Shown here: positions 1 to 64,000 of the stretch, piece after piece
Layout of the letters: each line of letters begins with the position of its first letter
How positions within the stretch are numbered: position 1 is the first letter of the stretch
From: Thermocrinis sp.
GTDB lineage: Bacteria; Aquificota; Aquificia; Aquificales; Aquificaceae
Direction: 5' to 3'
DNA length: 64,000 nt
Assembly: GCA_020833645.1 (NCBI GenBank)
Contig: JAJHRQ010000002.1
Span: forward strand, 82,280 to 146,279
The notes under the pieces: generated by a model
The model's database searches: none
What the model saw: only the letters and a program-made list of their open reading frames with translations
Told to the model about the DNA's origin: nothing
Translations under genes and position numbers: made by a program

Positions 1-902
1 GGGTTTTAAGGTTGGAGATAAAGGACATTCAATCTAAAGAGCTTCTCTTTGGAGACATAAAGTTTGCGGGTGTGGAGAGTAGATACTACTTTAAGGGTTT
101 TCAGGGGGATATATCCGCTTCTGCAGTGTACAGAGTGGGCGAAAAAGACAGCCTAGTTCTTGTTAGGGCAGAAAGGCCTCTAAACCTCTACATGGGTGCC
201 AAGGAATACAGCCGACTAAAGCCCTTGGGTCTTTCGGATGTTATAGACTACGGTAGCCTCAAGCTTTTGGTAAAACCCCTCTTCGTGTTTATGTATTGGA
301 TCTATGAACATCTTAACTCCTGGGTCTTTTCCATCCTTGCCCTTACCCTTATCGTCAGACTTTTGATGTTCCCCCTTACCTACAAGAGCACTATTTCTAT
401 GATGAAGCTTTCGGAGCTTGCCCCCAAGATGCAACAGCTTAAAGAAAAATACAAAGACGACCCTGCAAAGTTTCAGGAGGAAATGATCAAGCTCTACTCG
501 GAGGTGGGCTTTAACCCTGCCTCGGGTTGTCTGCCTATACTCCTACAAATACCCGTTTTCTTTGCCCTCTATAAGGTTATAACCATAACCGCAGACCTCC
601 AGCTCGCTAAGTTTTTGTGGATAAATAGCTTGGCAGAAAGGGATCCCTTTTATATCTTGCCTGTGCTCATGGGAATAACCATGATCGCCCAACAGTTCAT
701 AAGCCCATCCCCCGAAAAATCTCAAAACGTTATGATGTATATATCCGCAATTGTTTTCACCTTCCTCTTTGCCAATTTCCCCTCCGGTTTGGTGCTATAC
801 TGGACCTTTAACAACATCATAAGCTTGGCTCAGAGCTACCTTATAAAGAAGCTAATCACAAAGCCAGAGGCAAGGGAAAGGAAAAAAGGCAAGAAAAAAT
901 GA
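1..902 (+). CDS. yidC: Membrane protein insertase YidC/Oxa1 family (5' truncated by window edge)
   Basis: Frame is open to base 3; C-terminal YidC core (LLMFPLTYKSTISMMKLSELAPKMQQLKEKYKDDP, NPASGCLPILLQIPVFFALYKVI). Confidence 0.93.
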   Translation, partial: VLRLEIKDIQSKELLFGDIKFAGVESRYYFKGFQGDISASAVYRVGEKDSLVLVRAERPLNLYMGAKEYSRLKPLGLSDVIDYGSLKLLVKPLFVFMYWIYEHLNSWVFSILALTLIVRLLMFPLTYKSTISMMKLSELAPKMQQLKEKYKDDPAKFQEEMIKLYSEVGFNPASGCLPILLQIPVFFALYKVITITADLQLAKFLWINSLAERDPFYILPVLMGITMIAQQFISPSPEKSQNVMMYISAIVFTFLFANFPSGLVLYWTFNNIISLAQSYLIKKLITKPEARERKKGKKK

Positions 903-1813
903 GGGTTCTTATCACCGGTGGTGCGGGTTTTATTGGCTCAAACCTGGCAAAGGAACTGCAAAGCGCCTATCCCAAGGCGAAGATTTGGGTTTTGGATAAC
1001 TTTTCCTCTGGGCACTTTAAAAACCTGTTGGGCTTTAAAGGGGAGGTGATCACCGCAGACCTATCGGAGCCATCCCTCTGGGAATGGCTAAAAAGAAACT
1101 TCCACTTTGATGTGGTCTTCCATCAGGGTGCCATAACAGACACTACTGTAATGGACCAGTTCAAGATGCTAAGAGTTAATGCAGACAGCATGAGGTTTAT
1201 ACTGGATGCGGTCCTTGCATGGAAGGCAAAGCTCATATATGCTTCCTCCGCCGGCGTCTACGGAAACAGCCCATCACCCATGAGAGAAGGAGAAGGAGAA
1301 GTGCCCGAAAACCCTTACGGCTTTTCTAAGTTGATGATGGACCGAATAGCCCTGAACTTCATGGAAGATAATCCACATATAAAAGTTGTGGGCCTGAGAT
1401 ACTTCAACGTTTATGGACCGGGGGAAAGCTACAAGGGAAAGACCGCCAGCATGGTCTATCAACTATACAAACAAATGAAGGAAGGAAAAAGACCAAGACT
1501 TTTCAAGTGGGGAGAGCAGAAGAGGGATTTTGTTTATGTAAAGGATGTGGTAAGGGCAAACCTACTGGCAATGGAGAGGGATGTTTCTGGTATTTTCAAC
1601 ATAGCTACTGGCGTTGCAAGAAGCTTTAACGAGATCGTTTCCATCCTAAACCAGCTTTTGGGCACCAACTTAGAACCCGATTACTTTGATTGCCCCTACG
1701 ACTTTTATCAGAACTACACCCAGGCGGACATAACCAAGGCAAGGGAGCTCTTGGGCTACGAGCCTCAATATAGCTTAGAAGAGGGCATAAAGGATTATCT
1801 TAAATATCTGTGA
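899..1813 (+). CDS. hldD: ADP-L-glycero-D-manno-heptose-6-epimerase-like NAD-dependent epimerase
   Basis: GGAGFIGSNLAKEL Rossmann motif, YGFSKLMMD catalytic region, NVYGPGE; overlaps the upstream stop. Confidence 0.85.
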   Translation: MRVLITGGAGFIGSNLAKELQSAYPKAKIWVLDNFSSGHFKNLLGFKGEVITADLSEPSLWEWLKRNFHFDVVFHQGAITDTTVMDQFKMLRVNADSMRFILDAVLAWKAKLIYASSAGVYGNSPSPMREGEGEVPENPYGFSKLMMDRIALNFMEDNPHIKVVGLRYFNVYGPGESYKGKTASMVYQLYKQMKEGKRPRLFKWGEQKRDFVYVKDVVRANLLAMERDVSGIFNIATGVARSFNEIVSILNQLLGTNLEPDYFDCPYDFYQNYTQADITKARELLGYEPQYSLEEGIKDYLKYL

Positions 1814-2784
1814 ACTGGGAAGAGGTCCTCAACGCCCTTGGAGAGGGGGTTTTGGTTTTAAAAGGCTCAGAGGTAACCTTTGCCAACCGCTTTTTGGTAG
1901 AAAACCAGCTTGTTAGGGAAGACTGGAAAGGAAAACACTACTACGAGGCAATAAAAAGCCTACCCTTTATATCAATCGTAGGAAGAGCCCTTGGTAAAGA
2001 CTCTCTTTCTGAGGAATTTCAATATCTTGAAAGATTCTACAGAGTAGTTTCAAGGAGGATAGAAGAGCTATTTGTCTTTGAGGTTTCCGATGTTAGCTCT
2101 GTGAAGAAATACGAGCAGTCAAAGAGGGAGTTTGTGGATAACGCCTCTCACGAGCTAAAAACACCCATATCGGTTTTAAGGGGCATAGTGGAAACCCTTC
2201 TGGAGGAGGAAGAGGACCAAAGAAAAAGACGGTTCTTAGAGAAGGCTCTAAGAAGAATAGAACAGATGCAAAACTTAGTAGAAGACCTGCTAACATTAAC
2301 CAAGCTTGAATCGGGCAGGGAGAGGTTAAACCTTTCGGAGTTCAAACTGAGGGAACTGGTGGAAGAGGTCTACGACAGCCTTGAGCAGGAATTTGTAAAG
2401 AGGGAGGTTAGCTTTGAAAACTTGGTAAGCGAGGACTTTAAAATGTTTGCAGACAGGCAGAAGCTCTTTTTACTTTTGAGAAATCTTATAGACAACGCGG
2501 TAAAGTATAACAAAAGAGGGGGGAAGGTGTGGGTGCGGGCAAAAAAGGAGGGAAACAAACAGATTTTAGAGGTTGAAGACACGGGCATAGGCATTCCACC
2601 GGAGCATGTTCCCTTTATATTTGAGAGGTTTTACAGGGTGGATAAAGGAAGGTCCAGGGAGATGGGTGGCACAGGTTTGGGACTTTCCATAGTAAAGCAC
2701 ATTGTTTTTCTGCACGGGGGAGAGATAATGGTTCATTCTAAACCCGGAGAGGGAAGCAGGTTTTCCGTCATAATACCAATCTGA
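1810..2784 (+). CDS. PhoR-like sensor histidine kinase without obvious transmembrane segments
   Basis: HisKA motif VDNASHELKTPISVLRG; HATPase N/G boxes (NLIDNAVKYN, DTGIGIPPEH, GGTGLGLSIVK). Confidence 0.88.
   Translation: MNWEEVLNALGEGVLVLKGSEVTFANRFLVENQLVREDWKGKHYYEAIKSLPFISIVGRALGKDSLSEEFQYLERFYRVVSRRIEELFVFEVSDVSSVKKYEQSKREFVDNASHELKTPISVLRGIVETLLEEEEDQRKRRFLEKALRRIEQMQNLVEDLLTLTKLESGRERLNLSEFKLRELVEEVYDSLEQEFVKREVSFENLVSEDFKMFADRQKLFLLLRNLIDNAVKYNKRGGKVWVRAKKEGNKQILEVEDTGIGIPPEHVPFIFERFYRVDKGRSREMGGTGLGLSIVKHIVFLHGGEIMVHSKPGEGSRFSVIIPI
2771..2782 (+). repeat. Left copy of 12-bp target-site duplication TAATACCAATCT
   Basis: Identical to 3091-3102. Confidence 0.85.
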
Positions 2785-2808
2785 AGTTGTTCTAAAAATA
2801 CAAACCTA

Positions 2809-2836
2809 TTGAAAAGTTTCTGGGAAGTGGTATAAT
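2809..2836 (+). promoter_or_regulatory. Sigma70-type promoter inside the MITE-like element
   Basis: TTGAAA (2809-2814), 16-nt spacer, TATAAT (2831-2836). Confidence 0.6.
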
Positions 2837-2842
2837 TTTTTT

Positions 2843-3090
2843 CTATGCAAAGCTTTCAGAGCTTGCTGGATGCCCGTTGTGGGACCAATGGAAGGAACCC
2901 TGAAGACGGGAAGGATTTTAAAATCCTTACCATTGTCCAGCAGGTTCTGAAGGTAGCCCTCCTCTTCCCTGTTCTTGAGAGGAGAATACTCCTCTCCTCC
3001 CGTGAGGGAGCGTGGGACAGGGTGAGGAAAGGGTTAGTTCCCTTTGAGGCTGGGGGGACGGTCTCGATGAGGGATTTTTAGAACAGCCTC
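2843..3090 (+). ncRNA. Putative structured transcript within the MITE-like element
   Basis: Nested complementary segments: CTTTCAGA/TCTGAAGG, CTGGA/TCCAG, CAATGG/CCATTG, AAGGATT-TTAA-AATCCTT, GAGAGGAG-AATA-CTCCTCTC, GAGGCTG/CAGCCTC. Confidence 0.35.
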
Positions 3091-3102
3091 TAATACCAAT
3101 CT
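3091..3102 (+). repeat. Right copy of 12-bp target-site duplication TAATACCAATCT
   Basis: Identical to 2771-2782. Confidence 0.85.
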
Positions 3103-3117
3103 TGCTAAAGTAATTTC

Positions 3118-3150
3118 TTAACAGATTTTTAACAGTGCTGACGTTATAAT
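3118..3150 (+). promoter_or_regulatory. PHO-box-like direct repeat and -10 upstream of phoU
   Basis: TTAACA (3118-3123), N5, TTAACA (3129-3134), then TATAAT (3145-3150). Confidence 0.55.
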
Positions 3151-3170
3151 TCTACCTTGGGAGGTTTGGC

Positions 3171-3854
3171 ATGAAGCTACATGCGGAGATAGAAGAGACA
3201 AAACAGCTTGTTCTAAAAATGGCAGAGCTTGTACAGACTGCGGTGGAGAAGGCTATAGACTCTTTGAATAAGCAGGATGTCAACTTAGCGGAGGAGATCA
3301 TAAAGGGGGATGATGCCATAGACCAGTTGGAAGTGGAGATAGAAAGACGTTGTATAAGGATGATTGCCCTCTATCAGCCGGAGGCGGTGGACCTTAGGCT
3401 AATAATGGGTATGTACAAGGTGGTTTCTGATTTAGAAAGGATAGGGGATGAAGCGAGAAATATAGCAGAGAGGTCAATTTTATTGGCGCAGGAGCCTCCA
3501 TTGAAGCCCTACGTAAATTTGACTTTGATGGCGAACACCGTGAAAACCATGATTGAGGATGCGGTAATTAGCTTTTTCCACAGGGATGTGGAGCTTGCAA
3601 AGAAGGTCATAGAGAGAGACGATATGGTGGATGAGCTATACCATCAGTTGGAAAGGGAGCTGATAACCTATGTTATGGAGGACCCAAGGAACATAAAAAG
3701 GGTTATAAGCCTTTCCTTTGTGGCAAGACACTTTGAGAGAATGGCAGACCATGCAGAAAACATTGCAGAAATGGCCATTTATTGGTCTGAGGGAGAGCTA
3801 ATAAAGCATCAGCATATATTGGAAAGGAAGGCAAAAGAGGAAAAGGCTGAGTGA
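3171..3854 (+). CDS. phoU: Phosphate signalling complex protein PhoU
   Basis: PhoU repeats (DLRLIMGMYKVVSDLERIGDEARNIAE; SLSFVARHFERMADHAENIAE). Confidence 0.93.
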   Translation: MKLHAEIEETKQLVLKMAELVQTAVEKAIDSLNKQDVNLAEEIIKGDDAIDQLEVEIERRCIRMIALYQPEAVDLRLIMGMYKVVSDLERIGDEARNIAERSILLAQEPPLKPYVNLTLMANTVKTMIEDAVISFFHRDVELAKKVIERDDMVDELYHQLERELITYVMEDPRNIKRVISLSFVARHFERMADHAENIAEMAIYWSEGELIKHQHILERKAKEEKAE

Positions 3855-4459
3855 AAGGCTTTCTTATAAGCTTTGAGGGAATAGATGGTTCTGGCAAAAG
3901 CACTCAAGCCCGTAAGCTGTATAAGTTTTTAAAAGAAGAAGGCTACGAGGTTTCCCTCTATAGAGACCCTGGTTCTACTCCCTTGGCAGAACAGATAAGG
4001 GAGCTGATAATAAACTACGCTATGGACCCAATTACAGAGCTTTTGCTCTTTGAAAGTGCAAGGTCTAGCTTAGTATGGGAGAAAATATTCCCAGACCTGA
4101 CCTGTGGAAAAATCGTAATAGTAGACCGGTTTATAGACTCTACGACCGCTTATCAGGGCTACGGAAGGGAGATAAACTTAGGAACTGTTAGCATTTTAAA
4201 TCACATAGCCACAAGGGGAAGAAAACCAGACCTTACCTTTATACTTAACCTACCTTTGGAGTTGGCTCTGCAGAGGTTGGAAGAGCAAAAGACCAAATTT
4301 GAAGAACCAAACTACTTAAAGAGGGTTAGGGACGGATATCTTCAGATTTTCTATTCTGAAAAGGAAAGGGACATAAGGTTGATAGACGCCAGCAGGTCAG
4401 AGGAGGAGGTTTTTGAAGAAATAAAAGCCATAACCTTGGAAAGGCTTAAGGTATTGTAA
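3851..4459 (+). CDS. tmk: Thymidylate kinase
   Basis: FEGIDGSGKSTQ P-loop, DRFIDSTTAYQGYGR. Confidence 0.95.
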   Translation: MKGFLISFEGIDGSGKSTQARKLYKFLKEEGYEVSLYRDPGSTPLAEQIRELIINYAMDPITELLLFESARSSLVWEKIFPDLTCGKIVIVDRFIDSTTAYQGYGREINLGTVSILNHIATRGRKPDLTFILNLPLELALQRLEEQKTKFEEPNYLKRVRDGYLQIFYSEKERDIRLIDASRSEEEVFEEIKAITLERLKVL

Positions 4460-4475
4460 AATAATATGCTAAACC

Positions 4476-5933
4476 ATGCGGGTGGTTATAGTCGCCAGTG
4501 AAAGCGCCCCGTATTTGAAGACGGGAGGGTTGGGAGATGTGATCCACTCCCTTTCCAAAGCCCTTACAAAGCTTGGGCATACAGTTTATGTAATAATGCC
4601 AAAGTACGCCAAGCTAAGAAGGAGCTTAGAGAGAAAGGTAAAAGAGGGCATAAAAATATACATTGACCATCAGTGGAGAGAGTTTGACCTTTATGAAGAC
4701 ATTCTGGACCATGTTAGGTATTTTTTCATAGACTACAAGCCTTACTACGGGAGGGAATATGCCTACGCACCTCCAAAGGGAGATTACTACGACAATGCCC
4801 TGAGGTTTGGATTTTTGTCTATGGCAAGTCTTCAGGTTATAAGGGAGTTGGAGCTAAAGCCAGAGGTTATCCATACCCACGACTGGCACACGGGAATTTT
4901 GCCCTTGTATAAGTCCTTGTATTACCCAAACTTGGAGAGAGTTCTCGTTGTATTTACCATCCACAATGCCATGCATCAGGGCATTTTTGATGCCCATTTT
5001 CTACCCGCTTTGAACCTACCATGGGAGGTATTCCACCCTTACGGGGGCATAAAGTTTTACGGAAAGATAAACTCTATGAAGGCGGGGATACTGTTCTGTG
5101 ATGTTCTGACCGCAGTTAGCCCATCCTATGCGGAGGAATTGAAAGCTTACTGTTATGGTTTGGAGGGTGTTATAAGAGAAAAGAAATACTTTTTTGGTAT
5201 TCTCAATGGCATAGATTACGATGTGTGGAACCCGGAAAAGGACGAACTTATCTTTGCCAGATATAACATTAAGAGCTTTAAAAAGGGTAAGTTGAAGAAC
5301 AAGACCCGCCTTAAGGAGACCTTTGGATTGAAAACTGAAAACTACAGACCTCTCATAGGCATAGTGGCAAGACTTACCGCCCAGAAGGGCTTCGACCTAA
5401 TATTTTCCTCCGCAGAGAAGATTGTGAAAGAGGGCTTTGATATGTTGGTTTTGGGTTCTGGCGAGGAAAAATACCAAGAGATGCTCGTAGAGTTGAGTAA
5501 AAAGTTTCCGAATAACATCAAAGCTCGCATCAAGTACAGCGAAGAGCTTGCCCACAAGATATACGCGGGTGCAGATATGTTCTTGATGCCATCCCTCTTT
5601 GAACCTTGCGGGATATCTCAGATGATCGCCATGCGGTATGGAACTGTGCCGGTGGTTAGGTGGGTGGGTGGGCTGAAGGACACTGTCAAGGACTTCTTGA
5701 AGGACCCAGAAAACGGCACGGGCTTTACCTTTGAAAACTTTGAGCCAAAGGACATGATGTCTGCCCTGCTTCGGGCAAGGGTATTTTATGATATGGAGTT
5801 TTGCAACTCGGAGAAGGTGTGGTCTGAAATTGTAAAGCGGTGTATGAGGCAGGACTTTTCTTGGGAAAGGAGTGCCAGAGAATACGAGTCCGCCTACACC
5901 ACCGCAAGGGTGCTGAGGTTCTATGATAGTTGA
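4476..5933 (+). CDS. glgA: Glycogen synthase
   Basis: [61 protein letters not shown]. Confidence 0.95.
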
Positions 5934-6393
5934 GCTCAAAGAACTTTTGGAGCTTTTGGAAAAGGTCCGGGGAAAAAAGAAAATAGTTTTCACCAACGGT
6001 TGTTTTGATATACTCCATGCGGGGCATGCGGATTATTTGAACAAGGCAAAATCCCTGGGGGATATTCTGGTGGTGGGCATCAACTCGGATGCCTCCGTGA
6101 GAAGAATAAAGGGTGAAAAAAGACCCATACTGCCACAGCAGATGCGTGCCTATCTTTTGGACAATCTAAAGCCGGTGGATTATGTGGTGGTCTTCGAGGA
6201 AGACACACCTTTGGAACTGATAAAAGCCATAAAGCCGGATGTTTTGGTGAAGGGTGCAGACTGGGATTTAGAACGCATAGTAGGGGCTGACTTTGTGCTT
6301 TCCTACGGCGGAAGGGTGGAAAGGATACCCTTCTCCTTTGATATATCCACCAGCAAGGTTGTTGAAAGGATTTTGGACCTTTACTGCAAATGA
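5923..6393 (+). CDS. rfaE2: D-glycero-beta-D-manno-heptose 1-phosphate adenylyltransferase (RfaE domain 2 type)
   Basis: [45 protein letters not shown]. Confidence 0.92.
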
Positions 6394-6512
6394 TATAATT
6401 TTTTAACGATGCTCGCTCAAAGGTTAAAAGCTCCTTCTCAAGACAACCCTTCAAATAGCACACAAAGGGATTTTATCTCTGTGTTCACAGACGAAAGCGA
6501 GAAATAGAAGCT

Positions 6513-8186
6513 ATGCCAAAGGATACATCCATAAAAAGCATACTTATAATAGGCTCAGGACCCATAGTTATAGGGCAGGCGGCGGAGTTTGATTATTCGG
6601 GCACACAAGCTTGCAAAGCCCTAAAGGAAGAGGGCTACAGGGTTATTTTGGTTAACTCAAACCCAGCCACCATAATGACAGACCCAAGCATGGCAGACAG
6701 AACCTACATAGAACCTTTGACCTTAGATATATTAGAGACCATCATAAAAAAGGAAAGACCGGACGCCCTCCTGCCTACCCTTGGGGGACAGACTGCCCTA
6801 AACTTGGCAGTAAAGCTCTACGAGGAAGGTATTCTTGATCGCTACGGCGTGAGGCTAATAGGGGCAAACTACCAAGCTATAAAGAAGGGGGAAGACAGAA
6901 AGCTCTTTGCCCAGTCTATGAGAAAGATAGGATTGAAGGTTCCAGAAAACGCGGTAGTATCATCTGTGGAGGAGGCACTCAAAGCTGTAAAAGATATAGG
7001 CTTTCCGGTAATTCTCAGACCCGCCTTTACCCTTGGTGGAACCGGTGGTTCCATTGCATACAACATAGAGGAGTTCAAAGAAAAGGTGGAAATAGCCCTA
7101 AAGACCTCGCCCATTCATCAGGTGCTTTTGGACAAGTCTCTGATCGGTTGGAAGGAGTATGAGTTTGAGGTGGTAAGGGACAAAAAGGACAATGTGATCA
7201 TAGTTTGCTCCATTGAAAACTTTGACCCAATGGGCGTGCATACGGGAGACTCTATAACTGTTGCACCCGCCCAAACCCTTACAGACAAGGAGTATCAGAT
7301 TCTCAGGGATGCGTGCATAGAGATCATGAGGGAGATCGGAGTGGACACAGGTGGTTCCAACATCCAGTTTGCGGTGAATCCAGAAAACGGAGATTTCTAT
7401 GTTATAGAAATGAACCCAAGGGTATCAAGGTCTTCCGCCTTAGCATCAAAGGCTACGGGCTTTCCTATAGCCAAGGTGGCAGCAAAGTTGGCGGTGGGCT
7501 ATACCCTTGATGAGCTTAAAAACGAAATCACAAAGCATACACCTGCCAGCTTTGAGCCTTCCATAGACTATGTGGTAGTCAAAATTCCACGCTTTGACTT
7601 TGCTAAATTCCCAGAGACGGACAGAACTTTAACAACCATGATGAAGTCGGTAGGTGAGGTAATGGCTATAGGTAGGACCTTCAAAGAAGCCCTTTTAAAG
7701 GCGATAAGAAGCTTGGAGATGGACAGGTATGGGCTATATTTACCTCAGATGCAAAAACTGTCGGATGAGGAGTTAAGGAAGATGATAAGAACACCCAACC
7801 CAGACAGACTTTGGCATTTGGCGGAAGCCTTCAGAAGGGGCTGGAGTGTGGAAGAGCTTTACGAGCTTTCCCACATAGACAGGTGGTTCCTGTATAACAT
7901 AAAACAGGTGGTAGATTTTGAAAAAAGACTAGTGGAAGAAGCGTTGGACGAGGAACTTTTAAGACAGGCAAAGGAGCTTGGTTATTCGGATATAGAGATC
8001 GCAAGGCTTGTGGGGACTACAGAGGATCAAATAAGACAGCTAAGGGAGACCTATGGAATAGTTCCCGCCTTTAAGGGAGTGGATACGTGTGCAGGAGAGT
8101 TCTTTGCCTACACGCCCTACTACTACTCCACTTACGAAAGACCCTATTACCACCTACAGGAAGGTGTCATTCTTGATGAAGATTGA
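6513..8186 (+). CDS. carB: Carbamoyl-phosphate synthase large subunit, N-terminal half (split CarB)
   Basis: [36 protein letters not shown]-grasp domain, ends at YYYSTYERP; the C-terminal half does not follow. Confidence 0.95.
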
Positions 8187-8204
8187 GCATAAAATTAAAA
8201 AGCC

Positions 8205-8846
8205 ATGAACCTTCAGGAGATAATTATAGCCATCCCTGCCATTATGGTGGCAGTTATATTTCATGAATACGCCCATGGATGGGTTGCCTACAAGATGGGA
8301 GACAGCACCGCCAAAGAGTATGGCAGGCTTACTATAAATCCTATACCTCACATAGACCCTCTGGGGACTATTATTTTTCCAGCAATACTTCTTTTGCTGG
8401 GCTCACCTATACTCTTTGGTTGGGCAAAGCCCGTTCCCATAAATCCCTTCAGGTTTAGGGACCTTAGGATTGGCACCTTTTTTGTGTCCATTGCGGGCGT
8501 TTCCATGAACTTGGCTTTAGCCTTTCTCTTTGGGCTTCTCTTCAGATTGTCCCATGGGGGATATTTGGACTTTCTGGGTTCTGCTGTCCTTGAACCTCTT
8601 GAGATTTTCTTTGTGAAATCAGTGATGATCAACACCGTCTTGGCAGTTTTCAACATGGTGCCCATTCCTCCCTTGGACGGTAGCAGGGCTGTTATGAGCT
8701 TTTTTTCCTTCAGATACTGGGAGCTTTTTTACAGGTTTGAAACGTATGGCTTTTTGGTGATAACTCTCCTTCTCTTTACTGGCATCCTGCAAAAGATCAT
8801 TGCGCCTCCCATACTTTTTCTTTACAGTTTATTTTTAGGAATATGA
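8205..8846 (+). CDS. Site-2 protease family (M50) membrane metalloprotease
   Basis: HEYAHGW zinc motif, NMVPIPPLDGSR. Confidence 0.9.
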   Translation: MNLQEIIIAIPAIMVAVIFHEYAHGWVAYKMGDSTAKEYGRLTINPIPHIDPLGTIIFPAILLLLGSPILFGWAKPVPINPFRFRDLRIGTFFVSIAGVSMNLALAFLFGLLFRLSHGGYLDFLGSAVLEPLEIFFVKSVMINTVLAVFNMVPIPPLDGSRAVMSFFSFRYWELFYRFETYGFLVITLLLFTGILQKIIAPPILFLYSLFLGI

Positions 8847-9274
8847 GGTCGTGGAGTTATTTAATACAGGTTAGGGCACAGTTTGAGGATGGAAGGGTGG
8901 AGGAGGAAGGGGTGCTTTACGTGGTGTCGCTTCCTTCAGACCCAACGCTTTTAAAGGAAGTGGAAATGGAGTGCTACGCGGTTTCCTATATACCCTTTCA
9001 GACGGTATTAAGAGTGGCACAGGCTTACGCCTTGGGCACAGACGCACAGATCCAAGACTTACAAAGCTACCACCTACAGGGCTATAGGGAAGACATGGAC
9101 CTTTACATCTTCCAAGAAGGAGTGGGTTTTAAGGAGGGCTTGACGAAAGCTTATGAGCTCATACTTAACTTACTCAAAAAGAGGGGGAAGGTAGTAAAAA
9201 TAGAGCCTGTAGTGGATGTTGGCACCCCACCTATGGAAGTTATGACGGAGTGTTTGAGGTCTGCCTTAGCTTAA
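8843..9274 (+). CDS. Conserved hypothetical protein
   Basis: Open frame overlapping upstream stop (ATGA); no recognised family. Confidence 0.65.
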   Translation: MRSWSYLIQVRAQFEDGRVEEEGVLYVVSLPSDPTLLKEVEMECYAVSYIPFQTVLRVAQAYALGTDAQIQDLQSYHLQGYREDMDLYIFQEGVGFKEGLTKAYELILNLLKKRGKVVKIEPVVDVGTPPMEVMTECLRSALA

Positions 9275-9748
9275 CCCTTTTCCAAAATCCTCGGGCTTTA
9301 TATTCTCCAACCATTCTCTGAGCTTTTTCTTTTCTTCGTCTTCTTCGGGTTTTGGCACCCTGGACTTTTCCAAAACACTCTCTTCTACGAATATTGGTGC
9401 AGAAAAACGCAATGCTATGTTGATGGCATCGCTGGGTCTTGAGTCAATGATCAAACGGTTGTTTCCTTGGAGTATGTGTACCTCCGCATAATAGGTGCTG
9501 TCTCTCAGGTCGTTGATTACCACCCTATCTACCACTCCGCCCATTTGAGTGATAACGTTTTTCATCAGCTCGTAGGTCATGGGTCTTGGTGGTTCCACAT
9601 TCTGAAGCTGTCTGAGGATGCTGTCCGCCTCAAAAATTCCTATCCATATGGGAAGAAATGTTTCGTCATCGTCCTTTGCCTTTAGTACCACTATGGGCAT
9701 CTGAGACACTGGGTCCAGGGTGATGCCGTGAACCACCATCTCTAACAT
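9266..9748 (-). CDS. Bifunctional nuclease family protein (DUF151)
   Basis: LPIWIGIFEADSI, DSRPSDAINIALR; SD GAGGAGG. Confidence 0.9.
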   Translation of the reverse strand: MLEMVVHGITLDPVSQMPIVVLKAKDDDETFLPIWIGIFEADSILRQLQNVEPPRPMTYELMKNVITQMGGVVDRVVINDLRDSTYYAEVHILQGNNRLIIDSRPSDAINIALRFSAPIFVEESVLEKSRVPKPEEDEEKKKLREWLENIKPEDFGKGLS

Positions 9749-9781
9749 TTTTGCTCCTCCTCTTTATTAAAATATAAGCCT

Positions 9782-10432
9782 GTGATTTTGGTTGAAAACG
9801 TTCACAAGGTTTATCCCGACGGCACAAGGGCATTAAAGGGTGTGAGCTTTAGGATAGAAAAGGGGGAATTTGTGGGCTTGATGGGACCTTCTGGCTCAGG
9901 CAAAAGCACCCTATTGCACATCATAGCTGGCTTGGACAAGCCCACAGAGGGAAGGGTACTGGTGGATGGAAAAGACATCACCCGTATGAACGAGGACCAA
10001 CTGGCAGAGTTCAGAAAGAACAATATAGCCCTTATTTTTCAGTTTTACTACCTTTTGGAGGACTTTACCGTCTTAGAAAACCTCGTATTAATAGGACAGT
10101 TGGCTGGGCAAAGGGAACCCAAAAAGAGGGCCTTGGAGCTTTTGAACTTTCTGAGGCTTTCCCACAGGGCTAACCACAAACCCTATCAGCTATCGGGGGG
10201 AGAACAGCAGAGGACGGCCATAGGTAGAGCATTGATGCTAAAGCCTAAGCTCATACTGGCGGACGAGCCAACTGGCAACTTGGATTTAGAAGAAGGTAAA
10301 AGAATTTTTGAGCTCTTTTTGGAACTCAGAGATAAGGAGGGTATCACCTTCTTGATTGCAACCCACAACCAAGAAATGACAAGGTATTTTGACAGGGTTT
10401 TGAGGATCAGGGATGGACTTTTGGAAAATTGA
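9782..10432 (+). CDS. ABC transporter ATP-binding protein, LolD-like
   Basis: GLMGPSGSGKSTLLHIIAGLD, LSGGEQQRTAIGRAL, ADEPTGNLD; no permease gene adjacent. Confidence 0.9.
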   Translation: MILVENVHKVYPDGTRALKGVSFRIEKGEFVGLMGPSGSGKSTLLHIIAGLDKPTEGRVLVDGKDITRMNEDQLAEFRKNNIALIFQFYYLLEDFTVLENLVLIGQLAGQREPKKRALELLNFLRLSHRANHKPYQLSGGEQQRTAIGRALMLKPKLILADEPTGNLDLEEGKRIFELFLELRDKEGITFLIATHNQEMTRYFDRVLRIRDGLLEN

Positions 10433-11246
10433 CAGAATTCTTTTGCAATTCCTTGAGGAGGACATAGGCCACGGGGATATAACCACTGAGGGCGTTTTCA
10501 GGGGAGAAAGGGCTCGGGCGGTAATGGTGGCAAAGGAAGGGGGAATCTGTGCGGGGCTACCTTTTTCCGTTAGGGTCTTTGAACTTTTGGGTGGTGTGAA
10601 GGTTCTAAAATCTATGGCGGAGGGGGAACGTTTTAAAAGGGGGGATGTGATTTTGGAGCTGGAGGGTCCTGCGGATGTGCTTTTGAAGGGGGAAAGGGTT
10701 GCCCTCAACCTACTTCAAAGACTGAGTGGTATAGCAACCCTAACGGGGGAGTTTGTGAAAAGGCTTGAAGGTACAAAGACCAAGCTCTTGGACACAAGAA
10801 AGACAACGCCAGGGCTTAGATTCTTTGAAAAGTATGCAGTGAGGGTGGGTGGTGCCACCAACCATCGCTTCGCCCTTTACGATATGGTCCTCATAAAGGA
10901 CAATCACAAAAGGGTGGCGGGTTCCCTCTCCGAGGCGGTGAAAAGGGTAAGGGAAAGGCTTGGACCTGCATATAAAGTAGAGGTGGAGGTGGAAAGCTTG
11001 CAGGAGTTGGAGGAAGCCCTTGCCTGCGAGGTGGATATGGTGATGCTGGACAACTTTGGCTTGGAGGAGGTGAGACAGGCGTTGAAGCTCATAAAGGGAA
11101 GGGTGAAGGTGGAGGTCTCCGGCAACATAACCCTTGAGAATGTCAGAGATTACGCCTTGGAGGGTGTGGATTACATCTCCACCGGTGCCATTACACACTC
11201 CGCCAGATGGGTGGATGTTAGTATGAATATAATAGAAGTGTTATGA
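10413..11246 (+). CDS. nadC: Nicotinate-nucleotide pyrophosphorylase (carboxylating)
   Basis: EDIGHGDITTE, LLDTRKTTPGLR, VGGATNHRFALYDMVLIKDNH. Confidence 0.96.
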   Translation: MDFWKIDRILLQFLEEDIGHGDITTEGVFRGERARAVMVAKEGGICAGLPFSVRVFELLGGVKVLKSMAEGERFKRGDVILELEGPADVLLKGERVALNLLQRLSGIATLTGEFVKRLEGTKTKLLDTRKTTPGLRFFEKYAVRVGGATNHRFALYDMVLIKDNHKRVAGSLSEAVKRVRERLGPAYKVEVEVESLQELEEALACEVDMVMLDNFGLEEVRQALKLIKGRVKVEVSGNITLENVRDYALEGVDYISTGAITHSARWVDVSMNIIEVL

Positions 11247-12923
11247 TTGCATATTTTGCAATGGAAGTGGGTATTGAGGACAGAATTCCCACCTACAGCG
11301 GAGGGTTGGGGACTTTGGCGGGTGATACGCTTTATGCCTTTGCGGACTTGGGCATTCCTGCGGTGGGTGTAACCCTTCTATACAGAAAGGGCTATGTTTC
11401 ACAAAAGCTAACTCCGGGTGGAATGCAACTGGATTTTGATACCGTCTGGGATTATAAAAAAATCCTAAAGCCCACAAGGCTATACTTGGACATAAGCTTT
11501 GGAGACCTTGATCAAAAATTCACCGCTTGGGAGTATTCCCTGTGGGGAAGGGAAGAGGTAAAGGTGTTCTTTTTGGATGCAAACCTTCCGGAGAACGACC
11601 CAGAGATCAAAAAGCTAAACGACAGGCTGTACGGCGATGATGGAATCTACAGACTTAGGCAGGAGATCCTTTTGGGTATTGTTGGATACAGACTTTTGAA
11701 AGCTCTAGGCTATAACGTCAGCGTTTATCATATCAACGAAAGCCACTCTGCCTTTTTGTTGGTGGAGCTACTTAAGGAGCTTGGTAGCAAAGAGGAGGTT
11801 CGTAGGAAGTGTGTCTTTACGACCCACACGCCTGTAGCGGTTGGACACGAGAGGTTTCCAGTATATATAGTAAAGCAGGAGTTAAAAAAATACGACCACA
11901 TAGATTGGGACGAAGAGGCAGAGGATGGCTTTATAAACCTCTCAAAGCTTGCCATAAAATACAGCGAAAGAATTAACGCAGTTTCTTACAAACACATGTT
12001 TGTGTCTGCAAACCTTTTCCCGGAATGTTCAAAAACCTCTCAGAGCACCTGCAAAATAGATTATGTAACCAATGGCGTCTATCATAAAAGGTGGATTCAC
12101 GAGGAGATACAGGCGCTTTTGAACGAATACCTGCCCGGTTGGGACGAAAATCCCATACTGCTTGGACAGGTGTACAATGTGCCTTCTGAGCTTCTACTTA
12201 AGGCTCACATGAAGGTGAAGAGTGAGCTTGTAAATTTGGTAAACAAACTTACAGATGCCAGTTTTTCGGATGATGTGCTAACCATAGGCATTGCAAGGAG
12301 GGTAACAGCATACAAGAGGAACAATCTGATACTCCAAGATTTAGAAAGGCTAAAGTATATAGCAGAGCATAAGGGAGAGATACAGATTCTTTTTGCGGGA
12401 AAAGCCCATCCAAAGGATAATGTTGGTAAAGAGATGATCGCAGACATAATAAACAGGGCAAAAAAACTTAAAGAGATGACAAAAAGCGTAAAGATAGCCT
12501 TTTTGGAAAACTATAGCATAGAGATGGCAAAGTTAATCATAGCAGGGTGTGATATGTGGTCAAACGTTCCAAGGAGACCTTACGAAGCCTGTGGTACCAG
12601 CGGTATGAAGGCGGGTATGAACGGAGTTTTGAACTTTAGCACTTGGGATGGGTGGTGGTTGGAGGGTGGCCTTGAGGGAATAAACGGGTGGGGAATAGGA
12701 CCAAGGACCAAATGGGATGACCTAACCGAGTCAGACGACAAAGAGGATTTAGAAGACATTTACGGAAAGCTTTCCCACATAATAATCACCTACTTTTTAT
12801 AATAGAAAGGACGAGTGGGTCAGGATGATGAAAAATAGCATCGCGACCGTTGGTCCTTACTTCAATACATATAGGATGGTAAACGAATATTTAGGTAAAA
12901 TCTATCAAATTGGCTTGAGGTGA
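11243..12923 (+). CDS. glgP: Alpha-glucan (glycogen) phosphorylase with a frameshift near the 3' end
   Basis: ORF 11243-12802 has VYHINESHSAF and PRRPYEACGTSGMKAGMNG; removing one T from the T5 run 12794-12798 gives ...[44 protein letters not shown], stopping at 12923. Confidence 0.88.
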
Positions 12924-13813
12924 TAGCCATGAACAAAAGGGAACTTATAAATCTTTTGCTTTATGATGTGGCTTTGGAGCACTCCGCCATAGTGCAGTAT
13001 CTTTATCACATTTTCTTAATAACCGATGCAAACATTACCGCTGAGATAGAGGAAATTGCAAGGCAGGAGATGAGGCATTTAAAGTGGTTTGCCCAGAAAG
13101 TGGTCCAGTTGGGGGGTGAGGTGGTTCTGAACAGATTGGAGGATATGATCGTTATAGGTGGTCCCGATTGGGCGAGTATGCTTTCAGAAGACGTAAAAGC
13201 GGAAGAGATGGCTATTGAAATATACACAAAGCAGTTGGACATGGTAAAGGACGATTCGGTAAAAAGACTGCTTGAAAGGGTCATAAGGGACGAAAACTTT
13301 CACAGAATAGAGTTCAGTGAGCTGAAGGAAAAGGTGAAGGAAGGTATTTTATGCATGCAGGAGGAACAGAGGAAGGCAGACCCGAAGGTTATAGAAGTCC
13401 TAAACAAGTTCCTCCAGGAGGAGTACCAGAGCATAATAAACTATCTTTATCAGTTCTTCCACTCAAAGGACCTAAACCACAGGGACGCAATGCTTGATAT
13501 AGCAATAGAGAGCATGGTACATATGGGTAAGTTGGGAGAAGCCATTGGTGAGTTGGGTGGTATGCCGGACATAAGGGCAGACCTGAGCAGGAAGGACAGA
13601 AAAACTATGCAAGAGAGCCTTGCGGAAGACATAAAGTTTGAACAGGAAGCGGACGGAGATTACAAAAAGGAACTTGGGCACATAGAGGATGAGGGAGTGA
13701 AAAAGCTTTTTGAGTTCATAGAGAGCCAAGAGGAATATCACAAACACATGCTAATGGAGCTGTTCAAAAGGATGAGAAGGCTAACGGTGGGAGACCTGAG
13801 GAAGAAAGAATGA
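12920..13813 (+). CDS. Protein with two tandem ferritin-like domains
   Basis: Domain 1 [13 protein letters not shown]...[12 protein letters not shown]; domain 2 [14 protein letters not shown]...EEYHKHML. Confidence 0.75.
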
Positions 13814-14373
13814 TTGACCTAGTGATAAACTCATTCAGGGAAAGTGCGGACGTAAAGCTTGCCTTTGTGGAGATGTACGCGGAGAGGCTTTTGGAGGTGG
13901 GAAAGATCATAGCAAACGCCCTGAAGGAGGGGAATAAGGTTCTGCTCTTTGGAAATGGAGGATCCGCAGCAGATGCCCAACACATCGCCGCAGAGATCGT
14001 GGGAAGGTTCAAAAAGGAAAGGAGAGCCCTGCCCGCCATAGCCCTGACCACGGACACATCCATCCTAACTGCAGTGGGTAACGATTACGGATTTGAAGCG
14101 ATCTTTGAAAGACAGGTGGAAGCCCTGTGTATGCCCGGGGATATAGCCATAGGTATATCCACCTCCGGCGAGTCTGAGAATGTAATAAGAGGGCTCAAAA
14201 AAGCCCACGACCTTGGTGCAACCACGGTAGCCCTTACGGGAAAGAAGGGAGGAAGGTTGATTGATATAGCCCATTACTGCTTTGTGGTTCCCTCTTACGA
14301 TACCGCAAGAATACAAGAGTGCCACATCACGATAGGACATGTGCTCTGTGAGATCATAGACCATTATTTATGA
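13810..14373 (+). CDS. gmhA: Phosphoheptose (sedoheptulose-7-phosphate) isomerase
   Basis: [50 protein letters not shown]. Confidence 0.95.
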
Positions 14374-15167
14374 AGGTTTTACTTTTTGTAAAAAACTCAC
14401 CCAACGCCATAAGCACCGCAGAAGCCCTTGAGAAATTCTTAGAGAATAAAAAAATACAGGTGGAATTTTTTGTGAACGAACCCGGTAAAAAACCAAGGGA
14501 GGGAAATTACACGTTAACTTTGGTGGTGGGTGGGGACGGCACCTTTTTGGCTGGGGCCCGCTTTTCTGCAGTCAGAAACATCCCAATAATGGGAGTAAAT
14601 GAGGGAAAGTTTGGTTTTTTGACGGAGATAGACAGGGATGAAGCCTTTGAGTATGTAGAAAAGGCTTTGGATGGAAAGCTAAAACCTCAAAAAAGAATGC
14701 TAATCTGTGCCTTTGTGGATGGAAAGCTCGTGGGACATTACCTTAACGATGTGGTGCTTTCTAAACTAAACTTGGCAAGGATGGTGGAGGTGGAGGTCTT
14801 TGCGCAGGATGAGTTCATGGTCAGGGTCTATGGGGATGGGGTGATAATCTCCACACCCACTGGCTCTACCGCCTACGCCCTCTCTGCGGGAGGTCCCATC
14901 ATACACCCAACCATGGAAGCCCTTCTGTTTGTTCCCATATGCCCACACACCCTTTCCAACAGACCTATGCTTATACCTCCCGATTTTCGCATCAGGCTAA
15001 TTTCCAACATGCCCACCTTTTTAACCCTTGATGGGCAGGAAGGTATAGAGGTTAGCCCAAGGCAGGAGGTTTGGGTGGAAAAGTCGCCCTTTTACTGCAC
15101 CCTATACACCCATCCTCAGAGAAGCTTTTTCTACATCCTCAGGGAAAAACTCAAGTGGGGAAGGTAG
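14370..15167 (+). CDS. nadK: NAD kinase
   Basis: [44 protein letters not shown]. Confidence 0.95.
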
Positions 15168-16178
15168 CACCACCACCACTGCAGGCTTTAATCCCAAGTA
15201 AAGCCTTCCGAGTTTGAAAGCGTAGCTATAGCATACATACACATTCCTACCCTCTACAAGGGGCAAAATCAAGTTCTCGCCCAAATAGAAGTCTCTGCCC
15301 TTTTCTGTAAAATGTGCCACCAGAAGGGGTCCGTGCGGAGCCAAAAGCCTTAACTTTCCCTCCTCCACGTAAGCCAAAAAAGGTTTTCTTTGGAAGGATA
15401 TCAAGCTTAAGCCCGACCTTAGTGCATGGGTCAGCTCCTCCGCAGAGTTAACCGGCTTTGGTGATATTAAGAGGTTTCTCATTAAATAGAAGGAGTGTTC
15501 GTAGGAAGGGAATAAAAACCTTATTCCTACCTCCCGTATATACACTTTGGTGTGATGGTCCAGCCCGCCCAAAACTGGGTTTTTCCATTCCTCTTGCATA
15601 TACCTTTGGACATACTTTTCCACCGGCAAAACCTTTTTTAAAAGCTCAAGGGCTCTCTTCTTTAGAAAGGGATAAAGTAGCACAGTGCCAAAGAGAAAGA
15701 AAAAGAACTTGCCTTTATCCTCCAAAAGGGCATCCTTCAGGTCTATGAGCTCTAAAAAGTATCCATCCCTTTCCAATTTCCATCTGTATTTCTCTTTAAA
15801 GGGGTGGGCTATTACCTTTAGGCTACCTATCTCAAGGAGGTCTCCAAGCAAGCCTTTCTCTCCTTCAATTTTTCTTTCCACACCCGCAAGGCACCTTTGG
15901 TTGCAAAAATTTTTAAAGTGGTCGTTGTCGTGGTCTGTTATCAGGGCAAAGTCTATGCCCTCCGCCTCCATGGCACTGTATATATCCTCTGGCTTTCCCA
16001 AAGAGTCGTAAGAAAACTGGGTGTGGATATGAACCTGGTAAGAATACACATAAAGCTTTGGCAGTTTTTGAGGCAGTTGGTCGGCGGGTGTGGCTTTTAC
16101 CCACCTTAAGGGCAGGGTAAAGAGAAGGACAAAGTATGCAAAAGATAAAGTCAGGACAAAGAGCCCGAACTCTATCAC
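15102..16178 (-). CDS. PHP-domain phosphoesterase with N-terminal membrane segment
   Basis: YQVHIHTQFSYDSLG, FALITDHDNDHF; hydrophobic N-terminus. Confidence 0.8.
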   Translation of the reverse strand: MIEFGLFVLTLSFAYFVLLFTLPLRWVKATPADQLPQKLPKLYVYSYQVHIHTQFSYDSLGKPEDIYSAMEAEGIDFALITDHDNDHFKNFCNQRCLAGVERKIEGEKGLLGDLLEIGSLKVIAHPFKEKYRWKLERDGYFLELIDLKDALLEDKGKFFFFLFGTVLLYPFLKKRALELLKKVLPVEKYVQRYMQEEWKNPVLGGLDHHTKVYIREVGIRFLFPSYEHSFYLMRNLLISPKPVNSAEELTHALRSGLSLISFQRKPFLAYVEEGKLRLLAPHGPLLVAHFTEKGRDFYLGENLILPLVEGRNVYVCYSYAFKLGRLYLGLKPAVVVVLPSPLEFFPEDVEKASLRMGV

Positions 16179-17356
16179 AATTTCATCTTCTCCCTAACTT
16201 CCTCCAAGGTTTGCCTTGCGGTCTGCCTTGCTTTTTCGGAGCCTTCCAAGAATATGTCTTTGAGCTCCTTTAGGGAACCCTCCACCTGTGCCCTTTTTTC
16301 CCTTATGGGCTCCAGAAAGGCATTCAAGCCCTCAAACATGAGCCTTTTACAATCTACGCATCCAAGGGCACCGCTTTTGCAGTCCGCCTCTATCTGTTTT
16401 GTCTGCTCTGGATTGGTGAAGATCTTATGGTAGGAGAAGACGGGGCAAAGGTGGGGTCTGCCGGGGTCTCCTTTTCTGAGCTTTTGGGGGTCTGTGAAGA
16501 ACTTCATCACCTTTTGTTGGACTTCCTCTTTGCTGTCCGCAAAGTATATGGCGTTGTTGTATGACTTGCTCATCTTTCTGCCATCCGTTCCCAAAAGCCG
16601 GGGCGTTTCCGTTAGCAGTGCCTTGGGTTCTGGAAAGACCTCTCCGTAGAGCTGGTTGAACCTTCTGGCTATCTCCCGGGTAAGCTCTATGTGAGGCAAT
16701 TGGTCCTCTCCCACAGGCACCGCCTCCGCCTTGTAGATTAGTATATCCACCGCCTGCAAAACAGGATAGCCCAGAAAGCCGTAGGTGTCTGTATCGTAAA
16801 AGTCCCTCTTTGACACATTTAGCTTACTTAGGATCTCCGGTTCAAGTATGCCATCAAAGACAGCCCTCACAAAGGCTTCTGAAATAGTGTCCAAAAGGTT
16901 CTCCTCCAAGGCTTCAAAGTCCTCCACCTTGTAGGGTAGCTTAGCCAAAAACTCCTTTACCAGGTCCCTTATCCCTCCTTTAAAGCTGAGTTCTAAGTCG
17001 GCGATCTTTAAAAGGTTGTACTTCATATCCTTGTAGGTAGGATTCCACTCAAGCCAACTTTTTGGTGTGATCATAGAAAAAATCAGAAAGAGCTCCAGCT
17101 CCTCCTTTACATGGGATTGGATAAAGAGCACGCTTTTGTTTGGGTCTAAGCCCAAGGCGAGCCAGTCTATCATCACCTGCTCAATGTTTTCCTTTATCTG
17201 CTCTGTGTTTTTGTAGCCGGTGGTCAATGCGTGCCAGTCTGCGATCATGTAATAGGTTTCGTGGTCCTTTTGGAGTTCTATCCAGTTTTTTATTACGCCA
17301 AAGTAATGTCCCAGATGGAGCTTTCCCGTCGGTCTCATACCGCTCAAAACTCGCAT
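16175..17356 (-). CDS. trpS: Tryptophanyl-tRNA synthetase
   Basis: RPTGKLHLGHYFG (HIGH), GRKMSKSYNNA (KMSKS). Confidence 0.96.
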   Translation of the reverse strand: MRVLSGMRPTGKLHLGHYFGVIKNWIELQKDHETYYMIADWHALTTGYKNTEQIKENIEQVMIDWLALGLDPNKSVLFIQSHVKEELELFLIFSMITPKSWLEWNPTYKDMKYNLLKIADLELSFKGGIRDLVKEFLAKLPYKVEDFEALEENLLDTISEAFVRAVFDGILEPEILSKLNVSKRDFYDTDTYGFLGYPVLQAVDILIYKAEAVPVGEDQLPHIELTREIARRFNQLYGEVFPEPKALLTETPRLLGTDGRKMSKSYNNAIYFADSKEEVQQKVMKFFTDPQKLRKGDPGRPHLCPVFSYHKIFTNPEQTKQIEADCKSGALGCVDCKRLMFEGLNAFLEPIREKRAQVEGSLKELKDIFLEGSEKARQTARQTLEEVREKMKL

Positions 17357-17363
17357 GGTACTA

Positions 17364-18035
17364 CTATTTTAAACATTCCCACAAAAATCTAAGCGTTGTC
17401 CAATAGCCGGATGCATAAATTCTTCTGATTTCCCATTTACTCGGGCTTTGGGCATAGGTTCCCTTTATGGTAGTAAAGGCATATTGATAACCTGCCTTCT
17501 TTACCATTTCTACTACTTCCCTGTTGTGGTCTCCGTATGGATAGCAAAAGCCCTTTACCTCAACGCCGAGCTTGTCTTCCAAAAGCTTCTTTGAGTCCTC
17601 TATTTCTCTGCGTGCCTCTGGGGGAGGGATTTTTGTCAGGAAGGGATGGGTGAGGGTGTGCGAACCAATCTCTACACCCTCCTTTACAAGGAAGGAAAGC
17701 TCCTCCCAGTTCATTATGGGTTTTATCACGTTCACCTTTCGGTAGTCCCAACGGTTAAACTGCCCTACCAACTTGGCGGGCACAAAGACTATGGCATGAG
17801 CCTTTAGGGCTTTGATAACCGGGAAGGCGTTTTCCAAAAAGTCCCTGTAAGCGTCGTCAAAGGTAAGTAGCACACCTTTGCCCGTAGGTTCAAGCTCTTG
17901 GGGCTTAACAAACCTGAAGTTAAGTCTGTTTAAGAGATTTAGCCAACGCTTGAACTTTTCTGGTTTAACGTAGAGGGATTTCAGCCGGGCATTCTTCGGT
18001 GGTTCTCCCACATTGTGAAACATAAGGACTTTCAT
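17364..18035 (-). CDS. Polysaccharide deacetylase family protein
   Basis: LLTFDDAYRDF, EIGSHTLTHPFL, GFCYPYGDHN. Confidence 0.92.
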   Translation of the reverse strand: MKVLMFHNVGEPPKNARLKSLYVKPEKFKRWLNLLNRLNFRFVKPQELEPTGKGVLLTFDDAYRDFLENAFPVIKALKAHAIVFVPAKLVGQFNRWDYRKVNVIKPIMNWEELSFLVKEGVEIGSHTLTHPFLTKIPPPEARREIEDSKKLLEDKLGVEVKGFCYPYGDHNREVVEMVKKAGYQYAFTTIKGTYAQSPSKWEIRRIYASGYWTTLRFLWECLK

Positions 18036-18848
18036 AATAGCCTCTGTGCAAGCATATAGTTTATGAGCTCTTTGGCGGTTTTGAACCTTTTTTCATGGTC
18101 CCTTTCAAGCATAAGCCCTAACAACGTCTGGACTTTTGGGGATATTCCCTCCGGCATAGTGTATATAACCAGCTTGTTCCTTCTCAATTTCTCTTGCTCA
18201 TCCTCTGCGTCAAAGGGAGATTTGCCCGTAAGGGTAAAGTAAAGGACGCATCCCAGGGAGAATATATCACTGCTCCTGTGAATTTGATTCTTGAAAACCT
18301 CCGGTGCAATGTATCCCACCGTTCCCTTTATGTTTATTATGCCCGAGTATCCCCTTACCCTAAGGTAGGCTGAAATCTCCAAGCTTCCAAAGGATGCTCT
18401 TCATGACCCTTTTGCCAAAGATGTTGTCGGGCTTTATGTCTCCGTGTATGTAGCCCCTGTTGTGTAAAAACTCTAAGCCTTTGGCAACTTGGAATATTAC
18501 CTTAAGGGCTTCTCCTTCCTCAAGGGGACCATGCTTTGCAACGTAATGCTTGAGATTTCCAACGTCCATAAACTCGTAGATCAAAAAGAGCTCTCCTCTG
18601 TCCTTTTTATAAAGGTAGCTCTGCATGGTTAGGATATGGGGATGGTTATAGAGTATGTGGGTTTGGGCTTCTTTCCAAAGGTAGGGTAGCACAGTTTTAT
18701 CCCTTGCCACCTATAGGGCCACAATTTGCCCTGCATACCTTCCCTTTAGCACCTCCACCTTATAGACCTCTCCAAAGTTTCCTACGCCGATCAAGTCTAT
18801 GACCCTGTACATTCCCAGCAAGATATCTTCTTCTTTATAAAGGCTCAT
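18032..18848 (-). pseudogene. Ser/Thr protein kinase with an in-frame amber codon and a frameshift
   Basis: Upstream of ORF 18360-18710 the same frame reads MSLYKEEDILLGMYRVIDLIGVGNFGEVYKVEVLKGRYAGQIVAL*VARDKTV (TAG 18711-18713), then HGDIKPDN and KLGDFSLP*; ORF 18032-18382 continues in another frame with GTVGYIAPEVF...SDIFSLGCVLY. Confidence 0.82.
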
Positions 18849-18914
18849 ATCCTTACCTTCTAAGTATAAACCCTCTGGAAATTCCGCCCAAAGGGTATAA
18901 TATTTCCATTCACA

Positions 18915-20024
18915 ATGGGCATTCCTTTCTTACTGCTTATCCTGCTGGCTTACCTTTCTTATGCCCAGGAACAGTGCTCAAAGGAGGAAACCTTAAACAA
19001 GCTAAGGGAGTATATCGTGCGGTATCACCTCTGGAAGAATAAGTTTTCGGAACTTCCACAGTGGAAGGATGAATCGGAAGCCATAGCCTTCTTGCGCTCA
19101 AAGGGAGACAGATGGACTACCATAACAAGGCTTGAGGAGGACAGAACTTGGTATTCAGAAGCAAAGCTCTTTGGATTGGGTATTAGGTGGAACGACGAGG
19201 GGGTAATCGTAAAGGTCTTTGAAGGTTCGCCCGCAGAAAAGGCAGGACTGAGAAAAGGAGACATCATCTACTCAATAAACGGGGAGACGGACAAAAATAA
19301 GTGGAGCTTTACAATAAGAAACACACCTGCCAACACACCGGTAAAGCTTGAGATCATACGCAACGGATTCTTTGAAAGCCTTGAGGTGCAAAAAGGATAC
19401 TTTACCATAAATCCTATTGAAGAAAAAAGGATTATAAACTTAAGAGACAAAAAAATAGGCTACGTTCATCTTGTGAATTTTACAAACCCGACGATAAGGG
19501 AATTTAGACGGACTATGGAAGAATTTGAAAGGGAAGGAATAGATGGGCTGATCATTGACCTTAGCAACAACAGCGGGGGCTTAATAAGCGTTGCAAAGGC
19601 GGTTGCGGATATGTTTTTGAGCGGGGAGGGAGTGATGTTTTACCTGGAGACATCCTCAGGGGGTCTCAGTGTTTATGAATTCAAGTCAGAAAAAACCTTT
19701 AAAAAGCCCATATTTGTAATAGTGAACAAAAATACAGCCTCCGCTGCGGAGCTTTTGGCAAGCCTTCTAAAAAGATACGCAAAGGCAATCGTAGCTGGCG
19801 AGAGAACTGTGGGCAAGTATGTGGGTAGCAATATGTACCCCTTGAACGACTGTGGTTTAGTCCTCAGGCTCGTTACTTTTGCTATGAAGTTCCCCGATGG
19901 CACTTTGGTAGTTGGAGAAAAAGGTATGGAACCAGACTGTCCTGCAGAGGGTGGCAATTTGGAAAAAGCTCTGGAGTGCTTTAAGAGTGCTATAAATTTA
20001 GGAGTTCTTTCAGCTTCTCCTTAA
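18915..20024 (+). CDS. S41 family carboxy-terminal processing peptidase with PDZ domain
   Basis: Signal peptide, PDZ GSPAEKAGLRKGDIIYSING, catalytic NKNTASAAELLA...GERTVGK. Confidence 0.92.
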   Translation: MGIPFLLLILLAYLSYAQEQCSKEETLNKLREYIVRYHLWKNKFSELPQWKDESEAIAFLRSKGDRWTTITRLEEDRTWYSEAKLFGLGIRWNDEGVIVKVFEGSPAEKAGLRKGDIIYSINGETDKNKWSFTIRNTPANTPVKLEIIRNGFFESLEVQKGYFTINPIEEKRIINLRDKKIGYVHLVNFTNPTIREFRRTMEEFEREGIDGLIIDLSNNSGGLISVAKAVADMFLSGEGVMFYLETSSGGLSVYEFKSEKTFKKPIFVIVNKNTASAAELLASLLKRYAKAIVAGERTVGKYVGSNMYPLNDCGLVLRLVTFAMKFPDGTLVVGEKGMEPDCPAEGGNLEKALECFKSAINLGVLSASP

Positions 20025-20499
20025 CCTTATGTTCGTCCTCTGAGGTGTCTAAGGTGGGAACTCCCTCCGGTTGTTCAAAAACCTCCTTCTGGCGTAGGTA
20101 AGTTTCTACTCCTGCGTCCGATATATCCTGCCTTGAGGAGAGCCTTTTTATGATCTCTTCCTCTTTGGCAATCACCCAGATGAAAACTGCAGAAGGGAAT
20201 CGTTCCTTTACCTTCTCTCTCTGCCAAGCCCTCAAAAAAGTTGCGTCCAAAACTACGTTTTTGCCCTCCTTTAGCTTTTCTTCCGCCAAGTCAAGCATCC
20301 TCTCATAGACCCTCTTTGTCCATTCTTCGGAGTATATGCCTTCCGAAAAGCCCACCTTTACTTTTTGGGTAGGTTCAATACCTGCCATTTCCTTTCTTAT
20401 TTGGTCGCTTCTGATCCACTCAAAGCCAAACTCCCTATGGAGGATGTTTGCCACAAAGGATTTACCACTGCCCGATAGACCAATGAGAACCACGATCAC
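19990..20499 (-). CDS. P-loop AAA family kinase
   Basis: VVLIGLSGSGKSFVANIL; DATFLRAWQREKVKER. Confidence 0.8.
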   Translation of the reverse strand: MIVVLIGLSGSGKSFVANILHREFGFEWIRSDQIRKEMAGIEPTQKVKVGFSEGIYSEEWTKRVYERMLDLAEEKLKEGKNVVLDATFLRAWQREKVKERFPSAVFIWVIAKEEEIIKRLSSRQDISDAGVETYLRQKEVFEQPEGVPTLDTSEDEHKVKEKLKELLNL

Positions 20500-20996
20500 T
20501 TTTTAACACCCATGATCTTTAAAAGCTCCGGATTGTAGCCCTCAATAGCTTTGTAATCTTTCAGTATTATGTTGTAAGGCGTCCCGCCTACATTGAGAGA
20601 CTCTGCCAGCCTTATGTGCTCATCCACAAGGGGACACCTTGGCACCTTGGGTGGTTTTTCATCAAACTTACCGGAGAACACTTCATCTAAGGCTTTTATG
20701 GGTTCCTTTGAGCAGGCTATGTAGTCTGCCTTTGCCCTGCTCTCTTCGTGCCCTCTGAAGGGTATTAGAAATATATAAACCTTTACCTTGTCTGGTACCT
20801 TCTTTAGCTCCTGCCATTCTTTCCTGCAATGCCCACAGTCTGGGTTCATAAAGGTGATGAGCTCCGCCTTTCCTCTACCGAAGACTATGGCTTTTTTAAG
20901 TGGAATCTGCCTTACCTGTTCTTTCACAAACTCTTGATAGAGGTCTTGGGCAAAGAGAAAACCCAAGAGCACAAGTAAAGGCAACAACGCTTTCAT
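20496..20996 (-). CDS. Thioredoxin-fold periplasmic protein (DsbC/DsbG-like)
   Basis: Signal peptide; FMNPDCGHCRKEW CxxC; GGTPYNIILKD. Confidence 0.8.
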   Translation of the reverse strand: MKALLPLLVLLGFLFAQDLYQEFVKEQVRQIPLKKAIVFGRGKAELITFMNPDCGHCRKEWQELKKVPDKVKVYIFLIPFRGHEESRAKADYIACSKEPIKALDEVFSGKFDEKPPKVPRCPLVDEHIRLAESLNVGGTPYNIILKDYKAIEGYNPELLKIMGVKK

Positions 20997-21066
20997 GAAA
21001 AACCTCCCGCAAACACAAATTATAATTCCTCTTTAAAGCATTAAAATAGGTAGAAGGAGAGAAGCC

Positions 21067-21492
21067 ATGGTAAACCCAGATATACTTCTTCTAGCCATAG
21101 TGAATATATCAGAGGGTGTTAAAGCCTTTATTGGAGACAAGGGTGCCAAGGTGGTTCTTAGAGATGCGGGGAGGCAATCGGGACCAAAGCTTTTGGAAAG
21201 CCTGATAGGACACTTTCCTGGGGTTCTGGATAAGGAGGAAGCCCTTAGAAGGACGTGCATAATACTTGAAGACTTGGGATTTGCAAAAAGTATAAAAAAA
21301 GAGGGTGGGAATATTGTTATAGAAGAGGGCATATTCACGAACGCTATAATGGGGGAAAACCTATCAGACTCGCCGATTATACACTTTTTTGAGGGTTTGA
21401 TAGAGGGTTTTGTTTCCTTTATGAGCAACCGAAAGGTTACTTTGGTGCCGGAGGTGGTTGAAAGGAGCAAGATCATATACAAATATTCATAG
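21067..21492 (+). CDS. Hypothetical protein
   Basis: SD GAAGGAGAG before ATG; own promoter-like upstream region. Confidence 0.65.
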   Translation: MVNPDILLLAIVNISEGVKAFIGDKGAKVVLRDAGRQSGPKLLESLIGHFPGVLDKEEALRRTCIILEDLGFAKSIKKEGGNIVIEEGIFTNAIMGENLSDSPIIHFFEGLIEGFVSFMSNRKVTLVPEVVERSKIIYKYS

Positions 21493-22107
21493 ATGGCAAA
21501 GGCTGTTTAAGAGCCTAAGATGAAAGCCTTTACCGTCAAACTCCAACAGGCTTATGCCCGTGTTGTCCATGTGAATGTTCCATAGGTTGTTCAAGGTTAT
21601 CCCGGTTGTCAAACACACGATGGCGTGCAGTGTGCCCCCATGGGCTACTACGCATACCCTTTGGTGTGGCAGTTTCTTTAAGTCCTCCAAAAAACTGCTC
21701 ACCCTCCTTTCAAACTCTCCCATATCCTCTTGGGTAGGTAAGGGGTGGCTGACTGGGTCCCTCAACCAGTTGGTAAAGGTTTCCCTGTGCTCTTCCAGCA
21801 AACTCCAAAAGTGTTTGCCTTCAAAGTCTCCAAAGGACATCTCCCTGATCCTTTCATCTACCTGTAGGGGAACTTCCAAAACATCGCTTATGGTCTGGGC
21901 GGTTTTGTATGCCCTCCTTTGGGGCGATGTGATCACAAGCTCTATGCCTTTGTCTTTGAGTGCTTCTGCGCAAAGGCGCGCTTGAACAAAGCCTAAGGGG
22001 GTTAAGTCACTGTCAAGCCTTCCCTGGAATATTCCCTTTTCGTTAGCTTCGCTTTGGGCGTGCCTTACGAGAAAGATGAGCTTTTTCATTTTGAAAAGCC
22101 CTCGCAC
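21487..22107 (-). CDS. Histidine phosphatase (phosphoglycerate mutase-like) family
   Basis: FLVRHAQSEANEKGIFQG, VVAHGGTLHAI. Confidence 0.92.
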   Translation of the reverse strand: MRGLFKMKKLIFLVRHAQSEANEKGIFQGRLDSDLTPLGFVQARLCAEALKDKGIELVITSPQRRAYKTAQTISDVLEVPLQVDERIREMSFGDFEGKHFWSLLEEHRETFTNWLRDPVSHPLPTQEDMGEFERRVSSFLEDLKKLPHQRVCVVAHGGTLHAIVCLTTGITLNNLWNIHMDNTGISLLEFDGKGFHLRLLNSLCHL

Positions 22108-22175
22108 CCGGGACGGCGGGCTTACCGTTGCTCCCTTTCGGGCCTGGCGGGGTTCACCCTGTCCCGTTGCGAGGG
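22099..22175 (-). ncRNA. ffs: Small bacterial signal recognition particle RNA (4.5S type)
   Basis: Minus strand CCCTCGCAACGGGACAGGGTGAACCCCGCCAGGCCCGAAAGGGAGCAACGGTAAGCCCGCCGTCCCGGGTGCGAGGG: conserved GGTGAACC...AGGCCCGAAAGGGAGCAACGGTAAGCC core, closing stem CCCTCGCA/TGCGAGGG. Confidence 0.92.
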
Positions 22176-22178
22176 TAG

Positions 22179-24685
<2,507 letters not shown>

Positions 24686-24694
24686 ATATTCTTA

Positions 24695-26893
24695 ATGCAA
24701 ATCATATACCTCCTGCCAGAAAGTCAGTTTAGCATAAACCCACCTTCCGGCAAGGCAGTTTTCCGAAGGGAAGGGGAAAACCAAAGGCGGAGTCTTGAGC
24801 TTATCCCATCGCGGGAGATAGACCCAAACATTCCCTATCCCCTTTTGAACCCCCTTCAGACCCTTTTTTATCACACCTACGAAAAGGGTAATGCCATAGT
24901 CTCTGCGCCTACCTCCGCGGGCAAGAGCTTACTCTCTTACCTGTTCTTTAAAAAGTTCAAAGGAAGAAAGGCGTACACCGCACCCACAAAGGCACTGGTC
25001 TATGAAAAGGCGGTGGAGTTAAGGAGGTTCTACAAAAGGGTGGATGTTAGGACAGGGGATCGGGTGGTGGAGAACTTCAAGGAAGTATCCGGTGAGCTGG
25101 TGGTATGCACCTACGAGAGCTTGGTTCAAGCCTTCAGGAACTCCGCCCGGTGGGTAAAGGAGCTTTCCGCGGTGGTTGTGGATGAGGTGCATCAAATAAA
25201 AAAGCGTTGGGTGGTGGAGGAGCTTTTAGCATACTGCCTAAAGGAGGGCATTTCTATTCTTGGGCTTTCTGCCACCATACCGGGTGTGGAAGAGCTCGCC
25301 CTTTGGACCTCTTCACAGCTTTTAATAAAAAGCCAGTGGAGACCGGTGCCCCTTGAGAGGTTCTATCACTCATTGCGAGAATTTATGGAAGTCTGCGAGG
25401 AGGACAAAGTAGCCTGCAAACTTTGGGACGCCCTTTGGAAGCTTAGCAAGCCCGACGAGAAGACCATACTCTTTGTGCCCCAAAAGAAGCTGGGCTGGAA
25501 GCTCTTAGAAATTGCCGCCAAGGAAAAGGTGGGCATCTTTAACCAAACACTGCCCTTTGAGGTGGATGAAGAAAGACCTCCAGAGATTGCCTTCCACAAC
25601 GCGGATGTGCCAAAGGAAGAGAGGGAAGCCATTGAGAAGGAGTTCAGAGAAGGAAACCTCCGACTTCTCATAGCCACGCAGACCTTGGCCTATGGGGTAA
25701 ACCTGCCCGCAGACAGGGTGCTCATAATGGTAAGGGTCTTTAAAAACAGAAAGTGGATGTGCATACCCGATGAGCTGGACATTCTACAGATGGAAGGCAG
25801 GGCAGGAAGGCTAGGACTAAAGGAGAAGGGCTATTCCCATCTGATCATTCACGGGGGCAGTTCAAGCCTTGTGGAGGACCTCATAGCAAAGACCTTCTCC
25901 CAGGGTTTTAAGACAGCCATTCAGGAAGAAAAAAACATAGATGTGCTAAGCTTTTTTATCCTACTTGGCTATCTTTATGAAGGCTTTAACTACCAAAGGT
26001 TTTTGGAAAAGTTCTACTCCTTCAGTCAAGTGTCAAAGAGGACAATAGAGAATGTAGAAAGATTTCTCAGGCAAAGGGCATACCTTGAGAGAAATTCCCT
26101 GACACCCAAAGGGCTATTGTGTGTAAGAAGCGGGCTACCTCCCACCAAACTGGAGGAGTTCCTGCGTAGGCAATATATTAGCCTGCCCACTCTGGCGGTT
26201 ATCAGACCTTTACTTTACACCAAACGCTTTGATACACTCTACGACTTTGTGGAAAAGGGAGAGAGCTTTGAAGAGGATGATCACTACGTTAGGGGCATGC
26301 TGGTAAGCTGTGGTCAAAACTGCTTTGAGGACAACACCCATCAGTTTCTCTTTTATACGGAGGGTCTGACCTTTAAGTATCCCAACCTGCGCCATCCACC
26401 GGGGGAATTTTCTTATCTTGGCACAGATGCACTGCACCTTCTAAAGCTTCTGTGGGAGCTCAGAAAAAGCGGCTTTTTGCATGGGGATGATCAAAAACTT
26501 CTTTCGATTGCCCACTCGGTAAAGTTTGGGCTGAGCGAAGATTGGGCCAGTTTGGCGGGAGTGAAAGGCATAGGACATCTCAGGGCAAACCTACTAAAGC
26601 GCACACTAAAGCGGGAAGGTTTGAAACCTCCCGCCCTATTTGAAGAAACCGCCCATCTTTTGGAAAAGCTAAAGCCCTTAAAAGAACTAATGGTGGAAAT
26701 CCTTATAACAGAGAGAAAAGTGGAAAAACCAAGGGCACTGGAGGAGGTCAAAAGACTCTTTAAAATCCTTGAAAACAACGCAAAGGGCAGGCTTATAGAC
26801 GATAGGATACTCTTAATGTATGGCTTTTTGCACTTTGGAGTGGATGTTCTGAGGATGAAGAAGGAGGAAATCATAAAGGAGCTTGGTTTATAA
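24695..26893 (+). CDS. Ski2/Hel308-like superfamily 2 DNA/RNA helicase
   Basis: SAPTSAGKSLL (Walker A), VVDEVHQIKK (DEVH), LGLSATIPGVEELA, ATQTLAYGVNLPADRV, QMEGRAGRLG; C-terminal LAGVKGIGHLRANLL HhH-like. Confidence 0.88.
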   Translation: MQIIYLLPESQFSINPPSGKAVFRREGENQRRSLELIPSREIDPNIPYPLLNPLQTLFYHTYEKGNAIVSAPTSAGKSLLSYLFFKKFKGRKAYTAPTKALVYEKAVELRRFYKRVDVRTGDRVVENFKEVSGELVVCTYESLVQAFRNSARWVKELSAVVVDEVHQIKKRWVVEELLAYCLKEGISILGLSATIPGVEELALWTSSQLLIKSQWRPVPLERFYHSLREFMEVCEEDKVACKLWDALWKLSKPDEKTILFVPQKKLGWKLLEIAAKEKVGIFNQTLPFEVDEERPPEIAFHNADVPKEEREAIEKEFREGNLRLLIATQTLAYGVNLPADRVLIMVRVFKNRKWMCIPDELDILQMEGRAGRLGLKEKGYSHLIIHGGSSSLVEDLIAKTFSQGFKTAIQEEKNIDVLSFFILLGYLYEGFNYQRFLEKFYSFSQVSKRTIENVERFLRQRAYLERNSLTPKGLLCVRSGLPPTKLEEFLRRQYISLPTLAVIRPLLYTKRFDTLYDFVEKGESFEEDDHYVRGMLVSCGQNCFEDNTHQFLFYTEGLTFKYPNLRHPPGEFSYLGTDALHLLKLLWELRKSGFLHGDDQKLLSIAHSVKFGLSEDWASLAGVKGIGHLRANLLKRTLKREGLKPPALFEETAHLLEKLKPLKELMVEILITERKVEKPRALEEVKRLFKILENNAKGRLIDDRILLMYGFLHFGVDVLRMKKEEIIKELGL

Positions 26894-26901
26894 TCTTTTT
26901 C

Positions 26902-27219
26902 ATGAGCGTCCTTGTCTTTGTAAGCATGACGCCTTTGGGCAAAGGTGAAAGCGTAAGCCAGTATGTGGCAAGGGTGGTGGATGTGGTGGACAAATCTGGG
27001 CTACCCTACGTGCTCACACCCATGGGCACCATCATTGAGGGTGAAAGCTGGGATGAGGTGATGGATGTCCTCAAAAAAGGCTTTGAAGAGCTAAAAAAGG
27101 ACTGCCCAAGGATCTCCATAACCATGAAGATAGACTACAGAGAGGGCAAATCTAACAGACTCGTATCCAAGGTCAAATCGGTGGAGGAAAAGCTGGGAAG
27201 GGAAGTAAAGAAGTTGTGA
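26902..27219 (+). CDS. MTH1187-family thiamine-binding protein
   Basis: SVSQYVARVVDVVDKSGLPYVLTPMGTIIEGESWDEV. Confidence 0.85.
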   Translation: MSVLVFVSMTPLGKGESVSQYVARVVDVVDKSGLPYVLTPMGTIIEGESWDEVMDVLKKGFEELKKDCPRISITMKIDYREGKSNRLVSKVKSVEEKLGREVKKL

Positions 27220-29530
27220 GCATAAAAAAGCTGAGCAAGGAAGATTTAGAGTATGGCTACAGATACGATTTTTCTACGGAGGATGTTTTTCCAGAGGAGG
27301 TCTTTCTAAAACAGGACAGGGTAGAAAGGGTTTTTGATTTAGCTTTGAACACTAAACAGGAAGGCTATAACATATTCGTTTCTGGCCCAGAGAGTATAGG
27401 AAGGACCACTTATGCCCTACGTCGTCTGAAGGAAAAGGCCCAAAAGGAGCCGGTGCCCGAGGATATATGCTACTTCTATAACTTTGACAATCCACTACGT
27501 CCAAAGTATCTTCTACTGCCCGCTGGCGTTGGCAAAGGTTTTGTGGAGGAGGTGGATAGAGCTATAGAGTCTTTAAAAACTGAACTGCCGAAGGCTTTTG
27601 AAGGCAAAGAGTATGAGGAGGAGGTTGCCAAGATAACCAAGGAGGCGGAAAAGAGAAAGGAGGAAATACTGGAGAACTTGGCTAAAGATGCGGAGGCGAA
27701 GAACTTAGGGGTTGTGGTTACCCCTATGGGTATAAAGCTGTTGCCCTTGGTGGGAAGGAGGATCGTGGAGGAGCATGAGCTTTTTGCCAATCCAAGGCTT
27801 CAGGAGACTTACCAGAGGGATCTTTCTGAGTTTGAAGAACGCTTCAGGGATTATATAAGGGCCCTAAGGGAGGAGGACCATAAGCTGGCGGAAAAGTTAA
27901 ACGAGCTGAAGGAGAAGGTGGCTACCTTTGTGGTGGAAGTTTTCAAGGTACGATGAGCGATACTGCCACGAGCCACAGGCGGTTGAGTTTTTAAACAGGT
28001 TGAAAAAAGAGATAGTAAAGAATGTAGACCTGTTTCTTATGTGGAAGAGCGCTGAAGGGAATACCCAGATGCTCGCCAAAAGGTTCAAGCTTAACTTGAT
28101 CGTGGATAATTCCTCCCTAAATGGTGCGCCGGTGATATACGAGGAAGTTCCTTCCTTTCAGAGCCTCTTTGGAACCATATCTTACACCATGGAGATGGGG
28201 GTGCTCTATGCGGACCATACCAGCATAAAAGCAGGAAGTCTCCATAGGGCAAGGGGTGGATACCTTGTGATAAGGGCTTCTGACCTTTTGAAAAATTACA
28301 TGCTTTGGGATGCCTTCAAAAAGGCGATAATGCACTCCAAAGTGCGTATCCCTGGCTATACGGTGGAGAATTTTCTGCTACCCTATGTGGGCGTAAGCCC
28401 TGAACCTGTGCCACTTAACGTAAAGGTTGTTTTGATAGGGGACTATCTGACGTACCAGCTTCTTTCCTTTTATGACCCTGAGTTTAACAGACTTTTTAAG
28501 GTCAAGGCGGAGTTTGACCCTGTTGTAGACTTGGATGAAGAAGTCTACGAAAAATTTCCCAAGCTTGTGAAGAAGATCCTTCAGGAGGAGGGAATTAAAG
28601 ACCTGGATGGTTCTGCCCTGTCTGAGCTCTTTAAGTACGCGGTCATGCTCTCGGGTAGTAAAAAGAAGATAAGCGTGGTTATGGGGGATATCGTGGATGT
28701 TATCAGGGAGGCAAACGTCTTTTCTGAAGGGGAAAGGATAATAAGGGGAGAGCATATTAAAAGGGCAATAGAATAGAAGCTCTACCGTTCTAACCTTTTG
28801 GAGGAAAAGATAAGGAAAGCCATCGTGGAAGGAAAGATTCTGTGTACTGTGGATGGTAAAAGGGTAGGACAGGTAAATGGTCTCAGCGTCTACGAGCTTG
28901 GAGATATAAGCTTTGGTAAGCCTACGAGGATCACTGCATCTGTTTATCTTGGAGACAAAGGTGTAGTAAGCATAGAAAGGGAGGTTGCCCTAAGCGGTCC
29001 TATCCATTCAAAGGCGGTTCTAACCCTGAGTGGATACTTGAACGGCAAATACGGAAAGGATATGCCCTTGCATCCTTCTTGCACTATTACCTTTGAGCAA
29101 TCTTACGAAGAGGTGGAAGGGGATAGTGCCTCGGTAGCTGAGCTTTTGGCGATCCTTTCTGCCCTCTCTGTGGTGGAGATAAGGCAAGATATTGCGGTTA
29201 CAGGCTCCGTGGATCAGTTTGGAAATGTGCAGCCAGTGGGAGGCATAAAAGAAAAGGTGGAAGGATTTTACAGGGTCTGTAAGGCAATGGGCTTTACTGG
29301 GACGCAGGGGGTTCTTTTGCCCTCGCGAAATTTTGAAAACCTTGTTCTTTCGGACGAGGTTATTGAAAGCGTACAAAAAGGAGAGTTCCACCTTTATCTG
29401 ATGGATACCATAGATGATGCCATTGAACTTATGACGGGTTTAAAGGCCGAAAAGTTTCACAGGTTGGTAAAGAAAAGGCTTGTTGAGTTCTTCAAAAGGG
29501 CAAACGCCAAGGGAAAAGGGTTAAAATCTC
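27216..29530 (+). pseudogene. Lon-like (archaeal LonB-type) ATP-dependent protease, reading frame broken
   Basis: ORF 27216-27956 (GPESIGRTTYALRRL) to ORF 27928-28776 by frameshift near 27937-27950, then in-frame TAG 28774-28776 (AIE*KLYRSNLLEEK), then protease domain with EGDSASVAELLA and GGIKEKVEGF; ORF continues out of register over fabD to 29685. Confidence 0.82.
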
Positions 29531-29536
29531 AAAGCC

Positions 29537-30469
29537 ATGGGAAAACTTGCATACATCTTTCCCGGACAGGGTTCTCAGTATGTGGGCATGGGCTACGATT
29601 TTTACAAGGAGTTTCCCACAGCTACAGATGTCTTTCACTCTGCGGAGAAGGCGCTACGCTACGACCTTCCTACCCTTATCTTTAAGGGACCGGAGGAAGA
29701 GCTAAACAAAACCATAAACACACAGCCCGCTATTCTTACCACCTCCATTGCCATATACAGGGTTATGAGGGAGCTCGGCTTTCCTGAGCCCGATGTGGTG
29801 GCGGGGCACTCCTTGGGTGAGTATTCCGCTTTGGTGGTGGCGGGGGGCGTAGAGCTCTTTGAGGCGGTCCGTTTGGCACACATAAGGGGCAAGCTCATGC
29901 AGGAAGGGGTGCCCGAGGGAAAGGGTGCAATGGCGGCAATTCTAAAGCTACCACCGGAGAAGGTAGAAAGTGCCTGCGAGCAGGCCCGTCAGTTCGGTGT
30001 AGTAGAACCTGCCAACTACAATTCTCCCGAGCAAACAGTTATCTCCGGTGAAAAAACCGCAGTTGAAAAGGCTATGGAGATATGCAAAGAGATGGGAGGA
30101 AAGGCTGTTCTCTTGAAGGTCTCTGTACCCTCCCACTGCTCCCTGATGAAGGGCCCCGCGGATGCCTTTAGACTAAAGCTTGCCCAAACGCCCATAAAGA
30201 ATCTTTCAATTCCACTGGTGCAAAACTACACCGCAAGGGAACACACAATGGCACATGAAGTTAGGGAGAACCTGTACCGTCAGCTCTTTTCTCCCGTCAA
30301 ATGGTTTCAAAGCGTCCAATACATGGTGGAAGTCTTGGGAGTGGATACCTTCGTGGAGATAGGTCCCAAAAACGTGCTTTCAAAGTTGGTCCAGCAGACC
30401 GTAAGCGGAGTGAGGGTTTTTAACGTGGAAAAGGTGGAGGATTTGGAGAAGGTGAAAAAAGCCCTATAA
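29537..30469 (+). CDS. fabD: Malonyl-CoA:ACP transacylase
   Basis: YIFPGQGSQYVGMG, VVAGHSLGEYSALVVAGG. Confidence 0.95.
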   Translation: MGKLAYIFPGQGSQYVGMGYDFYKEFPTATDVFHSAEKALRYDLPTLIFKGPEEELNKTINTQPAILTTSIAIYRVMRELGFPEPDVVAGHSLGEYSALVVAGGVELFEAVRLAHIRGKLMQEGVPEGKGAMAAILKLPPEKVESACEQARQFGVVEPANYNSPEQTVISGEKTAVEKAMEICKEMGGKAVLLKVSVPSHCSLMKGPADAFRLKLAQTPIKNLSIPLVQNYTAREHTMAHEVRENLYRQLFSPVKWFQSVQYMVEVLGVDTFVEIGPKNVLSKLVQQTVSGVRVFNVEKVEDLEKVKKAL

Positions 30470-30477
30470 AAAATTAA

Positions 30478-30495
30478 GCCGGGCAAAAGCCCGGC
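30478..30495 (-). terminator. Intrinsic terminator hairpin
   Basis: GCCGGGC-AAAA-GCCCGGC; minus-strand reading is followed by TTAATTTTTTA. Confidence 0.75.
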
Positions 30496-30500
30496 AAGCT

Positions 30501-31796
30501 TTAACCGTAGTTTCTCACTACAACTATGAGTCCTACACCTATGAATACAATAGCCCACAGAATGACTACAAAAACAGAGAGGTCTCCAAGATGGTGCTCT
30601 GTTTCGGAAGCTTCATAAACTTTACCTTTGGGTGTTTTCCCTGCTTGGTAAGCCATCCACCATGCATAGGCATACAAAACGAGCCCTGTTAGGAGGGTTC
30701 CCAAAAAGAGCAGTGGGCTCAAAAATTCCAAGTTCAGTTTGTAGCTGTATATGGAATACCCAAACCTCGCGGTTGAGGCAACTCTAAGGTACTCCCTGAA
30801 TACTGCTATTAGCAATAGGGCTACAGACCCAGCTAAGAGAGAAGGTATTGCCATCTTGGCTGGGTTCTTTTGGGAAGAGAATACCACGCCTGCACAAAGA
30901 ACAAGTCCCAAAACTGAAAGCCATGTAAAGATGCTTCCTTTTGCACCCCAGTCTGCAGGTATGGTGAATATGTAAAGGATGTGAGATACAAGCCAGCCTA
31001 TACCTGCGTACATAGCAGACCGTGCTCCCAGCTTTCCAGCCCAGTCAAGGTAATCTTTATCCATGTCCTCCCTGCTTCTGAAGTACCAGTTGTACAGCAT
31101 GAGAAATACACCCGTTACAGCGATTGAAGGGAATACTAGGAACGATAAATATCTGAACACATTAAAGGCGTATATGTTCCATCCGCTTATGTTCATAGTC
31201 CTCCCACCATCCGTGTACCACTCTACCCATTTTTCTGGATAAAGGGCTTGGTAGTTCACCACGTGGATGATAAACCCTACAAGGAGCAAGAACAGAACGC
31301 CGAGAACCGACATAAGCATGGACATTGAAGGTTTATCCTTTGTAAAGTAAGCTCCCCATATAAAGTAATAGCCTATAAGGAGGAAGACAATAAAGAGTAC
31401 ATACCACCAGGCGGAAAGGTTGGCGGATGTGTACCAAAGGGGGTCATAGATTACCTGATAAAAGAGCAGTGGAGCGACCCCAAGGACTATAGCCAAAGAG
31501 ACGGAAACCTTTGAGAGTTCAAGGGTTGCCTTAGCAAGCCTTTGCCACCTCTCTTCCTTTTTTGTAAAGCCGTAGATAGTAAAGAAGAGACCGCCAATAG
31601 AGGTGTAGACAAAGATCATATGAAGCATCCATGTGAGCACCTGAAGCACCTGCATGACAACAGGGTAGAATGGGGCCCCCGCAGGGTCAGCCATAGCCTT
31701 TAGCATAGCCCCCACATCACCGGCAAACGCCCATTTTCCGCCTATTAACATAAAGGAAAGGATGAACAGTAAAAACCACCTTATCATGTCTTTCAT
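30501..31796 (-). CDS. Multi-pass membrane subunit II of a bd-superfamily oxidase-like complex
   Basis: About 10 hydrophobic segments with signal-like N-terminus; overlaps the subunit I gene. Confidence 0.65.
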   Translation of the reverse strand: MKDMIRWFLLFILSFMLIGGKWAFAGDVGAMLKAMADPAGAPFYPVVMQVLQVLTWMLHMIFVYTSIGGLFFTIYGFTKKEERWQRLAKATLELSKVSVSLAIVLGVAPLLFYQVIYDPLWYTSANLSAWWYVLFIVFLLIGYYFIWGAYFTKDKPSMSMLMSVLGVLFLLLVGFIIHVVNYQALYPEKWVEWYTDGGRTMNISGWNIYAFNVFRYLSFLVFPSIAVTGVFLMLYNWYFRSREDMDKDYLDWAGKLGARSAMYAGIGWLVSHILYIFTIPADWGAKGSIFTWLSVLGLVLCAGVVFSSQKNPAKMAIPSLLAGSVALLLIAVFREYLRVASTARFGYSIYSYKLNLEFLSPLLFLGTLLTGLVLYAYAWWMAYQAGKTPKGKVYEASETEHHLGDLSVFVVILWAIVFIGVGLIVVVRNYG

Positions 31797-33223
31797 GGCT
31801 GAACCTCCTTTTTGGCTTCTGCAGATGTATTGGGAACTTCAATCTTTGCAGAAACAGAACCACCCTTAGAGATCATATGGGCTATGTAAGCAGAGAGAGC
31901 TTTTATCTCTTCATCCGTGCCTACAAGTTTTGGCATGTAAGGTGGGTGATTGTCTCTAAGGTAGCTTGTCAAAAAGCCATAAACAGCGTTAGGGTCTGTC
32001 ATTCCTGCAAATTTCTGTCCAAAAGGTCTTAACCCCGTAGAACCCGTTACATTATGACAACCAGAACATTGGAGGATTGCGATTGCCTTTCCAGCCATTA
32101 TCTCGTTCTGAGAATTTATTTTCTTAAGACCTTCTGGAACAAAAGGATTTACTGTCAATAGCCCTTTTTGGTCTATAACGGGAACTTCAGACTTTATACC
32201 CTTGGCAGGCACATCCCTGGAGATTATCTGGTTAACCCACACAAACTCACCGGCTACGTAAGGTTTTCTTATGGTCTCTCTGATCTTCTCCTCAGGATAA
32301 ACACCCATGAAGAATATGAGGGCATATATAGGATAGGCCATCCAGAACCTTACAGCCTGCGGTCTAACCGCTGCCAGGACAAAGTGAGCAAGCACAACAA
32401 GAATAATTAGCATTATAGGTAGCTTCAAATAGAGGGGTATAACTTTTTCGAGTATTACATGGCTTCTTTCGGGAAGGGTGGACACATACCACGCAAAGAA
32501 CATAAGTCCAAAGACTATACCACCAATGCCCCAGTAAGAGAGAGTTTTGACTATATCCTTGTAGACTTTCTCCGGAAGGTCCTTCTTCATAAGCGCTGCT
32601 ATGGCAAGGCCTACAGTACCGGCTATAGCAAACATATAAGACGTTCTTTCCAATAGGTGAGGGAAATAGTTCTTGTTGTAAAAGGCGTCAAGTATGCTAC
32701 CCGTGGTGAACCATTTTTCGTGCCCTGGGGAGAGCATAAAGGACAGGATTCCCACTATTATGTACATGGTTGCCCAGGAACTTATAGCAAAAGTCCATGC
32801 AAGTCTAAGCCAGCTTTTCTGATCAATCTTTCCCAAGGTATAAAAGAGGATATACACAAGGGTTACCTCTGCGATGAACCAGACCCACTCTGCAGCCCAC
32901 ACCCACACAAAGTTGTGAATGAGTGCAGAAATACCCCGTGGGTTAACAACGGTTGCAGAAAACCATATGCCTGGACCAGTTATAGAACCTGACACGTAAG
33001 AAAAGACAAGCAGTCCTAAAAGGTACTTTTTGATGTAGTCGTAGATCTGCGGCTGGTTTTCCCTGTAGGCTTTTGTAGCCAAGTATGCCAGAAGAATGGA
33101 GGCACCCACGGAGGTGTGGGATGCCATTACGTGAATGGCAGCTATTATAGCTATGACAAAGCCACTACCCACTACGGGCACATACCACATAGGGTAAAAG
33201 CCCAACACATCCATGCTACGCAC
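31793..33223 (-). CDS. bd-superfamily oxygen reductase subunit I-like protein fused to C-terminal monoheme cytochrome c
   Basis: Membrane core with VWAAEWVWFIAEV and AAIHVMASHTSVGASI; C-terminal LQCSGCHNVTGS (CxxCH) and distal MPKLVGTDEEIKALSAYIAHM. Confidence 0.75.
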   Translation of the reverse strand: MRSMDVLGFYPMWYVPVVGSGFVIAIIAAIHVMASHTSVGASILLAYLATKAYRENQPQIYDYIKKYLLGLLVFSYVSGSITGPGIWFSATVVNPRGISALIHNFVWVWAAEWVWFIAEVTLVYILFYTLGKIDQKSWLRLAWTFAISSWATMYIIVGILSFMLSPGHEKWFTTGSILDAFYNKNYFPHLLERTSYMFAIAGTVGLAIAALMKKDLPEKVYKDIVKTLSYWGIGGIVFGLMFFAWYVSTLPERSHVILEKVIPLYLKLPIMLIILVVLAHFVLAAVRPQAVRFWMAYPIYALIFFMGVYPEEKIRETIRKPYVAGEFVWVNQIISRDVPAKGIKSEVPVIDQKGLLTVNPFVPEGLKKINSQNEIMAGKAIAILQCSGCHNVTGSTGLRPFGQKFAGMTDPNAVYGFLTSYLRDNHPPYMPKLVGTDEEIKALSAYIAHMISKGGSVSAKIEVPNTSAEAKKEVQP

Positions 33224-33262
33224 CTCCTGTTAAATTATCGTGAATATAACAGTAAATTTAAC

Positions 33263-33276
33263 ATGATTTTTATCAT
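33263..33276. promoter_or_regulatory. FNR/CRP-like palindrome upstream of the oxidase operon
   Basis: ATGATTTTTATCAT (TGAT-N4-ATCA) placed directly after a minus-strand TTGACA. Confidence 0.45.
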
Positions 33277-33352
33277 TGTCAAGTTGTAAAAAACGCGAGG
33301 ACCCTTAACCTTCTCGGCGGGTAGAAGGCTGGCTGTGGTAAAATACATGTAA

Positions 33353-34792
33353 ATGCTTTGGCAAAAATCTGTTTTTGAACTGCTTGAACTTTTGAAAAGA
33401 AAAGAGTTAAAACCCTCCGAGGTAGTTCAAGCCTTTTATGAGAGGTTCTCTCAGACAGAAGAAAAAGTCAGGGCGTACATCACACCCACCTACGAGCAAG
33501 CCCTACAGCAAGCCAAAGAGTTAGAAGGGAAAAACCCAGAAGACTATCCCCTTTACGGCATCCCCATAGCTATAAAGGACAACATAAACGTGGAGGGCTA
33601 TCCTACCACCTGTGCGTCAAAGATTTTGGAGAACTACATCTCTCCCTACGATGCCACTGTGATAGAAAGGCTAAAAAAAGCGGGTGCCCTTATTGTGGGA
33701 AAGACCAACATGGACGAGTTTGCCATGGGCTCCTCCACTGAATACTCTGCCTTCTTTCCCACCAAAAACCCTTGGGATTTGGAAAGGGTTCCCGGAGGTT
33801 CCTCCGGTGGCTCTGCAGTAGCTGTGGCAGTTCAGTCTGCCCCACTGTCCCTTGGCTCAGACACGGGAGGTTCCATCAGACAGCCCGCCAGCTTTTGCGG
33901 TGTGATCGGACTAAAGCCCACCTACGGAAGGGTCTCTCGGTATGGACTTGTAGCCTTTGCCTCCTCCTTGGACCAGATAGGTCCCTTCGGAAGGAGAACA
34001 AAGGATGTAGCCCTTCTGATGGAAATCATTAGCGGGTATGACCCAAAGGACTCCACCAGTGCCAAGGTGGAGGTACCCAAGTTCAGCGAGGAATTAGAAA
34101 GGGAGGTTAAAGGTCTAAAGATCGGCATTCCTAAAGAGTTCTTTGAGTTTGAGATGGAGGAAGGCGTTAAAGAGTGTTTTGATAACTTTGTAAGATTCTT
34201 TGAAGGACTTGGCTTTGAAGTAGAGGAGATCTCTTTGCCTCACAGCAAGTATGCCATACCTACCTACTACATAATAGCGCCTTGCGAAGCAAGTTCCAAC
34301 TTGGCTCGTTACGATGGGGTGCGATATGGTTATAGGGCAAGGGCAAAGGATATAAACGAGATGTATGCAAAAACCCGGGACGAGGGCTTTGGACCAGAGG
34401 TCAAAAGGAGAATTCTTTTGGGCACCTTTGCCCTCTCCACCGGATACTATGAAGCCTACTACCTGAAAGCCATGAAGGTTAGGGCACTTATAAAGAGGGA
34501 TTTTGAGGAGGCTTTCAAGAAAGTGGATGTGATCGCATGCCCCACTTCTCCAAGCACCGCCTTTAAGTTTGGAGAGAGAACTCAGGACCCCATAAAGATG
34601 TATTTGGCAGACATCTTTACAGTAAGCGTCAATCTGGCGGGACTGCCAGCCATCTCAGTGCCAATAGGAAAGGTAAATAACCTGCCGGTAGGCGGACAGC
34701 TCATAGGCAGACCCTTTGACGAATCCACCCTCTTAAGGCTTTCTTACCTCTGGGAGCAACACTATAAACACTACCAAGAAATCCCTCTATGA
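33353..34792 (+). CDS. gatA: Asp-tRNA(Asn)/Glu-tRNA(Gln) amidotransferase subunit A
   Basis: [41 protein letters not shown]. Confidence 0.96.
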
Positions 34793-35358
34793 GGCTTCTC
34801 TCCATAGACACTTCCTTTTCCTTTTTCAATCTATCTGTGATAGAAGATGACAACCTATCAATGCTATACTACGAGGATAGCAAAAAGAAGAGCTTGGAAC
34901 TTTTGCCCACCCTCTTAAACAAACTCGGCATAAAACCCGAGGACTTTGACGCCTTTGCCCTCTCGGTGGGTGTTGGCTATACTACCCCCTTAAGGATAGG
35001 CATAACCTTTTTAAAGACCGTAGCCTTTTTGACCCAAAAGCCTTTATACACCTACGAGAATTTAGAGCTGATGCTCAGGTATGTGCCTGTGCAACCACCA
35101 AAGACTGCCCTTTTGAGGGTGAGCAGTCATATCATCTACAGGGTTCAAAATCAGGAGGGCATAGGTCCCATAAGGCGTTGGAAAGGGGAACCTTTGGAGG
35201 GCACCACCATTGCCCTCAGAAGCCACTCTATAGACTTTGCGGACCTACAGCTTGATTTTTTCCCTTTTTCCGCCTACGGTGGGCTACTTTCCTACGAAAG
35301 GTTAAAGGCTGGAGAGCCCGGGGTGGACCTTTTTAGCTTGGAGCCGTGTTATATTTAA
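34789..35358 (+). CDS. tsaB: tRNA t6A biosynthesis protein TsaB-like
   Basis: [39 protein letters not shown]. Confidence 0.8.
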
Positions 35359-35362
35359 TGGG

Positions 35363-37012
35363 ATGAGGGTAGGGATAGTTCTTGGCACTACACCCATAAC
35401 TCCCTTAGAATTTTGGGTGGGGGTAGAAAAAGATCATTTGGTCCAGCTGGACGATGTGCTCTATGCGGAAACTCAGCTTGCCAACGGGCAAAAGGTCAAA
35501 TTCTACGGAGTGGTGCAGGAGGTTCAAAAGTTTTTAGAGGGTGCCCAGTGGGTTTATGACGCCCACTTAGCTATACAGGGAGTGATACCAGTAAATGTGG
35601 CATACATAGCAAAGGTAGCTATCACGAGGGTTGAGCCGGAGTTCTTTGTGCCACCCTCTCCGGGAGACCCCGTTTATTTTGCGGAGGGTGAGGAGCTTGA
35701 AAAGGCGCTGTACTACGACCAGATGAAGGTAAAAATCCCCGCAGGACTCACCCGCTCTGGACAGGTGGTTTATATCAACTATCACTTTTTGGACGGCACA
35801 GAGGGTGCCCATGTATCTATATCTGGTATGTCTGGCGTAGCCACAAAAACCTCTTATGCCCTCTTTTTACTCTACTCCATATTCAACAAGGTGCAAGACC
35901 AAAGGATAAGGGGGCTTATCTTCAACGTGAAGGGCAAAGACCTTCTTTGGTTGGACAAGAAAAACAAAAACCTTTCCCCCGAGGACGAAAAAGCCCTAAA
36001 AAAGTTGGGTTTGAAGGCGGAGCCCTTCAAAGAAGTAAGGTTCTACGTGCCACCCTATGAAGAAAATCCAATGGTCCCAGATGCAGAGCGTCAGGATGAA
36101 AAAGTTGTTCCCTTCTTTTGGAGTATAAGGGAATTTGCGGAGGAGGGGCTTATTAGGTTCATGTTTGTGGAAGAGGACGAATCAAAGTCTCAGGTGCCCT
36201 ACCTTGTGGAGAGGGTTGCCAACAAGCTGTACTATCTGGCAAAGAACAGCCCGGAGGGTAGGCTTCTTGATGATCACGCACAGGACATAGAATCCCTTGA
36301 GGACCTGGAGAAGAGGTTTAGCGAAGCTGTAGAGCAGGCAGAAGGAAAGGAAAGGAGTCTGTTCAGGGAATGGTTCGGAGACGCATCCTTGCAAACTGCA
36401 AGAGCCTTCTTACGTAGGTTCTCAAGGGCGAGCAGGCACATAAAAAGGTTTATCCAACCAAACATGTCAAGCCCTATAAACTGGGAGGAAAACAGGCTCT
36501 CTGTAATAGACATAAGCGGGCTACATCACATAGCCCAGATGTTTGTAGTGGGTGCAGTGTTAAAAAGGCTCTTTGAAGAAAAGGAAAAGAGGTCAAACCC
36601 ATACCCTAAAGTTTTCGTTCTTCTGGACGAACTTAACAAATACGCACCGAAGGATGGATGGAGCCCCATAAAGGATGTGATTTTAGACATTGCAGAAAGG
36701 GGGAGAAGTTTGGGGGTGATACTGATCGGTGCCCAACAGACCGCCAGCGAAATAGAAAAGAGAATACTGGCAAACTCCGCCATCAAGGTGGTGGGGCGGA
36801 TGGACAGTAGCGAGCTACTCAGCAAAGAGTATGAATTTCTGGTAGGAAACTTTCGCCAGAGGGCCCTTATGCTAAAAAAGGGCACCATGATACTCTATCA
36901 GCCTGACATACCCTCTCCGTTGATGTTGAAATTTCCCAAGCCTCCCTGGGCAACCAGAAGGCAGGAGGTTGAGGAGGAAATTCATGTTCCTGAGGATTTT
37001 AATAACTTTTAG
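35363..37012 (+). CDS. HerA/DUF87-type ATP-binding protein
   Basis: Walker A-like SISGMSGVATKTSYAL, Walker B VFVLLDELNKYAP, IAERGRSLGVILIGAQQTASEIEKRIL. Confidence 0.85.
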   Translation: MRVGIVLGTTPITPLEFWVGVEKDHLVQLDDVLYAETQLANGQKVKFYGVVQEVQKFLEGAQWVYDAHLAIQGVIPVNVAYIAKVAITRVEPEFFVPPSPGDPVYFAEGEELEKALYYDQMKVKIPAGLTRSGQVVYINYHFLDGTEGAHVSISGMSGVATKTSYALFLLYSIFNKVQDQRIRGLIFNVKGKDLLWLDKKNKNLSPEDEKALKKLGLKAEPFKEVRFYVPPYEENPMVPDAERQDEKVVPFFWSIREFAEEGLIRFMFVEEDESKSQVPYLVERVANKLYYLAKNSPEGRLLDDHAQDIESLEDLEKRFSEAVEQAEGKERSLFREWFGDASLQTARAFLRRFSRASRHIKRFIQPNMSSPINWEENRLSVIDISGLHHIAQMFVVGAVLKRLFEEKEKRSNPYPKVFVLLDELNKYAPKDGWSPIKDVILDIAERGRSLGVILIGAQQTASEIEKRILANSAIKVVGRMDSSELLSKEYEFLVGNFRQRALMLKKGTMILYQPDIPSPLMLKFPKPPWATRRQEVEEEIHVPEDFNNF

Positions 37013-38183
37013 CCTCTTAGTTTGGTTCTCCTTCGGCGTGCAAGTAGCCTACAGAGAAGGAAACTACCCAGACAAGCAACGCATAGTTTTGCAGTTTGAA
37101 AGAGGTGTAGAATACAGAGTTCTGCTTTTGGACAATCCAAAGCGCATTGTGGTAGATGTCATGGAAAGGGTAGAGGTTCCCAAAAACATAAAGGCAAGGG
37201 TAGGATATCATCCCTGGGGCACTCGTTTCGTTTTTGATATGGATTATTCTGAGGTAAGAGCCTTTTCTTTGGAAGCACCCTTTAGGATAGTGCTGGATGT
37301 TTATAAGGCAACTGCGAGCGCACCCCAGGAGGACCCCCTTCTTGCTATACTCGACCCCACCGTCCTAAGGATTATAGGCTATCAGGAGGTTAAAGGGGAA
37401 AGGGAGAGAGTGATATCCGAAAGGAGTAAAAGACAGGTAATCACTCAAAAACGGGTAATAGTTTTGGATGCGGGACACGGCGGCCACGACCCTGGAGCAA
37501 TAGGTTATAGAGGGATAAAGGAAAAAGATATAAACCTTGCCATAGTGCTTAAATTGGCAAGGCTCCTTGAGGAGGATGGAAGGTTCAAGGTAGTCCTTAC
37601 CAGAGGGGATGACAGCTTTGTGCCCCTTCAGGAGAGGGCAAACATAGCCCTTCGCAACAGGGCAGACCTTTTTATTAGCATTCACGCCAACGCCTCACCA
37701 AGGGGCATCTCAGAGCACGCTAGGGGCACTTATCTGTTTGCCATATCCTCCGAGGCTGCCCAAAGGAAAAAGCACGCAATAGTCAATAACGATCAGTATG
37801 CTAAGCTAGCCCTTGGCACCACAGATATTCCTCACAACGTGAGGAGGGTGATGGCTGATTTGGCGATGGATGTAACTCTGTATGACAGCGTCCAGTTTGG
37901 CAATTTGGTTGCTAGAAATCTAAAAAAATACTTAGACAGGCATGTGGAGTTTAAAGGTATTCAGAGGGCTGGCTTTGCGGTCTTAAAAACCCCCGGCATA
38001 CCCTCCCTTTTAGTGGAGGTGGGCTTTATAACAAACCCCCAAGAAGCCCTTTTGATGGCGCAGGAGGATTTCCAATATAACTTCGCAAAAGCTCTATACT
38101 CCGCCATCGTAGAGTACTTCTTCCCTAGTAGCGTCAAGGAAGCCCGAAGAGCTTATGAAGCTGAGGCAAAACTCTCACAGTAA
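36984..38183 (+). CDS. N-acetylmuramoyl-L-alanine amidase with AMIN domain
   Basis: Signal peptide; VLDAGHGGHDPGAIG; SIHANASP; SLLVEVGFITNPQEA; start may also be 36969. Confidence 0.93.
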   Translation: MFLRILITFSLLVWFSFGVQVAYREGNYPDKQRIVLQFERGVEYRVLLLDNPKRIVVDVMERVEVPKNIKARVGYHPWGTRFVFDMDYSEVRAFSLEAPFRIVLDVYKATASAPQEDPLLAILDPTVLRIIGYQEVKGERERVISERSKRQVITQKRVIVLDAGHGGHDPGAIGYRGIKEKDINLAIVLKLARLLEEDGRFKVVLTRGDDSFVPLQERANIALRNRADLFISIHANASPRGISEHARGTYLFAISSEAAQRKKHAIVNNDQYAKLALGTTDIPHNVRRVMADLAMDVTLYDSVQFGNLVARNLKKYLDRHVEFKGIQRAGFAVLKTPGIPSLLVEVGFITNPQEALLMAQEDFQYNFAKALYSAIVEYFFPSSVKEARRAYEAEAKLSQ

Positions 38184-38793
38184 AACCAAGCTCAGAGAGT
38201 TCCTTTTGAAGTTCAAGGGCCTTCTTAAAAAAGACAGCCTTGTTTCCTTCCGGCTGAAGGACAACCTTACCTTCCTCAAGGAAATTCCTAAACTGAGTCT
38301 TCAGCAGAACTTCTATGCTTAATACGTCATCCACTACAAACTTTAGCTCTTTGGCATTTTGCAAGATTTGGGGATGGACAAACCAGTGGGCAGACCACTT
38401 GGGAGAGCAGGTTATATGAAGGTTTTCCACATTTTCCAAACCTTCTTGCCAAAGGGTGCCGTTGGTCTCAATCTGCACAGAGTAACCTCTTTGCACAAGC
38501 TCCTTAACCAGCGTAGCCATCCCTTCCTGGGCAAAGGGCTCACCGCCCGTGATGACCACATGCCTTATCTTATACTCGGAGACCTTGTCCAGAATTTGTT
38601 CCACTTCAAGGCTTGTACCACCCTCAGAGAAGGAGAGTGCCGAAGGTTGGTCGCACCAAGGACATCTAAGATTGCAACCTTGAAGTCTGATGAAAACAGC
38701 GGGCAGTCCTATCAGCAAACCCTCTCCCTGTATGGAGGGATATATTTCGTTTACCTTCAGAGCGATGGTTTCTCTAACTTGACCTCGTAGCAT
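38134..38793 (-). CDS. queE: 7-carboxy-7-deazaguanine synthase (radical SAM)
   Basis: [31 protein letters not shown] (CxxxCxxC), VVITGGEPF. Confidence 0.92.
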
Positions 38794-41012
38794 TCTATTA
38801 TATCACCCACCTTTACGTCGTTGTAATCTTTGAGCTTTACACCGCATTCAAATCCCCTTGCTACCTCTTGCACATCCTCCTTGAACCTCTTTAGGCTCTC
38901 TATCTTACCCGTGTATATTACCACGCCGTCTCTTATTAGCCTGGCGTTGGCGTTGCGTACAATCTTACCATCCAACACATAGCATCCAGCCACTGTGCCC
39001 ACACCTTTGATCTTGAAGGTAGCCCTAACCTCTGCAGAGCCCAACACCACTTCCTTTTGGACTGGTTTTAGCAGACCCCTGAGGGCGTTCTTAACATCCT
39101 CTATGGCTTCGTATATGATGCTGTACAGTCTTATATCTACCTTTTCCCTCTCTGCGGTTTCCTTTGCCTTTAGGTCTGGGCGTGTGTTGAAGCCTATTAT
39201 GATGGCTTGGCTTGCCTTGGCAAGCATTACATCGTTTTCTGTAATACCACCCACCGCACCGTGAAGGATCCTTACGGACACCTCCGGCCTAGAGAGCTCT
39301 GTCAGGGCCTTCTTTAGGGCTTCCAAGGAGCCTATCGTGTCGGTTTTCAAAATAAGCCTGAGTTCATTTAGTTCTCCCTCCTCTATTTTCTTAAACACAT
39401 CCTCTAACATTAGACCCCTTGAAAGCTTCTCTTGCTGTTCTTTCTTCTGCTTCCTAATCTCTGCGATTTGCCTTGCCTTTTTCTCGTCTTCTACCACCAT
39501 GAAGGTGTCTCCCGCCATGGGCAGTTCCTCAAAGCCAAGAACCTCCACTGGTGTAGAAGGTCCAGCGGAGTTTAACTTTCTACCCTTGTCGTCAAACATA
39601 GCCCTTATTTTGCCGTAGGTGGTGCCAGCTACCACAGGGTCTCCAACCTTTAAGGTTCCCTCCTGCACGATAAGGGTAGCGACAGGGCCCCTTTGCTTGT
39701 CCAACTTTACTTCTATAACTGTTCCCTTGGCAGGACCTTCTACCCTTGCCTTGAGTTCCAAAATCTCTGCCAAGAGGAGGATATACTCCAACAGGCTTTC
39801 CACGTTCTGTCCTGTTTTGGCAGACACATCCACAAAGATGGTGTCTCCACCCCACTCCTCTGGGATAAGCCCCAGCTCTGATAGCTCCCTTCTGACCCTC
39901 TGCGGGTCCGCACCGGGCTTGTCTATCTTATTGACCGCCACTATGATGGGAACATTGAAAGCCCTTGCGTGGTTTATCGCCTCCACCGTTTGGGGCATAA
40001 CTCCATCGTCAGCAGCCACCACCAAAACTGCAATGTCCGTTATCTGTGCACCCCTTGCCCTAAGGGATGTAAAGGCTTCGTGTCCGGGAGTATCCAAGAA
40101 GGTGATCTTCCTACCATCTGGCAACTGGACCACAGAGGCACCTATATGCTGGGTTATTCCACCCTTTTCCCTCCCTGCTACGTTGGTCTTTCTTATAGTG
40201 TCCAGAAGGGTGGTTTTTCCATGGTCCACATGCCCCATTACCACCACTATGGGAGGTCTTGGCAGTTTTTCCCAATGGTCTGGAATTTCTTCCTCTAAGG
40301 TTTCTTCTTCTTCTTTTTTGACCTCCGCCAAAAAGCCCAAAGATTCTGCCACCTGGAGGGCAACCTCCGAGGGCACCGTCTGATTTATGGTGGCAAGAAC
40401 ACCCCTCTTCAAAAGCTCCGCCATAACCACATTAGGTGGGACTCTCAAAAGCTCTGCCAGTTCCCTAACCGTAACAATTTCGGGTATTTGGACGATCTTT
40501 ATTTCCTCTTCCTGCTCCTCCTTCTTTTGCTTCTTTTCAATCTGCTTTTCTAACTTTTTCAGAATCTGCTCTTCCTCTTTTTGGGCTTTCTTTTCTTCCC
40601 TGGCTTCCACCTTTTGTGTTGGAGGTGGGCTTGGTGGCTTTGGTGCTGGCTGGGCTACCGCCTGAGGCACAGGCTTTGGTTTATGCACAGGTTTTTCTTC
40701 TTTTTTGGGTGCAGGTATTTCTTCCCTTTTTAAGGTTTCTTTCTTTCTTTCCCCCTCCTTTACCTTCTGCGGAGGTTTCTCTTCTTTTGTAGGTTCTTTC
40801 TCTTGAACACTTTCAACCTTTTCTTCTTTCTTTTCTTCTTTTATTTCTTGCGTTGTTTCTTTGCCAAAGTGGTCCAGGACTATTTGGATCTCCTCTTCCT
40901 CAAGGTAGGCAAAGTTGCTCTTTTCTATGCCCCACTCCTTTAGTACTTCTTGCACATCCTTTACCCTTACACCAAGCTTTTTGGCTAAGTCTTGCAGTCT
41001 AACTTTCTCCAT
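38757..41012 (-). CDS. infB: Translation initiation factor IF-2
   Basis: [49 protein letters not shown]-terminal charged linker. Confidence 0.97.
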
Positions 41013-41141
41013 AGCCTTATATATTCTAAGCCAAAAAAGCCTGATGGGTACGGTTTAATAATCATCCACCAAAGGTATCACTGTCCCAGTGAGCAAAAAA
41101 TTTCATAGGTTCTAAGCCCACATGCATTAAACTATTTTTTC

Positions 41142-41831
41142 ATGTTCATCTACGAAAGGGCGCATCCTGATGTGCTCCTCATACATCTTCATGGTTTTGC
41201 CAGCAATGCGAAAAGTTCAAAGGTCCTGGCCCTGAGGGATTTTGCTTTGAAGAACGGTAGGTTTTCCCTCTTTGCTATGGATATGGACTACCAGCATACC
41301 ACCACTACTAGGACATTGGAGGTTTTGGATGCTCTAATAAGGGGCTTTTGCCAAAAGTTCAAAAGCTTGGTGCTCTCCGGAAGTTCTCACGGTGCATACG
41401 TGATTTTGAACTATCTTAGGTTCTATCCTTCTCAGTGCGTTAACAGAGCTCTTTTGTTCGCTCCCTCTTACTCTACTCTGAAACTAACCCTGGAAGAGGT
41501 GGGACAGGAGTTAGCAAAGGCTTGGCTGGAGGGTAAAGAAGAGCTTTCCTTTACCGAGTGTGAGACAGGGCTTGAACTGACCATCCACAGAGAATTTGCT
41601 CGGGATATTTTAGAAAAGGGCTACGAGATTTTGGAAGGGGATAGGGTTAATTTCCCTACAAAGCCACCGGTGGATTTGGTAATTGTTCATGGCACAAAGG
41701 ATGAGGTGGTGCCCGTTGAACATTCAAGAATTTTTGTCAGTAAAGTGAAAGTAAAGGACTACAAAGAGGTGGATGATGATCATAGACTTAGTAGAACCTT
41801 TAAAACATTGATGGAGGAGCTTTTGCCATGA
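41142..41831 (+). CDS. Alpha/beta hydrolase (YqiA/YcfP-like esterase)
   Basis: LIHLHGFASNAKSSKV, LSGSSHGAYVILNYL, VIVHGTKDEVVPVEHS. Confidence 0.82.
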   Translation: MFIYERAHPDVLLIHLHGFASNAKSSKVLALRDFALKNGRFSLFAMDMDYQHTTTTRTLEVLDALIRGFCQKFKSLVLSGSSHGAYVILNYLRFYPSQCVNRALLFAPSYSTLKLTLEEVGQELAKAWLEGKEELSFTECETGLELTIHREFARDILEKGYEILEGDRVNFPTKPPVDLVIVHGTKDEVVPVEHSRIFVSKVKVKDYKEVDDDHRLSRTFKTLMEELLP

Positions 41832-43102
41832 CCAATAGGGAGCTTTTTGAACGCGCAAAGAAGCTCATGCCCGGGGGTGTTAGCTCTCCCGTTAGGGCTT
41901 TTAAGGCGGTGGGCGGAGAGCCCATAATAGTTAGCAAAGGAGAGGGAAGTAGGATATGGGATGTGGAGGGTAAGGAATACATAGACTTTTTAATGTCTTG
42001 GGGTCCCCTCATCTTGGGACACTCCCATCCGAGGGTAGTTAAGGCCCTTGAGGAGCAGGCAAAGAAAGGACTGTCTTACGGCATCACAAACCCCCATGAG
42101 ATCACCTTAGCGGAGCTTGTGATCTCTGCTATGCCTTCAGTGGAGATGGTTAGGTTTGTGTCCTCGGGCACCGAGGCTACCATGTCTGCCATAAGGTTGG
42201 CAAGGGGCTACACGGGCAGAAAGTACATAGTCAAGTTTGAGGGTTGCTATCATGGACATTACGATGGATTGTTGGTAAGCGCAGGTTCTGGAGTTGCCAC
42301 CTTGGGAATTCCAGGTACACCTGGAGTACCGGAAGAGATCGCAAGCCTTACCATAGTTTTACCCTACAACGATGTGGATGCCTTAAAGGAAACCTTTGAG
42401 AGATACGGACAGGATATAGCTTGTGTGATCGTAGAACCAGTAGCGGGCAACATGGGCACTGTCCTTCCAAAGGATGGCTTTTTGCAAGCTTTGAGAGAGA
42501 TTACAAGACAATACTCCTCCCTTCTTATCTTTGATGAGGTTATAACCAACTTTAGAGTTTCCAAGGGTGGAGCCCAAGAACTCTATTCAATAGAACCAGA
42601 CCTCACATGCATGGGAAAGGTCCTTGGTGGAGGTATGCCCTTGGGTGCGTACGGGGGAAGAAGGGAGATAATGGAGAAGGTGGCACCGGAGGGTCCTGTT
42701 TATCAGGCTGGGACCTTGTCGGGCAATCCTATGGCTATGGTGGCGGGCATAGCTACCCTTTCTGAACTCTTTGAGAAGAACCCTTATGACTATTTAGATG
42801 AAATCACCCAAACCCTCTGCGAAGGTATTAGCAAAATCTTAAAGGACAAGGGAATACCCCACACCATAAACAGGGTGGCTTCTATGCTGACGGTCTTTTT
42901 CACAGACCAAGAGGTGTATGACTACAAGACCGCAAAAAGCTCAGACCTTGGATTATTTGCCAAGTTCTTTAGGGCATTGCTAAAAGAGGGTGTTCTCATT
43001 CCACCCTCCCAGTTTGAGGCATGGTTTTTGAGCACCGCCCACACAAAGGAAGACATAGAAGAAGCCCTAAACCGCATAGAGAGGGCTGTTAGCTCAATTT
43101 AG
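41828..43102 (+). CDS. hemL: Glutamate-1-semialdehyde 2,1-aminomutase
   Basis: MPGGVSSPVRAFKAVGGEP, FVSSGTEATMSAIRLARGYTGR, GKVLGGGMPLGAYGGRREIM. Confidence 0.97.
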   Translation: MTNRELFERAKKLMPGGVSSPVRAFKAVGGEPIIVSKGEGSRIWDVEGKEYIDFLMSWGPLILGHSHPRVVKALEEQAKKGLSYGITNPHEITLAELVISAMPSVEMVRFVSSGTEATMSAIRLARGYTGRKYIVKFEGCYHGHYDGLLVSAGSGVATLGIPGTPGVPEEIASLTIVLPYNDVDALKETFERYGQDIACVIVEPVAGNMGTVLPKDGFLQALREITRQYSSLLIFDEVITNFRVSKGGAQELYSIEPDLTCMGKVLGGGMPLGAYGGRREIMEKVAPEGPVYQAGTLSGNPMAMVAGIATLSELFEKNPYDYLDEITQTLCEGISKILKDKGIPHTINRVASMLTVFFTDQEVYDYKTAKSSDLGLFAKFFRALLKEGVLIPPSQFEAWFLSTAHTKEDIEEALNRIERAVSSI

Positions 43103-44743
43103 GGCTCTGTATATGTAATAGTTTTCCAACACACGCTTTACATAATTCCTTGTTTCGCTTATGGGAATGGCCTCTATGAACACATATGGGTCTGCGTGCT
43201 GGATAAAGCCTTTAACTCGGTTTGGTCCTGCGTTGTAGCTGGCTATTGCCCTAACCCAGTCCCCATTCCAGAGCTCTATCATCTCCTTTAGGTATGCGGT
43301 GCCCAAGAGTATGTTCTCCCCTGGAGAAAAGACGTTGTTGGGAATTCTGTACCTTTGGGAAACTTCCCTTGCGGTAGAGTCCATCAGTTGCATAAGCCCC
43401 TTTGCACCACTGGGAGATATAGCCAATGGGTCAAATAAGCTCTCCTGCCTCATAACTGCCCATATAAGGTTTTTATCCACACCAAAGGTTTTGTAAGCTT
43501 CCTCCACAAACTCCCTGTAAGGTGTAGGGTAGGCTACGTACTGGTATATATCAGACCTAATGCCAAACCTCCTAACCGCCAACCTTATGGCTAAAAAAGG
43601 GTCAAATCTTTGAATGGCAACAATGTCCGATACGGTAAATTTGTCTATGTTCCTAAAAGCCTCCAAACGGGCATAATGCAAAAAACCCGCTTCCGTTATG
43701 CTTCTTATGATGCTTGCCATGGAGGTTTCCTCTGCGCTAGCAAAAAATGCCTTTAACCCTCTGATGGCCAACGGTTCTCCCAGTTGCACCTTTGCCATCG
43801 TTGAATAAAAGCCTGTACCCTTTGACGCCTTCAAAAGATGTTCCCCAGCTTTTTGAAAATCTCCCAACCTTTCGTAGCTTTTGTAAAGCCAAAAGTGCGC
43901 CTGCGCCTTTTCTTCCTCCGAAGAAGACAGGTTCAAAGCCTTTTGAAAGGCATCAACTGCCCTTTGGTAGTCCTCCAGTATGAAAAGAACCAGCCCTGAT
44001 TGAAAGTGCTTTTGATAGCCCTCTTCCATCATAGAAAACCACTCCAAAGCCCTTTGGTAATTTTCCCTGTACAAAGAGATCCGACCTGCGTAAAATAAGG
44101 CTTGATTGTATTCTTCATAGCCTTTAAGCTTAAGAAGTGCCCTTTTAAACTCTTCCTCGGACACATTAAAAACCACCCTTGCGTATCTTAAAGCTCCCTC
44201 CCTGTTGTTGCAGTCTTTGAGCACTTCCATTGCTTCTTTGTATAGTCTCAATTTTTCATAAGCCTCCCCCAGAAGGGCGCAAGCCTTGGGTATGCCTTGC
44301 AATAGGTTTATTGCTTCTCTGTATTGTCCTCTTCTTATAAGCTCTTGTCCAATCTTTAACCTTTCCTCCTCAGTTAGAAAAACCTCCGGTATGTAATCCT
44401 TGAAGAGATGAGGAAGGTTCAACAGGGCAGTTTTTTTATCTAAGTTCATAGCCCTCCACAGGTAAGCGTATCTTTTCACATAGTCAAACTTCAAAGCCCT
44501 GGGATTGATCTTCTTCAAAAGTTCCTCAGCCCTCCTTAACTCTCCCCTCCGGTAGTATTCTTCAGCCAGCAAAAGCTTCAGATCATCCACAAAAACTGCG
44601 TTGGGATAGTCCCTCAAAAGCCTTTCACCCAGGACTAAGTCCCGTTTTTGTAAAAACTCAGATAAAAGGGCATACTCCCGAGGAAGTTGGGAAAAGGCAA
44701 AGGAGAACAGCACAAAAATCAGAAAAAGTGTTAGGCGATCCAC
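43094..44743 (-). CDS. Lytic murein transglycosylase (Slt70-like)
   Basis: AVMRQESLFDPLAISPSGAKGLMQLM, SYNAGPNRV; TPR-like N-terminal region. Confidence 0.92.
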   Translation of the reverse strand: MDRLTLFLIFVLFSFAFSQLPREYALLSEFLQKRDLVLGERLLRDYPNAVFVDDLKLLLAEEYYRRGELRRAEELLKKINPRALKFDYVKRYAYLWRAMNLDKKTALLNLPHLFKDYIPEVFLTEEERLKIGQELIRRGQYREAINLLQGIPKACALLGEAYEKLRLYKEAMEVLKDCNNREGALRYARVVFNVSEEEFKRALLKLKGYEEYNQALFYAGRISLYRENYQRALEWFSMMEEGYQKHFQSGLVLFILEDYQRAVDAFQKALNLSSSEEEKAQAHFWLYKSYERLGDFQKAGEHLLKASKGTGFYSTMAKVQLGEPLAIRGLKAFFASAEETSMASIIRSITEAGFLHYARLEAFRNIDKFTVSDIVAIQRFDPFLAIRLAVRRFGIRSDIYQYVAYPTPYREFVEEAYKTFGVDKNLIWAVMRQESLFDPLAISPSGAKGLMQLMDSTAREVSQRYRIPNNVFSPGENILLGTAYLKEMIELWNGDWVRAIASYNAGPNRVKGFIQHADPYVFIEAIPISETRNYVKRVLENYYIYRALN

Positions 44744-45135
44744 GAGATTATCAGGTATATAAATATAGCAAAGACAAAGTTTATGGCAATGAGGCTTGGG
44801 ATTGCACTGAACTTACCTTTTCTGTATTGGAAAAAGTAGATGTACGCAAAGTTCAGTACCATAAGGGCAAAGAGAAAGAGCTTTAGGTGGAATAGGAAGT
44901 TGGAGGAAAAGTCCTTCCTGTAGCCATGCCAAAGTCCAAAACCCGTGATGAAAAGAACGAGTATAGACAGCCACACACCCAAAAAGAACCTTCCGTATAG
45001 ATTTTGGACAAGGCTCTGCTTTGGACCCTCTGGCAAGCTTTTAAGGGATGGTCTAAGAAAGAGCAATGTGTATGCCATCCCACCCACCCAAAGGGTGGCA
45101 AAAAATAGATGCAAAAAGAGAAGGCTCTTTATCAT
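44731..45135 (-). CDS. CopD-like/DUF integral membrane protein
   Basis: FFATLWVGGMAYTLLFLRP; four hydrophobic segments. Confidence 0.65.
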   Translation of the reverse strand: MIKSLLFLHLFFATLWVGGMAYTLLFLRPSLKSLPEGPKQSLVQNLYGRFFLGVWLSILVLFITGFGLWHGYRKDFSSNFLFHLKLFLFALMVLNFAYIYFFQYRKGKFSAIPSLIAINFVFAIFIYLIISWIA

Positions 45136-45353
45136 GGCTCTAAATTAACCTTCTTTACTTGAACCTTACCTTCTGCTAGTTCCTCTATAGCGTAAAAGGT
45201 CTTCTTTATGAGTTCCTTCTTTACTTTGTCCCTGATAAATATATCGTCTTCCTCTTTGAGTAGCTGTTCAACCCTTTTTGCTGCAGCATGCACCAGTTCA
45301 TACCTACTGCTTACCTGCTTTAGGGCACCCTCTATGTTAGGTCTTCTGCTCAT
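45132..45353 (-). CDS. rpoZ: RNA polymerase omega subunit
   Basis: SSRYELVHAAAKRVEQL; location next to gmk. Confidence 0.85.
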   Translation of the reverse strand: MSRRPNIEGALKQVSSRYELVHAAAKRVEQLLKEEDDIFIRDKVKKELIKKTFYAIEELAEGKVQVKKVNLEP

Positions 45354-45987
45354 GGGTTACCTCCGTACATTCTTTTTCCAAGAACTTTATTATTTTATCA
45401 TCTTTGAGGAACTTTGAGACATTCGCCAAAAAGTTCTTGGAAGTATATCTTGAAGACAGAATGATATTTTTAAGGGTTTCTACCGTTTCGTCCAAAAATT
45501 CATTTACCACTATGTAGTCAAAGTGTTTTGCACAGGAGATTTCCCACTCCGCAGTGCGTAAGCGCTCTTGAAGGTTTTCATGCCCGTAGCCCCTGGTTAA
45601 AAGCCTCCTTCTGAGCTCCTCAAGGGATGGAGGAAGCAAGAACACAAGCACGCTGTCTGGGAAGTTTCTCTTTATGGTCATGGCACCCTGCACGTCAATA
45701 ACCAAAAGGGAGTCATAACCTTCCTCTTCGTTTTTTAAAACCTGATCCTTTGGCGTTCCGTAATAGTTGCCATACACCTTTGCGTATTCCAAAAACATGC
45801 CCTCCCTTATACCCCGTTCAAATTCTTCCACTGTAAGGAAGATGTAATCGACACCCTCCACTTCGCCCTCTCTTTTCGGTCTGGTGGTTGCGGTAATCAC
45901 ACGCCTTATGTTTTCCACATTCTTTATGATGAAGTTTGCCACCGTAGTTTTCCCTGTTCCCGAGGGTGCAGAAAGGACAAAGAGCAT
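45337..45987 (-). CDS. gmk: Guanylate kinase
   Basis: FVLSAPSGTGKTTV, TTRPKREGEVEGVDYIFLT; start set at MLFVLSAPSG rather than ORF start 46026. Confidence 0.94.
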   Translation of the reverse strand: MLFVLSAPSGTGKTTVANFIIKNVENIRRVITATTRPKREGEVEGVDYIFLTVEEFERGIREGMFLEYAKVYGNYYGTPKDQVLKNEEEGYDSLLVIDVQGAMTIKRNFPDSVLVFLLPPSLEELRRRLLTRGYGHENLQERLRTAEWEISCAKHFDYIVVNEFLDETVETLKNIILSSRYTSKNFLANVSKFLKDDKIIKFLEKECTEVTHEQKT

Positions 45988-46012
45988 GAGAAAATTATAA
46001 AAAAGGTTTCCT

Positions 46013-47185
46013 TTAGGGAAATACAACTTCAGGAGTGGGAAAACCGTTGAAGGGTGCTGCGTATACGGTTGTGTATGCCCCAGCGGAGAGGATGTATAAG
46101 AAATCTCCCACCTCTGGCTCCGGAAGGGCTACATTCCTTGCCACCACATCCATACTATCGCAGGATACACCGCCGATTGTCCATTCTTTTAGCTCACCTT
46201 CTCTGTCCAGGTAAAAGGCATACCTTATACCTCCCAAAGCTTCTGCAAGACCATTGAACACGCCCGTGTCTATGTAAAGCCATAGGTCCTCTCCTCTCTT
46301 TGCCTTCCCTATTACCCTACACACCATAATACCCTGGTCTCCTACTATGCCCCTGCCCGGTTCCATTTGGAGCTCGTAGGGCAGTATAGGGAAGAACTTC
46401 TGAAGAAGCCCCTTTACATAGTATGCTATATCCTCTATGCTTAAGGCTTCGTAGCTGTATCTGACTGGTATGCCCCCACCAATGTTTAACATTTGGAGCT
46501 TTAGACCTCTCTCCTTTGCCTTTTCCCAAAGCTCTGCTGCGGTTTTTATGCCTATAAACCAGTTTCTAAAGTTGTTGCACTGAGAACCCACATGGAAGGT
46601 TATGCCGTAAGGTATTAGCCTTTTTTCTCTTGCGTATTCCAAGATGTCCAAGGCGGTATCTAAGTCCACGCCAAACTTTTTGGAAAGAGGCCAGTCGCTT
46701 CCTTCGTTGGGTACAACAATTCTAACATACACCTTTGCCCTGCTTGCTAAGGCTGATACTTTATCCACCTCTGTAAAGGAATCCACTGCAAACCGGTCTA
46801 CTCCCTTTTTGTAGGCGTACTCTATAAACTCGGGAGGTTTAACCGGATTGCTTGATATAATCCTGTTTGGGCCTACACCCACACTAAGCACCTTGTTTAG
46901 CTCTTCTGTGGAAGCCACTTCAAACCCCGCCCCAAGCTCAGCAAGAGCCCTTATGATCCTTTCATGGTCGTTTGCCTTTACCGCGTAATACACGTTGAAG
47001 TTGGGAAAGTGATACTTAAGCTTTATGTATCTGCCCTTTATTCCCTCCAGGTCCATAAGCAGAAGAGGAGTTTTTGGGGGCTTTAGGTAAGGTAGGAGGT
47101 AGTCCTTGCCTTCAATGAAAGAAAGAAAGCTCTTCTTTGCAAATTCAAACTGCACGCTCTTGTGGTCTAAAAGGGTCTCCGCCAT
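46013..47185 (-). CDS. Fold type III PLP-dependent amino acid decarboxylase (ornithine/diaminopimelate family)
   Basis: VYYAVKANDHERI, HVGSQC, NIGGGIPV, GVSCDSMDVV; start set at MAETLLDHK since the upstream ORF extension overlaps mrdA. Confidence 0.88.
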   Translation of the reverse strand: MAETLLDHKSVQFEFAKKSFLSFIEGKDYLLPYLKPPKTPLLLMDLEGIKGRYIKLKYHFPNFNVYYAVKANDHERIIRALAELGAGFEVASTEELNKVLSVGVGPNRIISSNPVKPPEFIEYAYKKGVDRFAVDSFTEVDKVSALASRAKVYVRIVVPNEGSDWPLSKKFGVDLDTALDILEYAREKRLIPYGITFHVGSQCNNFRNWFIGIKTAAELWEKAKERGLKLQMLNIGGGIPVRYSYEALSIEDIAYYVKGLLQKFFPILPYELQMEPGRGIVGDQGIMVCRVIGKAKRGEDLWLYIDTGVFNGLAEALGGIRYAFYLDREGELKEWTIGGVSCDSMDVVARNVALPEPEVGDFLYILSAGAYTTVYAAPFNGFPTPEVVFP

Positions 47186-47205
47186 AATGGAACAAAAATA
47201 TAACC

Positions 47206-48978
47206 TTACACCAGTTCCCTGTGTATGCCTTCTATGTATATTCTCTCTATCACCTTTCTTGCTATGGGCGCAGCTACAGATCCCCCAGATCCTCCATGCT
47301 CCACCAAAACGCCTACCACAAAGAGGGGATTTCTGTATGGAGCAAAGCAAACAAACCAGGCGTGGTCCCTGAGTTTGTAGGGAAGGTTCTTCCTCCTTGC
47401 GCTTATAGAAGCTACCTGGGCAGTGCCTGTCTTTCCTGCAATTTCCGCAATGGGAGAATTTGCCATAATACCCGTTCCTGACCTAACCACATCCCTCATG
47501 GCTTCCTTAACAAGGGCAAAGTATTCAAGGGGTGCTTTTATAACCTTATAAACAGTCTTTTTATTCTTCCAAACTATTCGCCCCTCTGGGTCCCTAATTT
47601 CTTTGACCAAGAAAGGTTTGTAAATAACTCCATCGTTTGCTATACCCATCACCATAAGGCACTGTTGAAGGAGGGTTGCCTTTAGGTACCCTTGACCTAT
47701 GGACATATTGACCGTATCTCCCCCATACCATGGTTCCTTTTTGACCCTTCTTTTCCACTCGGGATTGGGCACTATACCCCGTGCATTTGGCAGTTCAAAG
47801 GGCACGCTTTCTCCGAAGGAAAAGTTCCTAAGGATGGCTTCCATCTTCCTTGGTCCAAGCCTGTTGTAGCAAAAGCTATAAAAATATACGTCGCAAGAGT
47901 CCCGTATGGCGGTGCGCATGTTCTCCCAGCCGTGTCCGCTTCTTAGCCAGCAGTGAAAATCCCTATTGCCAAGGGAAAACTTTCCTCTGCAAAAGACGCC
48001 CTCCTTTGGGCTTACTCCCTCCTGCAAAAGTCCAATTGCCAAACCAACCTTTATAACAGAACCCGGTGGATAGAAAGCGCTCAGTGCCCTGTTAAAAAGA
48101 GGGTTCATAAGGTCCTTTTGATAATCTTCCCACTTATCGTATATTAGGTTTGGGTTGTAGGAAGGATAGCTCATCAAAGCTAAGACCTCTCCCGTGTCTG
48201 CCCTTAAAACTATTATGGCACCCGCCTTGTGCCCAGAGGCTTTAAAAACATCAAAAGCGATCTTCTGAATTCGGCTGTCTATTGTAAGAACCAAACTGTT
48301 GCCTTTCTTGGGTGCAGTTTCCTTGTAAGTTCCTATAATCTTTCCTACCGCGTTGACGATTAGCTCTTCCGTGCCAACCCAGCCAAGAAGCTGTTCATCA
48401 AAAACCCTCTCCAGGCCATGCCTTCCCACCAAACTCTGAAAGGATATTCTTTCCTTGTATTTCTCCATGTGTTCCTGTGTTGGATAACCCACATACCCCA
48501 AAAGGTGGGCACACTCTTCTCCAAAGGGATAAAACCTTTTTGGAAGCATGTTTATGAAAACACCCGGCAGGCGGTAGCTGTTGTTATAAAACTTGTCCAG
48601 CTCTTCCTGACCTTCTAACTTTCTTAAGAGTATAGGTTCAACGCTTCTTTTTTTGCTCTGCAAAAACTCATAAGATAGCTTTATACCAAAAAGCTCATCA
48701 AGGTTTTTAAGGGTTTCCTCTAAAGTGCTTTTCTCCTCTATTAACTGTGGGTCCAAAAATAGGGCGTATTCGGGTATGTCGTAGGCTAACTTTACGCCGT
48801 TTCTGTCAAGGATGTCTCCCCTTTGGGCGTAGACCACCCTTCGCCTTATGTAGTTTCTCTTTGCCAAGTTTTTGTAATACTCTCCTTTAAAGATCTGTAA
48901 GTAAAAAAGCCTAAAGACCAACGCCAAGTAAAGGAAAACAGAGAGTAATAGCACCAGTAAGAAGTTCCTACGTCTCAT
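47206..48978 (-). CDS. mrdA: Penicillin-binding protein 2
   Basis: RRRVVYAQRGDILDRNGVKLA, YPPGSVIKVGLAIG, SIGQGYLKATLLQ, AGKTGTAQ. Confidence 0.95.
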   Translation of the reverse strand: MRRRNFLLVLLLSVFLYLALVFRLFYLQIFKGEYYKNLAKRNYIRRRVVYAQRGDILDRNGVKLAYDIPEYALFLDPQLIEEKSTLEETLKNLDELFGIKLSYEFLQSKKRSVEPILLRKLEGQEELDKFYNNSYRLPGVFINMLPKRFYPFGEECAHLLGYVGYPTQEHMEKYKERISFQSLVGRHGLERVFDEQLLGWVGTEELIVNAVGKIIGTYKETAPKKGNSLVLTIDSRIQKIAFDVFKASGHKAGAIIVLRADTGEVLALMSYPSYNPNLIYDKWEDYQKDLMNPLFNRALSAFYPPGSVIKVGLAIGLLQEGVSPKEGVFCRGKFSLGNRDFHCWLRSGHGWENMRTAIRDSCDVYFYSFCYNRLGPRKMEAILRNFSFGESVPFELPNARGIVPNPEWKRRVKKEPWYGGDTVNMSIGQGYLKATLLQQCLMVMGIANDGVIYKPFLVKEIRDPEGRIVWKNKKTVYKVIKAPLEYFALVKEAMRDVVRSGTGIMANSPIAEIAGKTGTAQVASISARRKNLPYKLRDHAWFVCFAPYRNPLFVVGVLVEHGGSGGSVAAPIARKVIERIYIEGIHRELV

Positions 48979-49414
48979 TTTTCAGCAATTTCCTTCCAAA
49001 ATAATAAACCACCGCCAACTCCACAAGGAACCCAATCAAAAGAGGGATGGGCTCCAAAGGGTAGTAGAATTTGGACCTAAAGAGCAAAAGTCTGTAGGAG
49101 TGTTCCAAAAGGGCTACTATTAAGTAGGCAACCATGAGGGAGGGAAGGGTTTCTATAAAGAACTTTCTCTTTATAGAACTAAGCACAAACAAGGCTAAGA
49201 GCTTACCCGATGCATGCCACCCCAGAGTGTCCAATAGCACATCCAGGAGAAATCCTCCTATAAAGCCCCTTGCGTAATTTGTACGACCTCTGACGCTTGA
49301 AAGGAAGAGAAGAGCTAAAAGGAGGTCTGGGACAAACAGATAACTTCCAAAAATTCCAACCAATACCGAGCTCTGAAGAAAAAGAACCAAAGCCAAAAGC
49401 AAATAAAACATCAA
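48968..49414 (-). CDS. mreD: Rod shape-determining protein MreD
   Basis: Membrane protein between mreC and mrdA; RGFIGGFLLDVLLDTLGWHASGKLLALF. Confidence 0.85.
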   Translation of the reverse strand: MMFYLLLALVLFLQSSVLVGIFGSYLFVPDLLLALLFLSSVRGRTNYARGFIGGFLLDVLLDTLGWHASGKLLALFVLSSIKRKFFIETLPSLMVAYLIVALLEHSYRLLLFRSKFYYPLEPIPLLIGFLVELAVVYYFGRKLLKNET

Positions 49415-50184
49415 AGCCTTCTCCTCAACACCAGCACAAAATCAACCCTTCTAATATCTCCATAAGGTTTTACTTCAACCCTTTTGAAAAACTGCTCTCC
49501 TGAAGGATAGACTTCATAAACCTCCCCTATCTCAAGGGGAGGAAGTATAAGGCTTCTCAGAAAAACTTTTTCCCCTTTTTTTAGTTCATCCTCTTGGGCT
49601 ACATGCAACAGGTTACCCTTTGGAAACCCACCCCTGTATATGTAGTTTTTTCCACCCGCGGTAGCACTCACGTGGAGCTTATCAGACCAAACAGTCCTGA
49701 CCCTTGAAGTGCCCGCATAAACCTGATCCACAATGCCCAAAAACACGTTTCTGTGGGCTACCACAAAACCCTCTTCAAGCCCATCCCTCTTTCCCTTATC
49801 AAGTAGCATAAACTCATCCCTTCCTGAGGGGTCGTAGGCTACCACTCCCGCAAGGGTATATTCAACAGTGGGAGGTTCTTCCATTAATCCTTTCAACTGC
49901 AAAAGCTCACGTTTACAACCCTCAAGCTCGCTGACCTTTAGACTGAGTGCGTTGACCTCTTCCACCAGCTTTCTGTTTCTTTTTTGCGTATCCACTAAAA
50001 ACACATAAGTATTGACAAGGTCTTGAACTCTTCTTGTGGTCTGAGCCTTGAATTCCATCACAGGCACTAAAAGTCTGTTTATAAAACTTACAAGAGGAGA
50101 AAGCAAAGGATAAGAAGACAAATCGGATAAGTAGGCAAACACGCTGAGTAGGAAGAGAGAAAAATAAAACAACCTCTCTTTCAT
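49411..50184 (-). CDS. mreC: Rod shape-determining protein MreC
   Basis: GRDEFMLLDKGKRDGLEEGFVVAHRNVFLGIVDQVYAGTSRVRTVWSDKLHVSA. Confidence 0.93.
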   Translation of the reverse strand: MKERLFYFSLFLLSVFAYLSDLSSYPLLSPLVSFINRLLVPVMEFKAQTTRRVQDLVNTYVFLVDTQKRNRKLVEEVNALSLKVSELEGCKRELLQLKGLMEEPPTVEYTLAGVVAYDPSGRDEFMLLDKGKRDGLEEGFVVAHRNVFLGIVDQVYAGTSRVRTVWSDKLHVSATAGGKNYIYRGGFPKGNLLHVAQEDELKKGEKVFLRSLILPPLEIGEVYEVYPSGEQFFKRVEVKPYGDIRRVDFVLVLRRRL

Positions 50185-51212
50185 TCCATAGATACTCGCC
50201 TTATTAGGTGCATCTTATCAAGTATAGAACCCACACCCCTGGCCACTGCGGTTATGGGGTCCTCGCAGTATCTGGTTATTATTCCCGTCTCTCTGTGTAT
50301 CCTTACGTCCAAATTTCTGAGGAGGGAGCCACCTCCTGCCAAGGTAATGCCTCTTTCTGCAATATCTGAGGCAAGCTCTGGTGGTGTTCTTTCAAGGGTA
50401 GCCTTTATGGCGTTTATTATGGCACTAACCACATCTTCCAAAGCTTGCGTAATCTCCCTGTTCGTTATGGTTATGGTCTTTGGAAGCCCAGTTATGTCTC
50501 TACCCTTTATTTCCATAGTCCTCTCTTCTTCTTCCTCCACTGCACTTCCAAGTTCTATTTTTATCCTCTCTGCGGTTTGTTCCCCAATAAATATGTGGTG
50601 CTTTTTCTTAATGTAGTTGGCTATCGCTTCCGTCATCTCGTCCCCAGCCACCCGGATGGAGGTGGATGTCACTATGCCTGCCAGGGATATTACCGCTATC
50701 TCTGTGGTACCCCCTCCAATATCCACGATCATATTTCCAACGGGCTCTTCTATGGGAAGACCGGCACCTATGGCCGCTGCCATGGGTTCCGCTATCAAAT
50801 ATACCTCCCTTGCGCCCGCGCTCTTTGCAGCATCTATAACTGCCCTCTTTTCCACCTGTGTGACGCCCGAGGGTACACCTATCACCACCCTCGGCTTTGG
50901 TCTAAGTATGCCACCGCCTACCACTTTGTTAATAAAGTAAGAGAGCATTATTCTTGTTGCCTCAAAGTCCGTTATCACTCCGTCCCTGAGGGGCCTTATT
51001 GTTTGTATTGTCTCGGGAGTTTTCCCGAGCATTTCTTTAGCTTCCTTTCCAACTGCTATGACTCTTCCAGTTTTCACGTCCACTGCCACTATGGAGGGTT
51101 CAGAGAGAACAACCCCTTTACCCTCCACGTAGATAACCGTGTTGGCGGTGCCAAGGTCTACGCCTACGTTGTTAGAAAACAGACCAAAAAGTTTTAGTAT
51201 TCCGCTTAGCAT
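50181..51212 (-). CDS. mreB: Rod shape-determining protein MreB
   Basis: VGVDLGTANTVIYVEGKGVVLSEPSIVA, GNMIVDIGGGTTEIAVISLAGIV. Confidence 0.97.
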   Translation of the reverse strand: MLSGILKLFGLFSNNVGVDLGTANTVIYVEGKGVVLSEPSIVAVDVKTGRVIAVGKEAKEMLGKTPETIQTIRPLRDGVITDFEATRIMLSYFINKVVGGGILRPKPRVVIGVPSGVTQVEKRAVIDAAKSAGAREVYLIAEPMAAAIGAGLPIEEPVGNMIVDIGGGTTEIAVISLAGIVTSTSIRVAGDEMTEAIANYIKKKHHIFIGEQTAERIKIELGSAVEEEEERTMEIKGRDITGLPKTITITNREITQALEDVVSAIINAIKATLERTPPELASDIAERGITLAGGGSLLRNLDVRIHRETGIITRYCEDPITAVARGVGSILDKMHLIRRVSME

Positions 51213-51220
51213 GGGATGGA

Positions 51221-51232
51221 TATTTTAAAATA
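51221..51232. promoter_or_regulatory. Palindromic bidirectional -10 element between mreB (-) and proS (+)
   Basis: TATTTTAAAATA; TAAAAT lies 9 nt before the ATG on each side. Confidence 0.55.
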
Positions 51233-51240
51233 ACTTCCCT

Positions 51241-52953
51241 ATGCGATGGAGTAAATATTTTTGGTATACACTAAAGGAAGAGCCAGCAGATGCGGAGGCA
51301 GTTTCCCACAAACTACTGCTAAAGGGTGGATTTTTGGCTCAGGTTGCCTCCGGCATTTACGAATACACACCACCCGCCCTCAAGGTTCTAAGGAAGATAG
51401 AAAACATAGTTAGAAAGGAGATGGACAGGAGCGGAGCCCAAGAGGTCCTTTTGAGCGTCTTGAACCCCTCTGAACTTTGGAAGGAAACTGGAAGATGGGA
51501 TTTGTACGGCAGGGAACTTTTTAAACTGCAGGACAGACACGGAAGGGAATACTGCCTTGGACCTACCCACGAGGAGGAGATCACAGACCTCTTTAGGAGG
51601 TTCATAAACTCCTACAAAGCCCTGCCCCTGATCTTGTATCAAATACAGGTAAAGTTCAGGGACGAGAAAAGACCACGCTTTGGCTTGATTAGGTCAAGGG
51701 AGTTTTTGATGAAGGACGCTTATTCTTTTGACGAAGATGAGTTCTCTGCCATGATCTCCTATGAATCTATGAAGTTTGCTTACGAGAGGATCTTCAAAAA
51801 GCTCAGGCTAAACACCCTCTTGGTAGAAGCAAGCGTGGGTGCCATTGGAGGGAAGATGTCCCACGAGTTTGTGATCCTTACCGATTACGGAGAGGCAAAG
51901 GTAGCCTTTTGTGAAAACTGTGGATACTCCGCCAACGCAGAGATTGTGCCCCTCCCAAAGCACAAAGAAGAGACAGGGGAAGAAAAGCCCATGGAAAAGG
52001 TCTATACGCCCAACACCACCACCATTGCCATGCTTTCCGATTATCTAAAGGTGCCCGCTTACAAGATTCTGAAGGCACTCCTTTACGTAAAAGGGAACGG
52101 AGAAAGGGTAATGGTTCTCATAAGGGGAGACAGGGAGGTGGATGAGAAAAAGCTTGAAGCTCTCTTTGGCACGGAGGATTTTCGCTTAGCTTCCGAGGAA
52201 GAGATAAAGCAGTGGCTTGGCACCACAAAGGGCTTTGTGGGTCCCTTCAACCTGCCAGAGGATATAAAGGTCCTTTGGGACAACTCCACCTATGGCGTAA
52301 AAAACATGGTGGTAGCCCTAAACGAGCCAGATTACCATTACATAAACGTAAATCCCGGAAGGGACATCCAATACGGAGAGTTTGTGGATGTTTGCGAGGT
52401 GGAAGAAGGAGACCCATGTCCCAAGTGCGGTGGGCCTCTTAGAGTAGGGAAGGCCCTTGAGCTTGGACACATATTCCTTTTGGGAACAAGATACTCAGAA
52501 CCTATGAAAGCCTTGATAAAAGACCGCTTTGGTCAGGAAAAGCCGGTGGTCATGGGATGTTATGGCATTGGTATATCCCGATGCCTTTCTGCCATAGTGG
52601 AGCAGTATCACGACGAGAAGGGGATAAAGTTTCCTACGGTGGTGGCACCCTTTGAACTAAACATCGTCTGCGTCAACACCTCCGACGAGACCCAAAGGTC
52701 TGTGGCGGAAGGACTTTATATCAAGGCTATGGAGATGGGCTTGGATGTTATCTATGACGATAGGGACGAGAGCCCAGGCTTTAAGTTTGCAGATGCAGAA
52801 CTCTGCGGATTTCCTTACATTTTGGTAGTAGGGAAAAAGGCAAAGGATGGAAAGGTGGAGCTGTGGAAAAGACACACTGGCGAGAGAATAGACCTTGCGG
52901 TGGAGGATGCCCTCCTTTATGTTAAAGAGCTCATAGAGAAGGATAAACAGTGA
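51241..52953 (+). CDS. proS: Prolyl-tRNA synthetase
   Basis: LLLKGGFLAQVASGIYEYTPPALKVLRKIE, GPTHEEEITDLFR, GCYGIGISRCLSAIVEQ. Confidence 0.97.
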   Translation: MRWSKYFWYTLKEEPADAEAVSHKLLLKGGFLAQVASGIYEYTPPALKVLRKIENIVRKEMDRSGAQEVLLSVLNPSELWKETGRWDLYGRELFKLQDRHGREYCLGPTHEEEITDLFRRFINSYKALPLILYQIQVKFRDEKRPRFGLIRSREFLMKDAYSFDEDEFSAMISYESMKFAYERIFKKLRLNTLLVEASVGAIGGKMSHEFVILTDYGEAKVAFCENCGYSANAEIVPLPKHKEETGEEKPMEKVYTPNTTTIAMLSDYLKVPAYKILKALLYVKGNGERVMVLIRGDREVDEKKLEALFGTEDFRLASEEEIKQWLGTTKGFVGPFNLPEDIKVLWDNSTYGVKNMVVALNEPDYHYINVNPGRDIQYGEFVDVCEVEEGDPCPKCGGPLRVGKALELGHIFLLGTRYSEPMKALIKDRFGQEKPVVMGCYGIGISRCLSAIVEQYHDEKGIKFPTVVAPFELNIVCVNTSDETQRSVAEGLYIKAMEMGLDVIYDDRDESPGFKFADAELCGFPYILVVGKKAKDGKVELWKRHTGERIDLAVEDALLYVKELIEKDKQ

Positions 52954-54020
52954 AGGAAAGCCTATACTGGTGGCTTGCCCTAAAGTCTGTGGCAGGGCTT
53001 GGAGAAAGGAGTATAAAAAAGCTCTATCAGGCTTTCAAAGACCCAAGGCTTGTTTTTGAGGCGGACCGGTTGGAACTTAAAGCCCTCGTGGGCGATGCAA
53101 AGGCACAGGCGATAAAGGAAAAGAGGTTCAGCTTTGAACCGGAAGAGGTTATAAAGCTTTTGGAGAGAGAGGGAATAAACTGGGTGTGCCTTTCGGACCC
53201 TCAATACCCCGTAAGGCTAAAGGAAATTGAGGACCCACCGCCCGTGTTATTTTACAGGGGAGAGCTAAAAACGGTAAGCTGTTTTGGAGTGGTTGGCACG
53301 CGCAACCCAGACAGCTACAGCATAAGATACACAAAGGAATTGGTGGGGTTTTTGGTGGGCAAGGGCTACGCTATAGTTTCAGGGGGAGCCAAGGGCATAG
53401 ATGCCTACGCCCACAAGTTTTGCATAGAGGCGGGCGGCTATACCCTCTGCCTTTTGGGAATGGGCATCCTTGAGGTACCCCAAAGGATGCAGGACTTTAT
53501 CCTCAGGAGCGGTGTTCTCCTCTCGGAGCTCCTACCCTGGGAAAAGGCGGACAAGCATACCTTTCCAAGGAGGAACAGGCTCATAAGTGGCATCTCTGAG
53601 GGTGTTTTTGTGGTAGAAGCGGGAGAGAACTCGGGCGCCCTCATAACAGCTTACTACGCCAAAGAGCAAAACAGACCCGTTTATGTGCACGTAGGCTATG
53701 GCATAAGCGAAAGGTGGGAGGGTTGCATAAAGCTGGTCAATGAGGGCGTTGCCAAGCTGGTGGGGAGGGTTGAAAAGTTTGGCTTAAAGCAGGAAGTCCG
53801 AGAGGAAGACCCAGTGCTTTTAGCTTTAAACACCCCAAAGACCCTTAGCGAACTTTCCCAACTTTTGGGCATAGACGAAAGGGAGCTCCACCAAAAGCTT
53901 GGCTTTTATGAACTGGAAGGCCTCATCACCCGAAACGGAAGCTACTACCTCAGGCTAAAACAGGAATGGGACGAATACCAAACCCACCAACAACTTTTCC
54001 CATCCTTTGAGGAAATATAA
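52950..54020 (+). CDS. dprA: DNA processing protein DprA
   Basis: CFGVVGTRNPDSY, AIVSGGAKGIDAYAH, FPRRNRLISGISEGVFVVEAGENSGALITA. Confidence 0.95.
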   Translation: MKESLYWWLALKSVAGLGERSIKKLYQAFKDPRLVFEADRLELKALVGDAKAQAIKEKRFSFEPEEVIKLLEREGINWVCLSDPQYPVRLKEIEDPPPVLFYRGELKTVSCFGVVGTRNPDSYSIRYTKELVGFLVGKGYAIVSGGAKGIDAYAHKFCIEAGGYTLCLLGMGILEVPQRMQDFILRSGVLLSELLPWEKADKHTFPRRNRLISGISEGVFVVEAGENSGALITAYYAKEQNRPVYVHVGYGISERWEGCIKLVNEGVAKLVGRVEKFGLKQEVREEDPVLLALNTPKTLSELSQLLGIDERELHQKLGFYELEGLITRNGSYYLRLKQEWDEYQTHQQLFPSFEEI

Positions 54021-55169
54021 CAGAACCGCCCCCAAACTTAGGCTAAGGACAGCCTCCCAAAGGCTGAAGTTGAAAAATAGCATGGGTGCAAAATCCGAGA
54101 AAAACATCACGGAGGCGTTTATAAACCTTCCCATCATCTCCAAAGGGAAGGCTGGCAGAGAAAAGAAGGTTAGCATATCCAAAAAGCCATAAAAGGTAAA
54201 GGCTAAGAAGGGAACAGAAAGCAGTGGAGTTAGCAGAATGCTAAAAGGTGCAGAAAAGGAAAAGAGGGAAAGGATGGGCATGGTTCCCAAAAAGGCAAAG
54301 AATGACACCCAAAAGGAGAGAAAGACCACGTCCTTTCTGGGAGGGTCCCGGAGCGAGAGCAAAATATAAAGGGTTGCACAAAAGGAGAGCCAAAAGGAGT
54401 ATGAACTTACATACTCGGGAAATAAAAGAAGTATTACGCCACCAGATACAAACAGAATACCCAAAAGGTTTGGTCTTTCTCCATACAAAAGCAATAGGAT
54501 GGACGCAAGGATCATAAGGTAAGCCCTGAGGACGGGAGGCTCGGAGGGAACCAAAAGGAGGGCATAAAAGCTAACGCCCAAAAGGGCAAGCCAAAGCCCA
54601 AGCCGGTAGGGGGCCAAAAATCTGAGCATAAGTGCCAAAAGGCTAAGATGCCCACCAGAGACCACCAAAAGATGCACAAGCCCCGTAGTCAAAAAGGCAG
54701 ATTGAACCCTCATGGGAACAATACTCTGATCTTCTCCCAAAAAGTATGCCAAGGCTAAAGCCCTGACATCCTGGTCCTTTATCTTATCTTCCAAACGCTT
54801 GGCAAGGCGATCCCTCAGGGAAGGTGAAACATTTGCAAAGGCTACATCTTTGTATGTAGCACTAATAAAAATCCTTCCTTCCCTCACTCTGACCTTTCCA
54901 TAAACCTCCAAGTATTTAGATGGCACATCCTCCGCCCCATAGACCCTCAAAAACGCAGTCTTCTCGTAAATTTCTGGGAAGTCCCCACCCAAGACCTTTA
55001 CCCGGGCAGAAAAGCCCTTATCTGAAACCTCTCCCACACCCTCCACCCTAAGAATTAGCCTACCCTCTCCCAAGTCTTCCTCATAAAGGTATGGGTCATA
55101 GGAGCGAGGAACCGCAAGGATCAAAGACAGCAAAAAGAAAAGTATAGGAAATAAAAGCTCAAACCTCAC
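53955..55169 (-). CDS. comEC: ComEC/Rec2-type competence membrane protein (short form)
   Basis: [50 protein letters not shown]. Confidence 0.88.
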
Positions 55170-56349
55170 CGCCTAAATGCTTCATAACCGTTTCCATATC
55201 CTTGTCTCCCCTGCCGGAGAGGTTGAAGATCACTACGTCATCCTTGCTTAGCTTACTGGCTATTTCCACCACCTTCAGGACTGCGTGGGCTGGCTCCAGG
55301 GCAGGGATGATCCCCTCAAGCCTTGAGAGGAGCTTAAAGCCCTCCAGGGCTTCTTGGTCTGTAGCATAAACATACTCTGCCCTTCCGATCTCAAAAAGGT
55401 ACGCATGCTCTGGACCTACCCCCGGATAGTCAAGCCCCGCAGAGATGGAGTGGGTGGTCAAAATCTGCCCCTCTTCGTCTTGCAAAAAGAAGGACTTCAT
55501 TCCGTGCAAAATTCCCACCTGCCCTGCGTTAATGGATGCAGAATGCTTGCCCGTCTCAAGCCCAAGACCACCCGCCTCCACGCCCACAAGCCTAACCCCC
55601 TCATCCTCCACAAAGGGATAAAAAATTCCCATCGCATTGGAACCACCGCCCACACATGCAACCACCGCCTTGGGCAGTTTGCCCTCCTTTTCCAAAATCT
55701 GCTCCTTCGCCTCTTTACCTATCACGCTCTGAAAGTCTCTGACCATCATGGGAAAGGGATGGGGTCCCACCACAGAGCCTATTATGTAATGGGTAGTCTC
55801 CACGTTGGCAACCCAATCCCTCAGGGCTTCGTTTATGGCATCCTTTAGCGTCCTGCTTCCACTTTTGACTACCCTCACCTCCGCACCCAAGAGCTTCATC
55901 CTAAACACATTCAGCCTCTGCCTTTGGGCATCCTCCTCTCCCATATAAACCACACATTTCAAACCAAGCAAAGCACAGGCAGTGGCAGTAGCCACCCCAT
56001 GCTGACCTGCACCAGTTTCTGCGATTATTCTGTTTTTTCCCATCCTCTTGGCAAGCAGAGCCTGTCCGAGGGTGTTGTTGATCTTGTGGGCACCCGTATG
56101 CAAAAGGTCCTCCCTCTTTATGTATATCTTTGCCCCTCCCGCATACTCGGTCAGGTTCTTGGCAAAGTAAAGGGGCGTAGGTCTGCCCGCAAACTCTCTA
56201 AGGTAATACTCAAACTCTTGCCAAAAGCTTGGGTCCTCTTTAACCTTCTGGTATTCTTCTTCAAGTTCCTCTAAAGCGTACATCAAAGTCTCCGGCACAA
56301 ACCTTCCACCAAAGTTTCCAAAGTATCCTCTCTCGTTTGGCACCTTCAT
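55159..56349 (-). CDS. trpB: Tryptophan synthase beta subunit
   Basis: [42 protein letters not shown]; start at [11 protein letters not shown] rather than ORF start 56481. Confidence 0.96.
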
Positions 56350-56389
56350 AGCAAGGCTAATTATAAGGTATGTGGGTATAATATAGCCT

Positions 56390-59300
56390 ATGAATGCCCT
56401 AAAAAAATTCCAAGAGCTATTGAGGGACATTTTCCAGTTTGAAAGTTCAGACCTTGACTTTGGCATATACAGAATTCTCAACTACAAACGGGATGAAGTA
56501 GAAAAGTTTATAAACCAAAAACTGCCACAGATAATAGAGAATGCCTTTCAAAAGCACAAGAAAAACTTATCTGAGGACATACACGAAGAGTATGAAAGGG
56601 TAAGGAGGGAGATAGTAAGAACCCTCGGAGAAGATGCCTTTACACCAACCGGAGAGTTAAACCCTGTCTTTGCAAATACTAACATAGGACAGGAATATTT
56701 GCGAATAAAAGAACAAAAAGAGCTTTTAGAAAAGCTGGAGGAGATAAAAGAACAAGTTTATAACGACCTTTACTCTTTCTTCTCAAGGTTTTACGAAGAT
56801 GGAGATTTTATCCCACAGTACAGGTATTCAAAGGAGCCAAAATACAGCATACCCTACAACGGAGAAGAGGTAAAGCTTTACTGGGCAAACGCAGACCAAT
56901 ATTACATAAAAACGGGCATACTCTTTAGGGACTATACCTTTAGGGCAGGGGACAAAAAGGTAATCTTTAGGACCGTGTCCGCACGGGAGGAAATAAACAG
57001 CAACAAGGCAACAAAGCAAAGGTATTTTGTCTTGGATGAAGAGCCAATCCAAATAGACCAAGAAGGCATAATAATTAGATTTCAATACAGAGAACTGGGT
57101 GAAGAGGAGATAAGGCTTTACAAGGATAACGGAAATGGTCAGGAAATAGAACAAGAGGAGGAAAACGGAGGAAGGGGAAGAGGTATAAAACAGGAGAAGA
57201 TAAACGAGAAGATTTTTGAGAAATTAGAAAAAGATTTAAGGGAACTGTTCTCTAAGATAAAGGAGCTTCAGTATGCAATTGAAAGCTTACTAAAGGAACA
57301 AAGAAACCAACAACCCTTACTCCTTTATCACATAAACCGATTTACCGCAAAGAACACAAGGGACTACTTTATCCACAAAAACCTAAAGAAGTTTTTAATG
57401 GGACAGCTTGATTACTTTATAAAGTCTGAGGTTTTGAACTACGAAACCCTTTCGGAAGAAAAGTATTTAGACAAGCACATAACAAGGGCTAAGGTTGTTA
57501 AGGAAGTGGGAGAAAAGATTATAGACTTTTTGGCACAGATTGAGGATTTTCAGAAAAAACTTTGGGAAAAGAAAAAGTTTGTTATACAAACCCATTATGT
57601 GATTACCTTAGACAGGATTAAGGAATGGGCGGGCGAGGAGTTTTACAGGGAAGTTTTAAAAAGGGTTTTACAAAACAAAGCACAGCTTGAGGAGTGGGAA
57701 AGGCTTGGCTTTGGAAGGTTTGAAAGGGAAGAGGATTTAGAGGGCAAAAAGCTACCCATTGACACGGGATACTTTGATGAGAGGTTTAAGTGGGAGCTTT
57801 TGGAGAGGATAAGCGAAAAGGTTAATCTGGATGATGCACTGGATGGGCTTTTGATAAAGAGCGAAAACTGGCAGGCTTTGAATACGATTTTGAATAAGTA
57901 TAAAGAAAAAGTCCAAACCATATACATTGACCCACCCTTTAACAAGGAGCAAGACGCAGACTATTTATACAATGTGAAGTATAAGGACTCCACTTGGATT
58001 GCAATGCTTGAAAATAGACTAAGGCTTGCAAAGGAGCTTTTAAACGAAAGGGGGAGCATTTTTGTTAGGTGTGATTACAACGGGAATATGTATGTTAGGC
58101 TTTTGATGAATGAGATTTTTGGAGAGGAGAATTTTAGGAATGAGATTGTGGTTAATAGAATTGTTAAAAAAGGTTTTGGAGCTGATAGATTCCCGACAGC
58201 TATAGATTCACTTTTTTATTTTGTGAAGTCAGATAAGTTTCTCTTCAAGGGATATAGAAAACTTTTGGATAAACCAAAAGAACCTTGGTGGCATGATATG
58301 ACTTCTATGACTGCTGGTAGAAGAGGAGGAGAACCGAGAATTATATTTGGTAAAAAACTATATCCACCTCCAGGGAGAGCTTGGACCTTTAGCCAAGAGA
58401 AAATAGAACAGATGGAAAAAGAGGGTAGAATCAGAATTAGGTGTGGTGTATGCGGATACACACATTATAGTGGTAAATGGGACAAATGTCCAAAATGTGG
58501 AGAGGAAAAAGAAAGGGTTGATTATTTAGTTATTACTGATGGAAGAGAACCTATTGATAATGATTGGACAGACATTCCTGGTTATTCCTTTGGCTGGGAT
58601 TTCCCAACCGAAAACTCCGAAATCCTTCTCAAGCGTGTTATAGAATCCACATCCGAAGAAGGCGACTTGGTTATGGACTTCTTTTTGGGAAGTGGGACAA
58701 CAACCGCGGTAGCCCATAAGCTTAAAAGAAAATGGATTGGTGTGGAGATGGGGGAGCATTTTTGGACTGTGGTTATGCCGAGGATGAAAAAGGTTTTAGC
58801 CTACGATAAATCTGGCATTTCCAAAGAAAAGGATGTTAAAGAAAAATACAACGAGCGGACTGCGGGGGGATTTTTTAAATACATCATTCTTGAACAATAC
58901 GAAGACACCCTTGATAACCTTGAGCTAAAGGAAAGCAAACCACACAAAGACTTTTTCAAAGATGACTACCTTATTAAATACTTCCTTGAGCTTGAAACAA
59001 GGGATGACCCACACCTTTTGAACATCTCAATGTTAAAAGACCCATACAACTACAAACTAAAGGTTAATCTTTCCGAAGTGGGAGAGCCAAAAGAAATGGC
59101 GGTGGATGTGATAGAGACTTTTAACTACTTGCTTGGGCTAAAGGTAAACAAATTAATGCGTAAAGAAAAGGAAGGGAACACATACACGTTTGTATTGGGA
59201 GAAAGGGAGGGCAAAAGTGTGGCGGTGGTTTGGAGGGTTTATTCGGAGGAATGGACGGAGGAGGATTACAAAAAGGACAGGGATTTTATAGAGGAGGTTT

Positions 59301-59428
59301 TGAAGGAGTTTAACCCGGAGATTATATACATAAACGGACAGCATGCCTTAGCCTTTGAAAGCTTTAAGCCTGATGTCCGAAACGTAGAACCTGAATTCAA
59401 AAGGCTTATGTTTAGCCATGAACATTGA
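56390..59428 (+). CDS. Type III-like DNA methyltransferase (beta-class order), 1012 aa
   Basis: [42 protein letters not shown] then [25 protein letters not shown]; zinc-ribbon [22 protein letters not shown] between them. Confidence 0.9.
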
Positions 59429-62400
59429 AAAGTATTTGGTCTTAAACAAGTATTTTTTACGGCTTTTTGGTGAAGAGGATAACAGAGGGCTTTTGAGATA
59501 TCTAAAAAGTGTGGAAGAGGGCGAAAGGGATGGTCTAACGAACTTTGCCATAAATCTTATGACAAAGGAGGGAGTAAGACTTCCAAAGGATGAGCTAAAA
59601 AGATACGACCAAAACATACAGGAATACCTACGGAAAATAAACCAAAGCAGACCGGAAAGGATAAGGCTTAAATACTTTCAATACCTGGCGGTTTTGTTCA
59701 CGGAGATATTCTTAGACAGGTTAAAAAACCGAAAGTGGGAGTTTTTGGCGGAGTTAAACGATTTTGTTATTAGTAATAGTTTGGAGAAAAAGGTAAGAGA
59801 GACCGTCGGCGAATTTTCGGAAGAGGACCTTAAAAAGCTTGCCTTTTGGATGGCAACAGGGTCTGGCAAAACCCTCATAATGCACATAAACTATTTGCAG
59901 TTTTTGAGGTATAAACCCTTTGAACCGGATAACATTTTGTTAATCACTCCCAACGAGGGGCTTTCCAAACAGCATTACGAGGAAATGCAGAAAAGCGGTA
60001 TTCCATGCAGGCTTTACAGCGAAAGCGGGAGTTCAAGCGGACGAAGGGAACACGAAGTTTTGATAATAGAGATCACAAAGTTGGCGGAAAACACAAGGGG
60101 AAGGGGAAGGTCTATACACATTTCCGCCTTCGAGGGGAAAAATCTTATCTTTGTGGATGAGGGGCATAAGGGCAAAAGGTCTGAAGAGAAGAAGTGGGCA
60201 AAGCTTAGGGACAAGCTTATTGAAAAGGGTTTTGCCTTTGAATACAGTGCCACCTTTGGGCAGATATTAGACAAGGAGGATATCCTAAAGGAGTACGCAA
60301 AGGCTATAATCTTTGATTACTCTTACAAATACTTTTACCTTGATGGCTACGGAAAGGACTTTTGGGTGCTAAACATCAAAAACTCAAAGATTGATGACTT
60401 TACAGAAATGGCTTTTTGTGCAAACCTTTTGGACTTTTACCAACAGCTTTTGGTTTATGAAGAAAAAAGAAGGATTGCCAGAGAGCATAACATAGAAAAA
60501 CCACTTTGGATATTCGTAGGTTCCACCGTGTCGGGCAAAAACATAGACTCAGACATAGTAAAGGTTTTGGACCTTGTAAGAAATAGCTTAAACAGGGATT
60601 GGCTGAAGGAGAGGATTGACAAAATCCTAAACGGAGAGTTTAAAAACGAAAAGGGAGAGGATATTTTTAGGCATAAGTTTGAAAGGTTAAGAAGGGGCTT
60701 TGATTTGGAGGACCTTTACGAAAAGGTTTTCAACGGTAGGGGGAAGCTGAGGGTTCTTGAGATAAAGAGGGCGGAGGGAGAGTTTGGGCTAAGGCTTGGA
60801 GAGAACGCATACTTTGGCGTGGTAAATATTGGGGATGTGTCTGCCTTTAAAAAGCTACTAAAAGAGAAGGGCTTTGAGATAGAGCAGGACGCAATAAGTG
60901 ATTCTCTCTTTGATAGCATAAAAAGGGAAAACTCCACCATTAACATACTCATCGGTTCCAAAAAGTTCATAGAGGGTTGGGATACTTGGAGGGTCTCCTG
61001 TATGGGACTTTTGAACATCGGAAAGGGCGAAGGTCCGCAGATCATCCAGCTTTTTGGAAGGGGCGTAAGGCTAAAGGGCAAAAACCTTTCCCTCAAAAGG
61101 TCTGGCAATCCTGAAATCTCAACCCTTGAAACTTTAAAGATATACGGCATATCCGCAGACTACATAGGTAAGTTTTTGTCCGCCATAAAGAAAGAAGAGG
61201 TGGAGTTTGAAGAAATAAAGGTGCCTGTGCGTGTGTTAAACAGAGAGATTTGGAAGGACTTTCCTTATCCTACCAAAGATGAAAGCAAAAAATTTGAAAG
61301 GGAGAGGGTTTTGTGCTTAAGGTTAGATACAATTTCTGCTTCTATGAACCTGGTGCCAAGCATAGCGGTCTATATGGCACAGGAGCGAAGGGAAGATGTC
61401 CAATCTTCTGAAGTTGAAACTGAGACTGCGTCAAAAAGCATCGCAGACCTTGTGAATATAGAGCTGTTTGATTGGACGAGGATCTATACGGAGCTTTTGG
61501 AGTTCAAGAAAGAGAGGGGTTACTTAAACCTTAGCTTTGATTTGGAAACTTTAAAGGAAATCCTAAAAGAAAGATGCAAAGTTATTGTGCCAAACGACTT
61601 TAAAGTAAAGGACTTGGAAGATTTGAAGAATTTGGAAAACATGGCCATTTCCCTTCTGAAAAGCTACATAGATAAGTTTTACAAGAGGGAGAAGGGTAGG
61701 TTTGAAAAGGACATTATAACTTACAAGCCTGCGGGAAAGCAATTAAGCCTGTTTAGATTGGCTTCTGATAAGGTGGAATACTATACGCTGACAGTGCCTG
61801 CGAAAGAACAAAAATTGATTGAAAAGATAAAAGAAATCGTTGAAAATATGGATGCCCTTTTGGATGAACACAAGGAAAAAGATATATTGCCAAGGATTGT
61901 TATAGATAATTCTGTCTTTGTTCCACTGCTTTTGGAAAAGGAAGGTATAAACATTTCTCCACCCGCATTGAACAGGGGAGAGAAGAGGTTTTTGGAAGGT
62001 TTGAGGGATTATTTAGATAAACACCCAGAAATTTTGGATAAATACCACATAGTTTTACTGAGGAACGAGGCAAGGGAAGGGGTGGGCTTTATGCTTGACT
62101 GGGGAGAGTTTTATCCTGACTTTATCCTTTGGATAAGAGAAAAGAATGGAAACATAATTTACATAGTCTTCGTGGAGCCAAAGGGACTAAAGATGCTGGG
62201 AGATTTGCTTAATAATGAGAAGATTATTTTCCTTTCGGAGGGATTGAGGGAAACCCTTAGAAAGCAATACGAAAACTGGCAAGTGGAGGTAAAGGGTTTT
62301 GTTCTTTCTACCACTCCTTACGAAGAATTGCGGAGAGGTCAAGCAAGCGAGAAATCTAAATCCCAAGAGGAATACGAGGAGAAAAATATACTATTTTTAG

Positions 62401-62450
62401 AGGATCAGTATTGGGCTGAGAAGTTTTTTAAAAGGGTTTTGCATGCATAA
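59418..62450 (+). CDS. Type III-like restriction subunit: DEAD/DEAH helicase with C-terminal PD-ExK-like nuclease
   Basis: MATGSGKTLIMH, FVDEGHKGKRSEEKKW, EYSATFGQ, QLFGRGVRLKGKN; C-terminal YPDFILWIREKNGNIIYIVFVEPKG. Confidence 0.88.
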   Translation: MNIEKYLVLNKYFLRLFGEEDNRGLLRYLKSVEEGERDGLTNFAINLMTKEGVRLPKDELKRYDQNIQEYLRKINQSRPERIRLKYFQYLAVLFTEIFLDRLKNRKWEFLAELNDFVISNSLEKKVRETVGEFSEEDLKKLAFWMATGSGKTLIMHINYLQFLRYKPFEPDNILLITPNEGLSKQHYEEMQKSGIPCRLYSESGSSSGRREHEVLIIEITKLAENTRGRGRSIHISAFEGKNLIFVDEGHKGKRSEEKKWAKLRDKLIEKGFAFEYSATFGQILDKEDILKEYAKAIIFDYSYKYFYLDGYGKDFWVLNIKNSKIDDFTEMAFCANLLDFYQQLLVYEEKRRIAREHNIEKPLWIFVGSTVSGKNIDSDIVKVLDLVRNSLNRDWLKERIDKILNGEFKNEKGEDIFRHKFERLRRGFDLEDLYEKVFNGRGKLRVLEIKRAEGEFGLRLGENAYFGVVNIGDVSAFKKLLKEKGFEIEQDAISDSLFDSIKRENSTINILIGSKKFIEGWDTWRVSCMGLLNIGKGEGPQIIQLFGRGVRLKGKNLSLKRSGNPEISTLETLKIYGISADYIGKFLSAIKKEEVEFEEIKVPVRVLNREIWKDFPYPTKDESKKFERERVLCLRLDTISASMNLVPSIAVYMAQERREDVQSSEVETETASKSIADLVNIELFDWTRIYTELLEFKKERGYLNLSFDLETLKEILKERCKVIVPNDFKVKDLEDLKNLENMAISLLKSYIDKFYKREKGRFEKDIITYKPAGKQLSLFRLASDKVEYYTLTVPAKEQKLIEKIKEIVENMDALLDEHKEKDILPRIVIDNSVFVPLLLEKEGINISPPALNRGEKRFLEGLRDYLDKHPEILDKYHIVLLRNEAREGVGFMLDWGEFYPDFILWIREKNGNIIYIVFVEPKGLKMLGDLLNNEKIIFLSEGLRETLRKQYENWQVEVKGFVLSTTPYEELRRGQASEKSKSQEEYEEKNILFLEDQYWAEKFFKRVLHA

Positions 62451-62492
62451 CATAAATAGAAAATCCAAGCATCTTGGCTTATTATATTTTTC

Positions 62493-63818
62493 ATGCAGGA
62501 GTTGAAAAGCTACGCAGAGGAGAAGGTAGAAAAGGCAAGGAAGGTCCTTAGGATTTTGAGTTCCATTCCCACCGAGGTGAAAAACCGCACCCTTCTGAGG
62601 GCGGCGGAGCTTTTGGACAAGAGGCGAGAATACATAAAGGAAGAGAACAAAAAGGATATAGCCTTTGCAGAATCTCAGGGGCTATCTCCCGCTTTGCTGG
62701 ACCGACTGCTTCTGAACGACAAGAGGATTGACGGTATGATAAAGGTTCTAAGGGATGTGGCAAGCCTGCCGGACCCAGTGGGAGAGATCACCCGCATGTG
62801 GCAACTTCCCAACGGGCTAAAGGTAGGAAGGATGAGGGTGCCCTTGGGAGTGATATTCATCGTTTACGAGGCAAGACCAAACGTAACCATAGAGGCGGGC
62901 TCTCTGTGCATAAAATCCTCCAATGCGGTAATCCTAAGGGGTGGAAAGGAAGCCATAAACTCCAACAGGGCTTTGGTGGAAATCCTCAGGGAAGCATCTG
63001 CCATGGAGGGCTTTCCAGAAGAAGCCATCCAGTTTATAGACAGACCCGAAAGAGAGATTGTCTGGGAAATTTTGCAGATGGAAGGCAAAGTGGATGTTGC
63101 CATTCCGAGGGGTGGGGAAAGCTTGATAAGGGCTGTGGCAGAAAAGGCAAAGGTACCCGTCATAAAGCATTACAAGGGGGTTTGCAACATATACGTGGAT
63201 GAGGAAGCAGACTTAGAAAAGGCTTACCACATAGTCTACAACGCAAAGGTTCAAAGACCTTCCGTTTGCAACGCAGTGGAAAATCTGATAATACACCGAA
63301 AGATCCTAAACACCTTCTTCCCAAAGATGGCATACATCTTAGGAAAGGCTGGGGTGGAGCTCAGATGCGACGAGGATAGTTTAAAGGTTATAAAGTCTGA
63401 CCCAAGGCTCTCCTTTGTAAAGGCAGTGCCCGCCACAGAGGAGGACTACTACGAGGAATTTTTGGACCTAATACTTGCGGTAAAGGTGGTGGATAGCTTG
63501 GAGGAGGCTGTAGACTTTATAGAAACCTACGGTTCCAAGCACTCGGATGCCATAATTACCGAAAACTACACCAAGGCGATGAAGTTTCTTACAGAGGTTG
63601 ATTCTGCAGCGGTTTATGTGAACGCATCCACAAGGTTTACCGACGGCAACGAGTTTGGGCTTGGTGCGGAGATGGGCATATCTACCGATAAAATCCACGC
63701 AAGGGGTCCCATGGCTCTGGAGGAACTAACCATCCAGAAGTTTATCATCTTTGGCAACGGACAGGTTAGGGATAACTTTAAAGTCCCAGAAGAGCTTTTA
63801 AAGGAGTGGAAGGACTGA
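62493..63818 (+). CDS. proA: Glutamate-5-semialdehyde dehydrogenase (gamma-glutamyl phosphate reductase)
   Basis: [56 protein letters not shown]. Confidence 0.97.
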
Positions 63819-63819
63819 G

Positions 63820-64000
63820 ATGGAGACAGTTTTAGCCTTTTTGGTTTTGGTAGGCATTCTTATTTGGTTTCATGAGTTGGGGCACTTTTTGTTTGCTAAG
63901 CTCTTTGGAGTTAAGGTGGAGGTCTTCTCCGTTGGCTTTGGTCCTGTTTTGTTTAAAAAACAGTGGGGAGAGACCGAATACAGGCTCTCCGCAATTCCTC
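63820..64000 (+). CDS. rseP: RseP-like M50 zinc metalloprotease (3' truncated by window edge)
   Basis: [47 protein letters not shown]. Confidence 0.88.

Follow-up and report, generated by a model that had tools for sequence, protein, structure and literature searches.

Leaderless genes preceded by a TA-led signal were predicted in 207 of 953 bacterial genomes, and 2 of the 5 Aquificae genomes had 20.7–32.4% leaderless genes, with Aquifex aeolicus as the worked figure example (Zheng et al. 2011, PMC3160421). The arrangement reported there, a TAtaaT that sits some 10 bp ahead of the start and takes the place of the Shine-Dalgarno (SD) sequence, is the same as the one that we describe here for Aquificaceae. 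The novelty for Aquificales implied in the preliminary description of our locus is thus not upheld, since TA-led leaderless genes in Aquificae have been on record since 2011 (PMC3160421). The portion of the survey considered here contains neither a family-level absence within Aquificota nor divergent genes that share a -10 element nor fusions of the -10 with a stop codon (PMC3160421). Leaderless genes in Aquificae are therefore an earlier prediction, to which we add the clade distribution, the shared -10 pairs and the stop-codon fusion, as well as coordinates at which the prediction can be tested. SD and Pribnow logos of Aquificales have been shown elsewhere, with no mention of leaderless mRNA (PMC4227106); that paper also refers to unpublished deep sequencing in A. 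aeolicus, and its acknowledgements mention help with differential RNA sequencing.

In Deinococcus, the equivalent arrangement of a -10 adjoining the ORF has been tested with mutations and reporters (PMC12340547). In Deinococcus-Thermus, as in our sequences, the -10 adjoins the start codon (PMC12340547, 2025); a defined -10 distance is needed, a -35 element only enhances, and about 30% of ORFs are concerned (PMC12340547). This is, however, another phylum, and the terms "divergent", "bidirectional" and "Aquif" are absent from the main text of that paper (PMC12340547). A second line of work, in E. coli and Salmonella, has established that a pseudo-symmetric -10 can engage the polymerase either way (Warman and colleagues; PMC12825309, PMC10268837), with start sites of E. 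coli bidirectional promoters most often 18 bp apart, and also 10 and 23 bp (PMC12825309); neither of these papers mentions leaderless mRNAs (PMC12825309, PMC10268837). Unlike in E. coli and Salmonella, the Aquificaceae start codons lie approximately where those start sites fall, so that the putative promoter core would be the entire intergenic region. No report combining leaderless mRNAs with a bidirectional promoter was found in the literature searched, most subscription papers being outside its scope.

Hexamers before start codons in the window

The window is a stretch of 64,000 nucleotides from Thermocrinis sp. (contig JAJHRQ010000002.1). All 17 hexamers listed in the preliminary description, together with their gaps to the start codon, were present in the window sequence on both strands, and we found an eighteenth case that had been missed, upstream of infB. 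The 18 elements are the following (gap, nucleotides between hexamer and start codon):

4462..4467, plus strand: TAATAT of glgA (starch synthase domain), gap 8 to start 4476
8190..8195, plus strand: TAAAAT of an M50 peptidase gene (Pfam Peptidase_M50), gap 9 to start 8205
9768..9773, plus strand: TAAAAT of an ABC ATPase gene, gap 8 to start 9782 (GTG)
11228..11233, plus strand: TATAAT of a glgP-like gene (Pfam Phosphorylase), gap 9 to start 11243
17366..17371, minus strand: TAAAAT of trpS (Pfam tRNA-synt_1b), gap 9 to start 17356
22179..22184, plus strand: TATAAT of metG, gap 9 to start 22194
26889..26894, plus strand: TATAAT of a Thiamine_BP family gene, gap 7 to start 26902
29522..29527, plus strand: TAAAAT of fabD (acyl transferase, Pfam), gap 9 to start 29537
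33339..33344, plus strand: TAAAAT of gatA, gap 8 to start 33353
35350..35355, plus strand: TATATT of a HerA-like gene (HAS-barrel, weak), gap 7 to start 35363
41023..41028, minus strand: TAGAAT of infB, gap 10 to start 41012
41128..41133, plus strand: TAAACT of a UPF0227 hydrolase-like gene, gap 8 to start 41142
45994..45999, minus strand: TATAAT of gmk (guanylate kinase, Pfam), gap 6 to start 45987
51222..51227, minus strand: TAAAAT of mreB (MreB, Pfam), gap 9 to start 51212
51226..51231, plus strand: TAAAAT of proS, gap 9 to start 51241
56360..56365, minus strand: TATAAT of a trpB-like gene (PLP enzyme, Pfam), gap 10 to start 56349
56377..56382, plus strand: TATAAT of mod (N6/N4 methylase, Pfam), gap 7 to start 56390
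62480..62485, plus strand: TATTAT of proA (aldehyde dehydrogenase, Pfam), gap 7 to start 62493

The Pfam domains agreed with the gene names assigned earlier to the listed genes; in particular, the proS product is a class II tRNA synthetase with an editing domain. The best solved-structure matches of MetG and GatA were 2csx and 3h0l, respectively, both of them Aquifex aeolicus proteins, which bears out the earlier assignment to Aquificales. The start of glgP is the ATG at 11243, according to inspection of the sequence by eye, and the start set by our gene caller (11261) lies downstream of it; this simple caller misplaces some starts, glgA and glgP being both set downstream of the true one. Some hexamers were found merged with the preceding gene: the one of trpS is overlapped by the upstream stop codon, letters 3–5 of the TATAAT at 26889–26894 are the stop TAA of the upstream gene (end 26893), and the hexamer of the HerA-like gene lies within its upstream neighbour (end 35358). 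Two further cases stand between divergent genes. The neighbour of the ABC ATPase gene, starting at 9748 on the minus strand, has an SD and is separated from it by 33 bp between starts, and the trpB-like/mod pair, with 40 bp between starts, has two separate -10s.

Enrichment, gene context and the leaderless reading

The analysis covered 279 kb of the genome to which the window belongs, and 17 further genome sets were sampled, at 60–400 kb per genome; the species are related, so the P values given here overstate independence. Genes were called by a hexamer coding model blind to upstream sequence, strong -10 variants were counted by their distance from the start codon, and the chance level was taken from 200 dinucleotide shuffles. 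A strong -10 at a gap of 6–10 nt was present in 69 of the 262 genes of the own genome, compared to 9.0 +- 2.7 after shuffling (maximum 17), and the plain TANNNT in 88 out of 262 (29.4 expected). In a close relative, G002, 37 of 166 genes had the strong motif, compared to 5.7 in shuffles. The signal formed a sharp peak only five positions wide, with the first T at -12 to -16, and the remainder of the region from -45 to -1 was mostly close to background. The motif and its position are direct observations.

Local AT-richness as the cause of the hexamers, which the preliminary description had named as one of two points on which its reading could fail, was ruled out by a control with permutations of the same letters. 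Across 1,524 Aquificaceae genes, AT content was 63.3% at -16..-7 and 62.9% at -27..-18, while TAAAAT was found at -16..-7 in 112 genes vs 13.7 in control bins (8-fold) and TATAAT in 86 vs 15.7 (5.5-fold), and both exceeded all permutations of their own letters; the next permutation of TATAAT was TTATAA (53 genes), which can overlap TATAAT. Motif density was therefore above what AT content predicts, and the leaderless reading survives.

Genes with the motif at gap 6–10 (hereafter, leaderless-type genes) differed from other genes in several respects. An SD was detected in 3 out of 106 of them and in 105 out of 322 others (P = 8e-12), in line with the earlier remark that few have one; scoring SDs as four-letter cores gave 6/106 and 151/322 (P = 8e-17), and the odds ratio of this exclusion, which is directly observed, was 0.06–0.07 over the two SD definitions. 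With their gap of 6–10 and few SDs, the leaderless-type genes do not fit the classical layout of a -10 followed by an SD-bearing leader, which is instead seen in another family, f3. Start codons were ATG or GTG in 223 of the 224 leaderless-type genes, TTG being used by 1/224 vs 60/832 of the others (P = 8e-6), and a pyrimidine stood at -1 in 71% vs 53% (P = 7e-7); both features would follow from a +1 at the A or G of the start codon. The motif was carried by 49% of the genes with a divergent upstream neighbour, 38% of those 6–40 nt past a same-strand neighbour, 12% of those farther than 40 nt past one and about 6%, little above chance, of those overlapping or abutting the upstream neighbour. 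Upstream of the hexamer, a T was directly adjacent in 53% (its -1), and TG occurred at its -3 and at its -5 in 15% each vs about 5% elsewhere. A conventional -35 was looked for upstream of leaderless-type hexamers and was weak at best, the mean match to TTGACA being highest at a 17-bp spacer (1.78 vs about 1.6 elsewhere), which together with the upstream T and TG suggests -10-dominated promoters.

The leaderless interpretation is supported by the position of the motif, by the lack of SD, by starts restricted to ATG and GTG, by the pyrimidine at -1 and by the placement at the head of operons. The hexamers are very probably -10 elements of the housekeeping sigma (sigma-A/70), placed for transcription to start at the start codon or within 1–2 nt of it, giving leaderless mRNAs; about a quarter of the genes of the own genome appear to be on mRNAs that begin at the start codon. 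All start sites here are deduced from sequence, and no mapped site was found for the genus Thermocrinis in the literature searched. The AUG or GUG of such an mRNA would be read at the 5' end without SD contact, and we infer ribosome initiation on the 5'-terminal AUG in this sense. Promoter information would reside mostly in the -10 and the upstream T and G/TG, with a -35 that is weak at best, and operon-internal genes would retain an SD or another form of internal initiation. A whole leaderless promoter core would need only about 20 bp, and because of this it could be built upon an upstream gene's stop codon, or one pseudo-symmetric -10 could serve two divergent genes by binding the polymerase in either orientation.

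The alternative that survives best, albeit an unlikely one, accepts the hexamers as real -10s and has start sites scattered 2–6 nt 5' of the start codon, which would give very short SD-less leaders. The start position of a polymerase can indeed vary, and gaps of 11–13 do occur, notably in the genome G001 (14 at gap 11 and 6 at gap 12), where gaps of 11–12 would leave a leader of 2–5 nt. The gap is nevertheless centred on 7–9, near the usual spacing between -10 and start site, and the near absence of TTG and the preference for a pyrimidine at -1 are what a start codon at +1 would produce. It is highly improbable that the hexamers are AU-rich mRNA elements bound by the ribosome or bS1, with the true promoters farther upstream. 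Such a role has been raised for the AT bias around -10 of non-SD genes (PMC5397173), and bS1-like genes exist in Aquificaceae, but the signal consists of the specific letters TATAAT/TAAAAT and not of AT content, it is concentrated on operon-leading genes, and the short divergent pairs described below would need another promoter inside the neighbouring gene. Equally hard to credit is that the elements work but contribute little, with the bulk of the mRNA supplied by read-through from upstream promoters, as would be possible for the many motifs 6–40 nt past a same-strand neighbour, given that about half of the divergent-first genes carry a motif that read-through from the direct neighbour does not reach and that motif-bearing genes are without SD sites.

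Leaderless initiation through a housekeeping -10 would also account for the position of hexamers relative to upstream genes. Among the 138 same-strand leaderless-type genes of Aquificaceae, the upstream stop codon overlapped the hexamer in 47 (44 TAA and 3 TAG), and the hexamer lay wholly within the upstream coding sequence in 21. Where the gap to the upstream gene was 7–13 nt, the motif was carried by 47 out of 108 Aquificaceae genes, compared to 5 out of 66 in the families f3–f5 (P = 2e-7). The earlier statement that several hexamers lie inside upstream genes is partly borne out, by these 21 and 47 cases, but does not extend to overlapping or abutting genes. Likewise, the proposed subdivision of operons is plausible for genes approximately 6–40 nt from their neighbour, but not for overlapping ones. 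The shared -10 pairs described below also suggest that, in Aquificaceae, the -10 should serve annotation and operon prediction as a mark of the start codon.

Distribution across Aquificota

We take the families f1, f3 and f4 to be Aquificaceae, Hydrogenothermaceae and Desulfurobacteriaceae, respectively. The excess of motif-bearing genes over shuffles was 14–23% in eight Aquificaceae genomes from five genera. This was obtained with a stricter motif than the 20.7–32.4% of the 2011 survey (PMC3160421). The Hydrogenobaculum-like genome G015 (35% GC) had an excess of 2%, which on this small sample is suggestive of a loss of the mode, and the sister family f2 had one of 12%. Four genomes of f3, three of f4 and one of f5, where SD sites were common, showed no excess or a deficit. 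In f3, the best-sampled of the three families that lack the signal, the -10 peaked at gap 32–34, with a leader of about 25 nt, and genes were SD-rich. The -10 of metG illustrates the difference, with a gap of 7–12 in most Aquificaceae genomes examined and 27–38 in most f3 genomes. This clade distribution is read directly from the sequences, and the corresponding switch between leadered and predicted leaderless modes falls between families of one phylum with genomes similar in size, so that the evolution of the initiation mode becomes tractable.

Among orthologues, the motif was retained in 7/7 leaderless-type genes in G002. In G001, whose orthologues had a mean identity of 80%, the motif at gap 6–10 was kept in 5/15 leaderless-type vs 1/30 other genes, and 10 of the 15 kept it at gap 6–12 when counted by eye; one of the 15 had switched to an SD leader, and SDs were kept in 19/19 SD genes. 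Genes similar to bS1 were found across the phylum, and the anti-Shine-Dalgarno tail was intact in G016, a relative, as well as in genomes of f3 and f4, which indicates that the leadered pathway is retained. With many SD genes and an intact tail in a relative, leaderless initiation would be one of two modes. In the own genome, GGATCACCTCC matched by chance within coding DNA and not in 16S rRNA, and this hit was rejected.

Short divergent pairs and shared -10 elements

We then considered divergent gene pairs. Start codons were 12–30 bp apart in 45 of the 210 Aquificaceae divergent pairs and in 5 of the 105 pairs of f3–f5 (P = 6e-5); the mreB/proS pair enters twice, from the own genome and from G002, so that the 45 represent at most 44 independent pairs. 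With so little room, a promoter located between the start codons would be followed by hardly any leader, and the spacing would fit start sites approximately 10–25 bp apart if the mRNAs are leaderless. The motif at gap 6–10 was found on both strands in 26 of the 45 short pairs, on one strand in 17 and on neither in 2. Both-strand cases averaged 0.9 (maximum 5) in 1,000 shuffles of the intergenic letters, and there were none among the five short control pairs of f3–f5. The opposing hexamers overlapped in 23 of the 26 both-strand pairs, most commonly by 2 bp, which by geometry would correspond to the 23-bp class of E. coli spacings. Finally, an overlapping reverse-strand -10 was present in 57/69 leaderless-type genes of short pairs vs 114/262 other leaderless-type genes (P = 5e-9).

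Shared symmetric elements are thus directly visible, and from them we infer transcription in both directions. It seems fairly likely that about one in five Aquificaceae divergent pairs forms a minimal unit that is both bidirectional and leaderless, made of 12–30 bp with a single symmetric -10 and giving rise to two AUG-initial mRNAs. If so, the orientation of the polymerase on one -10 would set the ratio of both genes, without a leader in either direction, and it would be the leaderless mode that determines how short intergenic regions can become in Aquificaceae. Such pairs would unite leaderless mRNA and bidirectional promoters in a very small unit, and they would allow one to ask in a natural setting whether a single symmetric -10 can express two protein-coding genes, including the housekeeping genes mreB and proS. 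For leaderless bacteria elsewhere, Thermus pTT27 yielded a single divergent pair of 26 bp, which does not suffice to judge generality.

The pair mreB(-)/proS(+) has 28 bp between start codons (51213..51240), arranged around the exact palindrome TATTTTAAAATA, and the two TAAAAT hexamers have the TA step of TATTTTAAAATA in common. The 28-bp gap is identical in G002, and we propose that it is a single bidirectional leaderless promoter. The proS orthologue of G009 has a TAAAAT at gap 6, with its upstream neighbour about 260 bp away. A second candidate sequence for bidirectional firing, beside the mreB/proS gap, is GGCTTTATAATTTTACCAC.

Stop codons and divergent starts at -10 hexamers

In one gene pair, the TATAAT of the downstream gene contains the stop codon of the upstream gene, and the same type of overlap was detected in 47 Aquificaceae genes of the sampled genomes:
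26889-26902, stop-codon/-10 fusion

The start codons of mreB and proS are separated by 28 bp that include an exact 12-bp palindrome, which bears a -10 on each strand:
51213-51240, mreB-proS intergenic gap
This pair was one of 45 short divergent pairs (12–30 bp between start codons) in the Aquificaceae samples. We also observed a divergent pair in Thermus thermophilus pTT27 (cobT and a histidine phosphatase gene; L252:42512-42537), with annotated starts 26 bp apart and TANNNT on each strand.

Initiation mode in relatives

In the relative G001, the orthologue (L205; C2, about 263407) of a leaderless-type gene of our genome encodes a protein 96% identical to it, and has an AGGAGG leader and a -10 located farther upstream; its initiation mode apparently switched recently. 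The leaderless excess over shuffled controls was nearly nil in the Hydrogenobaculum-like G015 (L136-L139), even though G015 metG retained TATATT with a gap of 7; this is possibly a loss of the leaderless mode within Aquificaceae.

In the window, a small bacterial SRP RNA (Rfam RF00169, 60.9 bits) adjoins metG on its upstream side:
22093-22178, minus strand, SRP RNA
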